Assembly: GCA_019429465.1 (NCBI GenBank)
Contig: JAHYIV010000009.1
Coordinates: forward strand, 1-64,000
Length of the DNA stretch: 64,000 nt
Direction: 5' to 3'
Source of the DNA: Desulfoarculaceae bacterium
GTDB taxonomy: Bacteria; Desulfobacterota; Desulfobulbia; Desulfobulbales; Desulfocapsaceae
In this document: positions 1 through 64,000 of the stretch, piece by piece
Position numbering within the stretch: the first letter of the stretch is position 1
Layout: every line of letters begins with the position of its first letter
Position numbers and translations under genes: made by a program
The notes under the pieces: model-generated
The model's input: only the letters and a program-made list of their open reading frames with translations
The model's database searches: none
What the model was told of the DNA's origin: nothing

Positions 1-1
1 C

Positions 2-232
2 AACAACGGCGTTAATCCAATCAACAACCTGGTGGTCAACGACTCCACTCCGGCCTTCACTACTCTCTATGACTCGGCCCTGTGCGGCTCGCCCCTACCG
101 CCTTCACTCTCGTCGTGTACGGTTTCGGCTTCACCGCCTGTAGGGTCGCCGGGCGCGATCAAGTGGACTTTTTCCGGCTCCCTTGCCGGATCGGCAACCG
201 GGACGGTTACTTACCAGGTGAAGGTGGAATGA
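2..232 (+). CDS. C-terminal end of a surface-type repeat protein (partial)
   Basis: The frame is open from base 2 to a TGA at 230-232, so the gene starts before the window and only its last 76 residues are seen. The peptide is rich in Ser, Thr, Pro, Gly and Val and ends in TGTVTYQVKVE. Alternating beta-prone residues of this kind are typical of the last beta-sandwich repeat of large secreted or surface proteins (DUF11-like). No sorting motif follows. It is followed by debris of an insertion sequence, so the downstream neighbour was probably replaced. The family is a guess from composition; the open frame and stop are clear. Confidence 0.5.
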   Translation, partial: NNGVNPINNLVVNDSTPAFTTLYDSALCGSPLPPSLSSCTVSASPPVGSPGAIKWTFSGSLAGSATGTVTYQVKVE

Positions 233-400
233 GAATGATATTTTACTGTTTAATAAAACTATCCCGGAAGATGGCTTCTATGAATTAAATCTGATACAAA
301 CCAGCATTGTCCGGTATGGAAATTGCTGTTATACAAAACAACCAAAAAAAGTAGCCAGAAGGCCATTTTACCCTTGGCAAACTGAAAAAGACGCCGCGAG

Positions 401-433
401 GATCCTTGAAATAAACAAACTATTTCAGGGATC
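401..433. repeat. 13-bp inverted repeat upstream of the IS4-type remnant
   Basis: GATCCTTGAAATA and TATTTCAGGGATC face each other across a 7-base gap, with one mismatch. It lies just before the first recognisable transposase codons. It could be a stem within the left part of the insertion sequence or a terminator-like hairpin without a T run. The 233-440 stretch holds nothing else that I can recognise. Confidence 0.4.
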
Positions 434-440
434 AACATTT

Positions 441-1459
441 TAACTTATTTTCACCTGCAGGATTTTTCTTCCGGCAGAGAGCTGATCCAGGCCCTGCAAT
501 TATGCCAGGAAATTCATTGCTCCTGCTGATGGAATCAAACGCTCAACGTTTTTCGACACGGTGAATGATCGTGGTGTCGAGCAGCTCCTTTTTGTTTTTA
601 CCGAGCTTCGGAAAAAAGCGGGCTCAGTTTTGCCGACTCAGCATGTCGATCTGGGTGATCTTGTTGCTATCGATGGTTCTTTCATTGATTCGGTTCTATC
701 CATGGACTGGGCTGAATATAAAACCAATTCGAATACAGCAAAGCTGCATCTGGGGTTCGACCTGAATCATGGCATTCCTCGTAAACTGTTTCTGACCGAA
801 GGTAAAGGAGCTGAAAGGCCTTTAGCAGTATTATAGAACCAGGTGAGACAGCTGTGCTTGATCGTCGATATCAGGCGCACTCTCTGTTCACGCAATGGCA
901 GAAAAATAATTGCCACTTTATCTGCCGCATCAAAGGGAAAACGTTTCATCATATTCTTGAAGAGTATGATATCCATAAGGGTTCCCATATTTTCTTTGCT
1001 GCCAATGTGTTACTCGGTACCCCAACTGCCAGTCAAACCGAAGAACCACTTCGTCTGGTAGGGTATACAGTAGATGACAAAGAGTACTGGATAGCCACGG
1101 ACCGTTTTGATTTAACAGCAGAGCAAATTGCTCCGGCGTATAAGCTGCGCTGGGATATTGAAAAATTCCTTGCCTGGTGGAAAAGGCATCTCAAGGTCTA
1201 TCATTTGTTTGCCAGAAGCAAGAATGGCCTGATGGTCCAGATCTTATCCGGCCTGATCACCTATCTTCTTCTGGCGATTTACTGCCATGAGCAGCACGGT
1301 GAGCAGGTATCCATTCTCCGGGTGCGGCAACTTCGCAATCAGATTCGTAATGAGACCAGAGAACAGGCCGGCAAGGAAGCAGTATTACGAAAAACAAGTC
1401 AACGGAAGAGAAAACGGGTAAAAAAAACCACATGCAATTTTCTAACCGGACACTACTGA
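441..1459 (+). pseudogene. Decayed IS4-family transposase
   Basis: Two overlapping frames make up one transposase. The first (to 836) holds the first catalytic Asp in LVAIDGSFID. The second (854-1459) holds the second Asp in AVLDRRYQ and the YKLRWDIEKFLAWWKRHLK segment, which matches the Y-x2-R-x3-E-x6-K signature of IS4-family DDE transposases. A one-base loss near 819-822 joins them: the C-terminal frame read backwards gives FSSIIEPGE, continuous in sense with the upstream GKGAERP. In-frame stops and frame changes also break the N-terminal part before 540. The usual LDRGY is LDRRY here. The element cannot make a full transposase. Confidence 0.8.
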
Positions 1460-1529
1460 GAGAAAATATGATTCAACAATTAAAAGAGTTTGGCCCTAAA
1501 TCATTAGCACTCGAAGATATCCCTTTAGC

Positions 1530-2180
1530 TTGAAAAGGAATGAAAAGGTCTATTTTATAGCAGGGCAACATTCAGTTGAAGATTTCACAATTGCTTTCGT
1601 GTTAACTGATTCGCGCTTGTTTTTTGTTAAGCCTCAGTATGCATTTCAAGTTCACACTGGGAAAATAAGTAGATTACGCATTACGCCAGGAATGAAGCCT
1701 GTGTCACTTTCATCAATAATCGCAATTGATGTTCCCTCGTGCGTGCCAGAATTTTCTGTAAACAATGTGAAGGTTAAATTTGTATATAGAAAAATTGTTA
1801 CTGCACCTAAAATTCCTTTACTCCTTCCAGAATCTGCCCGATCAATGAGGGAGCATTTGAACAATGGAAAAGATGTGTTGCTTCCCTTTGAAGAAGGGCT
1901 AGAGGCTGAGTTGTGCCATTCTCTGCTTAAAGAAATGGTGGATCGCATAAACGACCCTCTTGATGATTCTGTATTCTCGCCAAAAAGAGAGCGAATGGCT
2001 GATGACATAAAGGTGGCTGTGTGGAGACGAGATGGGGGCGCGTGTGTACGCCGCGGCTGCCGAGAGAGATTGGAATACGATCATATAATTCCAGTGCCCA
2101 AGGGAGGATCCAATACTCTGCGTAATATTGAATTACTGTGTGAGGCTTGTAACCGGATGAAGTCAGCTCGGATAATGTAA
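1530..2180 (+). CDS. HNH endonuclease family protein
   Basis: The C-terminal 60 residues form an HNH/McrA-type nuclease motif: a Cys pair region GACVRRGC, then EYDHIIPVPKGGSNT with the catalytic His, then NIELLCEACNRMKS with the Asn and the second Cys pair. Such zinc-stabilised beta-beta-alpha-metal nucleases cut DNA in defence, mobile-element or restriction roles. The first 140 residues match nothing I know. The only in-frame start upstream is a TTG at 1530, because a TAA lies at 1497 in this frame, so the true N terminus may have been cut off by the adjacent IS4-type remnant. The gene is clearly more AT-rich than the restriction locus downstream, which fits horizontal transfer. Confidence 0.7.
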   Translation: MKRNEKVYFIAGQHSVEDFTIAFVLTDSRLFFVKPQYAFQVHTGKISRLRITPGMKPVSLSSIIAIDVPSCVPEFSVNNVKVKFVYRKIVTAPKIPLLLPESARSMREHLNNGKDVLLPFEEGLEAELCHSLLKEMVDRINDPLDDSVFSPKRERMADDIKVAVWRRDGGACVRRGCRERLEYDHIIPVPKGGSNTLRNIELLCEACNRMKSARIM

Positions 2181-2485
2181 GTATAATCTGCAGACGCATC
2201 ATTCTCAAAAAAACCAAATCCATGGTGAAGATTTTGGGTATTTTTACCCACTCTCCCAGAAGCCTTACGTTTTTATGATTTCCCAGAGGTATACGCCTTT
2301 GAATGAAGAGAGAACTGGCGAACGTCAGTCTCTTTGGGTGTATTGTTGATGCAGGTGAAGCATGATCATCTCTGATAAAAAAGGAGATTAAGATCTCCAG
2401 TAAGAAAAACTGTGTGTACAATCGTTGGTACATTCTTATTCCTCTTGAAGAAATATTGAATTATACCATTGTGTTGTATGAGAAG

Positions 2486-2507
2486 TCCGACTCCCGCCGC
2501 CCCACCA
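2486..2507 (+). other. tmRNA 3'-end-like sequence, possible attachment site
   Basis: The sequence reads like the last T-loop, T-stem and acceptor part of a tmRNA (ssrA) or tRNA gene, ending CTCCCGCCGCCCCACCA with an encoded CCA. The matching 5' half of the T-stem is absent, so it is a fragment, and no complete tmRNA lies nearby. A terminator follows within 35 bases, as expected downstream of a real ssrA gene. Integrases of genomic islands recombine at exactly this part of ssrA and leave such a copy at the distal end. The reading as attR is inference. Confidence 0.45.
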
Positions 2508-2541
2508 TTTTGAAAACCAGCAATATCCGGTAAAGTACATT

Positions 2542-2575
2542 AAGCCCGCAGCCTACCAAGGTTTGCGGGCTTTTT
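2542..2575 (+). terminator. Rho-independent terminator
   Basis: The stem AAGCCCGCA / TGCGGGCTT is perfect over 9 bp, encloses a 13-base loop and runs straight into TTT after the stem. It sits downstream of the tmRNA-like 3' end on the same strand. Confidence 0.8.
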
Positions 2576-2921
2576 GTTTCCAGCACCGTTGAAATGCTCT
2601 CTATGTCAACAGAGAGCTTCCATCTGAAGTTGACCTGACGCGCAAAAAATGTGCACCGCGGAAGATTCCGGCGTCAACTTCGTCAACGTCAAGTCCCCTG
2701 ATGAAGACCACCTGTTGCAATTTGCTTCAGGACTTCCTTGTCCGGCAGTAAAAAATACTCGAAAGAAATTGAAATAGTTATAGCATACTGATAGTGTCTA
2801 TACGTTGCTGGCGCTGCAATGATTGTGGCATGGCTCCATGTTGTGAGCGTGCGACCCGATATAGTATAAGTCTGCATGTTTTCTTCAGTTTTTCCAGTGG
2901 CCCTCAATGCGGATTTTTAGT
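2576..2921. other. Gene-free stretch before the hsd locus
   Basis: I see no convincing gene in these 346 bases. All frames carry stops, and short frames show no recognisable motif or good ribosome binding site. It separates the putative island boundary from the two-hairpin element in front of hsdM. Confidence 0.5.
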
Positions 2922-2996
2922 GCCTTACAGATTATCTTCTTATTTTTTTTGCAAGAAAATAATCTGCGAAAGGCGCTTATCCCGTTTACCGGGGTT
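2922..2996 (+). repeat. Two-hairpin repeat element, copy 1
   Basis: A long stem opens with GCCTT, continues through CAGATTATCTTCTTA, loops over a T run and returns as CAAGAAAATAATCTG and AAGGC. A second small hairpin CCCG/CGGGG follows. A near-identical copy lies at 50557-50630. Where the copies differ inside the stem (A versus G on the left arm, T versus C on the right), pairing is kept. This copy ends 60 bases before the hsdM start codon, so it could act as a transcript leader, a terminator or a mobile repeat. Confidence 0.65.
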
Positions 2997-3056
2997 GGAA
3001 GCATCTTTACCTGAAATGAAAGTTGTTGAATGCAGGGAATAATGAAAAGGAAGGAC

Positions 3057-4628
3057 ATGGCACGGAACGGAACAACCAATAAAACAAACGGCTTTGAGCA
3101 GAATCTCTGGGATACCGCCAATAAGCTGCGGGGCTCGGTGGAGTCCTCCGAATATAAGCATGTGGTGTTGAGTCTGATCTTTCTGAAGTTTGCCAGCGAC
3201 AAGTTTGAGGAGCGGCGGGCCGAGCTGATAGCTGAGGGCAAGGAGAAGTATCTGGACCAGGTGGAGTTCTACACCATGAAGAATGTCTTTTACCTGCCCC
3301 GGGAGTCGCGCTGGAGCTATGTCAAGCAGCATGCCAAGCAGGATGATATTGCCATCAAGATCGATACGGCGCTGGCCACGGTGGAGAAGAACAACAAGGT
3401 CCTGAAGGGGGCGCTGCCGGATAATTACTTCTCCCGCCTGGGGCTGGATGGCTCCAAGCTGGCGGCGCTCATTGATTCCATCTCCAATATCGATACGGTG
3501 GCGGACAAGAAAGAGGATGTGGTCGGCCGGGTCTATGAGTATTTCCTGGGCAAATTCGCGGCCAGCGAGGGCAAGGGCGGTGGCGAGTTCTATACGCCTA
3601 AGGATGTGGTTAACCTCATTGCCGAGATGATAGAGCCGTACAAGGGCAAGATCTATGACCCCTGCTGCGGTTCCGGCGGCATGTTCGTCCAGTCCATCAA
3701 GTTTGTCGAGAACCACCACGGCAATACCCGCGACATCGCCATCTACGGGCAGGAGTCCATCGGCGCCACCTACAAGCTGGCCAAGATGAACCTGGCCATC
3801 CGCTCCATTGGCGGTAACCTGGGCGAGGTACCGGCCGACAGCTTTTTTAAGGATCAGCACCCGGATCTCAAGGCCGACTACATCATGGCCAATCCGCCCT
3901 TTAACCTCAAGGAGTGGCGGGCCGTGGGCGAGCTCACCGACGATCCGCGCTGGGCCGGTTACGAGGTGCCGCCCACCGGCAATGCCAACTATGCCTGGAT
4001 TCTCCACATGATCTCCAAGCTCTCCCAGAACGGGGTGGCTGGTTTTGTCCTGGCCAATGGCTCCATGTCCACCAACACCAGTGGTGAAGGGGAGATCCGC
4101 CGGAAGATCATTGAAAACGACCTGGTGGACTGCATGATCGCCCTGCCCGGCCAGCTCTTCTACACCACCCAGATCCCGGTCTGCCTCTGGTTTCTCAGCC
4201 GCAACAAGAAGGCCGACTCCACGCGGGGCTTCCGCGACCGCCAGGGCGAGACCCTGTTCATCGATGGTCGTAAGCTGGGCAGCCTGGTTGACCGGGTCCA
4301 TCGGGACCTGTCGGAGGAGGAGATCGCTGATATCGCCCGCACCTACCATGCCTGGCGGGGGGAAATGGTGAAGGGTGAAGGGGGAATGGTGAAATATGAG
4401 GACAAGCCGGGCTTCTGCAAGGCCGCCACCCTGGCGGAGATCAAGGCCAATGACTATGTCCTGACCCCGGGCCGCTATGTGGGGGCGGCGGATATAGAGG
4501 ATGACGGCATCCCTTTTGAGGAGAAGATGGGAGAGCTGAGCGCCACCCTCTATAAGCAGATGCGCGAGGGTGCGGAGCTGGACAAGGTGATTCGCCGGAA
4601 TCTGGAGGTGCTGGGTTATGGAGAATAA
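3057..4628 (+). CDS. hsdM: Type I restriction-modification methyltransferase subunit HsdM
   Basis: HsdM transfers methyl groups from S-adenosylmethionine to adenine within the site chosen by HsdS. The 523-residue protein has the N-terminal helical domain of the family ([16 protein letters not shown]), the SAM-binding motif [10 protein letters not shown] near residue 210 and the catalytic NPPF motif near residue 284. I choose ATG 3057 because AAGGAAGG stands six bases before it; ATG 3042 is possible. Near residue 440 the purine-rich tract at 4363-4396 encodes [14 protein letters not shown], which looks like an in-frame repeat insertion. The 3' end, coding LEVLGYGE, is copied just before hsdS. 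It heads the operon hsdM-hsdS-rhuM-hsdR. Confidence 0.96.
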
Positions 4629-5050
4629 ACTGGTCGTGGATGAGCAGTATAAAGTCTGGCTGCACGGACTGAAGGAAAAGGTACACCAGTCTCAGCTCAA
4701 GGCTGCGGTTGCCGTCAATAGAGCCCTGCTTGAGTTTTATTGGCAATTGGGAGCTGACATTGTTGAAAAGCAGAAATCAGCGGCCTGGGGGAGTGGTTTT
4801 ATCAAGCAACTCAGCCATGATCTTCTCACGGAATTTCCGACAATCCGGGGATTCTCGGAGCGTAATATCAAGTATATCAGACAGTGGTTTCTCTTCTGGT
4901 CAACAGCTCAGCCAATTGGGCAACAGGCTGTTGCCCAATTGAACATGGAGCCGATTGACGTTCTTACTCAGCATTGAGGAGATTGAGGCGGAGCTTGGGG
5001 AAAAGGGAAAGGGTGAAAGTAGAAGGGTTAAGGGTGAAAATGATGAATGA
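4618..5050 (+). pseudogene. Decayed DUF1016/YhcG-type nuclease gene
   Basis: The start ATG overlaps the hsdM stop region. The first 115 residues match the N-terminal DUF1016 domain (INRALLEFYWQLGADIVEKQ-like, here VNRALLEFYWQLGADIV; then FSERNIKYIRQW). Around 4955-4970 the gene jumps, in another frame, to what looks like the C-terminal tail of the family, LSIEEIEAELGEKGKGE, ending at TGA 5048. The central PDDEXK nuclease part is therefore missing. Full-length members have about 340 residues and are often found inside type I restriction operons. In its own frame the 5' part could still make a 119-residue protein, which would lack nuclease residues. Confidence 0.75.
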
Positions 5051-5101
5051 GAGTCAACGGCTGCGTGAAGCGGGGGCAGTGTTTTATGTTGCCCCGCAGG
5101 T

Positions 5102-5121
5102 TCTGGAGGTGCTGGGTTATG
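5102..5121 (+). repeat. Second copy of the hsdM 3' end
   Basis: Twenty bases are identical to 4601-4620, the codons for the end of HsdM. They lie in a short frame (5041-5128) that ends in the same LEVLGYGE and then a stop. Copies at both edges of the DUF1016 remnant indicate that it entered at the hsdM-hsdS junction and that the coupled start of hsdS was kept. Confidence 0.8.
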
Positions 5122-6483
5122 GGGAGTGAATCATCTTGGACAGAATATGGAGCGATATCGAAAAAGTTTAGATGTGATAAGCTGGTAGATTTATGTGTTG
5201 AAAAAATAGGGGTACAAACAGGACCATTTGGCAGTCAACTACACCAAAAAGACTATGTGGAAATTGGCACACCAATCATTACTGTTGAGCACTTAGGTGA
5301 AAATAGAATCGAGCACTCAAACACCCCTTATGTTTCTGATGAGGACAGGCAGAGGCTTGCAAAATACATCTTAAAAGAAGGTGATATAGTTTTTTCGCGC
5401 GTTGGATCTGTTGACAGAAGAGCCATTGTTAGAAAGCAAGAAAACGGGTGGTTATTTTCTGGCCGTTGCTTACGAGTTCGAGTCGACAACAAGAAAATTG
5501 ATTCAAGATACCTGTCATACTTTTTCGGGCATGAAGGGTTTAAAAACCATATTCGGAGCATTGCTGTAGGGGCAACAATGCCATCAATTAACACAAAAAT
5601 ATTGAGCGAAATATGTGTTTATTATCCAGAGCAACAAGAACAAAAGGCCATAGCCCATGTGCTGGGGGCGCTGGACGACCGGATTGAGTTGAACAGGCGG
5701 ATGAATGAGACCTTGGAGGGGATGGCCCAGGCCCTGTTCAAGAGCTGGTTTGTCGATTTTGACCCGGTGATCGACAACGGACTGGCCAGCGGCAAGGAAA
5801 TCCCCGCCGAGCTGAGCGACAGGGCTGCTGCCCGCGCCGCCCTCGGCGATAAGCGGAAGCCCCTGCCCGCCGAAATCCGCACCCTCTTCCCCGACGAGTT
5901 CACCGACAGCACCGAACTGGGCTGGATTCCCAAGGGGTGGGAGGAAAAACAAATTGGAAATTTGTTGGAGTTGGCTTACGGAAAGTCATTGCCTGCAAAG
6001 AATAGAGAGTCTGGGCCATATCCGGTCTATGGGTCTGGTGGTATTACAGGTTTCCATAATAACTCAATTGTAGAAGGCCCAGGAATTATCGTTGGGCGAA
6101 AAGGAACTATTGGTTCTGTGTACTGGGAACCAGCTGATTTCTTTCCTATTGACACCGTCTTTTATGTGAAACCGAAATTAGATTTACCTTTATATTGGAT
6201 TTATCAGAATCTGAAATATATGGATATCGCCTCCCTTGGGGCTGATTCTGCTGTGCCAGGCGTAAATAGGAATGCTGTATATTTCAAGAAATGGGTTTTG
6301 CCAGACAGCTTAGTTCTGGAAAAATACTGGAGCCAACTATCTGCATCCATCGACAAAAGGCAATCGCTATATAGGCAGAATAAAACATTAGCAAAACTTC
6401 GCGACACCTTGCTGCCCAAACTCCTGTCCGGCGAAATCCGCATCCCCGAGGCGGAAAAGATGGTGGAGGAGCTGGCCCTATGA
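5119..6483 (+). CDS. hsdS: Type I restriction-modification specificity subunit HsdS
   Basis: HsdS recognises the bipartite DNA target and holds the two HsdM and two HsdR subunits. The 454-residue protein has the usual plan: target recognition domain 1 (residues 1-170), a conserved helix EQKAIAHVLGALDDRIELN near 175, recognition domain 2 (GWEEKQIGNLLELAYGK onward, about 275-420) and the repeat helix KTLAKLRDTLLPKLLSGEI. ATG 5119 is chosen because it overlaps the hsdM-like stop, copying the normal coupled arrangement; the longer frame from 5047 reads through the duplicated DNA. The two recognition domains are markedly AT-richer than the GC-rich central helix, as usual for segments exchanged between strains. 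Confidence 0.95.
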   Translation: MGSESSWTEYGAISKKFRCDKLVDLCVEKIGVQTGPFGSQLHQKDYVEIGTPIITVEHLGENRIEHSNTPYVSDEDRQRLAKYILKEGDIVFSRVGSVDRRAIVRKQENGWLFSGRCLRVRVDNKKIDSRYLSYFFGHEGFKNHIRSIAVGATMPSINTKILSEICVYYPEQQEQKAIAHVLGALDDRIELNRRMNETLEGMAQALFKSWFVDFDPVIDNGLASGKEIPAELSDRAAARAALGDKRKPLPAEIRTLFPDEFTDSTELGWIPKGWEEKQIGNLLELAYGKSLPAKNRESGPYPVYGSGGITGFHNNSIVEGPGIIVGRKGTIGSVYWEPADFFPIDTVFYVKPKLDLPLYWIYQNLKYMDIASLGADSAVPGVNRNAVYFKKWVLPDSLVLEKYWSQLSASIDKRQSLYRQNKTLAKLRDTLLPKLLSGEIRIPEAEKMVEELAL

Positions 6484-7508
6484 CCCCGGAGAAAGAACAA
6501 AAAAACTCTGACCTCCTCATCTACCAGAATCAGGATGGCAAGATAAAACTCGATGTCCTGCTTGAGGAAGAAACCGTCTGGCTGACCATTGCCCAGATGA
6601 GTGAGCTGTTTCAAAAGTCGCGCTCCACCATTAACGAGCATATCCTCAATATCTACAAGGAAGGGGAGCTTGCCGAGGATGGCACTCTGAGAAAAATCGG
6701 AAATTCCGATTTTTCTGTAAAACCAACCAATTACTACAATCTTGATGTTATCATCTCGGTGGGCTACCGGGTCAAGTCGCAGCAGGGCACCCAATTCCGT
6801 ATCTGGGCCACCCAGCGTTTGAAGGAATATATCATCAAAGGTTTTGCCCTCAACGATGAACGGTTCAAGAGCGGCAGCTCCATGAATTATTTTAATGAGC
6901 TCCAGGAACGAATCCGCCAGATCCGTCTTTCGGAGCGTTTTTTCTATCAGAAGATCAAAGACATCTATACCACCTCTATTGACTATGATCCTGGTGACAA
7001 GAAGAGCATCGCCTTTTTCAAAAAAGTACAGAACAAGCTGCTATGGGCCATCAGTGAGCAGACCGCAGCCGAGCTGGTCTATCGCCGCAGCGACGCCTCC
7101 CTGCCTCTTATGGGTATGCAGTCATTTGACAAGAAAGGTGCGGTGGCCATCAGCAAGAGGGATGTCTCCATTGCCAAGAATTACCTGAACGAAGATGAGA
7201 TAAAGCTCCTTGGTCTGCTGGTAGAGCAGTATCTGGCCTTTGCCGAGACCATGGCTCTGCAGCAGACCCCCATGTATATGCAAGACTGGATAGAACGGCT
7301 GAACGGTATCATCCAGCTCAATGGCCGGGAACTGCTTGACCATGCCGGCAACATCAGCCATGCCCAGGCTCTGGAAAAGTCGGGACTGGAGTATGAGAAA
7401 TATCGTGAGGAGCAAAAATCCCTGACCAGAGAAACAAGTTTGCAAGAGTTGGAGAAGGACATCAAAGATGTACGAAAGCTTGCTTCCGGTAAGGGAGAAG
7501 AAAAATGA
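6480..7508 (+). CDS. rhuM: RhuM-family protein
   Basis: The 342-residue product belongs to the virulence protein RhuM family, named from Salmonella. Motifs include VWLTIAQMSELFQKSRSTINEH, a helix-turn-helix-like start, then GYRVKSQQGTQFRIWATQ and the segment FALNDERFKSG. Members are often carried within type I restriction operons, and their biochemical role is not settled. The start ATG overlaps the hsdS stop in an ATGA, and its own stop overlaps the ATG of an hsdR 5' fragment. This shows that it belongs to the operon and that it originally abutted hsdR directly. Confidence 0.9.
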   Translation: MTPEKEQKNSDLLIYQNQDGKIKLDVLLEEETVWLTIAQMSELFQKSRSTINEHILNIYKEGELAEDGTLRKIGNSDFSVKPTNYYNLDVIISVGYRVKSQQGTQFRIWATQRLKEYIIKGFALNDERFKSGSSMNYFNELQERIRQIRLSERFFYQKIKDIYTTSIDYDPGDKKSIAFFKKVQNKLLWAISEQTAAELVYRRSDASLPLMGMQSFDKKGAVAISKRDVSIAKNYLNEDEIKLLGLLVEQYLAFAETMALQQTPMYMQDWIERLNGIIQLNGRELLDHAGNISHAQALEKSGLEYEKYREEQKSLTRETSLQELEKDIKDVRKLASGKGEEK

Positions 7509-7588
7509 AATTCACCGAGGAAAAACTGGAACAGGCCATCATCGCCCTGCTGGGCAAGGCCTGTTCTGGGCTCGGCACAAGGTTGTAG
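7505..7588 (+). pseudogene. Duplicated 5' fragment of hsdR
   Basis: Bases 7503-7559 are identical to 8968-9024, the real start of hsdR. The reading frame gives the first 18 HsdR residues, then nine unrelated ones and a TAG. It overlaps the rhuM stop as the original hsdR must have done. It marks the left edge of the insertion that carries the AbiE-like genes. Confidence 0.9.
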
Positions 7589-7599
7589 CCCTGCCACAG

Positions 7600-7633
7600 T
7601 TTGTCCAGTTTTTTGTGCAAAAAACTGGACAAA
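7600..7633. promoter_or_regulatory. Perfect 16-bp inverted repeat, likely operator of the AbiE-like genes
   Basis: TTTGTCCAGTTTTTTG and its exact complement are separated by two bases, 28 bases before the next gene. AbiEi proteins are known to bind inverted repeats in front of their own operon and repress it. That this palindrome is such an operator is inference from position and symmetry. Confidence 0.65.
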
Positions 7634-7661
7634 TACTTTTCTGTTATGTAGAAATAGTCAT

Positions 7662-8387
7662 ATGAAAACTACTGAATACATAAAGAATAGTATTGATCGT
7701 TTTCCGAAAGGCTATGTTTTCACCTATGGTGATTTTACTGGAAAGGTGGAAAGCAAGGAGGCTTTGGCGAAGGCCCTTAATCGGCTTGCTGCTTCCGGCA
7801 AGATTGTCAAGCTTGCCAAGGGCAAATTCTATAAGCCCGAGCAATCACCCTTTGGCGAGCTGCCGCCTGATCAGTACCAGGCAGTCAAAGACCTGCTGGA
7901 AAGTGGCGGCAAGGTGGTGGGTTATCTCACCGGACTCAGCATCTATAACAGTCTTGGTCTCACCACCCAGGTTGGCAGCACCATCCAGATTGGCAGGAAC
8001 GAGGTGCGTTCATCTTTTAAACGGGGGCGATACACCATATCTTTTGTGAAACAGAAAAACAGTATCACCAAAGAAAACATCCCCCTTCTCCAACTCCTTG
8101 ATGGCCTGCGTTTTATTAAAAAAATTCCCGATTCTTCGATTACTAAGAGCTGCAAAATAGTGCAAAACATCATCTCGGCCTTGTCGGAAAAGGAACAGGG
8201 AACTCTTGTCAGGCTGGCCTTGAAGTATCAACCGGCAACCCGGGCCCTGCTGGGGGCAATTCTCTGTGATCTTGGTAAAGAGGGGCTGACGGAAAAATTA
8301 AAAAAATCACTCAACCCTTTAACCTCATACATAATCCCTGGAATTTCCGAGGTGCTTCTTTCTGCGCCCAGGTGGGGTATCAAATGA
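7662..8387 (+). CDS. DUF6088 / AbiEi-like antitoxin
   Basis: The 241-residue protein has an N-terminal winged-helix region (FTYGDFTGKVESKEALAKAL followed by a conserved KLAKGKFYKP segment) and the central VVGYLTGLSIYNSLGLTTQV segment typical of DUF6088 and AbiEi-type type IV antitoxins. These proteins repress their operon and neutralise the AbiEii nucleotidyltransferase. The gene ends in an ATGA overlap with the start of an AbiEii-like gene, which is cut short. A perfect palindrome lies in front. The antitoxin is intact although its partner toxin is broken, as often happens when a toxin is lost first. It lies inside the DNA inserted between rhuM and hsdR. Confidence 0.85.
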   Translation: MKTTEYIKNSIDRFPKGYVFTYGDFTGKVESKEALAKALNRLAASGKIVKLAKGKFYKPEQSPFGELPPDQYQAVKDLLESGGKVVGYLTGLSIYNSLGLTTQVGSTIQIGRNEVRSSFKRGRYTISFVKQKNSITKENIPLLQLLDGLRFIKKIPDSSITKSCKIVQNIISALSEKEQGTLVRLALKYQPATRALLGAILCDLGKEGLTEKLKKSLNPLTSYIIPGISEVLLSAPRWGIK

Positions 8388-8551
8388 GACTGCATGAAGA
8401 AGAGACCCTGTTTCGCCAGGCAGTGACAGCCACCGCAGCCCAGTTGAACATTCCTGAGATATTTATCGAAAAGGATTACTGGGTCACCTACGCCTTACAC
8501 GCCATTTTTCATGCCCCCATTGGCGTGAAAAATGTAAAATGTGAAGAGTGA
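8384..8551 (+). pseudogene. 5' fragment of an AbiEii-like nucleotidyltransferase toxin
   Basis: The first 46 residues read LNIPEIFIEKDYWVTYALHA, the typical start of AbiEii/DUF1814 nucleotidyltransferases. The frame then enters the repeat at the edge of the four-helix-bundle cassette and stops after 55 residues. Full-length members have about 250-300 residues. The catalytic GSD-type motif is not present. No 3' part is found on the other side of the cassette, so a deletion accompanied the insertion. Confidence 0.85.
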
Positions 8552-8962
8552 AGAGTGAAGGGTGAAATTGTGAAGCGTGATTTGCCGGCGAGGACAAAGA
8601 AATTTGCATTGCGAGTTATTAAGCTTTGCCAGACAGTGAATGAAACACCTGGGGTGGGCTGGACACTTGGGAACCAGCTCATTCGCTCGGGAACATCTGT
8701 TGGCGCTAATGTTGCCGAAGGTGCAGGTGCTCAGAGTGAAGCAGATTTCCTCACCAAGTACAGTATCGCTCTCAAAGAAGCCCACGAAACCCTGTACTGG
8801 CTCGATCTTATCGAGCTATCAGAGCTCATACCATCTCATCGCCTTGGCGATTTAAAACAGGAATGTAATGAACTGGTCGCCATATTGACTACCATATGCA
8901 AAAAGCTAAAGGACAAACGAAAATGACTCTACCTTTCACCCTTCACCCTTCACATTTTTCAC
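8525..8962. mobile_element. Four-helix-bundle gene cassette with inverted-repeat ends
   Basis: The left edge GTGAAAAATGTAAAATGTG with GAAGAGTGAAGGGTGAAA is mirrored at the right edge by TTTCACCCTTCACCC and CATTTTTCAC. The segment holds only one gene, for a four-helix-bundle protein, and it interrupts an AbiEii-like gene. Proteins of this kind are known from intervening sequences in 23S rRNA genes that are also bordered by inverted repeats. The cassette lacks a transposase, so it would have to be moved by other means. Confidence 0.6.
8555..8926 (+). CDS. Four-helix bundle protein (23S rRNA intervening-sequence type)
   Basis: The 123-residue product has the family landmarks LPARTKKFALRVIKLC at the start, GNQLIRSGTSVGANVAEGAG in the middle and KEAHETLYWLDLI near the third helix. 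Relatives form pentameric four-helix bundles; some lie in 23S rRNA intervening sequences, and the fold is shared with the Avd accessory protein of diversity-generating retroelements. The function is unknown. A GTG at 8555 gives the longest frame; the GTG at 8570 is also possible. It has its own bordering inverted repeats and no coupling to its neighbours. Confidence 0.85.
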   Translation: MKGEIVKRDLPARTKKFALRVIKLCQTVNETPGVGWTLGNQLIRSGTSVGANVAEGAGAQSEADFLTKYSIALKEAHETLYWLDLIELSELIPSHRLGDLKQECNELVAILTTICKKLKDKRK

Positions 8963-8969
8963 TTCAGAA

Positions 8970-11900
8970 ATGAAATTCACCGAGGAAAAACTGGAACAGG
9001 CCATCATCGCCCTGCTGGGCAAGGAGGGCTATCCCCATGTCCTGGGCGAGACGATCAGCCGGGGGGTGGGCGAGGTCCTGATCAAGGAAGACCTCAGAAA
9101 CTTTCTGGCCGGCCAGTATGGCGGCGACAACATCACCCCCGGCGAGATCGACTCTATTGTCCGCAGGCTGGAGCTGTTGCCCGCCTCTGACCTTTACGAC
9201 TCCAACAGGGCGGTTATGAAGATGGTCTCCGACGGCTTCCTCCTCAAGCGGGACGACCGCAGCCAGAAGGATCTCTATATCCAGCTCATCGACTATCATG
9301 ATCTGGCCCAGGCCAATCTCGCCGCCCGTGCACCAGGGCAACAAGCGTATGCCATGGCTGCTGAGGCCAGTCCGCCCTATCTGACCAGCCGCAATATCTA
9401 CAAGATGGTCAACCAGCTGGAGATCAGCGGCTACGAGAAACGCATCCCGGACGGTATCCTCTACATCAACGGCCTGCCCCTGGTGGTCTTTGAGTTCAAG
9501 AGCGCCATCCGTGAGGAGGCCACCATCCACAAAGCTTACGAACAACTGACGGTACGCTATAAGCGCGACATCCCGGAACTCTTCAAATACAACGGCTTCT
9601 GCGTGATCAGCGACGGGGTGAACAACAGGGCCGGTTCCTTGTTTGCCCCTTACGAGTTCTTCTATGGCTGGCGCAAGATTGACGGCGGCGACCTTATCGA
9701 GAAGGATGGTATTGACTCCCTCTACTCCATGATCCGGGGCATGTTTGACCACTGCCGGCTGCGGGACATACTCCGCAACTTCATCTACCTGCCCGACATC
9801 TCGCGGAGGGAAGAAAAGATCCTCTGCCGCTATCCGCAATACTATGCGGCCACCAAGCTCTACGCCAACATCAAGGCCCATCGCCGCCCCGAGGGGGATG
9901 GCAAGGGCGGCACCTATTTCGGGGCCACGGGCTGCGGCAAGTCATTCACCATGCTCTTTCTGGTCCGGCTGCTCATGAAGAGCGTTGACTTTGCCAGCCC
10001 CACCATCGTGCTCATCACCGACCGGACCGACCTGGACGACCAGCTCTCGGCCCAGTTTGTCCATGCCAAGGGCTATATCGGCGACGAGGCCGTGATCAGC
10101 GTCGAGAGCCGCTCCCATCTGCGTGATCTGCTCAAGGGCCGCAACAGCGGCGGCGTCTTCCTGACCACCATCCACAAGTTCACCGAAGACACCGAGCTTC
10201 TCACCGACCGCACCAATGTCATCTGCATCTCCGATGAGGCGCACCGCAGCCAGGTCAACCTGGACCAGAAGATCCGCGTCACCGAAAACGGGGTGCGGCG
10301 CACCTACGGCTTTGCCAAGTACCTGCACGACTCCCTGCCCGGCGCCACCTATGTGGGCTTCACCGGCACGCCCATTGACGCCACCCTGGATGTGTTCGGG
10401 CCGTCGGTGGATTCCTACACCATGACGGAATCGGTGGCCGATGGCATCACCGTCCGCATTGTCTATGAGGGGCGGGCGGCCAAGGTGCTGCTTGATAACA
10501 GCAAGCTTGCGGAGATCGAGGACTATTACGCCCGCTGCGCCGATGAGGGGGCAAGCGTTTACCAGATCGAGGAGAGCAAGAGGGCCAGTGCCCAGATGAA
10601 CGCCATCCTCGGCGACCCTGACCGCATCAAGGCGGTGGCGGCCGACTTTGTCACCCATTACGAAAACCGGGTGAGCGAGGGGGCGACGGTGAGGGGCAAG
10701 GCCATGTTTGTCTGCTCCAGCCGTCCCATTGCCTATGAGTTTTACAAGGAGGTTACCCGCCTGTGCCCTCAGTGGGCGGAGGTCAAAGAGTGTGAGGAGG
10801 GCGTAGAGCTCAGCGAGCAGGAGCGCAAGAAGATCAAGCCCATGGAGCGGATCAAGATGATCATGACCCGGGGTCAGGATGACCCCAAGGAGCTCTATGA
10901 CATGCTGGGCACCAAGGATGATCGCAAGGAGCTGGACCGCCAGTTTAAGAATGGCAAATCCAATTTCAAGATCGCTATTCTGGTGGATATGTGGCTCACC
11001 GGCTTTGATGTGCCCTTCCTTGATACCATGTATATCGACAAGCCCGTGCAGCGCCATAACCTGATCCAGACCATCTCCCGGGTGAACCGCAAGTTTGAGG
11101 ACAAGGAAAAGGGGCTGGTGGTGGATTACATCGGCATCAAGCGCCAGATGAACCTGGCCCTGGCCCACTATTCCAAAACCGACAAGTCAAACATTGAGGA
11201 GGTCGAGCAGTCCATTGTGGTGGTCAAGGACCATCTTGATCTGCTGGCCAGGATCTTTCATAGATTTGATACCGGACCCTATTTCAAGGGGATACCGCTG
11301 GCGCAGCTGGAGTGCCTCAACATGGCGGCCGAGTTTGCCATGATTACCGACAACCAGGAAAAGCGGTTCATGTATCTGGTCCAGCGGTTGAAGGCGGCCT
11401 ATGACATCTGCTGCGGCAGTGACGGTTTCAGCCAGGCGGAGCGGGACCATATCCATTTTTATCTGGCGGTGCGCTCCATTGTCTTCAAACTGACCCGCGG
11501 CGAGGCGCCGGACACCGCCAAGATGAACGCCCGGGTGCGGGAGATGATCCAGGAGGCCCTGGCCAGCGACGGGGTGGAGGAGATCTTCAAGCTGGGCGAG
11601 GACCACGGTAAGGAGGTTGACATCTTTGATGAGGACTATCTGGCCAAGATCGACAAGATCAAGCTGCCCAACACCAAGATCAAGCTCCTGCGGCAGCTCC
11701 TGGCCAAGGCCATTGCCGACTTCAAGAAGGTGAACAAGATAAAGGGCATGGACTTCTCCAAGAAGTTCAAGACCCTTGTTGACCACTATAATGAGCGCAA
11801 GGAACAGGACGTGTGGAACAGCGAGGAGCTGGAAGAGATTGCCGGTGAGATTGTCGACCTGATCCATGCCCTGAAGAAGGAGAAGGAGTCCTTCGGCGAC

Positions 11901-12203
11901 CTTGGTATCGACCTTGAGGAGAAAGCCTTCTATGACATCCTCAAGGCCCTCGCCCGCAAGTATGATTTTGAGTACCCGGAAGACAAATTCCTCCATCTTG
12001 CCAAGGTGGTGAAGCAGGTGGTCGACGACAAGGCCAGATACACCGACTGGAGCCAGCGCGACGACATCAAGGCCGAGCTCAAGGTTGACCTGATTATTGC
12101 CCTGGCCGAGAATGGCTACCCGCCGGTTGATCGGGATGAGGTGTATAAGGAGATTTTCGAGCAGGCGGAGAATTTTAAGCGGTATCAGACTGTAGTAGGG
12201 TGA
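8970..12203 (+). CDS. hsdR: Type I restriction endonuclease subunit HsdR
   Basis: HsdR is the ATP-driven translocase and nuclease of the complex. The 1077-residue protein carries the nuclease half-site RIPDGILYINGLPLVVFEFKSA with the D...E-x-K residues near 160-176, a Walker A motif FGATGCGKS near 316, a DEAH box (SDEAHRSQ) near 420 and late helicase motifs such as TISRVNRKF near 700. The C-terminal third is the helical domain that contacts HsdM. The ATG at 8970 is supported by the duplicate copy that overlaps the rhuM stop. Length and motifs are intact, so the system may be active, but the inserted DNA may have separated it from the hsdM promoter. Confidence 0.96.
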   Translation: MKFTEEKLEQAIIALLGKEGYPHVLGETISRGVGEVLIKEDLRNFLAGQYGGDNITPGEIDSIVRRLELLPASDLYDSNRAVMKMVSDGFLLKRDDRSQKDLYIQLIDYHDLAQANLAARAPGQQAYAMAAEASPPYLTSRNIYKMVNQLEISGYEKRIPDGILYINGLPLVVFEFKSAIREEATIHKAYEQLTVRYKRDIPELFKYNGFCVISDGVNNRAGSLFAPYEFFYGWRKIDGGDLIEKDGIDSLYSMIRGMFDHCRLRDILRNFIYLPDISRREEKILCRYPQYYAATKLYANIKAHRRPEGDGKGGTYFGATGCGKSFTMLFLVRLLMKSVDFASPTIVLITDRTDLDDQLSAQFVHAKGYIGDEAVISVESRSHLRDLLKGRNSGGVFLTTIHKFTEDTELLTDRTNVICISDEAHRSQVNLDQKIRVTENGVRRTYGFAKYLHDSLPGATYVGFTGTPIDATLDVFGPSVDSYTMTESVADGITVRIVYEGRAAKVLLDNSKLAEIEDYYARCADEGASVYQIEESKRASAQMNAILGDPDRIKAVAADFVTHYENRVSEGATVRGKAMFVCSSRPIAYEFYKEVTRLCPQWAEVKECEEGVELSEQERKKIKPMERIKMIMTRGQDDPKELYDMLGTKDDRKELDRQFKNGKSNFKIAILVDMWLTGFDVPFLDTMYIDKPVQRHNLIQTISRVNRKFEDKEKGLVVDYIGIKRQMNLALAHYSKTDKSNIEEVEQSIVVVKDHLDLLARIFHRFDTGPYFKGIPLAQLECLNMAAEFAMITDNQEKRFMYLVQRLKAAYDICCGSDGFSQAERDHIHFYLAVRSIVFKLTRGEAPDTAKMNARVREMIQEALASDGVEEIFKLGEDHGKEVDIFDEDYLAKIDKIKLPNTKIKLLRQLLAKAIADFKKVNKIKGMDFSKKFKTLVDHYNERKEQDVWNSEELEEIAGEIVDLIHALKKEKESFGDLGIDLEEKAFYDILKALARKYDFEYPEDKFLHLAKVVKQVVDDKARYTDWSQRDDIKAELKVDLIIALAENGYPPVDRDEVYKEIFEQAENFKRYQTVVG

Positions 12204-12285
12204 AGTGCAGCTTGAAAAACTATCTGATACCTTGACGGTATAACGAACTGTATTTGATCATGAAGTTCTGTGAAAAAGGAGTGCT

Positions 12286-12399
12286 ATGGTGAATAATTTA
12301 GAGGGTCGGGTCGCTGCGTGTGAAACGGAGATAAAAACTCTAAAAGGGAGGCTCGACTCCGCGCCATTCGACTGCGCCATGACCATTACCTGTCTTTAA
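12286..12399 (+). CDS. Possible small protein, 37 residues
   Basis: A short frame begins five bases after a strong AAGGAG site and codes a charged helical stretch, NLEGRVAACETEIKTLKGRL, that could form a coiled coil. It ends 15 bases before the next gene. It may be a true small protein or the remnant of the 5' end of a larger gene. I do not recognise a family. Confidence 0.3.
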   Translation: MVNNLEGRVAACETEIKTLKGRLDSAPFDCAMTITCL

Positions 12400-12413
12400 G
12401 GAGAGACTGCACC

Positions 12414-13751
12414 ATGGATATTGCCATATTGATTTCCCTTATTTTGCTCAACGGTGTATTCGCCATGTCGGAAATTGCCCTGGTGACCGCCCGCAAGAGC
12501 CGACTTCAGCGGCTGGCCGAGGATGGAGACAAATCTGCCGCTATCGCCATGCGCCTGGGGGAGGAACCGACGCAATTCCTCTCCACCATTCAAATCGGCA
12601 TCACCGCCATCGGCATCCTCAATGGTATTATCGGGGAAGCCGCGCTGGCCGGCCCGCTTGCCGAAGTGCTGCGAGGTCTGGGCCTTGAGGAAAAGGCAAG
12701 CTCCATGGGCGCCACCACCGTCGTGGTGGTGGGAATCACCTATTTTACCATAGTCGTGGGCGAGCTGGTGCCCAAGCGGATCGCCCAGTTCAATGCCGAG
12801 GGTATCGCGCGGGTCATGGCGCCCCCGATCGCGGCGCTGGCAAAACTGTCGCGGCCGTTTGTCTGGCTGCTTTCGGTCTCGACCGACGGCATTTTGCGGT
12901 TTATGGGCAAAAAAGAACTGAGCAGCGCCAATCTGACGGAAGAGGATATTCACGCCATGCTGGTTGAAGGGTCGCAGTCGGGTCTGATCGAGAGACAGGA
13001 GCACGAGATGGTGCGAAATGTGTTCCGGCTGGATGACCGCCAGATATCCTCCCTGATGACGCCGCGCAGTGAAATCGTTTATTTCGATATCGAGCAGCCC
13101 CTGGCAGATAATCTGGAAAACCTGATGAACTCCGACCACTCACGCTACCCGGTATGCCGGGGCGGGATGCACGACACCATTGGGATTATCACCGCCAAAA
13201 GATTGCTCAAGCAGCGTATAAAGGGGGAATCCACCAATATCCAGGAATATCTGCAGCCCGCTATCTTTGTACCCGAGACGCTGACAGGAATGAAACTGCT
13301 GGAACAGTTCCGGGAATCCGGGGTGCAGATGGTCTTTGTCGTTGACGAGTACGGGGAGATTCTGGGTCTGGTTACCTTGCAGGATGTACTGGAGGCATTG
13401 ACAGGGGAGTTCAAGTCGCGAGACCCGGAGGATGTGTGGGCCACTCAGCGCCAGGACGGCTCATGGCTCCTTGATGGTTTGATTCCAGTTCCAGAGCTCA
13501 AGGACCGGCTCGAGTTGAAAGGCGTGCCCGAGGAGAATAAGGGCAGGTATAATACGCTCAGCGGCATGATGATGTGGCTGATCGGCAGCCTTCCCCGTAC
13601 CGGGGATGTTACCGAATGGGAAGGGTGGCGGCTGGAGGTGGTCGATCTCGACGGCAACCGGGTCGACAAGGTCCTGGCCAGCCGCCTGCCGGATGAAGCA
13701 GGTGAGCCGGATATTCCGGAATCGGCTGCCGAAGGTGCAGGCGGACACTGA
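12414..13751 (+). CDS. CorC/HlyC (TlyC)-family membrane protein with CBS pair
   Basis: The 445-residue protein has the usual order: a DUF21 membrane domain (residues 1-190, with FLSTIQIGITAIGILNG), a CBS domain pair (about 205-330, with MTPRSEIVYFD and FVVDEYGEILGLVTLQDVLEA) and a C-terminal CorC/HlyC domain (about 345-430, with YNTLSGMMMWLIG). Relatives are implicated in magnesium or cobalt efflux and haemolysin-like activity in the inner membrane. AAGGAGAG stands upstream of ATG 12414. No operon partner is evident; downstream lies ABC-transporter debris on the other strand. Confidence 0.92.
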   Translation: MDIAILISLILLNGVFAMSEIALVTARKSRLQRLAEDGDKSAAIAMRLGEEPTQFLSTIQIGITAIGILNGIIGEAALAGPLAEVLRGLGLEEKASSMGATTVVVVGITYFTIVVGELVPKRIAQFNAEGIARVMAPPIAALAKLSRPFVWLLSVSTDGILRFMGKKELSSANLTEEDIHAMLVEGSQSGLIERQEHEMVRNVFRLDDRQISSLMTPRSEIVYFDIEQPLADNLENLMNSDHSRYPVCRGGMHDTIGIITAKRLLKQRIKGESTNIQEYLQPAIFVPETLTGMKLLEQFRESGVQMVFVVDEYGEILGLVTLQDVLEALTGEFKSRDPEDVWATQRQDGSWLLDGLIPVPELKDRLELKGVPEENKGRYNTLSGMMMWLIGSLPRTGDVTEWEGWRLEVVDLDGNRVDKVLASRLPDEAGEPDIPESAAEGAGGH

Positions 13752-13875
13752 TATGACCTTTCCGTCTCTCGCGGTCGCCCTCGTTCGGAGGTGGGAAGTC
13801 GCGACCGCTCCATTTTTTCTCCACTGTCCGAATTGGCTCTTCCGCTCTTTATGGCCTGCGGGTCTCCATCGGCTG

Positions 13876-14262
13876 TTACCTGGCAAGACTCTCACGATCG
13901 TTGAGGCCGCCACCGCCCATTGCCAGATAGAAGGCGGCACTGTCGACAAGGCGCCGCGCCAGGGCCTCTGTCAGGCTGATTCGTGTCTGTTGCGACTGCT
14001 GTTTTCAGGGCCAGGACCTCATCCGGTGCGGCCTGGCCGAGGCGGACCCTTTCCCCTGTCAGTCCCAGCTGTTCTTCCTGCGAGAGGAGGATGTTCTCTG
14101 TGACCTTGATCTGCGTGGCCAGCCCGGCCCGGCTGATAACGGTGGTAACGATGTTGCCCGCCAGGGTCAGGCGCGCGCCTGCCAGCTGGTAGCGTTGATA
14201 GTCGACGCGGGCGGCCAGGGCCTCCAGAGCGCGCCGGTTGCCTCCGGCCAGATCGAGCGCGA
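13876..14262 (-). pseudogene. C-terminal remnant of an outer-membrane efflux protein (TolC/NodT type)
   Basis: Read on the minus strand, the fragment has the repeated helical pattern of outer-membrane factors (YQLAGARLTLAGNIVTTVIS, then LLSQEEQLGLTGERVRLGQA) and ends LVDSAAFYLAMGGGG and a TAA at 13876. A frame change near 13985 splits it. Its 5' part is gone: at about 14262 it is fused directly to an ABC ATPase fragment. It is the debris of an export operon. Confidence 0.8.
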
Positions 14263-14534
14263 TCTTGTCGCGGCGCAGAGCGCGCAGGTCGCTGACCTTC
14301 CAGCCGTTATCGTAAATCAGCTCGCCGCCAAGGGTCATGCGCCCGGCCGTCGGCTTGATCACCGCCCCCAGAGCTTTGAGCAGCGTACTTTTGCCGGAGC
14401 CTGAAGGTCCGACCAGGCCGACTACTTCACCCGGGGCCACCTGCATGTCTACGCCTTTCAAGGCATCGACTGCGGTATCGCCACTGCCGTAGCGTTTTTT
14501 TTAACCCTTCGATAAGAATACCTGTGCTCGTCAT
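14263..14534 (-). pseudogene. N-terminal remnant of an ABC transporter ATP-binding protein (MacB/LolD type)
   Basis: The start codon lies at 14534. After MTSTGILIEGLKK a run of eight A residues has changed length, and the correct frame continues as RYGSGDTAVDALKGVDMQV, then the Walker A motif GPSGSGKST and LRALRRDKI. There the gene stops abruptly and continues as an outer-membrane factor. The signature and Walker B motifs are missing. Two independent lesions show that it is dead. Confidence 0.85.
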
Positions 14535-14535
14535 G

Positions 14536-14617
14536 TCAACCTCCTATGGCCTCGGCCGGATCGACCTTGAGGGCGGCGGGGATGGCGTATTCCTGCGACT
14601 TCTCCCGTGACAACAGG
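14536..14617 (-). pseudogene. C-terminal remnant of an FtsX-type ABC permease
   Basis: The minus-strand codons before the ATPase start read SQEYAIPAALKVDPAEAIGG and a stop. The ending VDPAEAI is the usual C terminus of MacB/FtsX-type permeases, and the stop lies one base from the ATPase start codon. The rest of the permease is absent; the DNA before it is unrelated intergenic sequence. Confidence 0.65.
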
Positions 14618-14740
14618 GGAACATGATAAAAATGGACACTTTCTTCAGAGTGGATTAAATTCTCAGCGGAAACGTGGTCAATGATAAAAAAAGATGAAGG
14701 ATGACGGCAGGAATTTATTTACTGCTGGGACAGGATTTTT

Positions 14741-15712
14741 ATGACACTTGCTTTTCTTGCTCTAGCCTCTGGTCTGGCGCTCCTGGTCTGGAGCGCCGAC
14801 CGCTTTGTCGAGGGCTCAGCCGCCACTGCCCGTTATTTCGGCATGCCGCCGCTCTTGATCGGTATGGTCGTCGTCGGCTTTGGCACCTCTGCTCCTGAAA
14901 TGGTGGTCTCGGCAATCTCGGCGTCACAAGGAAACCCAGGCCTCGCCCTCGGCAACGCCTACGGATCGAATATCGCCAATATCGGACTGATCCTGGGAGT
15001 AACAGCCTTGATCAGTCCGATTGCCGTCCATTCGCAGGTGCTGCGCCAGGAGCTGCCGATTCTCCTGGCCATCACGGCCCTGGCTGCCTGTCAGATCTGG
15101 GACGGTGAACTCAGCCGCACCGATGCCCTGGTGCTTCTGGCGGTCTTCGGCGGTCTGATGACGTGGACCATCCGCCAGGGTCTGCGCCGGCGGGCAGATG
15201 CCCTGGCCGCTGAAATAGAGCAGGAGCTTGAGGAGCACGCCATGCCGATGAAGCGGGCCTGCTTCTGGCTGGTGACCGGCCTGCTCCTGCTGGTCGCCAG
15301 TTCCCGTATCCTGGTCTGGGGGGCGGTGGAGGTGGCGCACGGCTTTGGGGTCAGTGATCTGATTATCGGGTTGACCATTGTGGCGATCGGCACTTCGCTG
15401 CCCGAGCTGGCGGCCTCGGTGATTGCTACCCGCAAGGGTGAACATGATATTGCCCTCGGCAATATCATCGGCTCCAATATCTTTAATACCCTGGCCGTGG
15501 TCGGTATCGCCGGCGCGATTCATCCTCTGGCCGTGGCCCGGGAGGTGCTCTCCCGGGACGCCTTTTTCGTAGCGCTTCTCACGGTCTCTCTCTTGGTCTT
15601 CGGTTACGGATTCCGGGGGCCGGGCCATATCAATCGAGTTGAAGGGGCACTCTTGCTGGTCAGTTATGTTGGCTACACCGCTTATCTTGTGACGACAGCT
15701 TTTGGCCGGTGA
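14741..15712 (+). CDS. Calcium/sodium antiporter (CaCA family)
   Basis: The 323-residue inner-membrane protein has the two inverted alpha-repeats of Ca2+/cation antiporters: VVGFGTSAPEMVVS with GNAYGSNIANIGLILG in the first half and IVAIGTSLPELAASV with GNIIGSNIFNTLAVVG in the second. The acidic residues in the two TS-PE motifs bind the ions. About ten membrane segments surround a cytoplasmic loop near residues 150-165. Length and motifs match YrbG-type exchangers. It stands alone, between the dead export operon and a dispersed repeat. Confidence 0.92.
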   Translation: MTLAFLALASGLALLVWSADRFVEGSAATARYFGMPPLLIGMVVVGFGTSAPEMVVSAISASQGNPGLALGNAYGSNIANIGLILGVTALISPIAVHSQVLRQELPILLAITALAACQIWDGELSRTDALVLLAVFGGLMTWTIRQGLRRRADALAAEIEQELEEHAMPMKRACFWLVTGLLLLVASSRILVWGAVEVAHGFGVSDLIIGLTIVAIGTSLPELAASVIATRKGEHDIALGNIIGSNIFNTLAVVGIAGAIHPLAVAREVLSRDAFFVALLTVSLLVFGYGFRGPGHINRVEGALLLVSYVGYTAYLVTTAFGR

Positions 15713-15860
15713 GCTGGGGCATTGCCCTGTTGGAATATTGTAAGTGCCCAATAAACCCCTCCACCTGTCTTGTCCACAAGCAATTGCGTTTGCGTCAAGT
15801 TCCAGGGGAGCAGAGCCGGCAGGTAATCTTCCGGAAAAGTGGCCAGGGGTAAGGGGTAGA

Positions 15861-15996
15861 GTCTTTGCGAGCGTCAGCGAAGCAATCCAGAGAACCCGGG
15901 CCATCTGTGCGAACGGGGGTGAAGTAACGCAGGAGGTCTTAGTGACCGTGGTCCCACACCTCTGGGCTGCCACGTTGCTGCGCGCCTCGCAGTGAC
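15861..15996. repeat. Dispersed inverted-repeat element
   Basis: The ends GTCTTTGCGAGCG and CGCCTCGCAGTGAC are imperfect complements, with AGCGAAGCAATCC and GTTGCTGCG inside them. Sequences of this GTCATTGCGAGC type are widespread repeats in bacterial genomes. This copy lies at the broken 5' edge of a DUF486 gene fragment. Confidence 0.7.
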
Positions 15997-16022
15997 GGGT
16001 GCGGGAATAAAAAAAGATGCGG

Positions 16023-16255
16023 TTCTTTTGGCGCCTACGGAATATCTGTTCCAGATCCCTGCCAATCGTATCGGCCATCAGGTAATGAATGTGGGCCAGT
16101 TGAAGATCCTGCAGGAGGTGATCACCCTGACGGTCTTTGTCCCCTTTTCGCTGTTTTATATGCAAGAAAAGCTGTCACTGGACTATCTGTGGGCCGGTTT
16201 GTGTCTGCTCGGGGCGGTGTTTTTTCTGTTCCGTTCCAGGATCATGGGGGGGTGA
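16023..16255 (+). pseudogene. C-terminal fragment of a DUF486/DMT-family membrane protein
   Basis: The codons read EYLFQIPANRIGHQVMNVGQ, KILQEVITLTVFVPFSLFYM and DYLWAGLCLLGAVFFLF, the last two thirds of the small DUF486 transporter family (about 115 residues). The N-terminal membrane helix is missing. The open frame does extend back into the dispersed repeat, but that part has no similarity to the family, so the gene was probably broken by the repeat. Confidence 0.75.
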
Positions 16256-16285
16256 TGCCGGTTGCCAAGGGCTCTCGGGGGCAGC

Positions 16286-17971
16286 TCAGTGCCTGCCGGC
16301 CAGCACCTCGGCCACGCTGTAGGCGTGATCGCCGATTTTCTCAAACGAGGTGAGCATGTCAATGAACAACAGGCCACTGGCGACGGAGCAGCATTGTTCA
16401 TTGAGCCGGGAAATGTGGCTGTCGCGCATGCGGCGGCGCATTTCATCGATGCTGCTTTCCAGTCTCTCGGCAGTAACCATGATTTCCGGTGATGGATGTT
16501 TCAGATTGTCGGCAATAAGCCGCATGAACTGGCGAGTGGTGTTGCCGATTTCCAGCAGCTGTTTTGTCGCTTCCTCGGATTGTTCAATGCTCTGATCGTA
16601 GCGCCGGGCCAGCAGTCTCTGCAAGGACTCACAGCGATCACCGATGCGCTCAATATAGTGGGTGGCGCTGATCATGCCGGTGATTTCACGGGCCTCGCTG
16701 CCTGACGTTTCGCCCTGGGTGATGATCACCAGATACTGGATAATCTCTTTTTCAAGATAATCGACCTTGCTTTCCGATTGACTGATGGACTCAGCCACGA
16801 GCCCCATTTTGGTAACGGGTGATTCGATCAGCTGAATCACCTTGTCGAGCATGGAGTTGACCTCGTTGGTCATGTTGCCCACTTCCATGCGGACGGCGTG
16901 CAGCGCCATGGGCGGTGAATTGATCACATGGGGATCCAGGTATTGAAGAATTGGGCGCTGCCTCAGGGTTTCAGAGGGGATGATCTTGCAGGCAACCCAG
17001 GCGATCTGTTTGACAAAGGGCAGGAAGAGCGCGGTGTTGATGACGTTGAACAGGGTGTGGAACATGGCGATGTGGGCGGCCAGGGCTGCCATGGAAATCG
17101 CCGAGCTGGAGGACGAATCCATCATTGCTCCCGGAACAATAGTATCGACAAGTTGCAGATAAGGATTAAACAGGATGATGGCCCAGATCACGCCGAGCAG
17201 GTTGAAAAAGGAGTGAGAAACAGCCGTCTGCTTGGCTTCGCGGGAGGCCCCGAGAGCGGCAAGGTTGGCTGTGAAGGTGGTGCCGATGTTCTCGCCGAGG
17301 ATCAGCGCACAGGCCGAAGGCACATCAATGATGCCTTGCGCGGCCAGGGTCATGGTGATGGTCATGGTGGCCGAAGAGGATTGAATAATCATGGTGATGA
17401 GCGCGCCCACGGCCACTGTCCACAGCAGGTGCGGCAAGGTGGCAGCGTCCGCGGATTGGACAAAGGCGAGGATAACTGCCGAATCCTTGATATTCCCCAC
17501 GGATTCCTTCATGAAGTCGAGCCCGAGAAAGAGTATGCCGAAGCCGAGCAGCACCTCGCCCCAGTCCACCAGTTTGCGCAGGCCAAGCAATCTGGGGACA
17601 ATTCCCAAAAAAATGGCGGGAAAAGAGAGCAGGATTATCTTGAATTTGAAGCCGAAGAGTGCCACAATCCAGCCGGTCAAGGTGGTGCCGATGTTGGCGC
17701 CCATGACCACACCGACGGCCTGGGTCAGGGTCAGCAGCCCAGCGCTGACAAAACTGATAAGCATCACCGTGGTGGCACTCGAGGACTGAACCATGGTGGT
17801 GATCAGCATGCCGGTGCAGACACCGGAAAAACGGTTTCCCGTCATTTTGGACAGAATGGTTCGCATGGTTGGTCCCGCCACTTTCTGCAGACCATCGCTC
17901 ATGGTTTTCATGCCGAACAAAAACAGTGCCAGGCCGCCCAGTAAGGTGATTATTATATTTACTACAGTCAT
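16286..17971 (-). CDS. Na/Pi cotransporter family protein (NptA type) with PhoU-like tail
   Basis: The 561-residue protein has two Na_Pi_cotrans repeats containing QSSSATTVMLISF (near 63) and QSSSATMTITM (near 197), the paired QSSS motifs that form the sodium and phosphate sites. From about residue 340 to the end comes a PhoU-like helical domain. It would import phosphate with sodium through the inner membrane. AAGGAG stands eight bases before the ATG at 17971. The pst-phoU operon lies 2 kb away, so the window holds both a low- and a high-affinity phosphate route. Confidence 0.93.
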   Translation of the reverse strand: MTVVNIIITLLGGLALFLFGMKTMSDGLQKVAGPTMRTILSKMTGNRFSGVCTGMLITTMVQSSSATTVMLISFVSAGLLTLTQAVGVVMGANIGTTLTGWIVALFGFKFKIILLSFPAIFLGIVPRLLGLRKLVDWGEVLLGFGILFLGLDFMKESVGNIKDSAVILAFVQSADAATLPHLLWTVAVGALITMIIQSSSATMTITMTLAAQGIIDVPSACALILGENIGTTFTANLAALGASREAKQTAVSHSFFNLLGVIWAIILFNPYLQLVDTIVPGAMMDSSSSSAISMAALAAHIAMFHTLFNVINTALFLPFVKQIAWVACKIIPSETLRQRPILQYLDPHVINSPPMALHAVRMEVGNMTNEVNSMLDKVIQLIESPVTKMGLVAESISQSESKVDYLEKEIIQYLVIITQGETSGSEAREITGMISATHYIERIGDRCESLQRLLARRYDQSIEQSEEATKQLLEIGNTTRQFMRLIADNLKHPSPEIMVTAERLESSIDEMRRRMRDSHISRLNEQCCSVASGLLFIDMLTSFEKIGDHAYSVAEVLAGRH

Positions 17972-18359
17972 AGAAGTGCTCCTTGTTTATGTGACGGGAC
18001 CGCTTCTCAGCGGCGCGATCTCTCGAGAATAGAACTTTTGCCATATCTTTGTGACGATTGCAATAATTCTGTAACAAAGGCGGTGTCGTGGAGCTCTCTG
18101 TAAAAAGTGGCTGCTGCAGGCCCTGTCAAGGTTGCCGACGATTTCTGTCCGGTGTTTTTTCGCTTCTTGCAAGATTTTCTGCCGAGATAGGTAGGGCTCT
18201 GTTTGTTCTTTTCTGTATCCGATGATAGTATCTGAGGAGTGACAGGGCTTCTTCATCTGTCTGTGGGGCAATTGATATGAGGCCATCTTTGATTGCTGTA
18301 ACCAGGTGAACAGAAGGACAAAACCTATTTGCTGATATCCCCCTTAAGGAGCAGGACGT
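17972..18359. other. Divergent intergenic region
   Basis: These 388 bases lie between the divergent phosphate symporter and corA genes. I see no gene, no clear hairpin and no strong promoter motif; both flanking genes have good ribosome binding sites at its edges. Confidence 0.5.
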
Positions 18360-19424
18360 ATGGCACGATTTCTGAAAAAGAACAAGGCAAGTCTGCATCG
18401 GCCGCCGGGCTCCGTGATCTTTGTCGGCAGTCGGAAGGTGGATCAGGCCCGGGTCACGGTCATGGATTATGATCAGGGCAATCTGCGGGAGATTGATCTG
18501 AAAAAGGTGGCGGAGGGTGAACGGTTCAAGAAGACAGAGACTGTCACCTGGATCAATGTGGACGGGGTGCATGACACGGAGCTGATCACGGAGCTCGGCA
18601 GGAGCTTTGAGCTCCATAATCTGATTCTTGAGGATATTGTCCATACCGGCCAACGGCCCAAGATGGAGGAGTATGATGACTGTCTCTTCCTGGTGGTCAA
18701 GATGCTGCATTTTGACCAGGAACGGGAGGAGGTTGTGGGCGAACAGTTGAGCATGGTGCTGGGCCGGACCTTTCTTCTCACCTTTCAGGAACAGCCGGGT
18801 GATACCTTTGAGCCGGTGCGGGAAAGAATCCGCCGGCAGAAGGGACGGGTCAGGGGGGCAGGGATTGATTATCTCGCCTATGCCCTGCTCGACACCGTTG
18901 TTGACAATTATATCTTTATCATCGAACGCTTGGGGGAGAAGGTGGAGGATCTTGAGGAAGAGGTCCTGTTTGCTCCCAGGCAGGCAGTGCTGGAAAAGAT
19001 CACCCGCTATAAAAGGGAGATGAACTATATCCGCAAGGCGGTCAGGCCCTTCAGGGAGCTGGTCCTGCAGTTGAACTCTCTGGATTCGGATCTGATAAGC
19101 GACAAGACCGCTCCATTTCTCAGGGATATGCAGGGGCTGGCCCTGCAGTCGGTCGAGATTATTGATACCTATCGCGAAATGCTTTTTGACCAGCTGAATA
19201 TCTATAATACCGGGGTGAGCATAAGGTTAAATGAAATCATGAAGGTGTTGACCATCTTTGCCGCCATCTTCATTCCCTTGACCTTTATTGCCGGGGTGTA
19301 TGGGACCAATTTTGAATATTTTCCCGAGTTGCATTATAAATACAGTTACTTTATCTTCTGGGCGGTTCTGCTCCTGGTGGCGGGTGTGATGATCAGATTT
19401 TTTCGGAGGCGAGGCTGGCTTTAG
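18360..19424 (+). CDS. corA: Magnesium/cobalt transporter CorA
   Basis: The 354-residue protein has the long cytoplasmic alpha/beta and helical N-terminal domain and two C-terminal membrane helices (LTIFAAIFIPLTFIAGVYG and FIFWAVLLLVAGVMI). CorA pentamers carry Mg2+ or Co2+ inward. The signature loop normally reads YGMNF; here it is YGTNFEYFPEL, with Thr in place of the Met of the Gly-Met-Asn filter. The rest of the loop matches well. AAGGAG precedes the ATG. No partner gene is apparent. Confidence 0.93.
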   Translation: MARFLKKNKASLHRPPGSVIFVGSRKVDQARVTVMDYDQGNLREIDLKKVAEGERFKKTETVTWINVDGVHDTELITELGRSFELHNLILEDIVHTGQRPKMEEYDDCLFLVVKMLHFDQEREEVVGEQLSMVLGRTFLLTFQEQPGDTFEPVRERIRRQKGRVRGAGIDYLAYALLDTVVDNYIFIIERLGEKVEDLEEEVLFAPRQAVLEKITRYKREMNYIRKAVRPFRELVLQLNSLDSDLISDKTAPFLRDMQGLALQSVEIIDTYREMLFDQLNIYNTGVSIRLNEIMKVLTIFAAIFIPLTFIAGVYGTNFEYFPELHYKYSYFIFWAVLLLVAGVMIRFFRRRGWL

Positions 19425-19479
19425 GCTGTTGTGGCTGATGAACGGTATTGGTGCGACCAGGAAAATGGCTTCAAAAAAG

Positions 19480-19633
19480 GTAACTATCCAGCAGCACCTC
19501 ATCTGCTTCGTCATCGGCCTGCTTATGTACGAACCAGTACACTTCGCAGGCCTCTTTCTCGCATATGAGGCGCTGCTGAATAGTTACGTGACATGTGTTT
19601 TGGCATTTTTCCGGCATTAAGCTGGATAGTTAC
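19480..19633 (+). repeat. 154-bp GTAACTATCCAG-ended repeat, copy 1
   Basis: The element begins GTAACTATCCAGC and ends GCTGGATAGTTAC. A copy of the same length lies in the opposite orientation at 58174-58327 and differs at only about a dozen positions. An internal GAATAGTTACGTGACATG repeats the end motif. It has the size and ends of a non-coding miniature transposable element. Confidence 0.85.
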
Positions 19634-19667
19634 CAAAAAAGAAACAAATCGGGGAAAAGGGTTGACA

Positions 19668-19697
19668 TTGACAGGGCTGACAGGTGTTGAGTATAGT
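19668..19697 (+). promoter_or_regulatory. Sigma-70-like promoter for the pst operon
   Basis: TTGACA (19668-19673) and TATAGT (19692-19697) are separated by 18 bases, an almost ideal sigma-70 arrangement, 136 bases before pstS. TGACA recurs three times at and just after the -35 hexamer and could form a PhoB-type site, but the spacing is not the standard 11-base repeat. Confidence 0.6.
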
Positions 19698-19832
19698 GTC
19701 TTGTCTGTTTTGTTAAGATGGTGTCCGGAAGAGCTGAAATAGTTACAGCTGGTGATCATTTGCCGGCTGGTTGCAGGCGTTAACGAGGTCAGCATTGTCA
19801 AGTGAATAGATCACCAATGAAGGGAGCTGATT

Positions 19833-20714
19833 ATGATAATGAAGAAAATAGTGCCATGGCTTGCTGTGTTTCTTCTGCTGCTTCTGCAGACGTCCTGTGA
19901 CTCCGGTGACAAGGACACATCGAAGCCACGGTCCGGTACCCGGAAAATGATCAGCGTCAAGGGCTCTGATACTATGGTCCACTTGACCAGCTCCTGGGCT
20001 GAGCAGTTCATGTCCCGGTATCCTGACGCCCAGGTCTCGGTGACAGGCGGTGGCTCAGGTACGGGGATTGCCGGTCTGCTCAATGGAACGACGGATATCT
20101 GCGCCTCTTCCCGTGAGCTCCAGGACAAGGAAAGATCTCTGGCTGTTCAGAAAAAGATTGATCTGGTGGAACATGCCGTGGCCCGTGACGGTTTGGCGAT
20201 TATTGTTCATCCATCCAACCCGGTGACTGAGCTGTCCATGAACCAGATTCGCAAGATTTTTACCGGCGAATATGCCAACTGGCAGGATCTAGGCGGCCCG
20301 GATCTGCCTGTTATCGTGCTGTCCAGAGAGTCAAGTTCCGGCACCTTTGTCTTTTTTCAGGAGCATGTACTCAACAAGGCCGATTATACGCCCAAGGCCA
20401 GGTTGCTGGCAGGAACCTCGGCCCTGGTCCAGTCAGTGACCGCGGATCGTGGGGCCATTACCTATGTTGGTCTCGCCTTTGCCCTGGAGGCGAAGGATTC
20501 AGTCAAGGTGCTGCCGGTTAAATCAGCCGATGACGCGCCGGCTGTTCTTCCCAGTGATGAGACAGTGCGCGCAGGTTTGTACCCGGTGGCCCGGCCTCTG
20601 TATCTCTACACGGATGGCAGTTCCTCTCCGGAGGTGAAGGCCTTTGTTGACTTCTGTCTCAGTGAAGCTGGCCAGAAGATTGTGCAGGAAACAGGCTACG
20701 TGTCGGTGAGGTAA
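19833..20714 (+). CDS. pstS: Phosphate ABC transporter substrate-binding lipoprotein PstS
   Basis: The 293-residue protein starts with a lipoprotein signal (VFLLLLLQTSC, lipobox Cys near residue 22). The phosphate-binding fold follows, with KGSDTMVHLTSSW, TGGGSGTGIAGLLNGTTDI and SRESSSGTFVFFQEHVL, whose Ser, Thr and Arg side chains hold phosphate. It is shorter than classical PstS, as in the PstS-like 2 group. AGGGAG precedes the start. It is the first gene of pstSCAB-phoU, behind a strong promoter. Confidence 0.94.
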   Translation: MIMKKIVPWLAVFLLLLLQTSCDSGDKDTSKPRSGTRKMISVKGSDTMVHLTSSWAEQFMSRYPDAQVSVTGGGSGTGIAGLLNGTTDICASSRELQDKERSLAVQKKIDLVEHAVARDGLAIIVHPSNPVTELSMNQIRKIFTGEYANWQDLGGPDLPVIVLSRESSSGTFVFFQEHVLNKADYTPKARLLAGTSALVQSVTADRGAITYVGLAFALEAKDSVKVLPVKSADDAPAVLPSDETVRAGLYPVARPLYLYTDGSSSPEVKAFVDFCLSEAGQKIVQETGYVSVR

Positions 20715-20719
20715 TAAGC

Positions 20720-21586
20720 ATGTGGAAAGATAAGGCCATGCGGCTTTTGATGGTGAGCGCGGCCTCAACCAGTGTTTTTCTGGTTGTGCTCATCTTTTTC
20801 TTTCTGGCGAAGGAATCGGCCCCTTTTGTTCTGAAACCGGGACTCAGTGCCTTGTTTGACACCCAGTGGATTCCTGTTTCCTTTGTCCGGGAGCGTTATG
20901 GGATTCTGCCGCTGGTGACCGGATCGGCCTTGGTAACCGGTTTGTCCATGCTCTTTACCATTCCCTTGTCAGTGCTGGGCGCCATCTATATTGCCGAGAT
21001 TGCCAGTCCTGTTGAGCGGGAGTTTCTCAAACCCTTTATCGAGCTGCTGGCCAGTATCCCTTCGGTGGTTCTTGGCTTTTTCGGTTTGATGGTTCTGGCG
21101 CCGCTGATCAAAAGTCTCTTTGGTCTCGGTACGGGGCTGACCGCCCTGACCGGCGCCTTTCTTCTGACCCTGATGGCCATCCCAACGGTGATCACCTTGT
21201 CCGAAGACGCCATCATGAGTGTGCCGCGGGCCTATAAAGATGCCTCTCAGGCCTTGGGTGCCAGCGATCTGCAGACTATTTTTCAGGTGATTATTCCGGC
21301 GGCGCTTCCCGGGATTATAGCCGCGATCATGCTGGGGACAGGGCGGGTGATCGGTGAGACCATGGCCGTGCTTATGGTAACAGGTAATTCGGCGCTGATG
21401 ACCTGGTCGCCGCTGGCCCCGGTACGGACCATGACCGCGACCATTGCCGCGGAAATGGGCGAGGTCTCCTTCGGCAGCATCCATTATCAGTCCCTGTTCT
21501 GGATTGGCCTGGTGTTGCTGGCGGTGACCTTTGTCCTCAATATCATTGCCCAGCGGGTTCTGGTTCGATACGGGATGATGAAATGA
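20720..21586 (+). CDS. pstC: Phosphate ABC transporter permease PstC
   Basis: The 288-residue inner-membrane protein has six predicted membrane helices and the cytoplasmic coupling motif SVPRAYKDASQALGASDLQTI, typical of binding-protein-dependent permeases (EAA loop). It forms the phosphate channel with PstA. It starts five bases after pstS and overlaps pstA by four bases (ATGA), so the two permeases are probably made by translational coupling. Confidence 0.94.
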   Translation: MWKDKAMRLLMVSAASTSVFLVVLIFFFLAKESAPFVLKPGLSALFDTQWIPVSFVRERYGILPLVTGSALVTGLSMLFTIPLSVLGAIYIAEIASPVEREFLKPFIELLASIPSVVLGFFGLMVLAPLIKSLFGLGTGLTALTGAFLLTLMAIPTVITLSEDAIMSVPRAYKDASQALGASDLQTIFQVIIPAALPGIIAAIMLGTGRVIGETMAVLMVTGNSALMTWSPLAPVRTMTATIAAEMGEVSFGSIHYQSLFWIGLVLLAVTFVLNIIAQRVLVRYGMMK

Positions 21587-22431
21587 ACACACGGAAGGAG
21601 CAGATCATTTACTGGCTGATCAGGATGGTCATGTACTCCATTGTCCTGGTGATTGGCTATATCCTTTTTGATATCGTCTGGAACGGGGTGCCGGCCCTGA
21701 GCTGGGAATTTATTTCGGAGTATCCCCGGAAGGGCGGCGCCGAGGGTGGAATCCTGCCGGCTATCGTCGGGACCCTGGCGCTTCTCGTCGGCACCATTGC
21801 CGTTTCCCTGCCCCTGGGCATCTGCAGCGCCATTTATCTCTCTGAGTATGCGGAACAGACCCGTTTCACCACCATGATCCGCCTGGCTATTATCACCCTG
21901 GCCGGGGTACCCTCCATTGTCTACGGTCTTTTCGGTCTGGGACTCTTTGTTCTCCTGCTCAATTTCGGCACCTCCATCCTGGCCGGTTGCCTGACGCTCG
22001 CCTGCATGGTCCTGCCCACCATTATTGTCTCCAGTGAAGAGGCCTTGCGGGCCGTGCCGCGGGGCTACAGGGATGCCAGTCTGGCGCTCGGTGCCACCAA
22101 ATGGGAGACCATCCGCACCAACGTCCTGCCTTATTCCCTCTCCGGCATCATCACCGGCTCGATCCTGGGAATCGGCCGGGCCGCTGGTGAGACCGCACCC
22201 ATCCTGTTGACCGTGGCCGCCTTTTATCTGCCAAGGCTGCCCAACTCAATCTTTGATCAGGTTATGGCCCTGCCATACCATTTGTATATCCTGGCTACTC
22301 AGCATCCGGAAGCCGACAAGGTCCTGCCCCTGCAGTATGCAACAGCCCTTGTTCTCCTGCTTCTGGTTCTCGGACTCAGTCTGGGGGCCATCTTTATTCG
22401 CATTCATTTCAGGAAAAAATATCGATGGTAG
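21583..22431 (+). CDS. pstA: Phosphate ABC transporter permease PstA
   Basis: The 282-residue protein has six membrane helices and the EAA-type loop [35 protein letters not shown] is the usual PstA segment before it. It pairs with PstC in the inner membrane. It overlaps pstC by four bases and pstB by seven. Confidence 0.94.
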
Positions 22432-23210
22432 AGACTTCTCTTTTCCCCGCAGATACCGACCATGTGATCACCACCCGACAGGTGAATTTTTTTTATGGGG
22501 AAACCCAGGCCCTGTTTGATATCACTATGGATATCCCCGGCCGCCGGGTCACCGCCTTTATCGGGCCTTCCGGCTGTGGTAAGTCAACCTTTCTGCGCAT
22601 ATTCAACCGGATGAATGATACTATCACCGGGACCAGGATGGAAGGAGAGGTTCGGATCAACGGTGAGGATATCTATCATAATAGTAGTAATGTCGTGAAC
22701 CTGCGCAGGAAGGTGGGGATGGTCTTTCAGAAGTCAAACCCCTTTCCCAAATCCATCTTTGACAACGTGGCCTATGGCCCCCGTATCCATGGCACCCATG
22801 ACCGGCAGCAGCTGGCCGAGATTGTGGAACAGAGCCTGATCCGCTCCGCCCTCTGGGATGAGGTGAAGGATCGGCTGGAGACCAATGCCCTGGGGCTGTC
22901 GGGCGGCCAGCAGCAGCGTCTCTGTATCGCCAGGGCACTGGCCGTAGGGCCTGATATCCTGCTCATGGATGAACCGGCCTCTGCCCTTGATCCGAAGTCA
23001 ACCATTCGTATCGAAGATCTGATCGGCGAATTGAGAAACGACTATACGATTGTCATCGTAACCCATAATATGCAGCAGGCCGCCCGGATTTCAGACTATA
23101 CCGCCTTTTTTTATGAAGGGAGCCTGGTGGAATTTAATGCCACCAAGAAGATATTTACCAAGCCTCGGGAAAAACAGACGGAAGATTATATTACCGGTCG
23201 TTTCGGATAA
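22425..23210 (+). CDS. pstB: Phosphate ABC transporter ATP-binding protein PstB
   Basis: The 261-residue ATPase shows the Walker A motif GPSGCGKST, the Q-loop segment [12 protein letters not shown] typical of PstB, the signature LSGGQQQR and the Walker B motif [12 protein letters not shown]. It powers phosphate import through PstCA. It overlaps pstA by seven bases and is followed, 29 bases on, by phoU. Confidence 0.96.
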
Positions 23211-23239
23211 TTCTCGGACACAAGAGGGAGACGCAGGTC

Positions 23240-23908
23240 ATGTCACAGCATTTACAGAAAGAAATCGACGCGCTCAAGGAAAAGATCATCTTCATGGGCA
23301 CCGAGGTGGAAGATCGGGTCTACCGGGCCACGGTTTCACTCATCAACCGCAATGGGCAGATGGCACAGGCCGTGCTCACCGGCGATCATGAAATTGATGA
23401 TCTGGAGGTAGTTATTGAAGAGGATTGCTTGAAGATCCTGGCTCTGCATCAGCCGGTGGCCTCCGATCTCCGTTTTATCATTGCCGTCCTGAAGATCAAC
23501 AGCGATCTGGAACGGGTGGGGGATCTGGCCGTTGGCATTGCTGAGCGCAGCATCTATCTTATAGAGCGTCCGGGAGTAACGATCGCTTTTGATATGGCAG
23601 CCATGATGCGTACCGTCGAAAGTATGCTCACCCGCAGTATTGAGGCCCTGGTCAATCTGGATGTGAACAAGGCCTATCGGGTACGTGCCGAAGATGATCG
23701 GGTGGATGCGATGAACCGGGATATGTATGCCATGGTGAAAGAGGAGTTGGTAAAACACCCCGATCAGATCAGCACTTTATTGCATAATCTGTCAATCAGC
23801 CGCCATCTGGAACGGATTGCGGATCATGCCACCAATATAGCCGAAGATGTCATTTACCTGGTCAAGGCCGAGATAATCCGGCATTCACCGGAGGTCTTTG
23901 AGGATTAA
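23240..23908 (+). CDS. phoU: Phosphate signalling protein PhoU
   Basis: The 222-residue protein consists of two PhoU three-helix repeats, with LALHQPVASDLRFIIAVLKI and RVGDLAVGIAE in the first and HLERIADHATNIAEDVIYL at the end of the second. PhoU binds metals through the E/D-x3-D motifs and links Pst transport to the PhoR-PhoB sensor system. GAGGGAGACG stands before ATG 23240. It closes the operon; no phoR or phoB gene follows in this window. Confidence 0.95.
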   Translation: MSQHLQKEIDALKEKIIFMGTEVEDRVYRATVSLINRNGQMAQAVLTGDHEIDDLEVVIEEDCLKILALHQPVASDLRFIIAVLKINSDLERVGDLAVGIAERSIYLIERPGVTIAFDMAAMMRTVESMLTRSIEALVNLDVNKAYRVRAEDDRVDAMNRDMYAMVKEELVKHPDQISTLLHNLSISRHLERIADHATNIAEDVIYLVKAEIIRHSPEVFED

Positions 23909-24130
23909 CCGCATCACGAACTGACTGGAAAGCCCTGCGTTGTGCGGTGTGTGATTCGACGGGATGTGATCCCTTGAAATTTTGCCATAAATTTTCGTAA
24001 CTATCCAGTCCTTGATCCAGAAGGCCAGCCTGGCCGGTACAGAGCAGCCATCTTTTCCGCACCACCCCCTGTTTATTTCCCAGATTAAATTTCCTCTATG
24101 GATTTTTTAACAGAGGTGTCTGGTCGCTGA

Positions 24131-24943
24131 TCAGCCGATTGCCTTGGTGACAATGTCCCGGTCAAAATAGTTTATGGCCATGCCGGCGTCCACCACCAGG
24201 GTCTGGGCGGTGATACCTGATGCCCGTTCGGAGAGCAGAAAGACTGCGGTATTGGCCGCCTCCTGAGTGGTCAGCGCTTTTTTTCTGAGGGTGGCCTGTT
24301 CGGCAAAGAGATAGCTGTCCACATAGCCGGGAATCCCTGCTGAGGCCGAGGTCTTGAGTAGTCCCGGGGCCACCGCATTGAAGCGCACAGTTGAAAAAGC
24401 GGAAAAGCTCTTGGCCAGAAAGCAGAGCGATGAGTCCAGGGCCGCCTTGATCGGCGCCATATAGCCATAGTTTTCTGCTGCCATCCTGGTGGTTGAGATC
24501 GAGATGGTGACCACTGAACCATTGGGGGCCAGCAGTCCCTGAAAATGGTTACAGATGGAAATCAGGGAAAAACAGGAGATGTCCATGGCCTGAAGAAAGT
24601 CCTTTTTCACGGTTCGATGAAACGGCTGTAAGCCCTGCGAGTAATTGGCAAAAGCAAGGGAGTGGACCAGGCCGTGGATCCGGCCGCCGGACTCGGCCTG
24701 AATCTCGGCGGCGATTTCATCGCGGACCCGGACAATATTAGCTTCATCTTCGACGTCGCAGATAAAAACCGGGCAGCCGGGAAAGAGACCTGCCGCTGTC
24801 TCCTGACGGGCCTGGGAACGAACCACATGGATTACCCTTGCCCCTTCTGCTATCAGGGTCTTGCCAATGGCACAGGCGATTGATTTTTTATTGGCCAGTC
24901 CGAACAGGACAAAATATTTATCTTTAATGTTGAGAAAATCCAT
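24131..24943 (-). CDS. fabI: Enoyl-[acyl-carrier-protein] reductase FabI
   Basis: FabI catalyses the last, NAD(P)H-dependent reduction of each fatty acid elongation round. The 270-residue SDR-type protein has the nucleotide loop [14 protein letters not shown] at the start and the FabI-type active site [14 protein letters not shown], with Tyr and Lys in the Y-x-M-x3-K pattern. The C-terminal [12 protein letters not shown] segment is also typical. I use ATG 24943; the frame also offers a TTG two codons earlier. It stands alone, about 18 kb from the ketosynthase cluster, which contains no reductase of its own in this window. Confidence 0.88.
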
Positions 24944-25043
24944 GGTCAACTCATTGCATTTACGGCCTCTTATGCCGAATAGTCAGAAAAGAATAAGACT
25001 GAAAGGCTTTTTTTGAAGTCGTCGCTTACCTGAACGACGGCCA

Positions 25044-25199
25044 AGCCGCTGTAAAAAAATAACATGGCCATCTAAGTGCCCGGAGCGGCATAAGGAGCCG
25101 GTCGCTCCTACGCCGTCCATGGCGATCGCGACACTGGGCCGTCCCTGGCCTGCGTAACGAAATAGATATAAATGGTCATGTTGTTTCGTAACGGCTCCT
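25044..25199 (+). repeat. TAACATGGCC inverted-repeat element, copy 1
   Basis: AGCCGCTGTAAAAAAATAACATGGCC at the left is partly complementary to GGTCATGTTGTTTCGTAACGGCT at the right. A second copy at 42266-42368 shares both ends and the core GTGCCCGGAGCGGCATAAGGAGCCGG. This copy has about 53 extra bases in its right half. The core GCGGCATAAGG also occurs in the hairpin arrays at 27.5 and 38.3 kb. Confidence 0.8.
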
Positions 25200-25235
25200 A
25201 ACCATCAGAATACACTTTTTTATGTCATTGTTTCA

Positions 25236-25949
25236 ATGATTGAATTACCAGCGCACAGTATAGCTCCTATCGGCATCATTCATTCCTGCTATCCGGAGAA
25301 ATTCGGCATCCCCCGTCAGCCTGGTCTGGTCAGGAGCAGCACCGGCCGTCTCGAGTTGTTGCCGCCCTGCAACCGGGAAGAGATGGTCAGGGGGCTCGAT
25401 GCCTTTTCCCATATCTGGATCCATTTTCTCTTCCACGAGGTGGTGGCGGAGGGGTGGCGACCCACTGTCCGCCCACCGTGGCTAGGCGGGCAGAAACGGG
25501 TAGGGGTCTTTGCCAGCCGCAGTCCTCATCGGCCTAATTTTATGGGACTTTCCGTGGTCCGGCTGACCGGGATCAGTAAAGAGGGAAAGGGCTTGTTCCT
25601 AGAGATTGCCGAGCTCGATCTGCTCGATAAAACACCGGTGCTCGATATCAAGCCCTATGTCCCCTACAGTGACTCTGTTACCGGAGCCAGCGCTGGTTTT
25701 ATCCCCCCGCCTGAGTCTGTTGAACGGCATATTCTCTTTAGCGAGGGGGCGGCGGACTTTTGCGCCACCTATGAACTGCGTACCGGCCGCAGGCTCAAGG
25801 CATTGATTGCCGAGACCCTGGGACAGGATCCACGGCCGGCGAGCCAGCGCCGGCAGACGAGGGAGTATGGGATGTTGCTCTGGGAGCTGAACGTCCGCTG
25901 GCAGGCCCGGGGGGAGAGCTTTCAGGTACTGTCGATTAGCGAAGAGTAA
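25236..25949 (+). CDS. trmO: tRNA (N6-threonylcarbamoyladenosine-N6)-methyltransferase TrmO
   Basis: TrmO methylates t6A at position 37 of certain tRNAs with SAM. The 237-residue protein begins with the TsaA-fold strand IAPIGIIHSCYPEKFGIPRQ and has the hallmark segment VGVFASRSPHRPNFMGLSVV, where the family usually has HRPNPIGLS. The C-terminal part (TYELRTGRRLKALIAETLGQ) matches the family domain. The start at 25236 has no clear ribosome site. It faces lptC tail to tail. Confidence 0.9.
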   Translation: MIELPAHSIAPIGIIHSCYPEKFGIPRQPGLVRSSTGRLELLPPCNREEMVRGLDAFSHIWIHFLFHEVVAEGWRPTVRPPWLGGQKRVGVFASRSPHRPNFMGLSVVRLTGISKEGKGLFLEIAELDLLDKTPVLDIKPYVPYSDSVTGASAGFIPPPESVERHILFSEGAADFCATYELRTGRRLKALIAETLGQDPRPASQRRQTREYGMLLWELNVRWQARGESFQVLSISEE

Positions 25950-25965
25950 ACAGGGAGTTCGGGGG

Positions 25966-26547
25966 TCAGGGGCGGACAAAGTCAGTAAGTGTGCAATAGA
26001 CCCTGCCGCCGATGTCATAACTGTTGCTGAGAAGGTTATATTCGAGGCTGCCGCCTTTAATGGATACCGTCTCGCCAATGAGTCTGGTGGGCCCGGGACA
26101 GTTGGCTATCTTGGTCTTGTCGTTGTAGTGGAGCAGTTCGGTGTAGATTTCATAGTTATCCCCGGGCTTTTTGATCACCACATCATCTTTGAGGATGAGC
26201 AGGCTGGATCCCTTGTCGAAGAGGCCCTCTCTGGCGGTGACGTGCGTCTGTTCTCCCTCTTTACTGGTAATAGTGGCGTTGACATCCTCCATCTCGAACT
26301 CATCGCTTGTTTTACCGGTCAGGGCCCGCACAGCGGTGAGATCCAGGGTTTTTTGTCCATTATGGCTCTGGGTGATACGGACCCTGTTCATGGTAAAATC
26401 CTGGCTCTCCTGCCGATTGAGGGCCAGTGAAGGGTCGTAGCCACCACGAGGAGAGAGAAAGGCAGCCAGGGGTTGGCGCCACAGGGGGAAGGTGAGCAGC
26501 AGGGCCAGGGGTATCAGCCAGATGAAGTTTCTGCCGTGTATACGCAT
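25966..26547 (-). CDS. lptC: LPS export ABC transporter periplasmic protein LptC
   Basis: The 193-residue protein has one N-terminal membrane anchor (FIWLIPLALLLTFPLW) and a periplasmic beta-jellyroll part of the LptC type, with ITSKEGEQTHVTAREGLFD and LKDDVVIKKPGDNYEIYTE. It passes lipopolysaccharide from LptB2FG to LptA. It starts two bases after the kdsC stop, completing the gene order pyrG-kdsA-kdsC-lptC on the minus strand. No lptA or lptB follows; the next gene runs the other way, so the rest of the Lpt set must be elsewhere. Confidence 0.85.
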   Translation of the reverse strand: MRIHGRNFIWLIPLALLLTFPLWRQPLAAFLSPRGGYDPSLALNRQESQDFTMNRVRITQSHNGQKTLDLTAVRALTGKTSDEFEMEDVNATITSKEGEQTHVTAREGLFDKGSSLLILKDDVVIKKPGDNYEIYTELLHYNDKTKIANCPGPTRLIGETVSIKGGSLEYNLLSNSYDIGGRVYCTLTDFVRP

Positions 26548-26549
26548 AG

Positions 26550-27119
26550 TTATCGACTGATATAGCTTTGGAGAAGTTCCTGGTATCGGCCTTTGGCCTC
26601 AAGGATCAGCTCGCAGATCTCGCGAACCGCGCCATGGCCACCTGATTGGACGGTGGTGTAGTGGACGGCGTCCTGCACCTCTTTTACCCCATTGGCCGGG
26701 GCGGCGCTGAATCCTGCCCGATTGAGCAGGACAAGGTCCAACCAGTCGTCCCCCATATAGGCTATTTCAAATGGCTGGCAGCCTGATTGGGCCAGGATCT
26801 CCTTGTAGGCATCCACTTTGTTTCCGACCCCCTGAAAGACATAGCGCATCTTCAGATTGGCACAGCGCCGGGCCACGGCCTCGGAGCTGCGGGCGGTGAT
26901 CACCCCGATATCCAGGCCGATCTCCTGCATGAGACGCAGGCCAAAACCATCCTGGGTATTGAAGGCCTTGGACTCCTGGCCCTCATGCGAAAAGATGAGA
27001 CTGCCGTCGGTGAGCACGCCGTCGACATCAAGGAGCAGGATTTTAACCGGCTTGGCCTTGGCCAGAGCTGCCTGCCAGGCCGCGCTCCGCCGGGGTGCGG
27101 CAGATTGGGTTTGGGCCAT
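26550..27119 (-). CDS. kdsC: 3-deoxy-D-manno-octulosonate 8-phosphate phosphatase KdsC
   Basis: KdsC removes phosphate from KDO 8-phosphate before KDO is activated for LPS. The 189-residue HAD-family protein has the nucleophile motif LLLDVDGVLTDG near residue 32, AFNTQDGFGLRLM, VITARSSEAVARR and the late Asp motif YMGDDWLDLVLLNRAG. I place the start at the ATG at 27119; the frame stays open upstream but only through repeat DNA. A repeat array separates it from kdsA, so it may need its own promoter. Confidence 0.92.
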   Translation of the reverse strand: MAQTQSAAPRRSAAWQAALAKAKPVKILLLDVDGVLTDGSLIFSHEGQESKAFNTQDGFGLRLMQEIGLDIGVITARSSEAVARRCANLKMRYVFQGVGNKVDAYKEILAQSGCQPFEIAYMGDDWLDLVLLNRAGFSAAPANGVKEVQDAVHYTTVQSGGHGAVREICELILEAKGRYQELLQSYISR

Positions 27120-27258
27120 GGCACGGTATCCATCGAGGATCTCACAGTCTGAAGGGTGCTGGCCTGGCTTTGTGGGGGGGCAGGAGTCGGGAGACATGGG
27201 ATTCAGGGGGTTGTAAAAGAAATAGTATTGTAAACGATGAACGGCCCTTTGGGTGGCA

Positions 27259-27631
27259 TCCCAGGCAATCGTCAGCAGATGTAACTTGCCAGACGCCGCA
27301 TCCAAGAACCAGCGGTAAAGATTGCTGTTTCTTGGATGCGGCATAAGAGTCAGTAGACAAAAAGAGCAAAAAGGGGCTTGCGTCCGCCACCTTCCTTGGT
27401 ATTCGGCGTCAGCCACTCACCACAACAGCCGGAAAAGATTGGCTGTTGTGGTGGAGCGGCATAAGGTGCCGTAAACAAAAAGAGCAAAAAGAGCCTTGCG
27501 TCCGCCACCTTCCTTGGTATTCGGCGTCAGCCACTCACCACAACAGCCGGAAAAGATTGGCTGTTGTGGTGGAGCGGCATAAGGTGCCGTAAACAAAAAG
27601 AGCAAAAAGAGCCTTGCTCTTTTTGCAACGG
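27259..27631. repeat. Hairpin repeat array between kdsC and kdsA
   Basis: Two identical 118-bp units (from 27378 and 27496) each contain the hairpin CACCACAACAGCC / GGCTGTTGTGGTG, then GAGCGGCATAAGGTGCCGT and AAAAAGAGCAAAAAGAG. A diverged unit before them (27259-27377) has a different hairpin (CATCCAAGAA / TTCTTGGATG) and the same GGCATAAGAG tail. That first unit closely matches the units of the array at 38086-38460. Long open frames through the arrays are artefacts of the repeat. Confidence 0.85.
27596..27624 (-). terminator. Hairpin terminator at the end of the repeat array, downstream of kdsA
   Basis: AAAAAGAGCAA and TTGCTCTTTTT pair perfectly over 11 bp around an 8-base loop, with T runs on both strands. 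It lies 11 bases past the kdsA stop, so it probably ends or attenuates pyrG-kdsA transcription before kdsC. Confidence 0.7.
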
Positions 27632-27634
27632 CAC

Positions 27635-28474
27635 CTAAAAATCTTTACATACCTGGCGAATTTGCACCAGCTGGGTCAGGATTCCTTCGATCTGATCAAG
27701 GGCAATGGAGTTGGGTCCGTCGCAGAGGGCCTTGTCCGGATCTGGATGGACCTCCATGAACAGACCGTCGATGCCGGCGGCAACGGCGGCCCGGCTCAGC
27801 GGGGCGATGAATTCCCTCTGGCCTCCCGAAGAGCCGCCGGCGCCTCCTGGCAGTTGCACCGAGTGGGTGGCATCGTAGATCACCGGGCAGTCAAAGGAAC
27901 GCATGATGGGCAGGGCGCGCATATCGACCACCAGATTATTGTAGCCGAAGCTGGCGCCCCGCTCGACCAGCATGATCTTTGTGCCGCCGGCCTCCCGGAT
28001 CTTGTTGACGGCATTTTTCATGTCCCAGGGCGAGACAAACTGCCCCTTTTTCAGGTTGATGGGTTTGCCGGTCCGGGCCACGGCCGTGAGGAGATCGGTC
28101 TGCCGGCAGAGAAAGGCCGGGATCTGGATGATATCCAAAACTGCGGCCGCTGCCTGGATCTGGCTTGTGTCATGGACATCGGAGATCACTGGCACCTGCA
28201 GCTCTTCCCTGATTCGGGAGAGGATGGCCAGCCCTTGTTCCAGGCCGGGTCCGCGGTACGAGGAGAGGGAGGTGCGGTTGGCCTTGTCAAAGGAGGCCTT
28301 GAAGACATAGGTGAGTCCGAGGCGACCGCAGATCTCCTGCATGGTGCCGGCCACCCGCCGGGCCAGCTCTTCCGATTCAAGGGCGCAGGGACCGGCGATA
28401 AGCAGCAGCGGCTGGCCCGGGCCGACCTGAATCAGATTGCCTGCGGGAGTACCAATAGCGACAGGCGAGATCAT
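27635..28474 (-). CDS. kdsA: 3-deoxy-8-phosphooctulonate synthase KdsA
   Basis: KdsA condenses phosphoenolpyruvate with arabinose 5-phosphate to KDO 8-phosphate. The 279-residue TIM-barrel protein has [11 protein letters not shown] near residue 25, [12 protein letters not shown] and the [11 protein letters not shown] region. The Cys in AGPC marks the metal-dependent class; the metal-free class has Asn at that place. The final part [13 protein letters not shown] is complete. Its ATG overlaps the pyrG stop by four bases. It is separated from kdsC by a repeat array with a terminator-like hairpin. Confidence 0.95.
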
Positions 28475-30126
28475 TGGCCCTTATACTTGATGGCCGCGGC
28501 GATAAAGTCGCGAAACAGGGGATGCGGACGCATCGGTTTGGACTTGAATTCAGGATGAAACTGGCAGCCGAGAAACCAGGGGTGTTCGGCGATTTCAACG
28601 ATCTCAACGAGGTTATTGTCAGGAGAGGTCCCGGAGATGATCAGACCTTTTTCTTCCAGCCGCAGTCGATAGTCGTTGTTGAACTCGTACCGGTGTCGAT
28701 GCCGCTCCGAGATCTCCTCCATACCGTAGGCGGTCCTGGCCAGGGTCTCTTCCCGCAGCTTGCAGGGATAGGCGCCAAGGCGCAGGGTACCCCCCATCTC
28801 TGAGCTTTCATCGCGCACCTGCATCTTGCCGCTGCGGTAGTCAAACCATTCCTTGATCAGGTAGATAACCGGGTCAGGGGTGGTGAGGTCAAATTCAGTG
28901 GAATCGGCCTTGGGCATCCCTGCCATATTGCGGGCATATTCAACAACTGCCAGTTGCATCCCCAGGCAGATACCGAAGAAGGGGATCTGCTGCTCCCGGG
29001 CATGGGTGATCGCCTTGATCTTGCCGGCCACTCCCCGGCTGCCGAAACCGCCGGGCACCAGGATTCCATGGCATCCGGCCAGCAGTTCGGCAGGGTTGTC
29101 TCCTTCCAGGTCTTCGGCGTTGATATAGCGCAGTTCGACCTTGGCGTCATTGGCCAGTCCGCCATGCACCAGGGACTCATGCAGGCTCTTGTAGGATTCG
29201 GTCAGGTCAACATATTTGCCGGGAATAGCAATGGTGACCGTCTGTTTGGGATTCTTGATCTTGCGGACCAGATCTTCCCAGGGCTTGATATTGGGTTTGC
29301 CGGTCCACATGTTGAGCAGCTCAAGGATCTTGGAGTCCAGACCTTCTTTATGCAGATGGATCGGTACTTCGTAAATGGATTCGACATCAATGCCGGTGAT
29401 CACGGCATCTTTGGACAGGCTGCAGAAAAGGCCGATCTTGGCCTTCAGTTCATCGGTCAGGGGAACTTCGGTACGGCAGAAGAGGATGTCGGGCTGGATG
29501 CCGTCGGCACGCAGTTCACGCACCGAGTGCTGGGTGGGCTTGGTCTTGACCTCGCCTGCGGCCTTGATATAGGGGACGTAGGTGAGGTGGATGTAAAGGG
29601 TGTTTTCCCGCCCGAGATCGCCCCGTAACTGGCGAATGGCCTCAATAAAGGGCAGTCCTTCAATGTCGCCGACAGTGCCGCCGAGCTCAATGATCGCCAC
29701 ATCGACGCTGCCGTCAAGCTGGAGGATGGCCTCCTTGATCTCGTTGGTGATATGGGGGATGACCTGGACGGTGCCGCCCATATATTCGCCGCGACGTTCC
29801 TTGGTGATGACCGAATAGTAGATCCGACCCGAGGTGTAGTTGTTCTGCTTGCCCATGACCGCGTTGGTATAGCGTTCATAGTGACCCATGTCCAGGTCGG
29901 TCTCGGCCCCGTCATCGGTGACAAAGACCTCTCCATGCTGAAAGGGGTTCATGGTGCCCGGATCAACATTGATATAGGGATCGAGTTTCTGGAAGGTGAC
30001 GGTCAGGCCCCGGCTTTCCAGGAGGGCGCCGATGGATGCCGCCGCCAGTCCTTTGCCGAGCGAGGAAAGCACGCCGCCGGTCACGAAGATGAACTTAGTA
30101 TGTTTGATGGTATTTTTATTTTTCAT
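28471..30126 (-). CDS. pyrG: CTP synthase PyrG
   Basis: PyrG makes CTP from UTP, ATP and glutamine; CTP is also needed to form CMP-KDO. The 551-residue protein has the synthetase domain ([20 protein letters not shown] near residue 10, then [19 protein letters not shown]) and a class I glutamine amidotransferase domain from about 300, with the nucleophile in [10 protein letters not shown] and the His-Glu pair in [13 protein letters not shown] place the start at ATG 30126, since the upstream 30 codons are not conserved in character. It leads the LPS sugar operon. Confidence 0.97.
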
Positions 30127-30273
30127 GGGGGCTACTATAGCAATGTGCCATCGTTTTTGGAACCAAAAAGATGGTCCGGAATAGACATTTCTTTGCTTGT
30201 TTTTCCGGGTTTTCATAACTAACTTGTCAAAAGTTGAGAATGATTGTTAAAACTTTTCATTTCGGAGGATGCT

Positions 30274-31323
30274 ATGTCTTTTCTCATTACGCTCCTGGCT
30301 GTGCTGCTGGCAGGGATGGGCTGGGTCGCACCGGCGTTGGCAGGAGGAGTTCAGAGAGAGGTGGCCGTCTTTGGCGGCGGCTGTTTCTGGTGTATGGAGC
30401 CCCCCTTTGAGGAGCTGGAAGGTGTCTTCGAGGTGACAGCCGGTTATGCCGGAGGCAGCAGGGAGACAGCCGACTATCAGCAGGTGAGCAGCGGCCGGAC
30501 CGATCATTATGAGGCAGTCCGCGTGATGTATGATCCGGCGAAGGTCTCCTATGGGCGGTTACTTGAGGTCTTCTGGCGGCAGATCGATCCCACCGATAGC
30601 GGCGGCCAGTTTGGAGATCGTGGATCTCAGTATAAGACGGCAATCTTTTATCAGAATGAGGGGCAGAGGGTGCTGGCTGAACGATCCAAGGCAGATCTTG
30701 CGGCCTCCGGTCTGTTTGATCGGCCTATCGCCACCAGGATCCTGCCGGTGGTCCCTTTTTATGAGGCCGAGGAGGTTCATCAGGATTATTACCGCAAGAA
30801 TTACAGCCATTATGCAGCCTACAAGGAAGGCTCCGGCAGAAAGGCTTTTCTGGAAAAGATGTGGCCGCAAGAGCTGCAGGGGAATAAGAAGTACGTGAAA
30901 CCATCTGATGCTGAACTGCGCCAGCGCCTGACTCCCCGGCAATATAAGGTAACCCGAAAAGAGGGGACTGAACCGGCCTTTGATAATGAGTACTGGGATA
31001 ATAAAGAGCAGGGAATCTATGTCGATGTCGTCTCCGGTGAGCCGCTTTTCAGCTCCAGGGACAAGTTTGATTCAGGGACCGGCTGGCCCAGTTTTACCAG
31101 GCCTCTTGAAGAAAAAAATGTGATCGAGAAAAAGGACCGCGGCTTGTTCACGGTGCGGACCGAGGTGCGCAGCGTCCATGGCGACTCGCACCTTGGCCAT
31201 GTCTTTGACGACGGCCCCACTCCCACCGGCCTCCGTTACTGTCTCAACTCGGCCGCCCTGCGCTTTATCCCGCAGGCAAAAATGGCAGAAGAGGGCTATG
31301 CGGAATATCTGAAAAGTTTGTAG
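30274..31323 (+). CDS. msrAB: Secreted methionine sulfoxide reductase MsrA-MsrB fusion
   Basis: The 349-residue protein starts with a signal peptide ([21 protein letters not shown]). MsrA follows with [12 protein letters not shown], whose first Cys is catalytic, and reduces the S-sulfoxide. MsrB comes last (from about 205), with DSGTGWPSF and the catalytic Cys in [11 protein letters not shown], and reduces the R-sulfoxide. The MsrB part lacks the CxxC zinc pairs of the zinc-binding form. GGAGGA stands five bases before ATG 30274; the longer frame from 30244 is less likely. It would repair oxidised periplasmic proteins. No thioredoxin-like domain or partner is adjacent. Confidence 0.95.
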
Positions 31324-31335
31324 CATCTTCCGGCT

Positions 31336-31392
31336 CGATAAGGCCAGGGAGCCCGTACGGATTGCGGGCGACCTGGCCTTATCGCTTTTTTT
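31336..31392 (+). terminator. Rho-independent terminator of msrAB
   Basis: CGATAAGGCCAGG pairs perfectly with CCTGGCCTTATCG over 13 bp and is followed by seven or more T residues. It lies 13 bases past the msrAB stop. Confidence 0.9.
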
Positions 31393-31439
31393 GAGATGAG
31401 ATGCAGGGAATCCTGCAGAAGAGGTGTTCAGTTTATCTA

Positions 31440-31582
31440 GCGCCTGTCCATAAATGGTCTTTTTGCCCGATCTCTGCGTCTTGCTCAAGAAATAATGATC
31501 GGAATATCATACATATGCCTGCGCTTATTTTTTTCGCAGTCCTTGATCTCGAACAAAAATCCTCATTTATGGACAGGCACTA
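31440..31582. repeat. Miniature inverted-repeat element with GCCTGTCCATAAAT ends
   Basis: GCGCCTGTCCATAAATGG at the left end is complementary to TCATTTATGGACAGGCAC at the right end; the inside, about 105 bases, is AT-rich and non-coding. The right end supplies the stop codon (TAG on the minus strand) of the neighbouring deacetylase gene, so insertion altered or trimmed that protein's C terminus. Confidence 0.75.
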
Positions 31583-32392
31583 TCTGGTCATGACCGGCTG
31601 GCCGATAAGTTTCTCCAGCGGCTGGACATCGTAGCTCTCTTTTTGGAGCGAGGAAAAAAGGGTGTTCAGCTCATTCCGCCAGCAGGTCGCGGCCGCTTCT
31701 TTCTCCGGGGCAATGTCATGCAGGAGAATAATGTCTCCTGGCTTGAGCCGGTCAAGGATGCGCTGGGCCAGGTTGGTAATCTTCCTGTTGCCCTGATCAA
31801 AAATCCGACAGCTGAAGGTGACTGTCACCAGTCCTTCCTCCTCGAGCACCTGTTTCAGGCGCGGATTGCTTATCCCTATCGGTGGTCGGAAGACAAGGGC
31901 TCGTATGCCTGATTGTTGTAATACTTTCTGGGTCTGATGAATGTCCTGCTCTAATCTCTTGCGGCTTCTCAGCATCAGCAGATTGTCATGCTGCCAGGAA
32001 TGGTTGCCGATGGTGTGGCCCTGGCTGAGGATGTCGGCAATGAGATCCGGATGTCTGGCTGCTTTTTTACCGGTGACAAAAAAGGTGGCCCTGAGCTGAT
32101 ACCTGGCCAGCAGGTCAAGCAGTATCGGTGTGGACGCGGGAGAGGGGCCGTCATCAAAGGTGAGGGCGACTCCTTTGCTGCCGGTGACACTTCGGCTGAT
32201 TACGGGGAGGAAAAAGCCGGACTGCGGCAAAAACGGTGCCGCCAGACAGAGGAGCAGAAAGAGGATCAGTGGCAGTGTGGCCAGCCGGGGATCGATAACA
32301 AAGAGCAGGGCCGCCAGCAGCAAGGCCATGATCCCGATTTTTTCTGCCGGGGAAAGACGGCCTCTCTGTCCTCTCTTGGTCTTGAGGCTCAT
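31580..32392 (-). CDS. Polysaccharide deacetylase (NodB-type) family protein, membrane-anchored
   Basis: The 270-residue protein has two hydrophobic segments in the first 60 residues and then a NodB deacetylase domain: ALTFDDGPSPAS with the catalytic Asp pair, GNHSWQHDN with the two metal-binding His residues, VFRPPIG and the last motif IILLHDIAP. It would remove N- or O-acetyl groups from a carbohydrate at the outer face of the inner membrane. It overlaps the MMPL-methyltransferase gene by four bases (ATGA), so the two are made together. The stop codon lies in a miniature repeat element. Confidence 0.88.
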   Translation of the reverse strand: MSLKTKRGQRGRLSPAEKIGIMALLLAALLFVIDPRLATLPLILFLLLCLAAPFLPQSGFFLPVISRSVTGSKGVALTFDDGPSPASTPILLDLLARYQLRATFFVTGKKAARHPDLIADILSQGHTIGNHSWQHDNLLMLRSRKRLEQDIHQTQKVLQQSGIRALVFRPPIGISNPRLKQVLEEEGLVTVTFSCRIFDQGNRKITNLAQRILDRLKPGDIILLHDIAPEKEAAATCWRNELNTLFSSLQKESYDVQPLEKLIGQPVMTR

Positions 32393-35300
32393 TTCTTTTC
32401 CGCACGACCGATCATCCAGACCAGTTCACTGTTTCTGTGTGAAGCCATGTTTGTCTCGACCACAAAACCGGCCTCGTTCATCAGTCCAACCATCCGCTCC
32501 GCCGAACGGTACCAGGGTTTTCCTCCAGAAAGCCTGATTCGGTAATCTTCAAGCCGCCAGGATTTGGATGGAGACGTATCCGGCAGGATGACATAGCGGA
32601 GCACCAGTCTGCCGTCCGGCGCCAGGGCCTGGAAGCAGTTGGTTAAAAGAGCGGTAATGGTCCTGTCATCGAGATAGTGGAGCATGTCCAGCAGCAGGAC
32701 AAGATCGGCCGGCTGGCCAAGGACCGGGAGCTCCGGTGCCATGCCCTGAATAACGGTGCCCCGTTCTCCCATGGCCAGGGCCGCCACCCGCACCCGTTCC
32801 GGATCCGGATCAAGAGCGACGATATGGGCCTGCGGAAAATACTCCAGGCACCAGCAGCCGGGAACTCCGTAGCCGCAGCCGATATCAAGGATGGTCCTGA
32901 CCTTGTCTCTATGATCTGCCAGCAGGGCTGCCAGATCACCAAACATGGGATCGAACCTCAGTTTAAAGCGGGCAAAGAGGCGTGGATATCCCTCCATGAG
33001 ACGATAGTGCTCCAGAACCTGCTGGTCGAAAGGTTGTCCTGGAGCTGCAGCTCTTTTTCTGGAGAAAAAGAGCTGCAGCAGGGGGGGGAGCAGGAGAAAA
33101 GCCCCGAGCAGCGAATAGCCGATGCCCAGCAGCGAGGTAATCCCAATGCTGCGCAGCAGGGAATGATCGGCAGAACAGAGGACGCCAAAGCCGATGAGTG
33201 TGGACATGGCGGCCATAAAGACCGCCATGCGGACCAGCCTGAATGAGGGGTGGTCAGGATCACGATAGCGCTGGTGGGCCCTGACACAGAAAAGAGAATA
33301 GTCGATGCCCATGCCCAGGATGACAATCGAGAGCATCAGGCTGGGGATGTCCAGCGGATGGCCGATCAGCTTCATGGTGCCCAGGGTACAGATATAGGAA
33401 AAGAGCGGGGGCAGCAGGCTGATCAGGGTCAACTGCCAGCTCAGGAAAAAGAGGAACAGCAGGACAGTCACGCTGACGGCAATGATGGCCAGCATCGTGG
33501 CAAAGGTGGTAAAGAGGATATCTGCCAGCCGGGCAGAAAAGTAGGGACTGTCAAAGATCCTGGCCTCCTGGCCGTAACGGTCCATAAAATCCTGGCTGTT
33601 GTACTCCTTCCCCGGAGTAAGCGTGATAAACTGGATCAGGCCCCCCTCTTTTTCGGCGATGCCCATAAGCTGGTAATAGTGGGGAGGAAGGACGGAGGAG
33701 GCGGGTTGAAATGACGGCTGCAGCACGTTCAGAAACTGATCAAAGGCCTGGGGCGCAAAGCCGAGCGCGGCCGCACTGGTCTCCAGCTCTTTTTGCAGCC
33801 CTGCCACCCTGTCCCGGTTCCAGAACTGCTGCCAGGCGGCCAGGTTATCCCTCGTTCTCAGCTTACCGGGAAAGATCATCGATGGCACAAAGGCGGATTG
33901 GAGGATATCCGCCCTGAGATCGGCCTCGAATTTTTGGAGGAGGATATCATTTTTCTGCTGGATCTCATCAATGGACTTACCGCTATGCATCAGGAAGATC
34001 TTGTCGCCCATATCCCCCCAGACAGTGGAGAAGAGTGTGTCGGCGGCAAGGGTCTCCGGAGTCACCGTGTTCATGCTCTCCAGGCTGACATTGAAGCCGG
34101 GGCGGGCGAAGAAGAGCAGGAAAAGTGCCAGGATCGCGGCGGAGACGGCGCCGGTGCGTCCAGTGCTGTAGAGCCTGTCCACCAGCCCTTGCAGGGGGAG
34201 GGTACGGTTCCTTGACTGGGGCATGGCAGGGGTGAGGCGGGGAAAGACGGTGTGGATAAAAAGAAAGGAGAAAAGGACACCCATGGCCGTGAACTGACCT
34301 AACTGGACAAAAATAGGAAAGCCGCTGAAACAGAGAATGAGAAAGGCGCCTATGGTGGTGAGGACAGTCAGGATGCCAACGGCATAGACTTCGCGGGATG
34401 CCTCTTTGCCCCGTGTCTTTTGCGGACGATCAAGAAAGAGCAGGTAGGCGATGCCGTGGTCGACGGTAATGGAAATAATGGCACCGCCAAAGCCCAGGGC
34501 CATGATGGAGATGGAGGAATGAAACAGGGAAAAGACAAACAGGGCAGCCGCGGTACCGGCAAAGGCGGGCAGCAGGGAAAAGAGACCGAGCAGGGGCCTG
34601 GGAAAGGCAAAAACCAGCAGCAGTCCAATACCCGCTGTAGACAGCAGCAGGGCCAATCGGACGTCATGACGGATGATGCGTTCATTGTCCAGTGCGGCCC
34701 GGTATGCCCCCACCGGGGTCGTGGTGATCGTCACCCCTGAAGGGGCAAATCTGTCGCTGAGATCTTGTGAAATCGTCGTCAGCAGTGTTGAAATCTGCCG
34801 GGCTGACGCCGTGTCTGTGCCGGCAGTGCTTGGCCGTGCGGTCACCAGGAGGTGGCGCTTGTCTGCCGACAGAAGGTGGCCTTTATACATGTTCAACTCG
34901 GGAGAGGGGGCCAGCATGGCCATCCTGGCCATGACCGGTTCCATGAGGCCAAGGGGGTCGGTGCTCAAGAACTCACTCTGGCCAATGCCTTCCAGGCTGC
35001 CGAGTTTTTGCAGGACGTCATGGAGGCGCTGCTGGATCCGCTCTTTTGTCAATCTGGGCGCGATCTCCTGCTCGAGCTCAGTCTGCGAGAAGAACAGGGG
35101 CAGGTTCGTGGCAATATGCAGGGCCAGTTCAGGAATCTGTGTGCCGACCTGGCTTGTTCCCACCTCGGCAAAGAGACCGCTGGCCTGGAGTTTTTCCTCA
35201 AAAAAAACAGCAGATTCCACCAGAATGTCCGGGGTATCCCTGTCCACCATGATATCAATCGCAATCTGGTCGTGGATCGGATGGTTGTGAAAGATCTCCA

Positions 35301-35460
35301 GTGCGTCGCTTACCACCATGTTATCGGCCGGCAGGGAGCGCACCACATCCGTGTCAATGTCCAGGCGGAGCAACCCCACGCCTGCCATGGCGCAGATCAG
35401 CATGGCCACCAGCAGAAGCAGCCGATAGTTGAACATCTTTTTGTTATTTATGGCGGTCAC
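32389..35460 (-). CDS. MMPL/RND-type exporter fused to a SAM-dependent methyltransferase
   Basis: The 1023-residue protein starts with an RND/MMPL transporter of about 800 residues: an N-terminal helix, a periplasmic loop, helices with the motifs GFGGAIISITVDHGIAYLLF and, in the second half, ILGMGIDYSLFCVRAHQRY, each with the buried Asp of the proton path. From about residue 835 comes a class I methyltransferase with the SAM motif ILDIGCGYGVPG and a late LAPDGRLVLRYVIL strand. MMPL proteins of aryl-polyene clusters export lipids or polyenes to the outer membrane, often with a separate methyltransferase; here the two are one chain. It overlaps the deacetylase gene. The substrate is not known. 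Confidence 0.87.
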   Translation of the reverse strand: MTAINNKKMFNYRLLLLVAMLICAMAGVGLLRLDIDTDVVRSLPADNMVVSDALEIFHNHPIHDQIAIDIMVDRDTPDILVESAVFFEEKLQASGLFAEVGTSQVGTQIPELALHIATNLPLFFSQTELEQEIAPRLTKERIQQRLHDVLQKLGSLEGIGQSEFLSTDPLGLMEPVMARMAMLAPSPELNMYKGHLLSADKRHLLVTARPSTAGTDTASARQISTLLTTISQDLSDRFAPSGVTITTTPVGAYRAALDNERIIRHDVRLALLLSTAGIGLLLVFAFPRPLLGLFSLLPAFAGTAAALFVFSLFHSSISIMALGFGGAIISITVDHGIAYLLFLDRPQKTRGKEASREVYAVGILTVLTTIGAFLILCFSGFPIFVQLGQFTAMGVLFSFLFIHTVFPRLTPAMPQSRNRTLPLQGLVDRLYSTGRTGAVSAAILALFLLFFARPGFNVSLESMNTVTPETLAADTLFSTVWGDMGDKIFLMHSGKSIDEIQQKNDILLQKFEADLRADILQSAFVPSMIFPGKLRTRDNLAAWQQFWNRDRVAGLQKELETSAAALGFAPQAFDQFLNVLQPSFQPASSVLPPHYYQLMGIAEKEGGLIQFITLTPGKEYNSQDFMDRYGQEARIFDSPYFSARLADILFTTFATMLAIIAVSVTVLLFLFFLSWQLTLISLLPPLFSYICTLGTMKLIGHPLDIPSLMLSIVILGMGIDYSLFCVRAHQRYRDPDHPSFRLVRMAVFMAAMSTLIGFGVLCSADHSLLRSIGITSLLGIGYSLLGAFLLLPPLLQLFFSRKRAAAPGQPFDQQVLEHYRLMEGYPRLFARFKLRFDPMFGDLAALLADHRDKVRTILDIGCGYGVPGCWCLEYFPQAHIVALDPDPERVRVAALAMGERGTVIQGMAPELPVLGQPADLVLLLDMLHYLDDRTITALLTNCFQALAPDGRLVLRYVILPDTSPSKSWRLEDYRIRLSGGKPWYRSAERMVGLMNEAGFVVETNMASHRNSELVWMIGRAEKK

Positions 35461-35536
35461 TCAGAGAGTAAGGGGGGAAGATTTGACTGAGGGTATTCTC
35501 AGGGACCCGGAAAAGACTGATGGCCCTTAAGACGAC

Positions 35537-36874
35537 TCAGTAGTCTGGCTGTTGATAGCTACGATACTGATTTGCAATCCTTCCCGTAAGCGATGAATCA
35601 GCTCTGGTGTTGCCGGCCTGTATGATCATACAGTGTTCCTCGCTCAGGGCACGGTCGCCCTGTTCGTCCCTGATACGTGTCGGCAGACCCATGGTGTTGA
35701 GCAGATGCAGGAAAGGCTGCGGGGGAAGTTCTTCAACATTCACCATCGTCTTCATATCCCACTTACCTTGAGCAACAAGGATTGCCGCGGCAACGACGGG
35801 AACACCTCCGGTGTAGGAAATCGCCTGACTGCCCACCTCTGCATAATTTTCAGCATGGTCGCAGATGTTGTAGATGAAGACTTCTTTGTCCTTACCGTCT
35901 TTCTGGCCCTTGATCAGATCACCGATACAGGTCTTGCCCTGATACTCCGGTGCCAGTGAGGAGGGATTCGGCAACACGGCCTTGACGACCTTGAGTGGCA
36001 CCACTTCCAGACCTTCAGCCGTTATTACCGGCTGTTCGGAGAGCAGACCCAGATTTTTCAGCACGGTGAAGACATTGATATAGTGCTCACCGAAACCCAT
36101 CCAGAAGCGGATATTGGCGACCTGCAGATTCTGAGACAAAGAGTGCAGTTCATCATGCCCGGTCAGATAGGTCGTTTGTGATCCGACTACCGGCAGATCA
36201 TCTGTGCGTTTGACCTCAAACATCGTGTTACTGGTCCACCGGCTGTTCTGCCAGGACCACACCTGTCCGGTAAACTCACGGAAGTTAATCTCAGGATCAA
36301 AATTTGTGGCAAAATAACGGCCATGGCACCCGGCATTGACATCAAGGATATCAATGGAGTCAATGGAATCAAAATACTCCCGATCAGCCAGTGCGGCGTA
36401 GGCATTGACCACACCCGGATCAAAACCCACCCCGAGAATAGCGGTTACGCCACGGGCTTTACACTCGTCCCGGCGCTGCCACTCATAGTTCCCGTACCAG
36501 GGAGGTGTTTCACAGACTTTTTTATGATCTTCATGGATGGCGGTATCCAGATAGGCGGCACCCGTAGCGATACAGGCACTCAGCACCGACATGTTAATAA
36601 AGGCGGATCCGACATTGATTACCAGCTGTGACCGGGTTTTGTGAATCAGGGCTTCAATCGCTGCCGTATCCATAGCATCCAGGGCATACGTGTGAAGAGT
36701 GGCCGGCACTTTGAGACTTCTTCTTTCAAGAACGCTGGCCGCTATCTCCTCACACTTCGTCACCCTGCGTGAGGCGATAACGATATTACCCAGAATGTCG
36801 TTGTGCTGGGCGCATTTATGAGCCACAACCCGGGCCACCCCCCCTGCCCCTATAATCAAAACATTTTTTTTCAT
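35537..36874 (-). CDS. Carboxynorspermidine/carboxyspermidine dehydrogenase (saccharopine dehydrogenase family)
   Basis: The enzyme joins aspartate semialdehyde and a diamine by NADPH-dependent reduction, giving carboxy(nor)spermidine. The 445-residue protein has the Rossmann motif VLIIGAGGVARVVAHKCAQH at the start and the family segments INVGSAFINMSVLSACI, GFDPGVVNAYAALA and VFIYNICDHAENYAE. I use the ATG at 36874, which has GAGGA six bases before it. About 40 residues after GLPTRI extend beyond the usual end of the family. The next gene upstream, 32 bases away, codes the matching decarboxylase NspC. Confidence 0.9.
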   Translation of the reverse strand: MKKNVLIIGAGGVARVVAHKCAQHNDILGNIVIASRRVTKCEEIAASVLERRSLKVPATLHTYALDAMDTAAIEALIHKTRSQLVINVGSAFINMSVLSACIATGAAYLDTAIHEDHKKVCETPPWYGNYEWQRRDECKARGVTAILGVGFDPGVVNAYAALADREYFDSIDSIDILDVNAGCHGRYFATNFDPEINFREFTGQVWSWQNSRWTSNTMFEVKRTDDLPVVGSQTTYLTGHDELHSLSQNLQVANIRFWMGFGEHYINVFTVLKNLGLLSEQPVITAEGLEVVPLKVVKAVLPNPSSLAPEYQGKTCIGDLIKGQKDGKDKEVFIYNICDHAENYAEVGSQAISYTGGVPVVAAAILVAQGKWDMKTMVNVEELPPQPFLHLLNTMGLPTRIRDEQGDRALSEEHCMIIQAGNTRADSSLTGRIANQYRSYQQPDY

Positions 36875-36906
36875 TTCCGTCCTCAGAGCCACTTTTCCTT
36901 AAAACA

Positions 36907-38004
36907 TCAGGAGAGGTTCTGCCTAAAGTCCTCGAAGGTAAAGTCCTTTACCAGTTCAATGCTGCCGTCCAACTGGCGCACGGCGATTGATGGCATCTTC
37001 AACCCATTAAACCAGTTTTTCTTGACCATGGTGTAGCCGGCGGCATCTTTAAAGGACAATCGGTCTCCGATCCTCAGTTCATGATCAAACTGAAATTCAC
37101 CAAAGATATCACCTGCAAGGCAGGAATTACCGCAGACCATAGAGGTGTGCGGCCCTGAGCAGGCTTCCATCCTGGCATCCTGGCGGTAAATCAGCAGATC
37201 CAGCATATGGGCTTCAATCGAGCTGTCGACGATTGCAAGATGCTTGCCGTTAAACAGGGTGTCGAGGACAGTCACCTCGAGCGTCGTTGTCTCGGTTATA
37301 GCGGCCTCACCCGGTTCAAGATAGACCTGAACAGCGAAGCGCTCTGAGAAGGCCTTCAGGCGGGCACAGAAATCATCAACCGGATATCCTGCACCGGTGA
37401 AGTGGATGCCGCCGCCAAGACTGACCCAGTCAACCTTGGCGAGCAGATGACCAAAACGCTCTTCGATCAGCGTCAGCATCTCATCAAAGAGAGTGAAGGC
37501 ACTATTCTCACAATTATTGTGGAACATGAATCCAGAGATCTGATCGATAACAGCCTCGATTTTTGCCGGATCCGACTCGCCCAGACGACTGAACGGCCGG
37601 GCCGGATCGGCCAGAATGAAGTCAGAACTGCTGACCTGAGGATTCACTCTCAAACCACGCAATTTGTCAGCTGCAGCTTCCGCAAACCTGTGCAGCTGGC
37701 TGATTGAATTGAAAATGATCTTGTCGCAGCTGGCAACGACCTCTGCTATTTCATCGTCAGCATAGGCGACACTGTAGGCATGCGTTTCACCGGCAAACGT
37801 TTCTCGGCCCAGCTTGACTTCATACAGGGAAGAGGAGGTCGTGCCGTCCATATACTCCTGCATCAGATCAAAAACCGACCAGGTGGCAAAGCACTTGAGC
37901 GCCAGGAGCGCCTTGGCGCCAGAGTGGTGGCGAACATAGGCTATTTTCTCCATGTTGCGCAGTAATCTGGCTTTATCTATGAGGTAATAGGGCGTTTTGA
38001 TCAT
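36907..38004 (-). CDS. nspC: Carboxynorspermidine decarboxylase NspC
   Basis: NspC is a PLP enzyme that decarboxylates carboxynorspermidine or carboxyspermidine to the polyamine. The 365-residue protein has the PLP lysine in ALLALKCFATW near residue 35, the phosphate-binding WVSLGGGIHFTGAGYP and EPGEAAI segments, and the C-terminal SMVCGNSCLAGDIFG with the catalytic Cys of the fold. The ATG at 38004 begins MIKTPYYLID, as in other members; upstream codons come from a repeat array. It precedes the dehydrogenase gene, so the pair forms a complete alternative spermidine route. Confidence 0.93.
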   Translation of the reverse strand: MIKTPYYLIDKARLLRNMEKIAYVRHHSGAKALLALKCFATWSVFDLMQEYMDGTTSSSLYEVKLGRETFAGETHAYSVAYADDEIAEVVASCDKIIFNSISQLHRFAEAAADKLRGLRVNPQVSSSDFILADPARPFSRLGESDPAKIEAVIDQISGFMFHNNCENSAFTLFDEMLTLIEERFGHLLAKVDWVSLGGGIHFTGAGYPVDDFCARLKAFSERFAVQVYLEPGEAAITETTTLEVTVLDTLFNGKHLAIVDSSIEAHMLDLLIYRQDARMEACSGPHTSMVCGNSCLAGDIFGEFQFDHELRIGDRLSFKDAAGYTMVKKNWFNGLKMPSIAVRQLDGSIELVKDFTFEDFRQNLS

Positions 38005-38085
38005 TATAATCCATTTCTGTTGGTCAAAATGGACGATTATAGTGCAAAAGAGACAGTTTTTCGAGAAAAATCGGCAGAAATGCAA

Positions 38086-38460
38086 TTGCTGGTATGAGCG
38101 ACAGCGGATGCAGCTTGCCGAATACCACTCCAAGAAACAGCGGTAAGGATTGCTGTCTCTTGGATGTGGCATAAGAGTCCGTAAATAAAAAGAGCAAGAA
38201 AAGCGTTGCTGGTACGAGCGACAGCGGATGCAGCTTGCCGAATACCACTCCAAGAAACAGCGGTAAGGATTGCTGTCTCTTGGATGTGGCATAAGAGTCC
38301 GTAAATAAAAAGAGCAAGAAAAGCTCTTGCTGGTACGAGCGACAGCGGATGCAGCTTGCCGAATACCACTCCAAGAAACAGCGGTAAGGATTGCTGTCTC
38401 TTGGATGTGGCATAAGAGTCCGTAAATAAAAAGAGCAAGAAAAGCGTTGCTCTTTTTATA
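38086..38460. repeat. Tandem hairpin repeat array upstream of nspC
   Basis: Three nearly identical units of 120-121 bp start at 38086, 38206 and 38327. Each carries GCTTGCCGAATACC, the hairpin CCAAGAAACAGC / GCTGTCTCTTGG, the tail GGCATAAGAGTCCGTAAA and AAAAAGAGCAAGAAAAG. It is the same family as the array at 27259-27631. The last unit ends in a hairpin. Frames through the array give repetitive false proteins. Confidence 0.9.
38428..38457 (-). terminator. Hairpin terminator downstream of uppP
   Basis: AAAAAGAGCAA pairs with TTGCTCTTTTT over 11 bp around an 8-base loop, giving T runs on both strands. It is 10 bases past the uppP stop on the minus strand and closes the repeat array. Confidence 0.7.
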
Positions 38461-38467
38461 ACGGTCT

Positions 38468-39292
38468 CTAAAAAGAGATGGCCTCGGCTGCCTGGCCGCC
38501 GAAGACCACGATCAGCACGATCCCGAGAGCGATACGATAGACCACGAACGGCTGCATGCCGATCCGCCGGATGAAGGCGAGAAAGTAGTGGATACAGAGA
38601 AATGCGCTCACCCCGGAAAGCAGGGCGCCAGTCAGCAGGGCCATCCAGTCGGTGGACCCGGGAAGCCTGAGCAGTTGCACGGTCTGCAGGGCGCCGGCGA
38701 GAAAAATGACTGGAATCGACAGCAGAAAGGAAAAACGCGAGGCGCCTTCGCGGCTTAAACCCAGGAGCAGGGCAGCGGTGATGGTAATGCCCGAGCGTGA
38801 TGTTCCGGGGAAAAGGGCCAGGGCCTGGGCGCAACCGATGAAGAGCATCCCGGCCCAGGTGAGGCTGAATTCATCTTTCTGACCCCTCTGGCGCCAATCT
38901 GCCCAGGCCAGAATCAGGCCGAAACCGATCAGGCCCAGGGCCATGGTAAGAGGAGAGCGCAGATGGTCTTCCACAATGCCTTTCAGCGCCAGGCCGGCCA
39001 GCCCGACCGGGATAGTTGCCATCAGTATGCCCCAGGCCAGGCGCGCCGGTGGTGTCATCTGGCGGGTCAGCAGTGACCGACCCCATTCGACGGACATCTG
39101 TTGCAGGTCTTGACGAAAATAGATGACCACGGCCATCAACGTGCCGACATGAATGGCGATATCGAAGGCCAGCCCCTGATCTTCCCAGGAAGTCAATACT
39201 GGCACCAGGATCAGATGGGCCGAGCTGGAGACGGGAAGAAACTCGGTAATCCCCTGAACCACGGCAAGGATAAAAATCTGGAAAAAATCCAT
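38468..39292 (-). CDS. uppP: Undecaprenyl-diphosphate phosphatase UppP/BacA
   Basis: The enzyme recycles the carrier lipid of peptidoglycan and LPS O-unit assembly by cutting undecaprenyl diphosphate. The 274-residue membrane protein has the two conserved re-entrant motifs: VQGITEFLPVSSSAHLIL near residue 15, with the catalytic Glu and Ser residues, and LFPGTSRSGITITAALLLG near 165, with the essential Arg. Length and motifs are normal. It stands alone, with a terminator-like hairpin behind it. Confidence 0.96.
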   Translation of the reverse strand: MDFFQIFILAVVQGITEFLPVSSSAHLILVPVLTSWEDQGLAFDIAIHVGTLMAVVIYFRQDLQQMSVEWGRSLLTRQMTPPARLAWGILMATIPVGLAGLALKGIVEDHLRSPLTMALGLIGFGLILAWADWRQRGQKDEFSLTWAGMLFIGCAQALALFPGTSRSGITITAALLLGLSREGASRFSFLLSIPVIFLAGALQTVQLLRLPGSTDWMALLTGALLSGVSAFLCIHYFLAFIRRIGMQPFVVYRIALGIVLIVVFGGQAAEAISF

Positions 39293-39500
39293 AGACTCCT
39301 TTCAAGGGCAAAGGCTGGTGACTCGATTGGCAAGAAAAAATACTCCCTGAATCTTCCTGACCAGAGGTCCTGCATAGAAGCTGCTACAGTTACCTTCTTC
39401 TGCCCGATATCGCAAGTTTTTCCGCACCATCATCTGTGCCTGTGCACTGTACCTGCGCTTGAAAGACTGATTGCCCGCCGATGACAGCTGCCTGGCTTTT

Positions 39501-40490
39501 TTAGTGGTCGATGGCGTCGGAGAGCAGTCCCACTGCCAAGGCGAAATAGTTGGAACGGTTCCATTTGAGAGTGGTGCGGAAGTTTTGGTAAACCATGAAG
39601 GCTACCGCCGGGTTGCCTTTCTCAGGGATGATGATGGAGGCCGGTAACTGCCGGGCGGGCAGGGCGGAGCCGTCGGGTAGGCGGACCCCAAGGGCCTGCC
39701 ACTGGCCGATGGGCTTGCGGATATCCACGCCGCTCAGGTCCTGGTTGAAGCCGGAAGGCAGACGCACCGCCCTTCCCCAGGTCTGGTCGTCGCGCCAGCC
39801 GGAGCGGGCCAGGTAGTTGGCGGCCGAGGCAAAGACATCGGCCTTGGTGTTCCAGATATCCCGGCGGCCGTCCCCGTCGTAATCGACGGCGAAGGTGATG
39901 AAGCTTGAGGGCATGAACTGGCTTTGGCCCATGGCTCCGGCCCAGGAACCCTTCATTGCCTGCGGGCTGATATGGCCTTGATCAAGAATTTTCAGGGCAT
40001 TGAGCAATTCGCCGCGGAAATATTTGCTGCGGCGGCCATCGTAGGCCAGAGTGGCCAGGGAATTGACGACCATAAAATCGCCGGTAAGCCGGCCGAAATC
40101 GGTTTCAATCCCCCAGAGAGCCACGATGAACCGGGGCTGAACCCCGTACTTTCTGCCGACCTCAGTCAGCAACTCCCGGTTTTCCGTCAGTAACCGGCGG
40201 CCCGTGTCGATTCGGGCCTGAGATACCACCCGCTCCCGGTACTGCTGGAAGGTCAGGGTGAACTCCGCCTGCCGTCGATCCAGCTCGATCACCCGGGGAA
40301 TGGGCTCGATGCCGGTCAAGGCAGCCTCCAGGGTTTGCCTGCCGATGCCCTGCTGCAGGGCCTCTGCCCGTAATTCCTGTAACCACTCGGCAAAGGGTTG
40401 TTCGGCGGCGAAGGAGCTTGGCGCCCTCGCTGAAGTAACGGTCAACATCAGTACGGCGAGCAGCAGCGTCACCAGTCCTTGCTTGTTCAT
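39501..40490 (-). CDS. Lytic murein transglycosylase, MltB/SLT type
   Basis: The enzyme cuts the glycan strands of peptidoglycan, forming 1,6-anhydro ends. The 329-residue protein has a signal peptide (LVTLLLAVLMLTVTSARA), then the MltB core with the catalytic Glu in FIVALWGIETDFGR and the conserved GSWAGAMGQSQFMPSSF and AVDYDGDGRRDIW segments. No lipobox or peptidoglycan-binding domain is present, so it may be free in the periplasm. ATG 40490 has TGAGG six bases before it, which I prefer to the longer frame from 40637. Confidence 0.92.
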   Translation of the reverse strand: MNKQGLVTLLLAVLMLTVTSARAPSSFAAEQPFAEWLQELRAEALQQGIGRQTLEAALTGIEPIPRVIELDRRQAEFTLTFQQYRERVVSQARIDTGRRLLTENRELLTEVGRKYGVQPRFIVALWGIETDFGRLTGDFMVVNSLATLAYDGRRSKYFRGELLNALKILDQGHISPQAMKGSWAGAMGQSQFMPSSFITFAVDYDGDGRRDIWNTKADVFASAANYLARSGWRDDQTWGRAVRLPSGFNQDLSGVDIRKPIGQWQALGVRLPDGSALPARQLPASIIIPEKGNPAVAFMVYQNFRTTLKWNRSNYFALAVGLLSDAIDH

Positions 40491-40731
40491 TGCAGCCTCA
40501 TATCGGTAAATATTTGTGGCGGCATCGCCAGCCACCTCCGTTTGGGGTTTGTTCGGATCAAGAAAATCATTATTTTGTGAAAAAGGTACAGGCCTGTTAT
40601 TCCTCTTTTTTGGGCCACCCTTGGGGCTTTGGCTCAACCCGGCGTTTCAGCTTCTGTTGTCAATCTTCCATAGAGCGACAGCAGGCGGGCAGGTCATTAT
40701 TGCAATCGATAGGACTTGCGATGGGTGCTTG

Positions 40732-42087
40732 TCAGTCTGCCGCCGTCAGGGCCTGTTCCAGGTCGGCGAGAATGTCATCCTCATGTTCCAGGCCGACGGA
40801 GAGCCGGATAAAATCCGGAGAGACCCCGGCGGCCAGTTGTTCGTCCGGGTTCAACTGAGAATGGGTGGTCGAGGCCGGATGGATGGCCAGGCTTTTGGCG
40901 TCGCCGATGTTGGCCAGGTGGCTGAAGAGCTGAAGATGGTTGATGAACTTTTTCCCCGCTTCCAAACCGCCCTTGATCCCGAAACCAACAAGGGCGCCGA
41001 AGCCGCCACTCAGGCAGTTCTTTGCCTGCTGGTGGGTGGGGTGATCGGCAAGACCGGGATAGACTACCCACTCGACTCCGGGGTGTTTGGTCAAAAATCG
41101 GGCCACTGCCATGGCGTTGGCGCAGTGCCGTTCCATCCGGATCGGCAGGGTTTCGATTCCCTGAAGGATCAGAAAGCTGTTGAAGGGCGAAAGGCAGGCG
41201 CCCATGTCCCGAAGCAGAATGGTTCTGGCCCGGATGATGTAGGCGGCTCGGCCGACCGCGTCGGCCCAGACCACACCGCCGTATGAGGGATCCGGCTCGG
41301 TGAACATAGGAAAACGGCCTGCGGCCTTCCAGTCGAAGTTGCCGCTGTCGACGATCACCCCGCCGATTGAGTTGCCATGACCGCCACAGAACTTGGTGAG
41401 GGAATGGATCACGATGTCGGCCCCGAATTCGAAGGGACGGCAGAGGGAGGGGGTGGCGACGGTGTTGTCAACGATCAGCGGGATGCCTGCCCGGTGGGCT
41501 ACCTCGGCGATGGCGGCAAGATCCGGGATGTCAAGCTTCGGGTTGCCGATGGTTTCGACAAAGAGGCAGCGGGTCTGTTCGGTGATCGCCTGGGCGAAGG
41601 AATCCGGTGATGTGGCCCGGACAAAGGTGGTCTTGATTCCGTAATCGGGCAGCGTATGCTGGAAGAGGTTGTGGGTGCCGCCGTAGAGGCTTGAGGCCGC
41701 AACCAGATGGTCGCCGCTCCGGCAGATGTTCATGATCGCGTAGGAGATTGCCGAGGAGCCGGAGCTGGTGGCCAGGGCACCGACCCCGCCTTCTAAAAGC
41801 ATCATCCGCCGCTCCAGGACATCGGTGGTCGGGTTCATGATCCGGGTATAGATGTTGCCGGTGGCCTCGGGCGGGAAATCTTCGGGCCGCAGGCCTTCGG
41901 TCGTCAGGTTGAGCCTGGGGGCCCAGACCTCGGGTTTGAGGGCAAAAAGAGAAGCCGCGTCCTCGGTGTCGGTAAAGACGTAGCTGGTGGTCTGGTAGAT
42001 CGGCACCGCTCGGCTGCGGGTGGTGGGGTCAGGGGTGTGGCCGCCGTGGAGGGCGATAGTCTCCGGTTTCCAGTTGGCATTTTTCAT
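40732..42087 (-). CDS. metY: O-acetylhomoserine sulfhydrylase (MetY-type, PLP)
   Basis: The enzyme makes homocysteine (or cysteine) from an O-acetylated amino acid and sulfide. The 451-residue Cys/Met-metabolism protein has [14 protein letters not shown], the PLP-binding Asp region [11 protein letters not shown] and the Schiff-base Lys in [12 protein letters not shown]. Between ASLFALK and [13 protein letters not shown] are about 24 residues rich in Pro and Glu that the family normally lacks. The rest aligns without gaps by eye. It stands alone after a gene-free stretch that holds only a repeat element. Confidence 0.92.
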
Positions 42088-42265
42088 GGTGTCTGCTTCT
42101 CCCGGTGCTCAATAGTTGTTAATGAAGTAAGGTTTCCGTCGGCATTCCAGCCGTTTCAAGTGATGGCATCACTGGTTTTTTTTGCCAGGCGGTTTTTGCC
42201 TGCCGGTTGTGACCGCACTAGATGATATGGTGAGGGTAGTCGAGGATAATGATGCCTGTAGTTCT

Positions 42266-42368
42266 GAGCCGCTGTAAAAAAAATAACATGGCCTTCTAAG
42301 TGCCCGGAGCGGCATAAGGAGCCGGGACGAAATAGAGATAAATGGCCATGTTATTTCGTAACGGCTCC
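42266..42368 (+). repeat. TAACATGGCC inverted-repeat element, copy 2
   Basis: The ends GAGCCGCTGTAAAA and TTATTTCGTAACGGCTC and the inner TAACATGGCC / GGCCATGTTA are complementary. It is the shorter relative of the element at 25044-25199. It occupies the middle of the 398-base gap between metY and the biosynthetic cluster; the rest of that gap shows no gene. Confidence 0.8.
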
Positions 42369-42485
42369 TTATGCATGCGGCAAGAGTAGCATGAGACTGA
42401 AGACTGGGCAACAAATAAACCAGCATGGCTGGACCAGATTGGCCAGCCACAACGAAAAATGAAAGCATCACCATCCTGCCATGGA

Positions 42486-43349
42486 TCAGCCCTGGTTGCT
42501 GACCTGCATGATCATATAGCGACCATCGCTGACGTCAATATGGAGCAGCTTGCCCTTTTCCTGTAAGAGGAAGCGGTTGAGGGCAAAGAGAGGCAAGGTT
42601 TCGTAGTAGCCGCAGAACCCTTCGTAGGCGTAACGCCTCCATCCTCTCTTCAGGTTCATGATTTCTTCTCTCTCGGCCGCGGCAAAACGTTTGCCAAATG
42701 CCAGGCTGGCTCCCGGCTCGATCGATGCCAGCTGCTGCCGCAGTTGTTGTTTATCCAGGATCCTGGGGGTGACCTCAAGCGTTACCGCCGCCTCCTCATC
42801 AAGCTTGCCCAGCAGCATCCAGTTGCTGCCCTCGCCTAAGACAGTGGTCTGGTCACGACCCAGAATCTTTCTGGCCAGTTCCTGTCGGGGGATCCATTCA
42901 TCGATACCGCCAATGAGGGCCGCCTGCTCGCGGCCCAGGATCAAATCATTGCGGGCCACAAGCAGGGCCATCTGCACCGGAAAACGGTGATGGCTCAGAA
43001 AGAGGTTCTTGCCGCTCAGACCAAGATGGCTGGCAACATAAAAACCGGCGGAGTTACTGAGAAGATTGATGAAATCAATCGGCCGGGGCAGCTGGTTGCG
43101 AACATGCCGCTGGTCGCATATCCTCTCAAAGACCGAGATGTTTCCCTGCCCTGAGGTCATGTATGTCGCCGTCTGAGGCGACAGTTCCTGGCCTGCGGCC
43201 GCCATGTGTGCCCCGATAATTGCCAGTTGAATGAAATGGTCTGTCCGCCGATAGACCTTGCCGCTCAAGGCTCGCAACTTGGCGGCGAGATCCGGTTGGT
43301 GATGGTCCGGAATTGAATTATGGATGCCCATGGCGCGGATCGCAATCAT
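42486..43349 (-). CDS. Ketosynthase-like protein without catalytic Cys (chain-length-factor-like)
   Basis: The 287-residue protein has the outline of the first part of a beta-ketoacyl synthase, with TYMTSGQGNISVFERI and INLLSNSAGFYVASHLGL, but where active enzymes have TACSS it reads NLFLSHHRFPVQMALL. The Cys-His-His set is absent. Such partner subunits form heterodimers with an active ketosynthase in aryl-polyene and type II polyketide systems and help set chain length. It overlaps the active ketosynthase gene by four bases (ATGA), which supports a one-to-one complex. It is the last gene of the block 1 operon. Confidence 0.75.
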   Translation of the reverse strand: MIAIRAMGIHNSIPDHHQPDLAAKLRALSGKVYRRTDHFIQLAIIGAHMAAAGQELSPQTATYMTSGQGNISVFERICDQRHVRNQLPRPIDFINLLSNSAGFYVASHLGLSGKNLFLSHHRFPVQMALLVARNDLILGREQAALIGGIDEWIPRQELARKILGRDQTTVLGEGSNWMLLGKLDEEAAVTLEVTPRILDKQQLRQQLASIEPGASLAFGKRFAAAEREEIMNLKRGWRRYAYEGFCGYYETLPLFALNRFLLQEKGKLLHIDVSDGRYMIMQVSNQG

Positions 43350-44497
43350 GATGTCATCCGCGCGGTTTTCTCGATGATAAATGACGTATTGTTGCCGCCG
43401 AAACCGAAATAGTTAAGCATGAAGCATCCTGCTGTTACCGGCATGACTTCCTGCAGCGGAGCGGTGGAAATCTCGCGGTCAAGGGTTGTAAAATTGATCG
43501 TGGCCGGAATGAAGCCGGCATTGATGCTTTCTATCATCAGGACAAGCTCCGCCACCCCGCAGCCGCCAAGGGTATGGCCGATATAGGGTTTGAGCGAGAA
43601 GTAGGGCGGCAGCTCGGGAAAGGTCAGCGTCATCCCGCGCATTTCCGCCAGATCCATTGAATCACTGGCTGTTCCATGGGCCTTGATGGCCGTTATTGCC
43701 CCTGGAGGCAGATCGGCATCGGCCAGGGCATCGGCCATGACCCGGGAAATTCCACCACCGCTCGGGTCGGGGCCAGTCACACTGTATGTCTCGCAGCTGC
43801 TCTTGCCGCCAAGGTAGTGCCAGGGCGAGGGCCTGATATCGTCACGGCTGAGCAGCACTCCACTGACCGCTTCACCCAGGACCATGCCGTTACGGTTCTG
43901 GTCAAAGGGGCGCGGCATATCAGGGGAGAGGAGCTGCATCAGGGCGAATCCTTCGATGGTCGTCGGTGAAAAAAGCTCCAGGCCGAGCACCAGGGCATGG
44001 TCAATGATGTCGCCTGCCAGCATGGCTGCCGCATCCATCAAGGCGTTGGCGCTGGAGGTACAGGCGGTGCCGTAGGTTAAAGAGAGGCCCTGGAAGCCAA
44101 AGCGTTCCATCAGGCTGTCAGCGATATTTCCGCCTCCGACCCGTGCGCGTTGACAAGAGCTGGCTGCGGCAGAAATTGTCGCCTGTTCGATGGGCCGGGC
44201 CAGAGAGTAGTCAATGGAAGAGGAACCAAGAAATATCCCGATATTGGTGAGATCGGATGGCTCAAGGCCGAGCTTCTGTAACAGGCCGCCAACGACACGG
44301 TCAAGGGTGGCGTTGACGGTGGAAGTATCGGCCAGGCCGGGCGTGTCGGCAAGGCTGTAGTAGGGGTAGATCACCTGCCGGTCGTTGAGTCTGACCGCCA
44401 TGCTGCCGATCGTCGCCTTGCCGGCGCGCAGGGCCTGGATCTTCTGCGATCCTTGTCCCAGCGCACAGAGCAGCTTTCCGCCCACGATCGAAATCAT
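43346..44497 (-). CDS. Beta-ketoacyl-ACP synthase (KAS I/II type)
   Basis: The 383-residue enzyme extends an ACP-bound acyl chain with malonyl-ACP. The Cys-His-His triad is complete: YGTACTSSANAL (Cys near residue 146), IKAHGTASDSMDLAEM and KPYIGHTLGGCG. The C-terminal NYFGFGGNNTSFII closes the fold. It is shorter than primary-metabolism FabF (about 410) and resembles ketosynthases of aryl-polyene/flexirubin clusters. It follows the ACP gene by four bases and overlaps the degenerate partner gene. Confidence 0.9.
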   Translation of the reverse strand: MISIVGGKLLCALGQGSQKIQALRAGKATIGSMAVRLNDRQVIYPYYSLADTPGLADTSTVNATLDRVVGGLLQKLGLEPSDLTNIGIFLGSSSIDYSLARPIEQATISAAASSCQRARVGGGNIADSLMERFGFQGLSLTYGTACTSSANALMDAAAMLAGDIIDHALVLGLELFSPTTIEGFALMQLLSPDMPRPFDQNRNGMVLGEAVSGVLLSRDDIRPSPWHYLGGKSSCETYSVTGPDPSGGGISRVMADALADADLPPGAITAIKAHGTASDSMDLAEMRGMTLTFPELPPYFSLKPYIGHTLGGCGVAELVLMIESINAGFIPATINFTTLDREISTAPLQEVMPVTAGCFMLNYFGFGGNNTSFIIEKTARMTS

Positions 44498-44501
44498 CTG
44501 C

Positions 44502-44774
44502 TCACGAGCCCGGTTGAATAAAGTCTGCCAGCTCGTTAATGGTCGTTACATGACGGCGGAAGGCCTTGCTGTCAGGAAGACGTACCCCGAACTGGTTTTG
44601 CAGGGCAACCGATATCTGCAAGGCGTCGAGCGAGTCGAGTTCGAGGACGCAGGCATCAGAGAAAAGCTGCACGTGGTCAGCCACCTCAGCCGGCCTGATA
44701 TCTTCTTTCTCACATTCTTCGATGATCATAGTCTTCAGGCGCAGCTTCAACGCCGTATCCAGGGAGCCTTTCAT
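44502..44774 (-). CDS. Acyl carrier protein
   Basis: The 90-residue protein has the phosphopantetheine attachment site LELDSLDALQIS with Ser 48 and the usual acidic four-helix outline. The pattern FSDACVLELDSLDAL is close to ACPs of secondary lipid clusters. It lies between the exporter permease, which it overlaps by four bases, and the ketosynthase, so it is probably the carrier for the block 1 chain. Confidence 0.9.
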   Translation of the reverse strand: MKGSLDTALKLRLKTMIIEECEKEDIRPAEVADHVQLFSDACVLELDSLDALQISVALQNQFGVRLPDSKAFRRHVTTINELADFIQPGS

Positions 44775-45979
44775 GCGGTCCTTCCTCTTTGCGAACGGAA
44801 GATTATCCCGGCGACAAGCAGCAATCCTATGCCGAATCCTGTCAGTGCCAGCGATTCGGTGATGACTGCCTCGGCACCACGGCCGCGCACAAAGATATCA
44901 AGAAAGCCTTCGAGCCCCCATGACATCGGGGAGAGATTGGCCAGATTCTGCATTGCCGGCGGCATGTAAGATTTCGGCACCATGATCCCGCCGATCGCCC
45001 CCATGAGGATATTGATGATGCCGCCGACGGTGGTGGCCTGTTCCACCGTCCCCGCCAGGACAGCGATCAGGACTGAAGTGCCGATGGCCGCCAGGCTCAA
45101 CCCGAGAGAGACCATAAACAGGCCAGGAAGAGAATCGCCAAGGGTCAGGGCATCGCCGCCAAAAAGCGGCACCAGAAAAAGGCCCACCCCGATCATCAGC
45201 CAGACCTGGATCTGATTGATGACCAGATAGGGTGCTATCTTGCCGGTAAAGAGGGTGGGGACAGAGATGTTCATGGCACTCATGCGCATCAGGGTGTTTT
45301 GCCTCCGCTCATTGATGAATACCGTCGACATCGGGATGATCACGAAAAACATGCCGAAAATAATCCATGAGGGGACGCTCTGCTGGGTGGAGGTTGGCTG
45401 CAGCCCTGCTTCCATGCCGCTGAAGCGGACAGACACCAGCTCCTTGCCCTCAAAGTCAATTTTTTCAAGCTTTCGGGCCAGTTCCGGCAGAAAAGGGGTG
45501 AGTTCTTTCCGCATCGTTTGGATCCGCAGCCGCAGCACAGCCTTTGCCAGTTCTGCCTGCACAAGTGTCAGCATCTCTGCCTTCACCTCAGGGGCCGCAA
45601 CAACCTGCAGCCGGGGCGGGCCTTCCGGCGGTAGGTCCTGTTCGCCGGCAAGATGTCGGGAGAAGCCCTCGCTGATGGTCAGGATGAAATGGACGGTGCC
45701 GTTCAGAAGCTCCTGCCCTTGGGCTGCGCTGATGATGGTCACCTCCTGCTCTGCCATCGCCCTGTTTTCATGCAGGAAGTTGCGCAGCATGCTGCTTTCC
45801 GCGGTGTTGTCCTGATCAACGACGGCATAGGTCAACAGGACGCGGTCAGGGCTGAGGGTGTCCTTGAGGGCGATGGACATGATCAGGATAAAGATGGCAG
45901 GCATGACAAAGAGGGCGGCCAGGGCCTGCTTGTCACGCCAGAGCAGAATGATCTCCTTGATCAGCATTGCCTTAAGCAT
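44771..45979 (-). CDS. ABC-2 type transporter permease
   Basis: The 402-residue protein has an N-terminal membrane helix (ALAALFVMPAIFILIMSIAL), a large extracytoplasmic domain of about 180 residues and five C-terminal helices, the layout of ABC2_membrane_3 exporters. It contains the PSWIIFGMFFVIIPMSTVF segment before the helix bundle. It would move the cluster product or an intermediate across the inner membrane with the ATPase coded just upstream, whose gene it overlaps by eight bases. Confidence 0.88.
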   Translation of the reverse strand: MLKAMLIKEIILLWRDKQALAALFVMPAIFILIMSIALKDTLSPDRVLLTYAVVDQDNTAESSMLRNFLHENRAMAEQEVTIISAAQGQELLNGTVHFILTISEGFSRHLAGEQDLPPEGPPRLQVVAAPEVKAEMLTLVQAELAKAVLRLRIQTMRKELTPFLPELARKLEKIDFEGKELVSVRFSGMEAGLQPTSTQQSVPSWIIFGMFFVIIPMSTVFINERRQNTLMRMSAMNISVPTLFTGKIAPYLVINQIQVWLMIGVGLFLVPLFGGDALTLGDSLPGLFMVSLGLSLAAIGTSVLIAVLAGTVEQATTVGGIINILMGAIGGIMVPKSYMPPAMQNLANLSPMSWGLEGFLDIFVRGRGAEAVITESLALTGFGIGLLLVAGIIFRSQRGRTA

Positions 45980-46895
45980 GATCTCTCTCCGGCGAGGTCA
46001 GACGAAGAAAGAGGGCTTCCAGGTTCTGGGTTCCGTAGCGGATTTGTCTGATGGCGAACCCTTCGGACTCCAAAGCTGAGAGAATTCTCCCCATCTTCTG
46101 GCCATTGTGGCGGTGCATGATCAAGGTCGTGGCATCGACACGCTCGACATCGTCATGGTGGTCGACCAGCTGCTGCAGCTTTTTTTCGCTTGCCGGCAGC
46201 AGCTCAATGATGGCGGAACCACCTTTCTCCTCCTGCAGCAGGGTGGCAAGCGGACCCTGCCGGATGATCCGGCCGTGGTCGATGATGGCCACCTCGTCGC
46301 AGATCTTTTCGATCTCCGGCATGTAGTGAGAGGTGTAGATGACGGTTTTTCCCTGTTCCTTGAAGCAGCGGATCGTCTCCAGGATGTCGTTGCGCAGTTC
46401 GGGGTCGATCCCGGCGGTTGGTTCATCAAAATAGAGAATCTCGGGGTTGTTGAGCAGGCCGATGGCAATATTGAGCCGACGTTTCTGCCCGCCTGAGAGG
46501 GTTCCCGCCTTTTGATCAAGCATGGAGTGGAGTCGATTGACGCTAAGCGCCGAATCGAGTGTGTCGCGCAGGCACTGGCCGCTGATCTTTTGAATACCTG
46601 CAAAAAAACGCAGATTCTCAATAACGGTCAGGTTATCGTAAAGTGCCAGGGATTGGGGGATAAAGGAGCTGCGCCGGCGGATTGCCCGCGGCTCCTTGTC
46701 CAGCTCCAGGCCGAAGATCTCGACTGTACCCTCCTGGAAATCAGTCAGGCCGTTGAGGATGGAGACAAGTGTTGTCTTGCCGGCCCCGTTGGGTCCGAGC
46801 AGACCGAGGATGATGCCTTTGTCGACATGCAGATCGACATGATCGAGGGCGCAATGAGTACCGTACCGTTTAACCAGGTTTTTGATGGTGATCAT
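45972..46895 (-). CDS. ABC transporter ATP-binding protein
   Basis: The 307-residue ATPase has the Walker A motif GPNGAGKTT, the signature LSGGQKRR and the Walker B motif ILYFDEPTAGID, with the long C-terminal extension common in ABC-2 export systems. It pairs with the following permease. It begins seven bases after the BtrH-like gene and is part of the tight block 1 operon. Confidence 0.93.
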   Translation of the reverse strand: MITIKNLVKRYGTHCALDHVDLHVDKGIILGLLGPNGAGKTTLVSILNGLTDFQEGTVEIFGLELDKEPRAIRRRSSFIPQSLALYDNLTVIENLRFFAGIQKISGQCLRDTLDSALSVNRLHSMLDQKAGTLSGGQKRRLNIAIGLLNNPEILYFDEPTAGIDPELRNDILETIRCFKEQGKTVIYTSHYMPEIEKICDEVAIIDHGRIIRQGPLATLLQEEKGGSAIIELLPASEKKLQQLVDHHDDVERVDATTLIMHRHNGQKMGRILSALESEGFAIRQIRYGTQNLEALFLRLTSPERDHA

Positions 46896-46902
46896 ATCAA
46901 AC

Positions 46903-47901
46903 TCATCTCGCCGCCAGCAGTTGCCGGTAAACAGCTGCCTCGGCCTCGGCTACGTCTTCAAGTTTTGCCTGCAGGGCAGGAAAGTCCATGGTCTGGCCAT
47001 TTTTGCCGCGGATCGCCTTGGCCAGCAACAGGGCAAATTCGCGCCACTGATCGCCGACAGCGGTCATCATCTCCGAGGCCTCGGCCAGCTGGGGACTGTT
47101 CGTCAATCTGCCCGCCTCCTGGAGAAATGAGGCGTAGATAAAACGAAAACCGGCGCCGCCGGTGCCGATCTCTTCCTGCATGCGGACGATGTGGCCTAAA
47201 AAGAGTCTGGCATAGCGGAGGTCTTTTTTCCCCAGCCTGCCGATGTTTCTGGCTAAGGCCCGTATCCCGCGGATGCCGGCAATGGGCACCGGGGTTTTGA
47301 GCATGGCCCTGGCGTTTTTTTTGATGATCTTGGGGATGATGGTGGCGTAATCAATGGTTTCGGGGACGCTCACCGGGTAGTAGAGCAACCCTTTGGGTGC
47401 CATCACCCCTTTGACGAAACGGGCCTTTTGCAGATCCTCTGTTGCGCAGCGGACCGGTGCCTCGAAAACCGGATCACTGATCAGGTATTCATTGCCTTCT
47501 TTACCGTAGACGATCAGGTTGTGGGCATTAAAGTGGAAGCGCATCTCTTCTGGAAAGTAGGGGAGCCAGAAAACAGAGGTCTGGGCGCCGACGATTTTAC
47601 CCTGGGCCAGCAGACCGTCAAGGGCTTCCGTCCCCTGGCCGGGCCTGGAAAAGGTCTGCATCTGCATCTTGATGCCCAGATTTTTCTGCAGACCTTTGAT
47701 AATGGCCCTGGGCATCCGGCGATAGGCAATCAGCGGCATACCGCCGAGTTTCACAAAGGGAAGGTAGGCAAACATCAGGGCTCCCGACAGGCCGAAGGCC
47801 ATCGCCTCTGAGAGCTGGAGGCCATGATGGCGCATCATCAGCGACATCACCCCGCTTTCACAATGCGCTGAATGGCCATGGGTAAAGCCTGGATGAGTCA
47901 C
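46903..47901 (-). CDS. BtrH-like acyltransferase / peptidase-like protein
   Basis: The 332-residue protein begins with GFTHGHSAHCESGVMSLMM, the HxHC-type catalytic start of the BtrH N-terminal domain (cysteine protease-like fold). In butirosin synthesis BtrH transfers an acyl chain from an ACP to the antibiotic. Homologues occur in dialkylresorcinol and flexirubin clusters. A GTG start at 47901 is chosen because AGAGGAG precedes it and it overlaps the upstream stop in a GTGA. A likely role is to transfer the finished acyl chain from ACP to an acceptor such as the resorcinol. Confidence 0.82.
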   Translation of the reverse strand: MTHPGFTHGHSAHCESGVMSLMMRHHGLQLSEAMAFGLSGALMFAYLPFVKLGGMPLIAYRRMPRAIIKGLQKNLGIKMQMQTFSRPGQGTEALDGLLAQGKIVGAQTSVFWLPYFPEEMRFHFNAHNLIVYGKEGNEYLISDPVFEAPVRCATEDLQKARFVKGVMAPKGLLYYPVSVPETIDYATIIPKIIKKNARAMLKTPVPIAGIRGIRALARNIGRLGKKDLRYARLFLGHIVRMQEEIGTGGAGFRFIYASFLQEAGRLTNSPQLAEASEMMTAVGDQWREFALLLAKAIRGKNGQTMDFPALQAKLEDVAEAEAAVYRQLLAAR

Positions 47902-48311
47902 CGGTCGCTCCTCTTTGGGGGAAGCCGGACAAGTTCCGCGGCGCTGATGCCGAGAGCGTCGGCATAGCGGGCCAGCATCTTTACTGACAGCCTGGCAAAG
48001 ATGCGCGGCTTGAAATGGCGCCTGATCCGCCACTTGCACATGGTGGCGGATTCGGCCAGCACCTGCGGATCCATCCGCCGGTTATACATGTGGAAGTATA
48101 ATGGTGACATCTCACCGGCAACCACTCTGTCGTAGGCGTCATCGGCCAGGCGTTCAAGCTCGGCCAGTGCCTGTTTGGTGGCCACTTCTTCAACATCCCA
48201 GCCCGATGAGGCGACAATGGTGTAGTCGCCATGGGTATCGGTGGCATAGATCGCTTTTTTGTTGCTGGCATAGGTTGATATCTGATGCTGAGGGACCTTG
48301 GATGTATCCAT
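47898..48311 (-). CDS. Conserved small protein of the dialkylresorcinol-like operon
   Basis: I do not recognise this 137-residue protein. It is soluble, with no membrane segment. The end, MLARYADALGISAAELVRLP, looks like the last helices of an XRE-type helix-turn-helix, but the first half of such a domain is not seen. Its ATG follows the DarB-like stop directly and its stop overlaps the BtrH-like start, so it is surely translated with the operon. It may assist BtrH or DarB; it could also be an autoregulator. Confidence 0.6.
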   Translation of the reverse strand: MDTSKVPQHQISTYASNKKAIYATDTHGDYTIVASSGWDVEEVATKQALAELERLADDAYDRVVAGEMSPLYFHMYNRRMDPQVLAESATMCKWRIRRHFKPRIFARLSVKMLARYADALGISAAELVRLPPKRSDR

Positions 48312-49460
48312 CTATACCACCGTCAGATGCATAAAGGCGGTGGAGAAACGGCCGCTTTCCGGGATGTAGCAAAGCAGGGCCTCCCCTTTCCGCAGACGGT
48401 CCGAGTTAAAGAGCTCTTCGAGGATAATATAGATCGAGGCCGAACCGGTATTGCCTTTGGAACTCAGATTTGTAAACCACTTTTCCTGGGGGATAGTGCA
48501 TCCGGCGGCCTGCATCCCTGCAGCCACCTTGTCGCGGAAGAAGCCGGAAGAGTAGTGCGGCAGGAACCAGTCCACTTTTTCCGCCTCGATTCTGCCCTGT
48601 GCGACCAGCTCCTGCAGGGGTCTGGTCACCGTGTATTCGATGATCTTGTCGTTGAGCAGCTTGACGTCTTGTTTAATGGCAAAGATGGATTGCTCCAGCC
48701 ATTCCGGGGGCAGGTACTCCCGCCATCCCTTCAAGGAACCGTCGGCCATCTTTTCCGCCCCACCATACATACAGGGCTCAAGATCGCCGGCGTAGGACTT
48801 CTGGAAGATCCAGTCGATCCGCAGGGAGTTGCCGTGACCTTTAGGCCGATCACTCATCCATACCGCCCCGGCGCCGTCGCTGAGCATCCAGCGGAGAAAA
48901 TCTTTGGCAAAGGCGATCTCCGCTGGTTTGGCCGGCAGTTCGGCCTCTGATTTGGTCTCTTCCGAGAAGTTACGTCCGCGCATGATGGCCGAGGCGTTTT
49001 CAGAGCCGGTGGCCACCCCGTTCTTACTCTGGCCGGCGCGGATTGATAAATAGCAGTACTTCAGGGAGGTCAACCCTGAAAGACAGATGCCGGCGGTGGC
49101 AATGGCTTCACAGGGTGGAATGCCCAACTCTCCGTGGACCATCAGGGCGTGGTTTGGCAGGAGCTGGTCGGGCAGGGTCGTACCGCAGGCCAGAAGCTCG
49201 ATGGTGTTGATATCGCAACCCTGCTCCGCCAGTTGGCGTACGGCTTCAGCAACCATCCGGGCGTTGCTGTGGGTCGTCTCCCCTGTTGCCGGGTCAATGG
49301 CATAATATCTGGATTGGATCTGGTTACTGCGCAGGATCAGTTTGCGGACCCGTGATGGCCGCGTGTTGACCTGGCCCAGGACTGATTCCATGGCGTCGTT
49401 GCCAACGGATGCATTGGGCAGAAAAGCCGCGATATTGGTAATGTAAACCTGTTGAGACAT
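48312..49460 (-). CDS. DarB-like beta-ketoacyl-ACP synthase III
   Basis: The 382-residue thiolase-fold enzyme has the KAS III triad: Cys 126 in ATAGICLSGLTSL, His in DWFLPHYSSGFF and Asn in SSKGNTGSASIYI. DarB joins two beta-ketoacyl chains to a cyclohexadione on the way to dialkylresorcinols. The neighbouring DarA-like gene, nine bases upstream, supports this assignment over a FabH initiator role. AAAGGA precedes the start. Confidence 0.85.
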   Translation of the reverse strand: MSQQVYITNIAAFLPNASVGNDAMESVLGQVNTRPSRVRKLILRSNQIQSRYYAIDPATGETTHSNARMVAEAVRQLAEQGCDINTIELLACGTTLPDQLLPNHALMVHGELGIPPCEAIATAGICLSGLTSLKYCYLSIRAGQSKNGVATGSENASAIMRGRNFSEETKSEAELPAKPAEIAFAKDFLRWMLSDGAGAVWMSDRPKGHGNSLRIDWIFQKSYAGDLEPCMYGGAEKMADGSLKGWREYLPPEWLEQSIFAIKQDVKLLNDKIIEYTVTRPLQELVAQGRIEAEKVDWFLPHYSSGFFRDKVAAGMQAAGCTIPQEKWFTNLSSKGNTGSASIYIILEELFNSDRLRKGEALLCYIPESGRFSTAFMHLTVV

Positions 49461-49469
49461 TTTTTCCTT

Positions 49470-50381
49470 TTATCTGCCGGAAGGCTGTTCATATGAGGAG
49501 ACAGCTGCTTCTATTGCTTTTTTTCTAAACGGGTAGATGATTTTACGGAGCAACATATTCAAGGGGACAACGGTTGCAACCAGTATCAGCAGGAAGAGTG
49601 CATAGATGGTGATGACAATATTGCGTCCCGGCGAATTGGGCGGGCCTGCTTTTTTTATGAGTGTGCTCCAGATCAGAAAGCTGCGGTGAGCGATGCGCTC
49701 GGTGGCAATTAATTTGCCGTTGACATTGACCGCGCCCATATTGGCGAGCAGCGGACCCTTGTGCTGTTCTTCATTGTTATGTAAAGCCGCGCAGAGGCGT
49801 TCGCCAAAACGAGACGCTGCCCCGATGGCCTCCTCGGCAACGCCGGCCTTGGGGAAGAACCAGAAGGCATCTTTTTTCCCGGTAAGCATCCAGCGCGGCG
49901 TAGTGACAAAGGTGTAGAGCGATTTTCCCTGATCCGTCAGCACGACATTGTCGATCAGCCGGGCGCCAAGACCTGCCAGCAGCGATTTCATTTTTTCCTG
50001 GGCCATGAGCCACATGTCACGGCAGGCGATCACCGTCACCACCGGTGTATCTTTAAAAAGTCTTTTCGCCTGAATCGTTTGCAGAAATCCGGTCACTGGA
50101 ATGGAAGGGGAGAGGAACCATGAGGTATAGCCCAGAACGATCAAATCATACTTCTCCTCGGCCTTGACTGGTTCTACCTCGCAGCCATCGAGGTAGACGG
50201 CCTCGGGGAAGACGTTGAAGAAGGCATAAAAAGACCAGGGGTAGGGATAGGGCCGGAGTGGTTGTATCTGACGATAATCACACTGCACCTCATCGCATTG
50301 CTCCAGCGGGGCCACGAGAGTGTCGAGCACCCGTTTGAGCTGCCCGCTTTGAGAATAATAGAGAATCAGTATCTTTTTCAT
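49470..50381 (-). CDS. DarA-like flavoprotein (dialkylresorcinol pathway)
   Basis: The 303-residue protein starts with a flavodoxin-type FMN loop, ILILYYSQSGQLKRVL, and keeps the flavodoxin core to about residue 165 (LIVLGYTSWFLSPSIPVTGF, VVTVIACRDMWL). A membrane helix near the end (IVITIYALFLLILVATVVPL) anchors it. DarA homologues aromatise the cyclohexadione formed by DarB to the resorcinol. The ATG at 50381 gives the typical MKKILILYYSQ start; ATG 50396 is possible. A small frame ends on this start codon (TGATG). Confidence 0.83.
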   Translation of the reverse strand: MKKILILYYSQSGQLKRVLDTLVAPLEQCDEVQCDYRQIQPLRPYPYPWSFYAFFNVFPEAVYLDGCEVEPVKAEEKYDLIVLGYTSWFLSPSIPVTGFLQTIQAKRLFKDTPVVTVIACRDMWLMAQEKMKSLLAGLGARLIDNVVLTDQGKSLYTFVTTPRWMLTGKKDAFWFFPKAGVAEEAIGAASRFGERLCAALHNNEEQHKGPLLANMGAVNVNGKLIATERIAHRSFLIWSTLIKKAGPPNSPGRNIVITIYALFLLILVATVVPLNMLLRKIIYPFRKKAIEAAVSSYEQPSGR

Positions 50382-50527
50382 CAAATTATAGTCCATTGCC
50401 AAAAAAAGAGGTCCATGAATAGCTTCTTGTGGAGAATTAATCCATTGTTAAAAAAGTGTCCATTCTTATGCGCGGCGAAAATGCCACCGATCAAGAGAGC
50501 ATAACCAAGAAAAAAAAACTTGTCCAT
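50381..50527 (-). CDS. Possible 48-residue membrane peptide coupled to the DarA-like gene
   Basis: A minus-strand frame from ATG 50527 to TGA 50381 codes FFFLGYALLIGGIFAAHKNG and a second hydrophobic end. Its stop overlaps the DarA-like start. AGGAGG lies 11 bases before this ATG and six bases before another ATG (50532) in a different frame, whose product is only 13 residues long. A run of nine T residues within the first codons could allow slippage between the two. It may be a true small membrane protein or a leader. Confidence 0.35.
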   Translation of the reverse strand: MDKFFFLGYALLIGGIFAAHKNGHFFNNGLILHKKLFMDLFFWQWTII

Positions 50528-50556
50528 TTCATAACAGACCTCCTGATGAGATTATT

Positions 50557-50630
50557 GCCTTACAGATTGTTTTCTTGTTTTTTTGCAAGAAAACAATCTG
50601 CGAAAGGCACTTATCCCGTTCATCGGGGTT
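50557..50630 (+). repeat. Two-hairpin repeat element, copy 2
   Basis: CAGATTGTTTTCTTG pairs perfectly with CAAGAAAACAATCTG across a T-rich loop, extended by GCCTT / AAGGC, and is followed by CCCGTTCATCGGGG. It copies the element at 2922-2996 with paired changes in the stem. It lies just upstream of the block 1 operon start, in the leader position on the minus strand. Confidence 0.7.
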
Positions 50631-51204
50631 AGACCTTTATCATGCACTATAACAATTCGCCAGCAACTGCTAAAGCGGGGCAGCGCCGCCCAGCTGCGCT
50701 TGAAGTTGAATATACAGCTTAAACTCAGTGGATTTTTGTCTTGACTCTGGGGTCCACTTTAGAGTTAGTGTCTTACTCCTGAAAGTCTGTCATAAAAAAA
50801 CAAGAAAATTTTTATGCTACCTTGCAACCATAGAGCAGCAAAGACTTTGCCGCAGATCAGATCACTCGTGAAGATTTTAAAAAATCTGGGTTACGGGCGT
50901 TAGCCCGCGTTAGGTTTCTCATTGGAATAAAAATTTTTTTCCCCGCACAGTGATATAAGAGACTTTGAAGGAACTCACTTAGAAACACCCCAACTGCTCA
51001 CGAGGCAAAATAGGATTAACGAAATAAGCCTGATACTCAGTAAGGGTCAAGAAAAGATTTGACTTCCTGACTTTTAACGATGAGATTTGTGCGTGTATAC
51101 ACCGTAGGATATAAGGACGATCTTACGTAAAGCGATAGTGACAGGAAAAACTTCGGGAATTCTCCCCAAGTAGAGCGGGCTATCATTATTATGAGGAATT
51201 CTAC
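50631..51204. other. AT-rich gene-free region with an IS-end remnant
   Basis: I find no gene in these 574 bases. They include the insertion-sequence-like end at 50737-50761 and a GGGCGTTAGCCCGCG palindrome near 50895. The base composition is much more AT-rich than that of the biosynthetic genes to the left and matches the lipoprotein gene to the right. Confidence 0.5.
50737..50761 (+). repeat. Remnant of an IS3-family terminal repeat
   Basis: Twenty of 25 bases match the right end of the IS3-family element at 54167-54191, in the same orientation: TGTCTT, then CTGGGG and CCACT are shared. AGCTTAAACT also lies shortly before both. It suggests that a related element once ended here. Confidence 0.5.
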
Positions 51205-52806
51205 ATGGTAACTGTCAGGAAATTATTTTTTTGTTTGTTGTGTCTTTCTTTGTTTACTTTGCAAGCATGTGGTGGGGGGGGTGAGGATTCGACTACTAAC
51301 GAGGCGGTTAATGCTGCTCCCGTTGCTAATGCTGGTCCAGATCAGAACGTTGCCACTGGAAGTATGATTACTCTTAATGGCAGTGGAAGTTCAGATGCTG
51401 ATGGTGATCTGCTGACTTATGCTTGGGATTTCAGTTCCATCCCTTCTGGCAGCACGGCAACTCTGTCTGATTCGACCAGTGCTAAACCTACCTATACAGC
51501 AGATCTTGATGGGACATATGTTTTAAGTCTGATTGTGAATGATGGGACGGCCGACAGTGCCGCAGATACCGTGACTGTAACCGCAACTATAGTTAATGCT
51601 GTTCCCGTGGCTAATGCTGGGCCAGATCAGAACGTTGCCACTGGAAGTATGATTACTCTTAATGGCAGTGGAAGCTCAGATGCTGATGGTGATCTGCTGA
51701 CTTATGCTTGGGATTTCAGTTCCATCCCTTCTGGCAGCACGGCAACTCTGTCTGATTCGACTATTGCTAAACCTACCTATACAGCAGATCTTGATGGGAC
51801 ATATGTTTTAAGTCTGATTGTGAATGATGGGACGGCCGACAGTGCTGCAGATACCGTGACTGTAACCGCAACGACAGTTAATGCTGTTCCCGTGGCTAAT
51901 GCTGGGCCAGATCAGAACGTTACCACTGGAAGTATGATTACTCTTAATGGCAGTGGAAGCTCAGATGCTGATGGTGATCTGCTGACTTATGCTTGGGATT
52001 TCAGTTCCATCCCTTCTGGCAGCACGGCAACTCTGTCTGATTCGACTAGTGCTAAACCTACCTATACAGCAGATTTTGATGGGACATATGTTTTAAGTCT
52101 GATTGTGAATGATGGGACGACCGACAGTGCCGCAGATACCGTGACTGTAACCGCAACGATAGTTAATGCTGTTCCCGTGGCTAATGCTGGGCCAGATCAG
52201 AACGTTACCACTGGAAGTATGATTACTCTTAATGGCATTGGAAGCTCAGATGCTGATGGTGATCTGCTGACTTACAAATGGAGATTCAGTTCCATCCCTT
52301 CTGGCAGCACGGCAACTCTGTCTGATTCGACTATTGCTACACCTACCTATACAGCAGATCTTGATGGGACATATGTTTTAAGTCTGATTGTGAATGATGG
52401 GATGGCCGACAGTACTGCAGATACCGTTAGTATTAATAGTTATTCAAATTATTCTCTCTTATTCTCGACATCAGCTTCTAGTAGTGTTGTAAGCATAAAT
52501 TCGTACATTCAACCCGGCTCTCAATTTTTCGGTTCTATTACAAACAATTCTAGCAGCTCATTTGTCTGCTATCGGGCAGAGTTGCTCAGCGGGACTGACC
52601 TTGTCGGATACACTGAAGATCCCTCTCTTTTAGGGGGAGACGACCAAATGATTCCAGGGGAGAGCATCGGAATAGCTTTCACCTTAAATCGAGTTGTTTA
52701 TGATAACGGGTTTAACTTTATATTTTACCTGAGACGCCCTGAAACTGGCGAAACTTTCACGGTGGGATCGTCGACCGTAACGGGTCCACTTCCTCCTCTC
52801 TTTTAG
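51205..52806 (+). CDS. Lipoprotein with four PKD/cadherin-like repeats
   Basis: The 533-residue protein starts with a lipoprotein signal (LCLSLFTLQACGGGG, lipobox Cys near residue 22). Four repeats of 95 residues follow, each starting PVANAGPDQNV and containing SSDADGDLLTYAW and GTYVLSLIVNDG, the pattern of PKD-type beta-sandwich domains with a calcium-binding DADGD. A C-terminal part of about 125 residues is unique. The repeat DNA is nearly identical, showing recent expansion. The last 12 residues differ from the older 3' end that survives downstream, because a duplication introduced an early stop. It is probably an outer-membrane, adhesion-like lipoprotein on foreign AT-rich DNA. Confidence 0.85.
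   Translation: MVTVRKLFFCLLCLSLFTLQACGGGGEDSTTNEAVNAAPVANAGPDQNVATGSMITLNGSGSSDADGDLLTYAWDFSSIPSGSTATLSDSTSAKPTYTADLDGTYVLSLIVNDGTADSAADTVTVTATIVNAVPVANAGPDQNVATGSMITLNGSGSSDADGDLLTYAWDFSSIPSGSTATLSDSTIAKPTYTADLDGTYVLSLIVNDGTADSAADTVTVTATTVNAVPVANAGPDQNVTTGSMITLNGSGSSDADGDLLTYAWDFSSIPSGSTATLSDSTSAKPTYTADFDGTYVLSLIVNDGTTDSAADTVTVTATIVNAVPVANAGPDQNVTTGSMITLNGIGSSDADGDLLTYKWRFSSIPSGSTATLSDSTIATPTYTADLDGTYVLSLIVNDGMADSTADTVSINSYSNYSLLFSTSASSSVVSINSYIQPGSQFFGSITNNSSSSFVCYRAELLSGTDLVGYTEDPSLLGGDDQMIPGESIGIAFTLNRVVYDNGFNFIFYLRRPETGETFTVGSSTVTGPLPPLF
51319..52458 (+). repeat. Four 285-bp tandem repeats within the PKD lipoprotein gene
   Basis: Units begin at 51319, 51604, 51889 and 52174, exactly 285 bases (95 codons) apart. 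The first three differ at only a few positions; the fourth has more changes (for example YKWRFSS for YAWDFSS) and runs out near 52430. Near-identity at synonymous positions points to recent unequal recombination. Confidence 0.95.
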
Positions 52807-52949
52807 GGGGAGACGACCAAATGATTCCAGGGGAGAGCATCGGAATAGCTTTCACCTTAAATCAAGTTGTTTATGATAACGGGTTTAAATTTTACCTGAG
52901 ACGCCCTGAAACTGGCGAAACTTTCATGGTTTCATTTCGATTGCAATAA
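52795..52949 (+). pseudogene. Displaced original 3' end of the PKD lipoprotein gene
   Basis: Bases 52795-52926 repeat 52622-52757 with a 9-base gap and few changes. Read in frame, they code GGDDQMIPGESIGIAFTLN and end PETGETFMVSFRLQ and a stop at 52947. The duplication placed the first copy in front, and its junction creates the stop at 52804, leaving this copy without a start. Confidence 0.8.
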
Positions 52950-53069
52950 TACCAAAGGAAACTTGGGGGACACTGTTATCTGTTTTTTTTTAATTCGTTC
53001 AATAGATAAGAGCGTCCCCCTTGTTCTACTTTGTCACATTACCCATCACTCTGCCGTTTGTATGCAGAG

Positions 53070-53831
53070 TCAATGGATGCTTGCCTTTTCCGGTGCCTGA
53101 CATTCATCTGCCGGAAGACTTCTTCGTGAGTTATATCCCTCCATGGAAGAAAGTGAGCAAGCAATTTTGCAATCAAAAATATTGTCAAATGCTCGGCCTC
53201 TGCCATCCATGCTGATTGTAATGCCTTCGCGCTTCAGCACGCCAGTGAAAGCGTCGCTTGTAAACTGTGAACCTTGATCGCTGTTGAAAATTTCCGGCTT
53301 GCCGTGCCTGCGTAAAGCTTCTTCCAGGCAATCAACACAGAACTCTGCCTCCATACTGTTGCTGATCCGCCAACTCAATACCCGCCGTGAGTACCAGTCA
53401 ATCACCGCCACCAGATAGGTAAAGCCACGGGCCAGCCGGATATAGGTGATATCCGTACTCCAGGCCTGGTTCGGCCTGACTACGAGAACACCGCGCAACA
53501 GGTAGGGATAAACCTTGTGTTCAGGGTGCGGACGGCTGGTGTTGGGTCCTGGCGCCATTCCGGCCAGTCCCATTGTCCGCATCAGGCTTTGTACCCGCTT
53601 GCGATTAACGGTATGGCCAGCTGTCTTGAGAAAGACAACCATCTTGCGGCTGCCGTAGAACGGATGCCGCGTGTATTCTTTATCTATCAAGTGACTGAGC
53701 AGAAGGGAAGTCTCATCGACCAGCCTCGGCTTTTGCTGCGCATAGACCGTGGCACGGGAAACTCCCGCCAGGACGCATTGCCTGACCTTTGACACCGTCT
53801 CCCCTCTATCGATCCAGGATTGCCGATTCAT
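53070..53831 (-). pseudogene. IS3-family transposase OrfB with internal deletion
   Basis: The rve-type DDE integrase core is recognisable: AWSTDITYIRLARGFTYLVA with the first Asp, KPEIFNSDQGSQFTSDAF with the second Asp and DGRGRAFDNIF after it. At that point the normal continuation with the catalytic Glu (family pattern VERLWRS...KYE) is replaced by DCKIACSLSS and then a jump to the family's extreme C terminus. The third catalytic residue is lost, so the product is inactive. Confidence 0.85.
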
Positions 53832-54127
53832 TACCGGTTGATCCCGGACTTTTTTTTCAACCAGTCGAGTTCCACTTTCAGCTTGCCGATTTCGCTATAA
53901 AGCCGTTCAGGTTTACGGTGAGCGGCGATCGGTGCAGGGCCTCGCTTTCCTGCAAAAATCGTTTTTGCCTGCTCTTGAAGCTCCTTCTTCCAATGCCCGA
54001 CAGTAATAGGGTGAACCTCAAACTCCTGACCTGTCTCGTTGATCGTCTTTACCCCTCGCAATGCCTCCAGAGCTACCTTCGCCTTGAACTCAGGAGTATG
54101 GAACTTTTTCTTCTGCGCGTCACTCAT
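53831..54127 (-). CDS. IS3-family transposase OrfA
   Basis: The 98-residue DNA-binding protein has the transposase-8 helix-turn-helix (FKAKVALEALRGVKTINETG, then EVHPITVGHWKKEL) and a C-terminal leucine-zipper-like helix. A run of eight A residues just before its stop is a usual slippage site for making the OrfAB fusion. Its stop overlaps the orfB start (TAATG). Confidence 0.9.
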   Translation of the reverse strand: MSDAQKKKFHTPEFKAKVALEALRGVKTINETGQEFEVHPITVGHWKKELQEQAKTIFAGKRGPAPIAAHRKPERLYSEIGKLKVELDWLKKKSGINR

Positions 54128-54266
54128 CTTTTCCTGTTCCTCGTGATTGCGTATAGCTTAAACTGCTGTCTTAAAACTGGGGGCCACTATATTATTATAA
54201 ATATTTCAAGGGGTTATATTGCATACAAATGTGACAAATTAGAAGTAATCCTGGTCAGAAAAAGAG

Positions 54267-54989
54267 TTATTGAAGAAACCCTTTGCTGATCAAGAGGAGC
54301 AGAGCTGACAAGAACAGGAGATGGAGCAGGACGATCAGTGTCTTATGGCGCTGGAAATGTTCGCTCATCTTCTGGATGAAGGGCAGGCCGCCAAGGAATC
54401 GGCGCATCTTGTCGATCGCAATGGTCTGGTTGTCGGTGGTGGCTTGACCCTGAAAGGCCACCATGGGAGCCAGGGCAAAGAAGTCTTTATCGTGGTGGCG
54501 CAGCAGGTCGTCAAAGGGGATGCCGCGCCATGCCTCCTTGATGATACGCTGGGCAAAGGGACGATCGAGGGCATAGGCATGGGCGAGGCAGCGGTATCGT
54601 ATCCTGACCACGGATGGTGCGGCTGTCGGGGATATGCGGGTGGTGAGAGCCCCAAGAAAGAAGGCGTTCCAGGCAGGGAGCGTTGGCAGGAAGGTGGTGG
54701 CCTCGTGCAGTCGTTGACCATTGAAACCCTGAAAGAGGATGTCATCTTCAAAGAGGAGAATATGGCGGGCTCCGGCCGCCAGCCCTTTCTGCAGGCAGTG
54801 GATGTGGGATTGAAAGATCCCCTGTTCCTGATTTTCCGGATGCTTGGTAACGAGCACAAATTCTACCCGGGCCAGCAGGCCGACCGCACTGAATTGTTTT
54901 TTGGCCGCTTCCCGCCGGTCCAGGCGTGTATCTATTGAGATACAATAGATCTTATCAAAAAAATCCCATGGTTCAGGAGATGGTTCCAT
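54267..54989 (-). CDS. Glycosyltransferase family 25 (LPS-type)
   Basis: The 240-residue protein starts with IYCISIDTRLDRREAAKKQF, the family 25 donor-site pattern, and has the DxD-like metal motif HILLFEDDILFQGF near residue 80. A membrane helix ends the protein (LIVLLHLLFLSALLLLI). Members add galactose or similar sugars to lipooligosaccharide or other acceptors. It lies between the IS3-family element and block 2 and may or may not belong to the cluster; a sugar on the lipid product is possible. Confidence 0.82.
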   Translation of the reverse strand: MEPSPEPWDFFDKIYCISIDTRLDRREAAKKQFSAVGLLARVEFVLVTKHPENQEQGIFQSHIHCLQKGLAAGARHILLFEDDILFQGFNGQRLHEATTFLPTLPAWNAFFLGALTTRISPTAAPSVVRIRYRCLAHAYALDRPFAQRIIKEAWRGIPFDDLLRHHDKDFFALAPMVAFQGQATTDNQTIAIDKMRRFLGGLPFIQKMSEHFQRHKTLIVLLHLLFLSALLLLISKGFLQ

Positions 54990-55045
54990 GTCCTACCTGT
55001 GCAAAGGTGTTGCAGGGAAAAAGAGGAGTAGTGTACATAGTACTC

Positions 55046-55432
55046 ATGAATAAAGTGACCACCACTCTCCGAAGAGGCCTTGTCAGGATTGCCGCCATCG
55101 ATTTTGTCCGGACGGCTATTGAAGAAAAGGCGGACCTGAGGGAATTTAAGGAAAAACCTTCCCTGCAGGTCGTTGCCGGAGTTTTCTTAATCTCCATCAG
55201 TTTTGTCCTGGCCTGGCCTGCCATTACCGCCTTGGGAATTGTGGCCATTAAACTGAAGGAGCCCCTGATTGTTGTGATCGGAGGACCTTTGGCCTACGGT
55301 CTGTCGCACCTGGTTTTTCTGGCGGGGATGTATTTTTCCGGGGCCAAGTACACGGTTATTTTCTTCCGCTGGTTGAGTCGCATCCTGGTCGAGAAACTTC
55401 TCTCCTGGATTCCTGTGGAGTCGCAAGAGTGA
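55046..55432 (+). CDS. Small membrane protein of unknown function
   Basis: I do not recognise a family. From ATG 55046 the product has 128 residues, an amphipathic start (TTTLRRGLVRIAAIDFVRTA) and two strong membrane segments (VVAGVFLISISFVLAWPAIT and a second beginning PLIVVIGGPLAYGLSHLVFL). Earlier in-frame starts exist to 54926, but that part looks like the divergent leader of the glycosyltransferase gene. It runs against the direction of the cluster and may be independent of it. Confidence 0.55.
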   Translation: MNKVTTTLRRGLVRIAAIDFVRTAIEEKADLREFKEKPSLQVVAGVFLISISFVLAWPAITALGIVAIKLKEPLIVVIGGPLAYGLSHLVFLAGMYFSGAKYTVIFFRWLSRILVEKLLSWIPVESQE

Positions 55433-55463
55433 GCAGCTGCCGCCGGACTCGAAGTGATTTTTC

Positions 55464-56318
55464 TTATCTCCCATCTCTCAGGATCTTTCTGATCCAGGCA
55501 GGAGGCGTGACCCTGCCGCCGCTGATATCCCGCATCCGTAGCCCTGTGACGGTCTCACAAGGTCTTCCTTCGGTGTCAAAAACAGCCAGATCAAAAACAA
55601 GTTCGTCCGCGGCCCGGGACACGGGAATGACGAAGGTGCGGTACTGTTCTCCTGCTTTTGTCGCCTGGTGAATGACCCGTCGGGTGAAACCGACCGGGAA
55701 GGGTACAAAATCGGCCATGCATTGGCCGAGGACACAGGCGGCATGCATGGCGCCATCCAGGGGAAATGGCGATCCCAGCGTTTTTTGCAGATCTGGTCCC
55801 TCGCCAGGAGCTGGTGTCTGCAGGCGGCCCCATGCCCCTTGTCTTGAAAGATAGAGAGGGCCAGTCAGGGTGCGATAGCCTGGGCCAAAGGGGACCAGCT
55901 CCTCATAGATCTGCTCTGAGGCAACCGAAGCGGCTGATTTTGGTGGTGGCGAGGCCATGATCTGTCTGGCCGTCAGTTGCGGTGAGTTGGCTGCAAAGGT
56001 GATCTCTGCGTGTTCCCGGCTTCGCGTTATTTTTTTGAACTGAATCCGGCTGAGCAGCTTGATGCGGATCTCACCCTGGCCTCTGGTCTCATATTCTATC
56101 CGCGCTGCTATCTCTGATCTCTCGGGCGGGATCTCGAGAAACTTTGAAAAACGGGCCTCGCTCATCACCATCGGGTCCATGTCGGCATCGATCTCATTGA
56201 CCGCGGAGGCCAGTATCTCCATGATCTCCACGGCCGGCAGGATCACCCTGTCGTTGAAAAAATGGTCCTTGAACCAGGGCTGGACGGCAATAATCAGGGG
56301 CCTGCAGTTTGGGCTCAT
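55464..56318 (-). CDS. Polyketide-type dehydratase (double hot-dog) family protein
   Basis: The 284-residue protein has WFKDHFFNDRVILPAVEIME near its start, the pattern of the first hot-dog of PKS dehydratase domains (H...G/N...LPA...E), and a second half ending VIHQATKAGEQYRTFVIPVS and FDLAVFDTEGRPCETVTGLR, as in PS-DH domains. Such a protein would remove water from beta-hydroxyacyl chains, or bind the chain if inactive. The start is taken as ATG 56318, 19 bases after the thioesterase stop; the longer frame overlaps that gene. Confidence 0.7.
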   Translation of the reverse strand: MSPNCRPLIIAVQPWFKDHFFNDRVILPAVEIMEILASAVNEIDADMDPMVMSEARFSKFLEIPPERSEIAARIEYETRGQGEIRIKLLSRIQFKKITRSREHAEITFAANSPQLTARQIMASPPPKSAASVASEQIYEELVPFGPGYRTLTGPLYLSRQGAWGRLQTPAPGEGPDLQKTLGSPFPLDGAMHAACVLGQCMADFVPFPVGFTRRVIHQATKAGEQYRTFVIPVSRAADELVFDLAVFDTEGRPCETVTGLRMRDISGGRVTPPAWIRKILRDGR

Positions 56319-56337
56319 TGGCGACCGTTTACCATCA

Positions 56338-56817
56338 TCAGAAGGGAAATTGCTGCCAGAGCTGGATCGTCTGGTCATCGATCTCGACCGGGATACCCCT
56401 GCTGTTGACGGCACAGTGTCTGGTGAAGCCTGTGCAGATAATTTCTCCATCCTCGGCCCTGGTGATGAGATAGTCAAACTGCAGTTTCACCAGTTCCTGT
56501 TTCCCCGGGCGGGTGTGGATGAACATCAGATCATCATAATGGAGGGGGGTATGATAATTGAGCTCGGTTTTGATAATGGGGTAGATGTAGCCGCTTTCCT
56601 CAATCTTTTTATAGGGATAATTGGCCTCCCGCATGAGTGAGCCCCTGCCGAATTCAAAATACCTGAGATAATTGGCATGATAGACCACCTGCGATCGGTC
56701 GGTGTCAGCATAGAGGGTCCGCATTTCACAGCGATGCCAGATCTTGCCGGTCCCGGCATCGGTGACATGGGAAGGATGGCCTGGTACTGGTTCAGGGATA
56801 AACGGTTTTGGTCGCAT
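56338..56817 (-). CDS. 4-hydroxybenzoyl-CoA-type (YbgC-like) acyl thioesterase
   Basis: The 159-residue hot-dog protein has RTLYADTDRSQVVYHANYLR and YFEFGRGSLM, the active-site region of 4HBT/YbgC thioesterases with the conserved Asp. It may release the acyl chain from ACP. ATG 56817 is chosen; the longer frame runs back into the ketosynthase gene. It lies 49 bases after that gene and 19 before the dehydratase-like gene. Confidence 0.82.
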   Translation of the reverse strand: MRPKPFIPEPVPGHPSHVTDAGTGKIWHRCEMRTLYADTDRSQVVYHANYLRYFEFGRGSLMREANYPYKKIEESGYIYPIIKTELNYHTPLHYDDLMFIHTRPGKQELVKLQFDYLITRAEDGEIICTGFTRHCAVNSRGIPVEIDDQTIQLWQQFPF

Positions 56818-56866
56818 TATCGTGTGTCTTTTCGTTGTTCCCGCGCGCGGAGATGGAGATTCTTTT

Positions 56867-58132
56867 TTAACAGCCCTTAAAGACAAGGCAGCAGTTGGTA
56901 CCGCCAAAGCCAAATGAGTTGGAAAGGACATATTCATAGGTCGAGTTGCGTGCCTGGTTGGGCACAAGATCAAGATCAGCAAAGGCCGGGTCTGGAATGT
57001 GATTGATTGTCGGCAGGAGCACTCCTTGAGACATGGCCTCGATACTCAGCGCCGCTTCAATGGCCGCCGATGCCCCCAGGCTGTGGCCCACCTGCGATTT
57101 ATTGGCCGTGATGGGGATCCGACCGATGCCCTTACCGAAGACTGCGCGCAGACATTCCACCTCGGTTGCATCTCCGGTCGGGGTTGATGTCCCGTGGGCA
57201 TTGATGCTGCCGATATCCGCCGGGCTCAATTCGGCATCATCAATGGCGGCCTTGATTGCCCGGATAATGGTAGTCGCATTGGGCCGGGTAAAATGATGGG
57301 CGTCAGAGCTCCAGCCAATGCCGGCTATCTCCGCCTTGGCCTGCAGGCCCAGTGAGCTCACCATCTCCGCGGCGGCAAGGACCAGTACTCCGGCGCCTTC
57401 AGAGAGGACAAATCCTTTACGATCCAGGCTGAACGGCCGTGAGGCCTGACTGGGGTCATTATGGGCACGATCCTTCGGCCCCACCTTGATCGTTGCCAGC
57501 ATATTGGAAAATCCCTGGATGATCTCCGGCACCAGGCAGGTCTCAACGCCTCCGACGAGGGCAAAGTCACAGTCGCCGTCGCGAATCATTCTGGCGCCCA
57601 GGGCAATGGCATAGTTGGCCGAGGCGCAGGCCGCCTGAGGCGAAAAAATCGGCCCGGTAAAGCCCAGCAGCATCCCGGCCTTGCCGGCCGGCAGATTGGC
57701 GCAGACATTGGGCAGCAGGTAGGGGCTGACCTTGAAGGGCCCCCGGTTTACATAATTGTCCATGGCGATACGATAGGAATCGGTACCGTTCAAGGCCGAA
57801 CCGATCAGGCAGGCGGTCCGGGGGCCTGTCAGGCCGTTGATCTCCAGGCCGGCATGGGCCATGGCCTCCCGGCAGACCTCCATGGTCAGAAACATGGTGC
57901 CGGCATCCCAGACAGCGGCCTCTTTAGGGCTGACGTATGAGAGCTGGGTCGGATCCCAGTCCGGGATCTCTCCCACCACATTGCAGCGACTGCTGGTCTT
58001 GCATTTGCTGATCCGGCGAAATCCGGCGCCTCCGGCAACAGCGGCCTGCCAGGTCTTGCTGAAGGTGTTGCCCAGGGCAGTGGCGGCGCCGTAGCCGATA
58101 ACAAAGACTTTTCTGTTGAGTGGTGCTTTCAT
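56867..58132 (-). CDS. Beta-ketoacyl-ACP synthase (FabF-like), block 2
   Basis: The 421-residue ketosynthase has all three active-site residues: Cys 169 in SPQAACASANYAIAL, His in INAHGTSTPTGDATEVE and His in KSQVGHSLGASAA, and ends NSFGFGGTNCCLVF. It is paired with a second FabF-like gene 190 bases upstream, with a miniature repeat between them. Two active ketosynthases of this type together with radical SAM genes recall gene sets proposed for ladderane lipids; the substrate is not known. Confidence 0.92.
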   Translation of the reverse strand: MKAPLNRKVFVIGYGAATALGNTFSKTWQAAVAGGAGFRRISKCKTSSRCNVVGEIPDWDPTQLSYVSPKEAAVWDAGTMFLTMEVCREAMAHAGLEINGLTGPRTACLIGSALNGTDSYRIAMDNYVNRGPFKVSPYLLPNVCANLPAGKAGMLLGFTGPIFSPQAACASANYAIALGARMIRDGDCDFALVGGVETCLVPEIIQGFSNMLATIKVGPKDRAHNDPSQASRPFSLDRKGFVLSEGAGVLVLAAAEMVSSLGLQAKAEIAGIGWSSDAHHFTRPNATTIIRAIKAAIDDAELSPADIGSINAHGTSTPTGDATEVECLRAVFGKGIGRIPITANKSQVGHSLGASAAIEAALSIEAMSQGVLLPTINHIPDPAFADLDLVPNQARNSTYEYVLSNSFGFGGTNCCLVFKGC

Positions 58133-58173
58133 ACAACCTTGGGCCAGCGGCCTCTCTTTTAATTGACTCGTTT

Positions 58174-58327
58174 GTAACTATCCAGCTTAATGCCGGGAAA
58201 ATGCCAAAACACATGTCACGTAACTATCCGGCAGTGCCTCATATGCGGGAAAGGGGCCTGCGAAGTGTACTGATTCGTCCATGAGCAGACCGATGACGAA
58301 GCAGATGAGGTGCTGCTGGATAGTTAC
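58174..58327 (-). repeat. 154-bp GTAACTATCCAG-ended repeat, copy 2
   Basis: This is the inverted copy of the element at 19480-19633. It fills nearly the whole gap between the two ketosynthase genes. Its right end supplies the TAA stop of the upstream ketosynthase (58324-59577), so it inserted exactly at, or redefined, the end of that gene. Confidence 0.85.
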
Positions 58328-59577
58328 ACTCGTTTAAACACTGCGCAGCTGTTACAGCCGCCGAATCCAAAGGAGTTTTTCAGGATATATTCCTGAGTCA
58401 ATTGTCTTTTCGTCCCAGCCACGCAGTCGATGTCGATTTCCGGGTCGGGAAAGTAGTTGATGGTTGGCGGCAGCATCTCCTCCTGCATCGATTGAATGGC
58501 GAAGACGGATTCTATGACGCTGGAAGCGCCCATGGCATGGCCGATCAGCGATTTATTGGCGGAAACAGGCGGTATCGCCTGGCCAAACACGGCCTTGAGG
58601 GCGTCAAATTCGACCTTGTCACCGACCCGGGTGGAGGCGGCATGGGCGTTGACCGCGGCAATGTCGGCTGGAGTGATGCCGGCGTCAGTGATGGCATTCT
58701 GCATGCACTGTCTGATCGTGGCAAAATGGGGGGCGACAAAATGGTGGGCATCCGAGGTCATTCCCCAGCCGGCGAGTTCGGTGGTAAAAGGCAGGCCATG
58801 GCTTCTGGCAAATTTGCGGCTGGCAAGGATCACTGCCCCGGCCCCTTCCGAGAGGACAAAGCCGCGACGATTGGCGGAAAAGGGGCGGCTTGCCGCCTGC
58901 GGTGACCCCTCTTCCTCGCCCTCTTTGGGGATAAACACGCCGTTCATGGTGTAAAAACCGGCCACGATCGGTTCCACCAGGGCAAAATCAACGGCGCCGC
59001 AGATGGCAACATCGGCCTTATCCTGAGCCAGGAACATGGCTCCGATAATTATGGAGGTAAGTCCGGTGGCACAGGCAGTGACGGCGGAGACGATAGGTCC
59101 CTGGGCCCCTGTCTGGATGGCGATCTTGCCGCCCACCATGTTGATGCAGGCGTTGGGGTTGGTGTAGGGGTGGGGGAGTCTGTTTTCGGCCTGCAGGCGC
59201 CGGTCGGCAGTCAGCACGGCATCGAGTCCGCCAATGGCTGAACTGTAGGTCACAGCCACTCTGGGAGCGAGTTCCGGGGTGATCTCCAGGCCGCTGCGTT
59301 CAAGGGCCCTGGCCACCGAGAGCATGCCATATTTGAATACCGGGGAACTCCAGCTGGCTTGATGCCTGGCCGCGAGAAAGGGGTAGGCGAGATGGTCAAT
59401 GTCTGCAACCTGGCCGGCAATGCGCACCGGAAAATCAGGGGAAAGCGGAAAACGGCTCAGCGCACCGATGCCGCTTTCCCCGGCCAGGGCGCGTTGCCAC
59501 TGTTCCTCCAGGTTGATTCCCAGGGGCGAGATGGCGTCAAAGCCGATGATGACCGGTTTATTACTCACCATCATCAA
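58324..59577 (-). CDS. Beta-ketoacyl-ACP synthase (FabF-like), second copy
   Basis: The 417-residue ketosynthase has Cys 169 in SAVTACATGLTSIIIGA, His in VNAHAASTRVGDKVEF and His in KSLIGHAMGASSV. The second motif has Ala where the family has Gly-Thr (NAHGTST). It ends NSFGFGGCNSCAVFKRV and its stop codon lies in the adjacent repeat. It is only distantly similar to the other FabF-like protein, so the two probably act at different chain lengths or substrates. Confidence 0.92.
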   Translation of the reverse strand: MMMVSNKPVIIGFDAISPLGINLEEQWQRALAGESGIGALSRFPLSPDFPVRIAGQVADIDHLAYPFLAARHQASWSSPVFKYGMLSVARALERSGLEITPELAPRVAVTYSSAIGGLDAVLTADRRLQAENRLPHPYTNPNACINMVGGKIAIQTGAQGPIVSAVTACATGLTSIIIGAMFLAQDKADVAICGAVDFALVEPIVAGFYTMNGVFIPKEGEEEGSPQAASRPFSANRRGFVLSEGAGAVILASRKFARSHGLPFTTELAGWGMTSDAHHFVAPHFATIRQCMQNAITDAGITPADIAAVNAHAASTRVGDKVEFDALKAVFGQAIPPVSANKSLIGHAMGASSVIESVFAIQSMQEEMLPPTINYFPDPEIDIDCVAGTKRQLTQEYILKNSFGFGGCNSCAVFKRV

Positions 59578-59582
59578 TCATC

Positions 59583-60644
59583 TTACCAGGGGATAAACTG
59601 GTAGAGCTTGGCGAACATCTCATACACCTCAACCCAGTTCTGCAGATCCTCTGTGCTCTTCATATGGGCCCGTTTGTTGACCATGACCCAGCTCATGTGG
59701 GCAGCGCCGTCCTTACAGGTGGAGCAGTCGCGGGTTTCAGAGGTGCAGCAGCGGTGCATGGTCTTCAGGTCCGAGGCCCAGCGGATAAAATTGGTGAGAC
59801 GTTTGGGACGGGGATCACGTTTGTCGATGGGGTCGGTGACCGAAGGACACTCCATCCAGCCGAATTTTCTGCCCAGCATTGAGCCCGTGGTGATAATTTC
59901 ATGGTAATACTTTGAGGAGATAACCGTCTTCGGGTAGGCATCAAGCATGGCATCCATCTCTGCCCGTATGGCAATCAGCTCTTCCGGCTTCCAGGAAAAA
60001 CCGGCAACATCCTCGTCGTTGGAGAGCAGCTGCATGTGCACCTTCAGGCCGATATCTTCAACTTTTTGAATGATCTTCCCTGTCTTGCCCAGCTGTTTCG
60101 GGGTGATGGTGTACAGGTAATAGGCATGCGGATCACCGGCATAATTGGCGCTGGTGATCTTGAAGGTGTCTTTGCCGCGCAGGGCCTTTTCATCCTCTTC
60201 GTCCCCCCACAACGACAGGCCGACCATCATGTCGGGAAAACGGTCCCTGGGCACCTTGATCAGGCCATTGGTGGCGCAGAAGGTGGGTAAACGCTTATAA
60301 AAGGCCTCGATCCGGTCCAGACATAGGGTGGGCTCACCACCGATGAGAATGGCCAGGTTCACCCCGCGCTCCATCTCCTTGTCGACAAAGCCGTGCCATT
60401 TGTTGATGTCATTTTCTTCCGAGGCCCGCTCATGCTCACCCGAGGAGAAGAAGAAACAGCCCTTGCAGCGGAGGTTGCAGCGGTCTGTTACGTCATAGAT
60501 GGAACTGCGGATGTTGAGCCTTGATATCTTTTTATAACGCTCATACCAGTGATCATCGAGGAGGGAGCTGACTGTTTTCATGGCAGGCAAGGAGGTTCGG
60601 TCTCCGGAATTGAAGAGTAGGTCGTGATTGGTTTGCTGTTTCAT
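59583..60644 (-). CDS. Radical SAM protein with extra C-terminal Cys cluster (1)
   Basis: The 353-residue protein has the [4Fe-4S]-SAM motif C-x3-C-x2-C in DRCNLRCKGCFFF (Cys 56, 60, 63), the GGEP motif (ILIGGEPTL) and a C-terminal set of six Cys (MECPSV; HRCCTSETRDCSTCKDG) that could hold a second cluster, as in SPASM or twitch domains. It would start radical chemistry on an unreactive carbon. The next gene upstream is a clear paralogue. It starts four bases after that gene and stands six bases before a ketosynthase, so it probably acts on the ACP-bound or released chain. Confidence 0.88.
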   Translation of the reverse strand: MKQQTNHDLLFNSGDRTSLPAMKTVSSLLDDHWYERYKKISRLNIRSSIYDVTDRCNLRCKGCFFFSSGEHERASEENDINKWHGFVDKEMERGVNLAILIGGEPTLCLDRIEAFYKRLPTFCATNGLIKVPRDRFPDMMVGLSLWGDEEDEKALRGKDTFKITSANYAGDPHAYYLYTITPKQLGKTGKIIQKVEDIGLKVHMQLLSNDEDVAGFSWKPEELIAIRAEMDAMLDAYPKTVISSKYYHEIITTGSMLGRKFGWMECPSVTDPIDKRDPRPKRLTNFIRWASDLKTMHRCCTSETRDCSTCKDGAAHMSWVMVNKRAHMKSTEDLQNWVEVYEMFAKLYQFIPW

Positions 60645-60648
60645 GTCA

Positions 60649-61698
60649 TTAGAGGGCTGGCGGTTCGATCATCTCTTGGCAGAGGGTCGCACTCTTTTCA
60701 TATCCCCTGACCCAGACGGCGAGATAGGTGTCGACATAGTCGAGCCAGGCGGCAAAGGTGGTCGGATTAGTGGCATGGCGATACATCCTGGCGGTGACGA
60801 CCGCGCTGCCGGCGGCATAATGGCGGCAGTCGGCGCAGTCGGTATCCGGGACGCAGCAGGCGGCGTCCCGATCCCACTGCAGGTCGGTGCGATACTGGCG
60901 AAAGGATCTGCCCAGGCCGATAGCGGTCGAAGGGTTCATCCGCGGATAGGAGCAGGAGAACAGCTCGTGCAGGCCCCGCTCATGGGTGTGGGCCACACTG
61001 TTATAGGGAGAAAAGAGCACGGTCCGCGGAAATTCGGCCAGCAGTTCGCTCATGACGGCCCGGGTGCGGGCCAGGGTCTCCGGCGTGTGCCGCAGATGGC
61101 CCTGGTATCCCACCGGCGATGAAAACATGTTGAAGGTGATCTGGTGGCCGTTGTCTGCCAAAAGCTCGGTGACCTCCCGGGCCTCGTCGATATTGACCGG
61201 GGTGAAGGTGTAGACCCAGACGGCCCTGGGATCATTGCGGTAATTCGCCATCTGCCGGGCCAGCATATCCTTGGCCTTTCTGATCTCAAGGCTGGTCTGG
61301 TCATTGCCCCAGACCGAGATGTGGACACGGTAATCAATTTCCCTGGGCAGCACCTTCAGGCCGTTGCTGGCAATGCAGCCCAGGGGGATGGTGTCAAAGC
61401 AGGTTTGACACAGCTGCGGGACCAGGGAAGGCTCGGCGCCGGCCAGGACGACAAAGGTGATACCCCGTTCCTTCTCCGTCTCCATGAGCTGCTGCCAGTC
61501 GGCCACGTTGAGATTTTCTGCGGCGAACTGTTTTTCCCCGGTGAAATAATAGCATCCTTCGCAGCGGATATTGCAGCGATTGGTCATGTCATAGGTGGAT
61601 TCGCGCAGAAAAAAATATTTGCGGACCTTTTCCCACTGGCTATGGATTACCGGATCAGCCAGGATCTCCGAGAATTTGTAGTGTCTGTCGTCTGCCAC
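60649..61698 (-). CDS. Radical SAM protein with extra C-terminal Cys cluster (2)
   Basis: The 349-residue paralogue of the next gene has C-x3-C-x2-C in NRCNIRCEGCYYF (Cys 42, 46, 49), a GAEP motif in place of GGEP (VVLAGAEPSLV) and the C-terminal Cys group FSCSYP and ACCVPDTDCADC. The start is a GTG directly after the stop of the dehydratase-ACP gene. Paired paralogues of this size within a fatty-acid cluster suggest successive or heterodimeric radical steps. Confidence 0.88.
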   Translation of the reverse strand: MADDRHYKFSEILADPVIHSQWEKVRKYFFLRESTYDMTNRCNIRCEGCYYFTGEKQFAAENLNVADWQQLMETEKERGITFVVLAGAEPSLVPQLCQTCFDTIPLGCIASNGLKVLPREIDYRVHISVWGNDQTSLEIRKAKDMLARQMANYRNDPRAVWVYTFTPVNIDEAREVTELLADNGHQITFNMFSSPVGYQGHLRHTPETLARTRAVMSELLAEFPRTVLFSPYNSVAHTHERGLHELFSCSYPRMNPSTAIGLGRSFRQYRTDLQWDRDAACCVPDTDCADCRHYAAGSAVVTARMYRHATNPTTFAAWLDYVDTYLAVWVRGYEKSATLCQEMIEPPAL

Positions 61699-62322
61699 TT
61701 AGTCGTCTTCCGCCTGTTTTTTGGTGATATACTCGGCAATAATGCGCACGGTTGTCAGCTTGGGGTAGTCATCTTCGTCAATCCTGATCCCGTACTCATC
61801 ACGCAGGATCAGGGCAATGGTGGCCAGATCCATGGAGTCAACACCGATCTCGTCAACCAGGTCCAGGTCAGCGTCAAAGGTCTGCGGGGTAACATCTTCG
61901 AGCTTGAGCTCGTTGATGATGATTTCGGCAATGCGAAGGATTGTCGGGGCAATATCAGTGTTCATGAAAAGTTTTTTCTCCTCTTTAGGGGCCAGTGTCA
62001 GGATACCGGAACAGACATCTTCCTGTCTGCTGCTGATACGAAACGAATAGGTGTTTTCTTTGTTCCCGGCAAGGATGCTGATATCCAGGATTTCTCCAGG
62101 CCGGACAAGCTTTTTGAATTTAATCCTCGTTAAATCAATCAGATGCATGTCCATGACCAGGGCCTTGGCCACAATGTCGGTCACCATCTGCAACTGGGCA
62201 ATGCCCGGTAAAATGGGGTCACCGGGAAAATGTCCGGAAAACCAGGGCGACTGCGGATCTGTTGTCACCTGAGCTGTGATCGCATCATCACGCTGTTGTA
62301 CTGAAATAGATGAATACCACAT
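61699..62322 (-). CDS. ApeI/FabZ-like hot-dog dehydratase fused to an acyl carrier protein
   Basis: The 207-residue protein has an N-terminal hot-dog domain with SGHFPGDPILPGIAQLQM; His 31 is the catalytic His, but the Glu of FabZ is Gln 45, as fits ApeI-type dehydratases of aryl-polyene clusters, where that residue also differs. From about residue 120 comes an ACP with the pantetheine Ser 163 in DEIGVDSMDLATIALIL. An in-frame ATG at 61965 with GAGGAG upstream could also give a free 88-residue ACP. I start at ATG 62322; a TTG at 62382 is the other choice. Confidence 0.85.
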   Translation of the reverse strand: MWYSSISVQQRDDAITAQVTTDPQSPWFSGHFPGDPILPGIAQLQMVTDIVAKALVMDMHLIDLTRIKFKKLVRPGEILDISILAGNKENTYSFRISSRQEDVCSGILTLAPKEEKKLFMNTDIAPTILRIAEIIINELKLEDVTPQTFDADLDLVDEIGVDSMDLATIALILRDEYGIRIDEDDYPKLTTVRIIAEYITKKQAEDD

Positions 62323-62410
62323 GGAGAAATTTGTTGCATGTCCCAAAATTATTTTTCGATTGATCGGCCGCTCTGCTCTCAAAGAGTGCGGTTATGTCTT
62401 TGCTGGCGGT

Positions 62411-63760
62411 TCAGCGGATCAAATACTCCCAGAGAGGGCCGGTGTAGCCCCGTTTATGCATCCTGGCAACCGTAGCTGCCGCTGCCTTCCCTCCGGAACC
62501 AACTATCCAGTTTATCCGATCAGCAGCCTTCTGCCCAATGATTTTTTCAATGGCGGCATGATTAATGGCATCACTTTCATAGAACACAGGCTGCAGGAGA
62601 TCCGTGGCAGCTGTGATCTTGTTTTCCCTGAGTGCGATATCATAGAGGGCGGTGTGGGGATAGATCCTGATGCCGGTAAAAAAGAAGAGGGCGGTTTTTT
62701 TGAGTGAGTCGACAGCATTCAGGGTTTCAGCTATCGTATCTGCTGATTCGCCGGGACCGCCGAGGAGAAAGTAATGCGCCACGTGCAGTCCGGCATCCAG
62801 CGCCTGATTATGGGCCGTCAGGACATCCGCGGGCCGGAAGGGTTTGCAGTAGTTCTGCAGCATGGCGGCAGACAGGGATTCGGTGCCGAATTCCACATGT
62901 TTCAGGCCGGCGTCACCCATGATCCTGAAATAGTCCGGCGGCAGCCTGGTCGGGGCAAAAAACCCACCCCAGGGGATGGAGACCGCGGATCTGCGGAAGG
63001 CTGCAGCCACTGCCAGGCTGTGGGCTATATCCGAGTTAAAGGCGGAATCGGTGATGAAAAAATATTTTGCTCCGGCCTCCTGCAGGGCCAGGGCTGTCCG
63101 GGCCACCTCGTCGGGCGGGACCAGGCGATGTTTGTTCCCTTCAATATGAGGATAGGGGCAGTAGATGCAGCGAAATGAACAGCCCCGCTTGGTCTGCAGG
63201 TTCAGCATCCCTCCATGTTCCAGGTAATAGTGATGGTGGGAGGAAGAGGTCTTGCCGAAATTCCGTTCCTGCACTCCGGCCCAGGGTACGATAGCGGCAT
63301 CTGGTGCTGAGGCGCTGATCAGTCCCGGGATGGCGGAGAGCGGCTGCCTGGTGTCCAGGGCCTCCACCAGCATGGCAAAGCGCTCTCCTTCGCCTGCAAT
63401 GCCATAATCAAGGGCCAGGGCGGTGAGAATCTCCCCGGGGAGAATGGTGAATCCGGCGCCGCCGCCGACCATGACAGCCCGGCTCCGTGCCCGCAGCCAG
63501 CTGACCAGTTCCTTCTGTGCTTCTATGAAAAAGAGGGGGTCGCCGGCCTCGGTATTGTCAATGTTTCTGATGGAAATGCCGATGATATCCGGCGGGAAAG
63601 CGACAAGAAGGGATGCCAGTGCCTCCCGATCAAGAATATTCAGATCCGCTATCCGCACCTCATGCCTGGCAGAGACCGCCCCGGCAACATAGTCAAGGCC
63701 TATGGGATAGACAGGGTAGGGGACGGTGAGGGTGTTGGGGGAGATGAGCAGAATCTTCAT
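62411..63760 (-). CDS. Cobalamin-binding radical SAM protein
   Basis: The 449-residue protein has an N-terminal B12-binding Rossmann domain (KILLISPNTLTVPYPVYPIG, then DIIGISIRNID and VMVGGGAGFTILP) without the DxHxxG cobalt-ligand motif, so cobalamin would bind base-off. The radical SAM domain follows with KRGCSFRCIYCPYPH (Cys 194, 198, 201). Such enzymes methylate unactivated carbons or rearrange rings. The ATG at 63760 overlaps the stop of the upstream ketosynthase-like gene in an ATGA. Confidence 0.9.
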   Translation of the reverse strand: MKILLISPNTLTVPYPVYPIGLDYVAGAVSARHEVRIADLNILDREALASLLVAFPPDIIGISIRNIDNTEAGDPLFFIEAQKELVSWLRARSRAVMVGGGAGFTILPGEILTALALDYGIAGEGERFAMLVEALDTRQPLSAIPGLISASAPDAAIVPWAGVQERNFGKTSSSHHHYYLEHGGMLNLQTKRGCSFRCIYCPYPHIEGNKHRLVPPDEVARTALALQEAGAKYFFITDSAFNSDIAHSLAVAAAFRRSAVSIPWGGFFAPTRLPPDYFRIMGDAGLKHVEFGTESLSAAMLQNYCKPFRPADVLTAHNQALDAGLHVAHYFLLGGPGESADTIAETLNAVDSLKKTALFFFTGIRIYPHTALYDIALRENKITAATDLLQPVFYESDAINHAAIEKIIGQKAADRINWIVGSGGKAAAATVARMHKRGYTGPLWEYLIR

Positions 63761-64000
63761 GAGCACCCAAACTCCATGGCGGTAATGGCCGTGCCGAGCC
63801 CGAGGACCAGGATTTTTTTACCGGACAGTGAGAAGCCCTTGCTGCCCGCCGCCACCAGTCCGGCCGGGAACTCTCCTCTCTGCAGAAATTGAACCGCCAT
63901 GACAGCAGCAAGGGCAGAGGCAGAGGCGAACTGGCCGGTGAATTGCCGGTAGTGGAGCACAGGAACGGCCAGGGCTGTCTTGCTGATAAATTCCGCCAGC
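63757..64000 (-). CDS. C-terminal part of a degenerate ketosynthase (partial)
   Basis: The last 80 residues of a gene that continues past the window read FTGQFASASALAAVMAVQFL and later KKILVLGLGTAITAMEFG. This aligns with the end of beta-ketoacyl synthases (family pattern GHTLGAAGAL), but the catalytic His is Gln here. It is probably a chain-length-factor-like partner. It overlaps the cobalamin radical SAM gene by four bases and shows that the cluster extends beyond base 64000. Confidence 0.6.
   Translation of the reverse strand, partial: LAEFISKTALAVPVLHYRQFTGQFASASALAAVMAVQFLQRGEFPAGLVAAGSKGFSLSGKKILVLGLGTAITAMEFGCS

Follow-up and report, generated by a model that had tools for sequence, protein, structure and literature searches.

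The locus described here joins dialkylresorcinol (DAR) genes with radical SAM enzymes in one lipid/polyketide cluster, as the preliminary description had proposed. On balance, it is probably a single interrupted supercluster (contig ~31.6-86.2 kb) of a sulfate-reducer-type bacterium, which would make a DAR-polyene lipid or pigment similar to arcuflavin and flexirubin in a form suited to strictly anaerobic life. In its gene content, it resembles a known type of resorcinol-polyene pigment cluster to which something new, a seven-gene radical SAM unit, has been added. The cluster is conserved in many relatives, and since it is kept across families and in one gammaproteobacterium, a chance assembly is very unlikely.

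In the window (the whole 64,000-nt stretch that was analysed), block 1 occupies 42486-50402 and block 2 runs from 54267 to beyond 64000, both on the - strand. These two blocks stand as the preliminary description had drawn them, but its limits of 42486-64000 were too narrow. Judged by relatives, the cluster also includes a deacetylase and an MMPL exporter-methyltransferase at 31580-35460, the GT25 gene at 54267-54989, and contig bases 63757-86164; the contig ends at base 87760, and cluster genes reach ~86164, past the window. Altogether, the locus has six radical SAM genes, three of them beyond the window. Here, IS3-type transposase genes and a gene for a PKD-repeat protein lie at 51205-54127 and split the blocks. 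In a genome of the same genus (G014), the DarA and GT25 matches lie ~0.35 kb apart and the blocks adjoin, while in G041 the stretch from GT25 to DarA showed no genes other than those of the exporter and the deacetylase. The features up to this insertion are as follows.

31580..32392, - strand: polysaccharide deacetylase (PF01522, 111.7 bits; compare arcN, the FlxP-U set and Kuste3351)
32389..35460, - strand: MMPL-type exporter fused to a SAM methyltransferase, 1023 aa (PF03176, PF13489; compare arcP plus arcM)
42486..43349, - strand: degenerate, CLF-like ketosynthase partner, 287 aa, in the darK position (no Pfam match; without Cys-His-His motifs)
43346..44497, - strand: ketosynthase KS1, darJ position (PF00109/PF02801; Cys-His-His present)
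44502..44774, - strand: acyl carrier protein, darC position (PF00550)
44771..45979, - strand: ABC-2 permease, darI position (PF12698)
45972..46895, - strand: ABC ATPase, darF position (PF00005)
46903..48039, - strand: BtrH-related acyltransferase DarH, equal to Azoarcus darE (NF053550 DarH_acyl, 498.6 bits, cut-off 300)
47898..48311, - strand: DarG-family protein, Azoarcus darD position (NF053536, 167.6 bits, cut-off 70)
48312..49460, - strand: DarB, dialkylresorcinol-forming ketosynthase (NF005293, 583.9 bits, cut-off 450)
49470..50402, - strand: DarA-like flavodoxin-type protein, adjoining darB as in Azoarcus
51205..52806, + strand: PKD-repeat protein (PF18911/PF22352), an insertion between the blocks and outside the pathway, the blocks adjoining in G014
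53070..54127, - strand: IS3-type transposase genes (PF00665, PF01527), an insertion outside the pathway

The identity of block 1 as a DAR set rests chiefly on DarB and DarH. DarB passes its general model and scores 496 bits against the narrower "exception" model NF053539 resorcinol_DarB, below the cut-off of 550. DarH takes its name from its model, and the ester-forming role of the family is predicted here; its true start is probably near 47.9 kb, as the NF053550 match begins at residue 52. The DarA-like protein has no Pfam or NCBIfam match in HMM searches, though it is placed next to darB and conserved, with 73-83% homologues next to DarB in nine relatives; we assume the name DarA from this position. 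The degenerate ketosynthase partner likewise has 59-75% homologues next to the ketosynthase in G014 and G041. A homologue of the MMPL-methyltransferase gene, at 50-80% identity, occurs in seven of the 14 contig sets examined (in G041, between GT25 and DarA), and the deacetylase gene adjoins it in five (G041, G008, G400, G143 and G014). In many relatives the dar block is of another kind, either adjacent to the seven-gene unit or distant from it, with a DarB that is ~50% identical and no match for DarA.

Block 2, which contains the seven-gene unit (DH-ACP, rSAMb, rSAMa, KSb, KSa, thioesterase and PSDH), comprises the following features.

54267..54989, - strand: GT25-like glycosyltransferase (PF01755, weak), present in 24 of 34 fully flanked loci
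55464..56477, - strand: PKS-type double hot-dog dehydratase PSDH (PF14765/PF21089; DHxxxxxxxLP and LDGAMH motifs)
56338..56982, - strand: 4HBT thioesterase (PF13279; TIGR00051 over cut-off)
56867..58132, - strand: FabF-like ketosynthase KSa (TIGR03150, 363 bits, under cut-off; Cys-His-His)
58324..59577, - strand: FabF-like ketosynthase KSb (TIGR03150, 348 bits, under cut-off; Cys-His-His)
59583..60581, - strand: radical SAM protein rSAMa (one CxxxCxxC, CNLRCKGC)
60649..61698, - strand: radical SAM protein rSAMb (one CxxxCxxC, CNIRCEGC)
61699..62382, - strand: ApeI-like dehydratase-ACP fusion, DH-ACP (PF22818, 33.1 bits, cut-off 28.5; PF00550)
62411..63766, - strand: B12-binding radical SAM protein, placed by a tree in the type B clade of TIGR04072 (rSAM_ladder_B12, 370.6 bits, cut-off 360)
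63757..64000, - strand: 3' end of the gene for a ketosynthase-CLF fusion of 721 aa, whole gene at contig 63757-65922 (only the N half has Cys-His-His)

Pfam and NCBIfam matches and motifs bear out the preliminary description on the place and - strand of the genes that it named, and on nearly all of the names. These include the ABC pair, the ACP, the active-type ketosynthase with its motif-less partner, the two FabF-like ketosynthases, the DH-ACP, the thioesterase and the PKS-type dehydratase; DarB, the BtrH-like acyltransferase and the B12 radical SAM protein are named by model, and DarA by position. Two starts probably lie further inside the open reading frames, that of PSDH near 56318 and that of the thioesterase near 56817, where most relatives span ~74% of the long ORF. 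The nearest solved chain to PSDH is a fluvirucin DH domain (E 1.6e-4), those nearest to the dehydratase part of DH-ACP are 3esi and 6qsr, and 6qsp is third for the KS-CLF fusion; we take 6qsp to be ApeO-type and 6qsr ApeI-type.

The two radical SAM proteins are paralogues, as had been noted, with 31% identity. In 42 aligned rows, the three cysteines of CNLRCKGC and a C-terminal CC-x6-C-x2-C are invariant in rSAMa, as are those of CNIRCEGC and a CC-x5-C-x2-C in rSAMb; their predicted structure models have pLDDT values of 75 and 81, respectively. No family model reached its cut-off for rSAMa in profile searches. The locus thus exposes two radical SAM families that fall under every curated family cut-off and have invariant auxiliary-cluster-like cysteines, and the same five acyl-chain genes accompany them nearly always. 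Among the 80 closest loci, the unit is complete in all 34 that are fully flanked, and six of its seven genes hold their order in all 60 loci having the six; it is also variable, as at least four of the 80 have room for genes that they are without.

Comparison with characterized DAR-polyene systems places the locus close to both arcuflavin and flexirubin, in which a dialkylresorcinol carries an ester-linked polyene acid. The genes of block 1 come in the same order as in Azoarcus sp. BH72, darA-B-D-E(BtrH-like)-F-I-C-J-K, and the block is without the further Azoarcus genes darG and darH (Schoner 2014, PMC3949708). The full locus holds the arc/flx classes methyltransferase, deacetylase, exporter, LolA, acyltransferases, AMP ligase, ACP, glycosyltransferase, KR, DH, KS and CLF, all of which are in common with the Azoarcus arcuflavin (xanthomonadin-dialkylresorcinol) genes, and one genome thereby combines a DAR block with a polyene block (KS-CLF, ACP, KR, DH, LolA, exporter, acyltransferase and AMP ligase). 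In contrast to Azoarcus, the KS and CLF are fused, a chorismatase was not found, and six radical SAM genes, an FAD desaturase-like gene and the seven-gene unit are extra. With the flexirubin clusters of Chitinophaga pinensis and Flavobacterium johnsoniae (PMC3992019), the locus shares DAR and polyene genes, a deacetylase, an acyltransferase, a glycosyltransferase, an exporter, a FlxB-like SDR and a LolA2-like protein; the radical SAM genes are again extra. Both flexirubin-like proteins lie beyond the window and score under cut-off: for the SDR, FlxB is the best NCBIfam match (292 bits, cut-off 340) and the general FabG model is passed (288 over 273), and for LolA, LolA2_flexi is the best (78.5 bits, cut-off 125).

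The flexirubin clusters also have a tyrosine ammonia-lyase, whose family, PF00221, had no match in this genome (94.8% complete), nor had the other aryl-starter families searched, TIGR04444 and PF04345; the locus is for this reason not filed as an aryl polyene. The absence of tyrosine lyase and chorismatase rests on three models and an incomplete genome, and another family could supply an aryl starter. The AMP ligase resembles 4-coumarate-CoA ligase only weakly, at 108 bits against a cut-off of 335.

From these genes we infer a route in which DarA, DarB and the ACP of block 1 would form a 2,5-dialkylresorcinol, and DarH would probably esterify it with a polyene acyl chain made by the KS-CLF fusion, an ACP, the ketoreductase and the ApeI-like dehydratase. 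LolA, the acyltransferases, the glycosyltransferase and the MMPL and ABC exporters would deliver the product to the outer membrane. The seven-gene unit may make or tailor the far end of the polyene chain: its two ketosynthases and two dehydratases would build a short acyl-ACP for the radical SAM pair to modify, the thioesterase would free the acid, and the AMP ligase would reload it as a starter, replacing the aryl acid supplied by tyrosine lyase or chorismatase. Taken alone, this starter role is a tentative suggestion and rather doubtful. It is tempting to suggest that rSAMa and rSAMb close or rearrange the carrier-bound short chain to an aromatic or cyclic acid, which would be a new anaerobic route to a polyene starter or end group in place of tyrosine- or chorismate-derived aryl acids, with the anammox ladderane candidates as cousins; we hold this to be slightly more doubtful again. 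Radical SAM enzymes are oxygen-sensitive.

Whether the two halves serve one product can be judged from 257 genomes of the order, among which rSAMa occurs in 86, DarB in 97 and both in 68, so that the blocks that the preliminary description had joined do co-occur; DarB is also held by 22 of the 24 rSAMa genera. Both genes lie on one contig in 26 genomes, at most 30 kb apart in 18 of these and at most 60 kb in 23, and in 88 of the 97 DarB genomes there is rSAMa or a match to TIGR04072 scoring at least 337 bits. This co-occurrence by genome and genus, together with adjacency in several families, makes it unlikely that block 1 yields a free dialkylresorcinol or ordinary fatty acid ester while blocks 2-3 yield an independent polyene or polyunsaturated lipid, the two being neighbours because both are membrane-lipid islands. 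Such a division would fit the 29 of 97 DarB genomes without rSAMa and the 18 of 86 rSAMa genomes without DarB, which indicate that the two halves are not strictly interdependent; these 18 include the near-complete f12/g29 genomes G047, G172, G225 and G333, where the rSAM unit therefore works without this resorcinol gene. DarB was also missing from two of four further rSAMa genomes, and it can be remote from rSAMa, by 159 kb in G414 and by 1.57 Mb in G447 of genus g6, a genus in which G436 has the two 7.3 kb apart and 13 of the 15 genomes carrying both are drafts that place them on separate contigs. The arcuflavin genes are also split over unlinked places, yet they are proposed to make one ester (PMC3949708).

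The radical SAM genes invite comparison with ladderane candidates. According to Rattray 2009 (PMC2649909), Desulfotalea psychrophila has a cluster syntenic with the candidates of Kuenenia stuttgartiensis, and DP1855 and DP1853 are listed together with Kuste3343 and Kuste3342. By published gene lists and order, those clusters have in common with this locus a B12 radical SAM protein that passes TIGR04072, additional radical SAM genes, a phytoene-desaturase-like gene, FabF paralogues and a glycosyltransferase. A ladderane-like cluster, here called type A, was mapped in G040, and the places of its SPASM-type and B12-type radical SAM genes fit the gene numbers DP1855 and DP1853. By gene order in this relative, the likely homologues of the ladderane candidates on our contig are rSPASM and B12r2, beyond the window; the contig also carries the type A homologues AmOx (phytoene-desaturase-like) and KSc. 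The preliminary description was correct in its ladderane comparison insofar as the B12 radical SAM protein narrowly passes TIGR04072, but its view of the in-window pair as the mirror of the ladderane pair is not supported: rSAMa and rSAMb are probably not that pair. Of 39 type A genomes (holding the ladderane-like B12 gene), 32 are without rSAMa, and the seven-gene unit is therefore not a common part of type A clusters.

That the radical SAM enzymes make a ladderane, or another membrane lipid with fused rings, is suggested by the TIGR04072 match, by the parallel of six radical SAM genes, AmOx and extra ketosynthases with the K. stuttgartiensis list, and by five genus g14 genomes in which the unit stands beside the type A B12 gene (rSAMa within ~7.5 kb). 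We consider it very improbable. In a tree, the window's B12 protein (370 bits) falls in a clade apart from the type A clade (555-629 bits); the order of the type A genes agrees with D. psychrophila, in which no ladderanes were detected (PMC2649909), and nothing was found pointing to the fused rings that had been envisaged. Expression of the anammox candidates in E. coli also failed to yield ladderanes, but of the proteins detected there most were confined to the pellet (PMC4790861). According to the same paper, no pure culture of anammox bacteria existed. Less remote, if still quite improbable, is anaerobic synthesis of the kind proposed for D. psychrophila, in which a polyunsaturated chain would become a PUFA or a C31:8/C31:9-type hydrocarbon with no resorcinol link. 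The C31:8 and C31:9 hydrocarbons reported for that species agree with it, as do the four type A homologues on the contig and an OleA-like KSIII in the genome (NF006720, 436 bits, cut-off 285). Against it stand the 32 type A genomes without rSAMa and the surroundings of the OleA-like gene, where no OleB-, OleC- or OleD-looking neighbour was seen by eye in the 20 kb viewed.

Under the DAR-polyene reading, likely homologues of ladderane-candidate genes stand inside a DAR-polyene-type cluster, and the role of the ladderane-candidate radical SAM and desaturase-like genes, a long-open question, becomes testable outside anammox bacteria. Parts of the cluster occur in the culture-collection strains Desulfofustis glycolicus DSM 9705, Desulfogranum mediterraneum DSM 13871 and Thiorhodococcus mannitoliphagus DSM 18266.

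The genes named in the preliminary description are present in the window, which covers bases 1-64000 of contig C5 (87760 bp, from a genome of 2.84 Mb in 72 contigs, 94.8% complete), and the cluster genes continue on this contig past base 64000, as set out below.

Cluster genes at and beyond base 64000 (contig C5 coordinates)
63757-65922: KS-CLF fusion
beyond 64000, after KS-CLF, in order: ACP, FlxB-like SDR, LolA-like protein, 246-aa protein without family
69268-70533: second B12 radical SAM gene (B12r2)
70579-74360 (stretch L006:10579-14360): insert genes between B12r2 and an AMP ligase, namely NYN-LOTUS, IS200-type transposase, RhuM-family and Fic-like-C/ATPase
after the inserts, in order: AMP ligase, DegV/DAK fusion, GT2, LpxL-like acyltransferase, further ketosynthase (KSc), PlsC-like acyltransferase, BchE-like B12 radical SAM gene
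83631-84680: SPASM radical SAM gene (rSPASM)
84545-86164: phytoene-desaturase-like amine oxidase (AmOx)

To the left of the dialkylresorcinol (dar) genes of block 1, a polysaccharide deacetylase and an MMPL exporter-methyltransferase fusion (window 31580-35460) belong to the same group. The exporter and SAM methyltransferase share one 1023-aa ORF (window 32389-35460), with homologues of 50-80% identity over nearly the full length in seven of the 14 contig sets examined, and in one relative, G041, both deacetylase and fusion lie between the glycosyltransferase gene GT25 and DarA. Here, housekeeping-like genes (saccharopine dehydrogenase, decarboxylase, BacA, lytic transglycosylase and a Cys/Met metabolism enzyme) stand between 31580-35460 and the cluster. 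Between blocks 1 and 2 themselves stand IS3-type genes and a gene for a PKD-repeat protein (51205-54127); in genome G014, about 0.35 kb lies between the matches to DarA and GT25. The PKD-repeat protein (window 51205-52806) scores 246 bits against the C-terminal part of the myxosortase-dependent M36 metallopeptidase model NF038112, whose cut-off is 1500.

Block 2 contains a unit of seven genes: a dehydratase-ACP fusion (DH-ACP), the radical SAM genes rSAMb and rSAMa, the ketosynthases KSb and KSa, a thioesterase (TE) and a PKS-type dehydratase (PSDH). Among the best 80 of 291 confirmed relatives, 34 loci are fully flanked (at least 9 kb upstream and at least 7 kb downstream), and all 34 hold the complete unit; B12r1 (the B12 radical SAM gene of the window), KS-CLF, ACP2, SDR and LolA are found in 23-25 of them. 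The order of the six genes from rSAMb to PSDH is constant in all 60 of these 80 loci that hold all six, the remaining 20 lacking at least one and mostly being cut by a contig end. However, rSAMb is missing from L150 and L204 despite space upstream, and at the thresholds applied neither TE nor PSDH was matched in L170 and L174, where there is space downstream. Gene order varies in more distant genomes: KSb stands between rSAMa and rSAMb in G132, and in G138 an additional copy of rSAMa occurs with no rSAMb. Since the gene maps were made by tblastn with proteins from this genome, diverged genes are missed in them.

In the phylum sample, rSAMa matches at E <= 1e-10 occur in 22 of 297 genomes; in 21 of these, rSAMa is at least 71% identical and rSAMb lies no more than 3.5 kb away, and the 22nd has a single 33% match. 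The cassette is also found in Desulfosarcina widdelii (with no KS-CLF match seen), the Olavius algarvensis Delta 4 symbiont and Thiorhodococcus mannitoliphagus. The last of these, a purple sulfur gammaproteobacterium (strain DSM 18266, locus L205), has the complete cassette, with DarB elsewhere in its genome. Its B12r1 pairs with that of Desulfobulbus rhabdoformis in the tree (support 98/94), and this grouping suggests cassette transfer between distant groups. No rSAMa relatives were found in the viral collection.

The ketosynthases carry Cys-His-His, which is absent from the 287-aa partner. Solved relatives include 6qsp, an ApeO-ApeC structure, for the KS-CLF fusion and 6qsr, an ApeI-type domain, for DH-ACP. 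The radical SAM pair of the unit, rSAMa and rSAMb, are 31% identical to each other. Both combine a single CxxxCxxC motif with a C-terminal CC...CxxC; the cysteines of the latter are invariant across 42 aligned rows, as would be expected if they hold an auxiliary iron-sulfur cluster. In Pfam and NCBIfam, neither protein scores above a curated cut-off. The closest named relatives of rSAMa among the matches listed are Desulfobulbaceae/Desulfocapsaceae MAGs, so the source is most likely a member of the Desulfobulbales. The rSAMa profile has a single match among solved chains at E <= 0.01 (SkfB, E 0.003). Structure models of rSAMa and rSAMb (pLDDT 75 and 81, respectively) fall below 50 in stretches around the cluster-binding cysteines, where the loops carry no confidence. 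Their best structural matches are TigE, AbmM and a sactipeptide maturase for rSAMa, and BlsE, SuiB and viperins for rSAMb; all are radical SAM enzymes, and at TM ~0.3-0.6 they do not indicate a substrate.

The reading of blocks 1 and 2 as one locus is supported by their distribution across the order. Among 257 sampled genomes, rSAMa (E <= 1e-60) is present in 86 and DarB (E <= 1e-100) in 97, with both in 68 and neither in 142 (odds ratio 18.5). These statistics ignore kinship, so that the Fisher values overstate the certainty, and the genus-level counts are safer (both in 22 genera, rSAMa only in 2, DarB only in 13, neither in 32). Where the two genes share a contig (26 of 68), they lie within 30 kb in 18 cases and within 60 kb in 23. 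Against a single locus, however, stand the 18 genomes with rSAMa and no DarB, and the genus g6, whose 15 genomes with both genes have them on different contigs in 13 cases and 1.57 Mb apart in another. DarB also follows the wider lipid block: an rSAMa match or a TIGR04072 match of at least 337 bits is found in 88 of the 97 DarB genomes, and nine of the 129 genomes lacking both have DarB. Among four further genomes searched, two have DarB (Thiorhodococcus and Desulfatitalea alkaliphila).

The pair of radical SAM genes in the window had been likened to that of proposed ladderane clusters, and this equation is most likely wrong. TIGR04072 matches in the order sample fall into two groups, 39 at 555-629 bits (type A, Desulfotalea-like) and the rest no higher than 401 bits, including the window's own at 370 (type B). 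The tree holds 11 type A and 25 type B rows; support is 82/94 for one side and 83/65 for the other, each side is drawn open, and the outgroups are very distant. rSAMa lies within 8 kb in 22 of the 25 type B rows. In the remaining three, it stands 9.2 kb away in G095 and at about 9 kb beyond the stretch used in G009, and the G034 row stops at the end of its contig. On the type A side, rSAMa accompanies one row of 11 (G029), and 32 of the 39 type A genomes in the whole order sample are without it. Among the seven that have it, rSAMa is about 7.5 kb or less from the type A gene in G029, G465, G471, G473 and G475 (genus g14), about 28 kb away in G017, and on another contig in G474; its closeness in g14 shows that a type A cluster can take in the unit as well.

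The genes of one type A cluster (genome G040) run in the order AmOx, KS, ACP, membrane protein, AMP ligase (AMP-binding in Pfam, and by eye phenylacetate-CoA-ligase-like), SPASM radical SAM, unknown, B12 radical SAM, TIGR04072 B12 radical SAM and GT. In Rattray 2009 (PMC2649909), DP1860 is phytoene-dehydrogenase-like, and the radical SAM genes DP1855 and DP1853 are paired with Kuste3343 and Kuste3342. A phenylacetyl-CoA ligase is found in K. stuttgartiensis too, as Kuste3344, next in number to Kuste3343. Compared by these published locus numbers, the spacing of AmOx, rSPASM and B12r2 in G040 matches DP1860, DP1855 and DP1853 gene by gene. Judged by this numbering, the SPASM and B12r2 genes are most likely the ladderane-candidate pair; their homologues on this contig lie past base 64000. 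In that case rSAMa and rSAMb are something else. The fused-ring product also proposed is favoured by nothing found.

A parallel is offered by Azoarcus (PMC3949708). Its dar order, darA-B-D-E-F-(G,H)-I-C-J-K, is repeated by block 1. The comparison of arc genes covered the classes methyltransferase, deacetylase, exporter, LolA, acyltransferase, dehydratase, AMP ligase, ACP, KS, N-terminal-KS protein, reductase and glycosyltransferase, all of which are present here too; further arc genes of Azoarcus encode a halogenase, MltA-interacting protein, antiporter, histidine kinase and regulator. Although its arc genes lie at two unlinked loci, a single DAR-polyene ester is the product proposed for Azoarcus (PMC3949708). 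The class missing here, relative to polyene-DAR clusters, is an aryl-starter enzyme, for which three families (PF00221, TIGR04444 and PF04345) have no match in this 94.8%-complete genome. The product would, on balance, be a DAR-polyene ester assembled without oxygen; more tentatively, the seven-gene unit might supply or tailor the far end of the chain. No description of a locus joining DAR genes to rSAMa and rSAMb was found in the passages covered of the open-access papers PMC2649909, PMC9902471, PMC4790861, PMC3949708, PMC3992019, PMC13142503, PMC11868695 and PMC11968836.

An OleABCD route was also considered and rejected: an OleA-like KSIII is encoded on contig C37 (L210, 36952-37983; NF006720, 436 bits), and by eye no OleBCD-looking genes were found near it in the 20 kb seen. 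An adjacent ORF appears AmmeMemoRadiSam-like by eye.

The dar block itself comes in two types on the mapped contigs. Where DarB is 71-100% identical to the window's, a DarA match lies alongside in 10 of 10 genomes, and the window's block is of this type. Where DarB is 48-54% identical, 15 of 16 genomes have no DarA match, the exception being G138 with a 37% DarA (second-type contigs were noted in G056, G055, G044, G030, G029, G009, G017, G036, G020, G034, G040, G008 and G143). Of these 15, 13 have a B12-type radical SAM gene no more than 1.5 kb from DarB; in the other two, DarB stands at the end of the stretch covered. The dar block of Desulfofustis glycolicus DSM 9705, which has the rSAM unit and a DarB 10 kb from each other, belongs to the type with no DarA match. 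The existence of two types thus indicates exchange of the dar half among related clusters; in the second type, the B12 radical SAM enzyme may perhaps stand in place of DarA as an anaerobic substitute. Elsewhere in the window, 3030-12203 encodes type I restriction-modification HsdM, HsdS and HsdR (PF02384, PF01420 and PF04313), all on the + strand.
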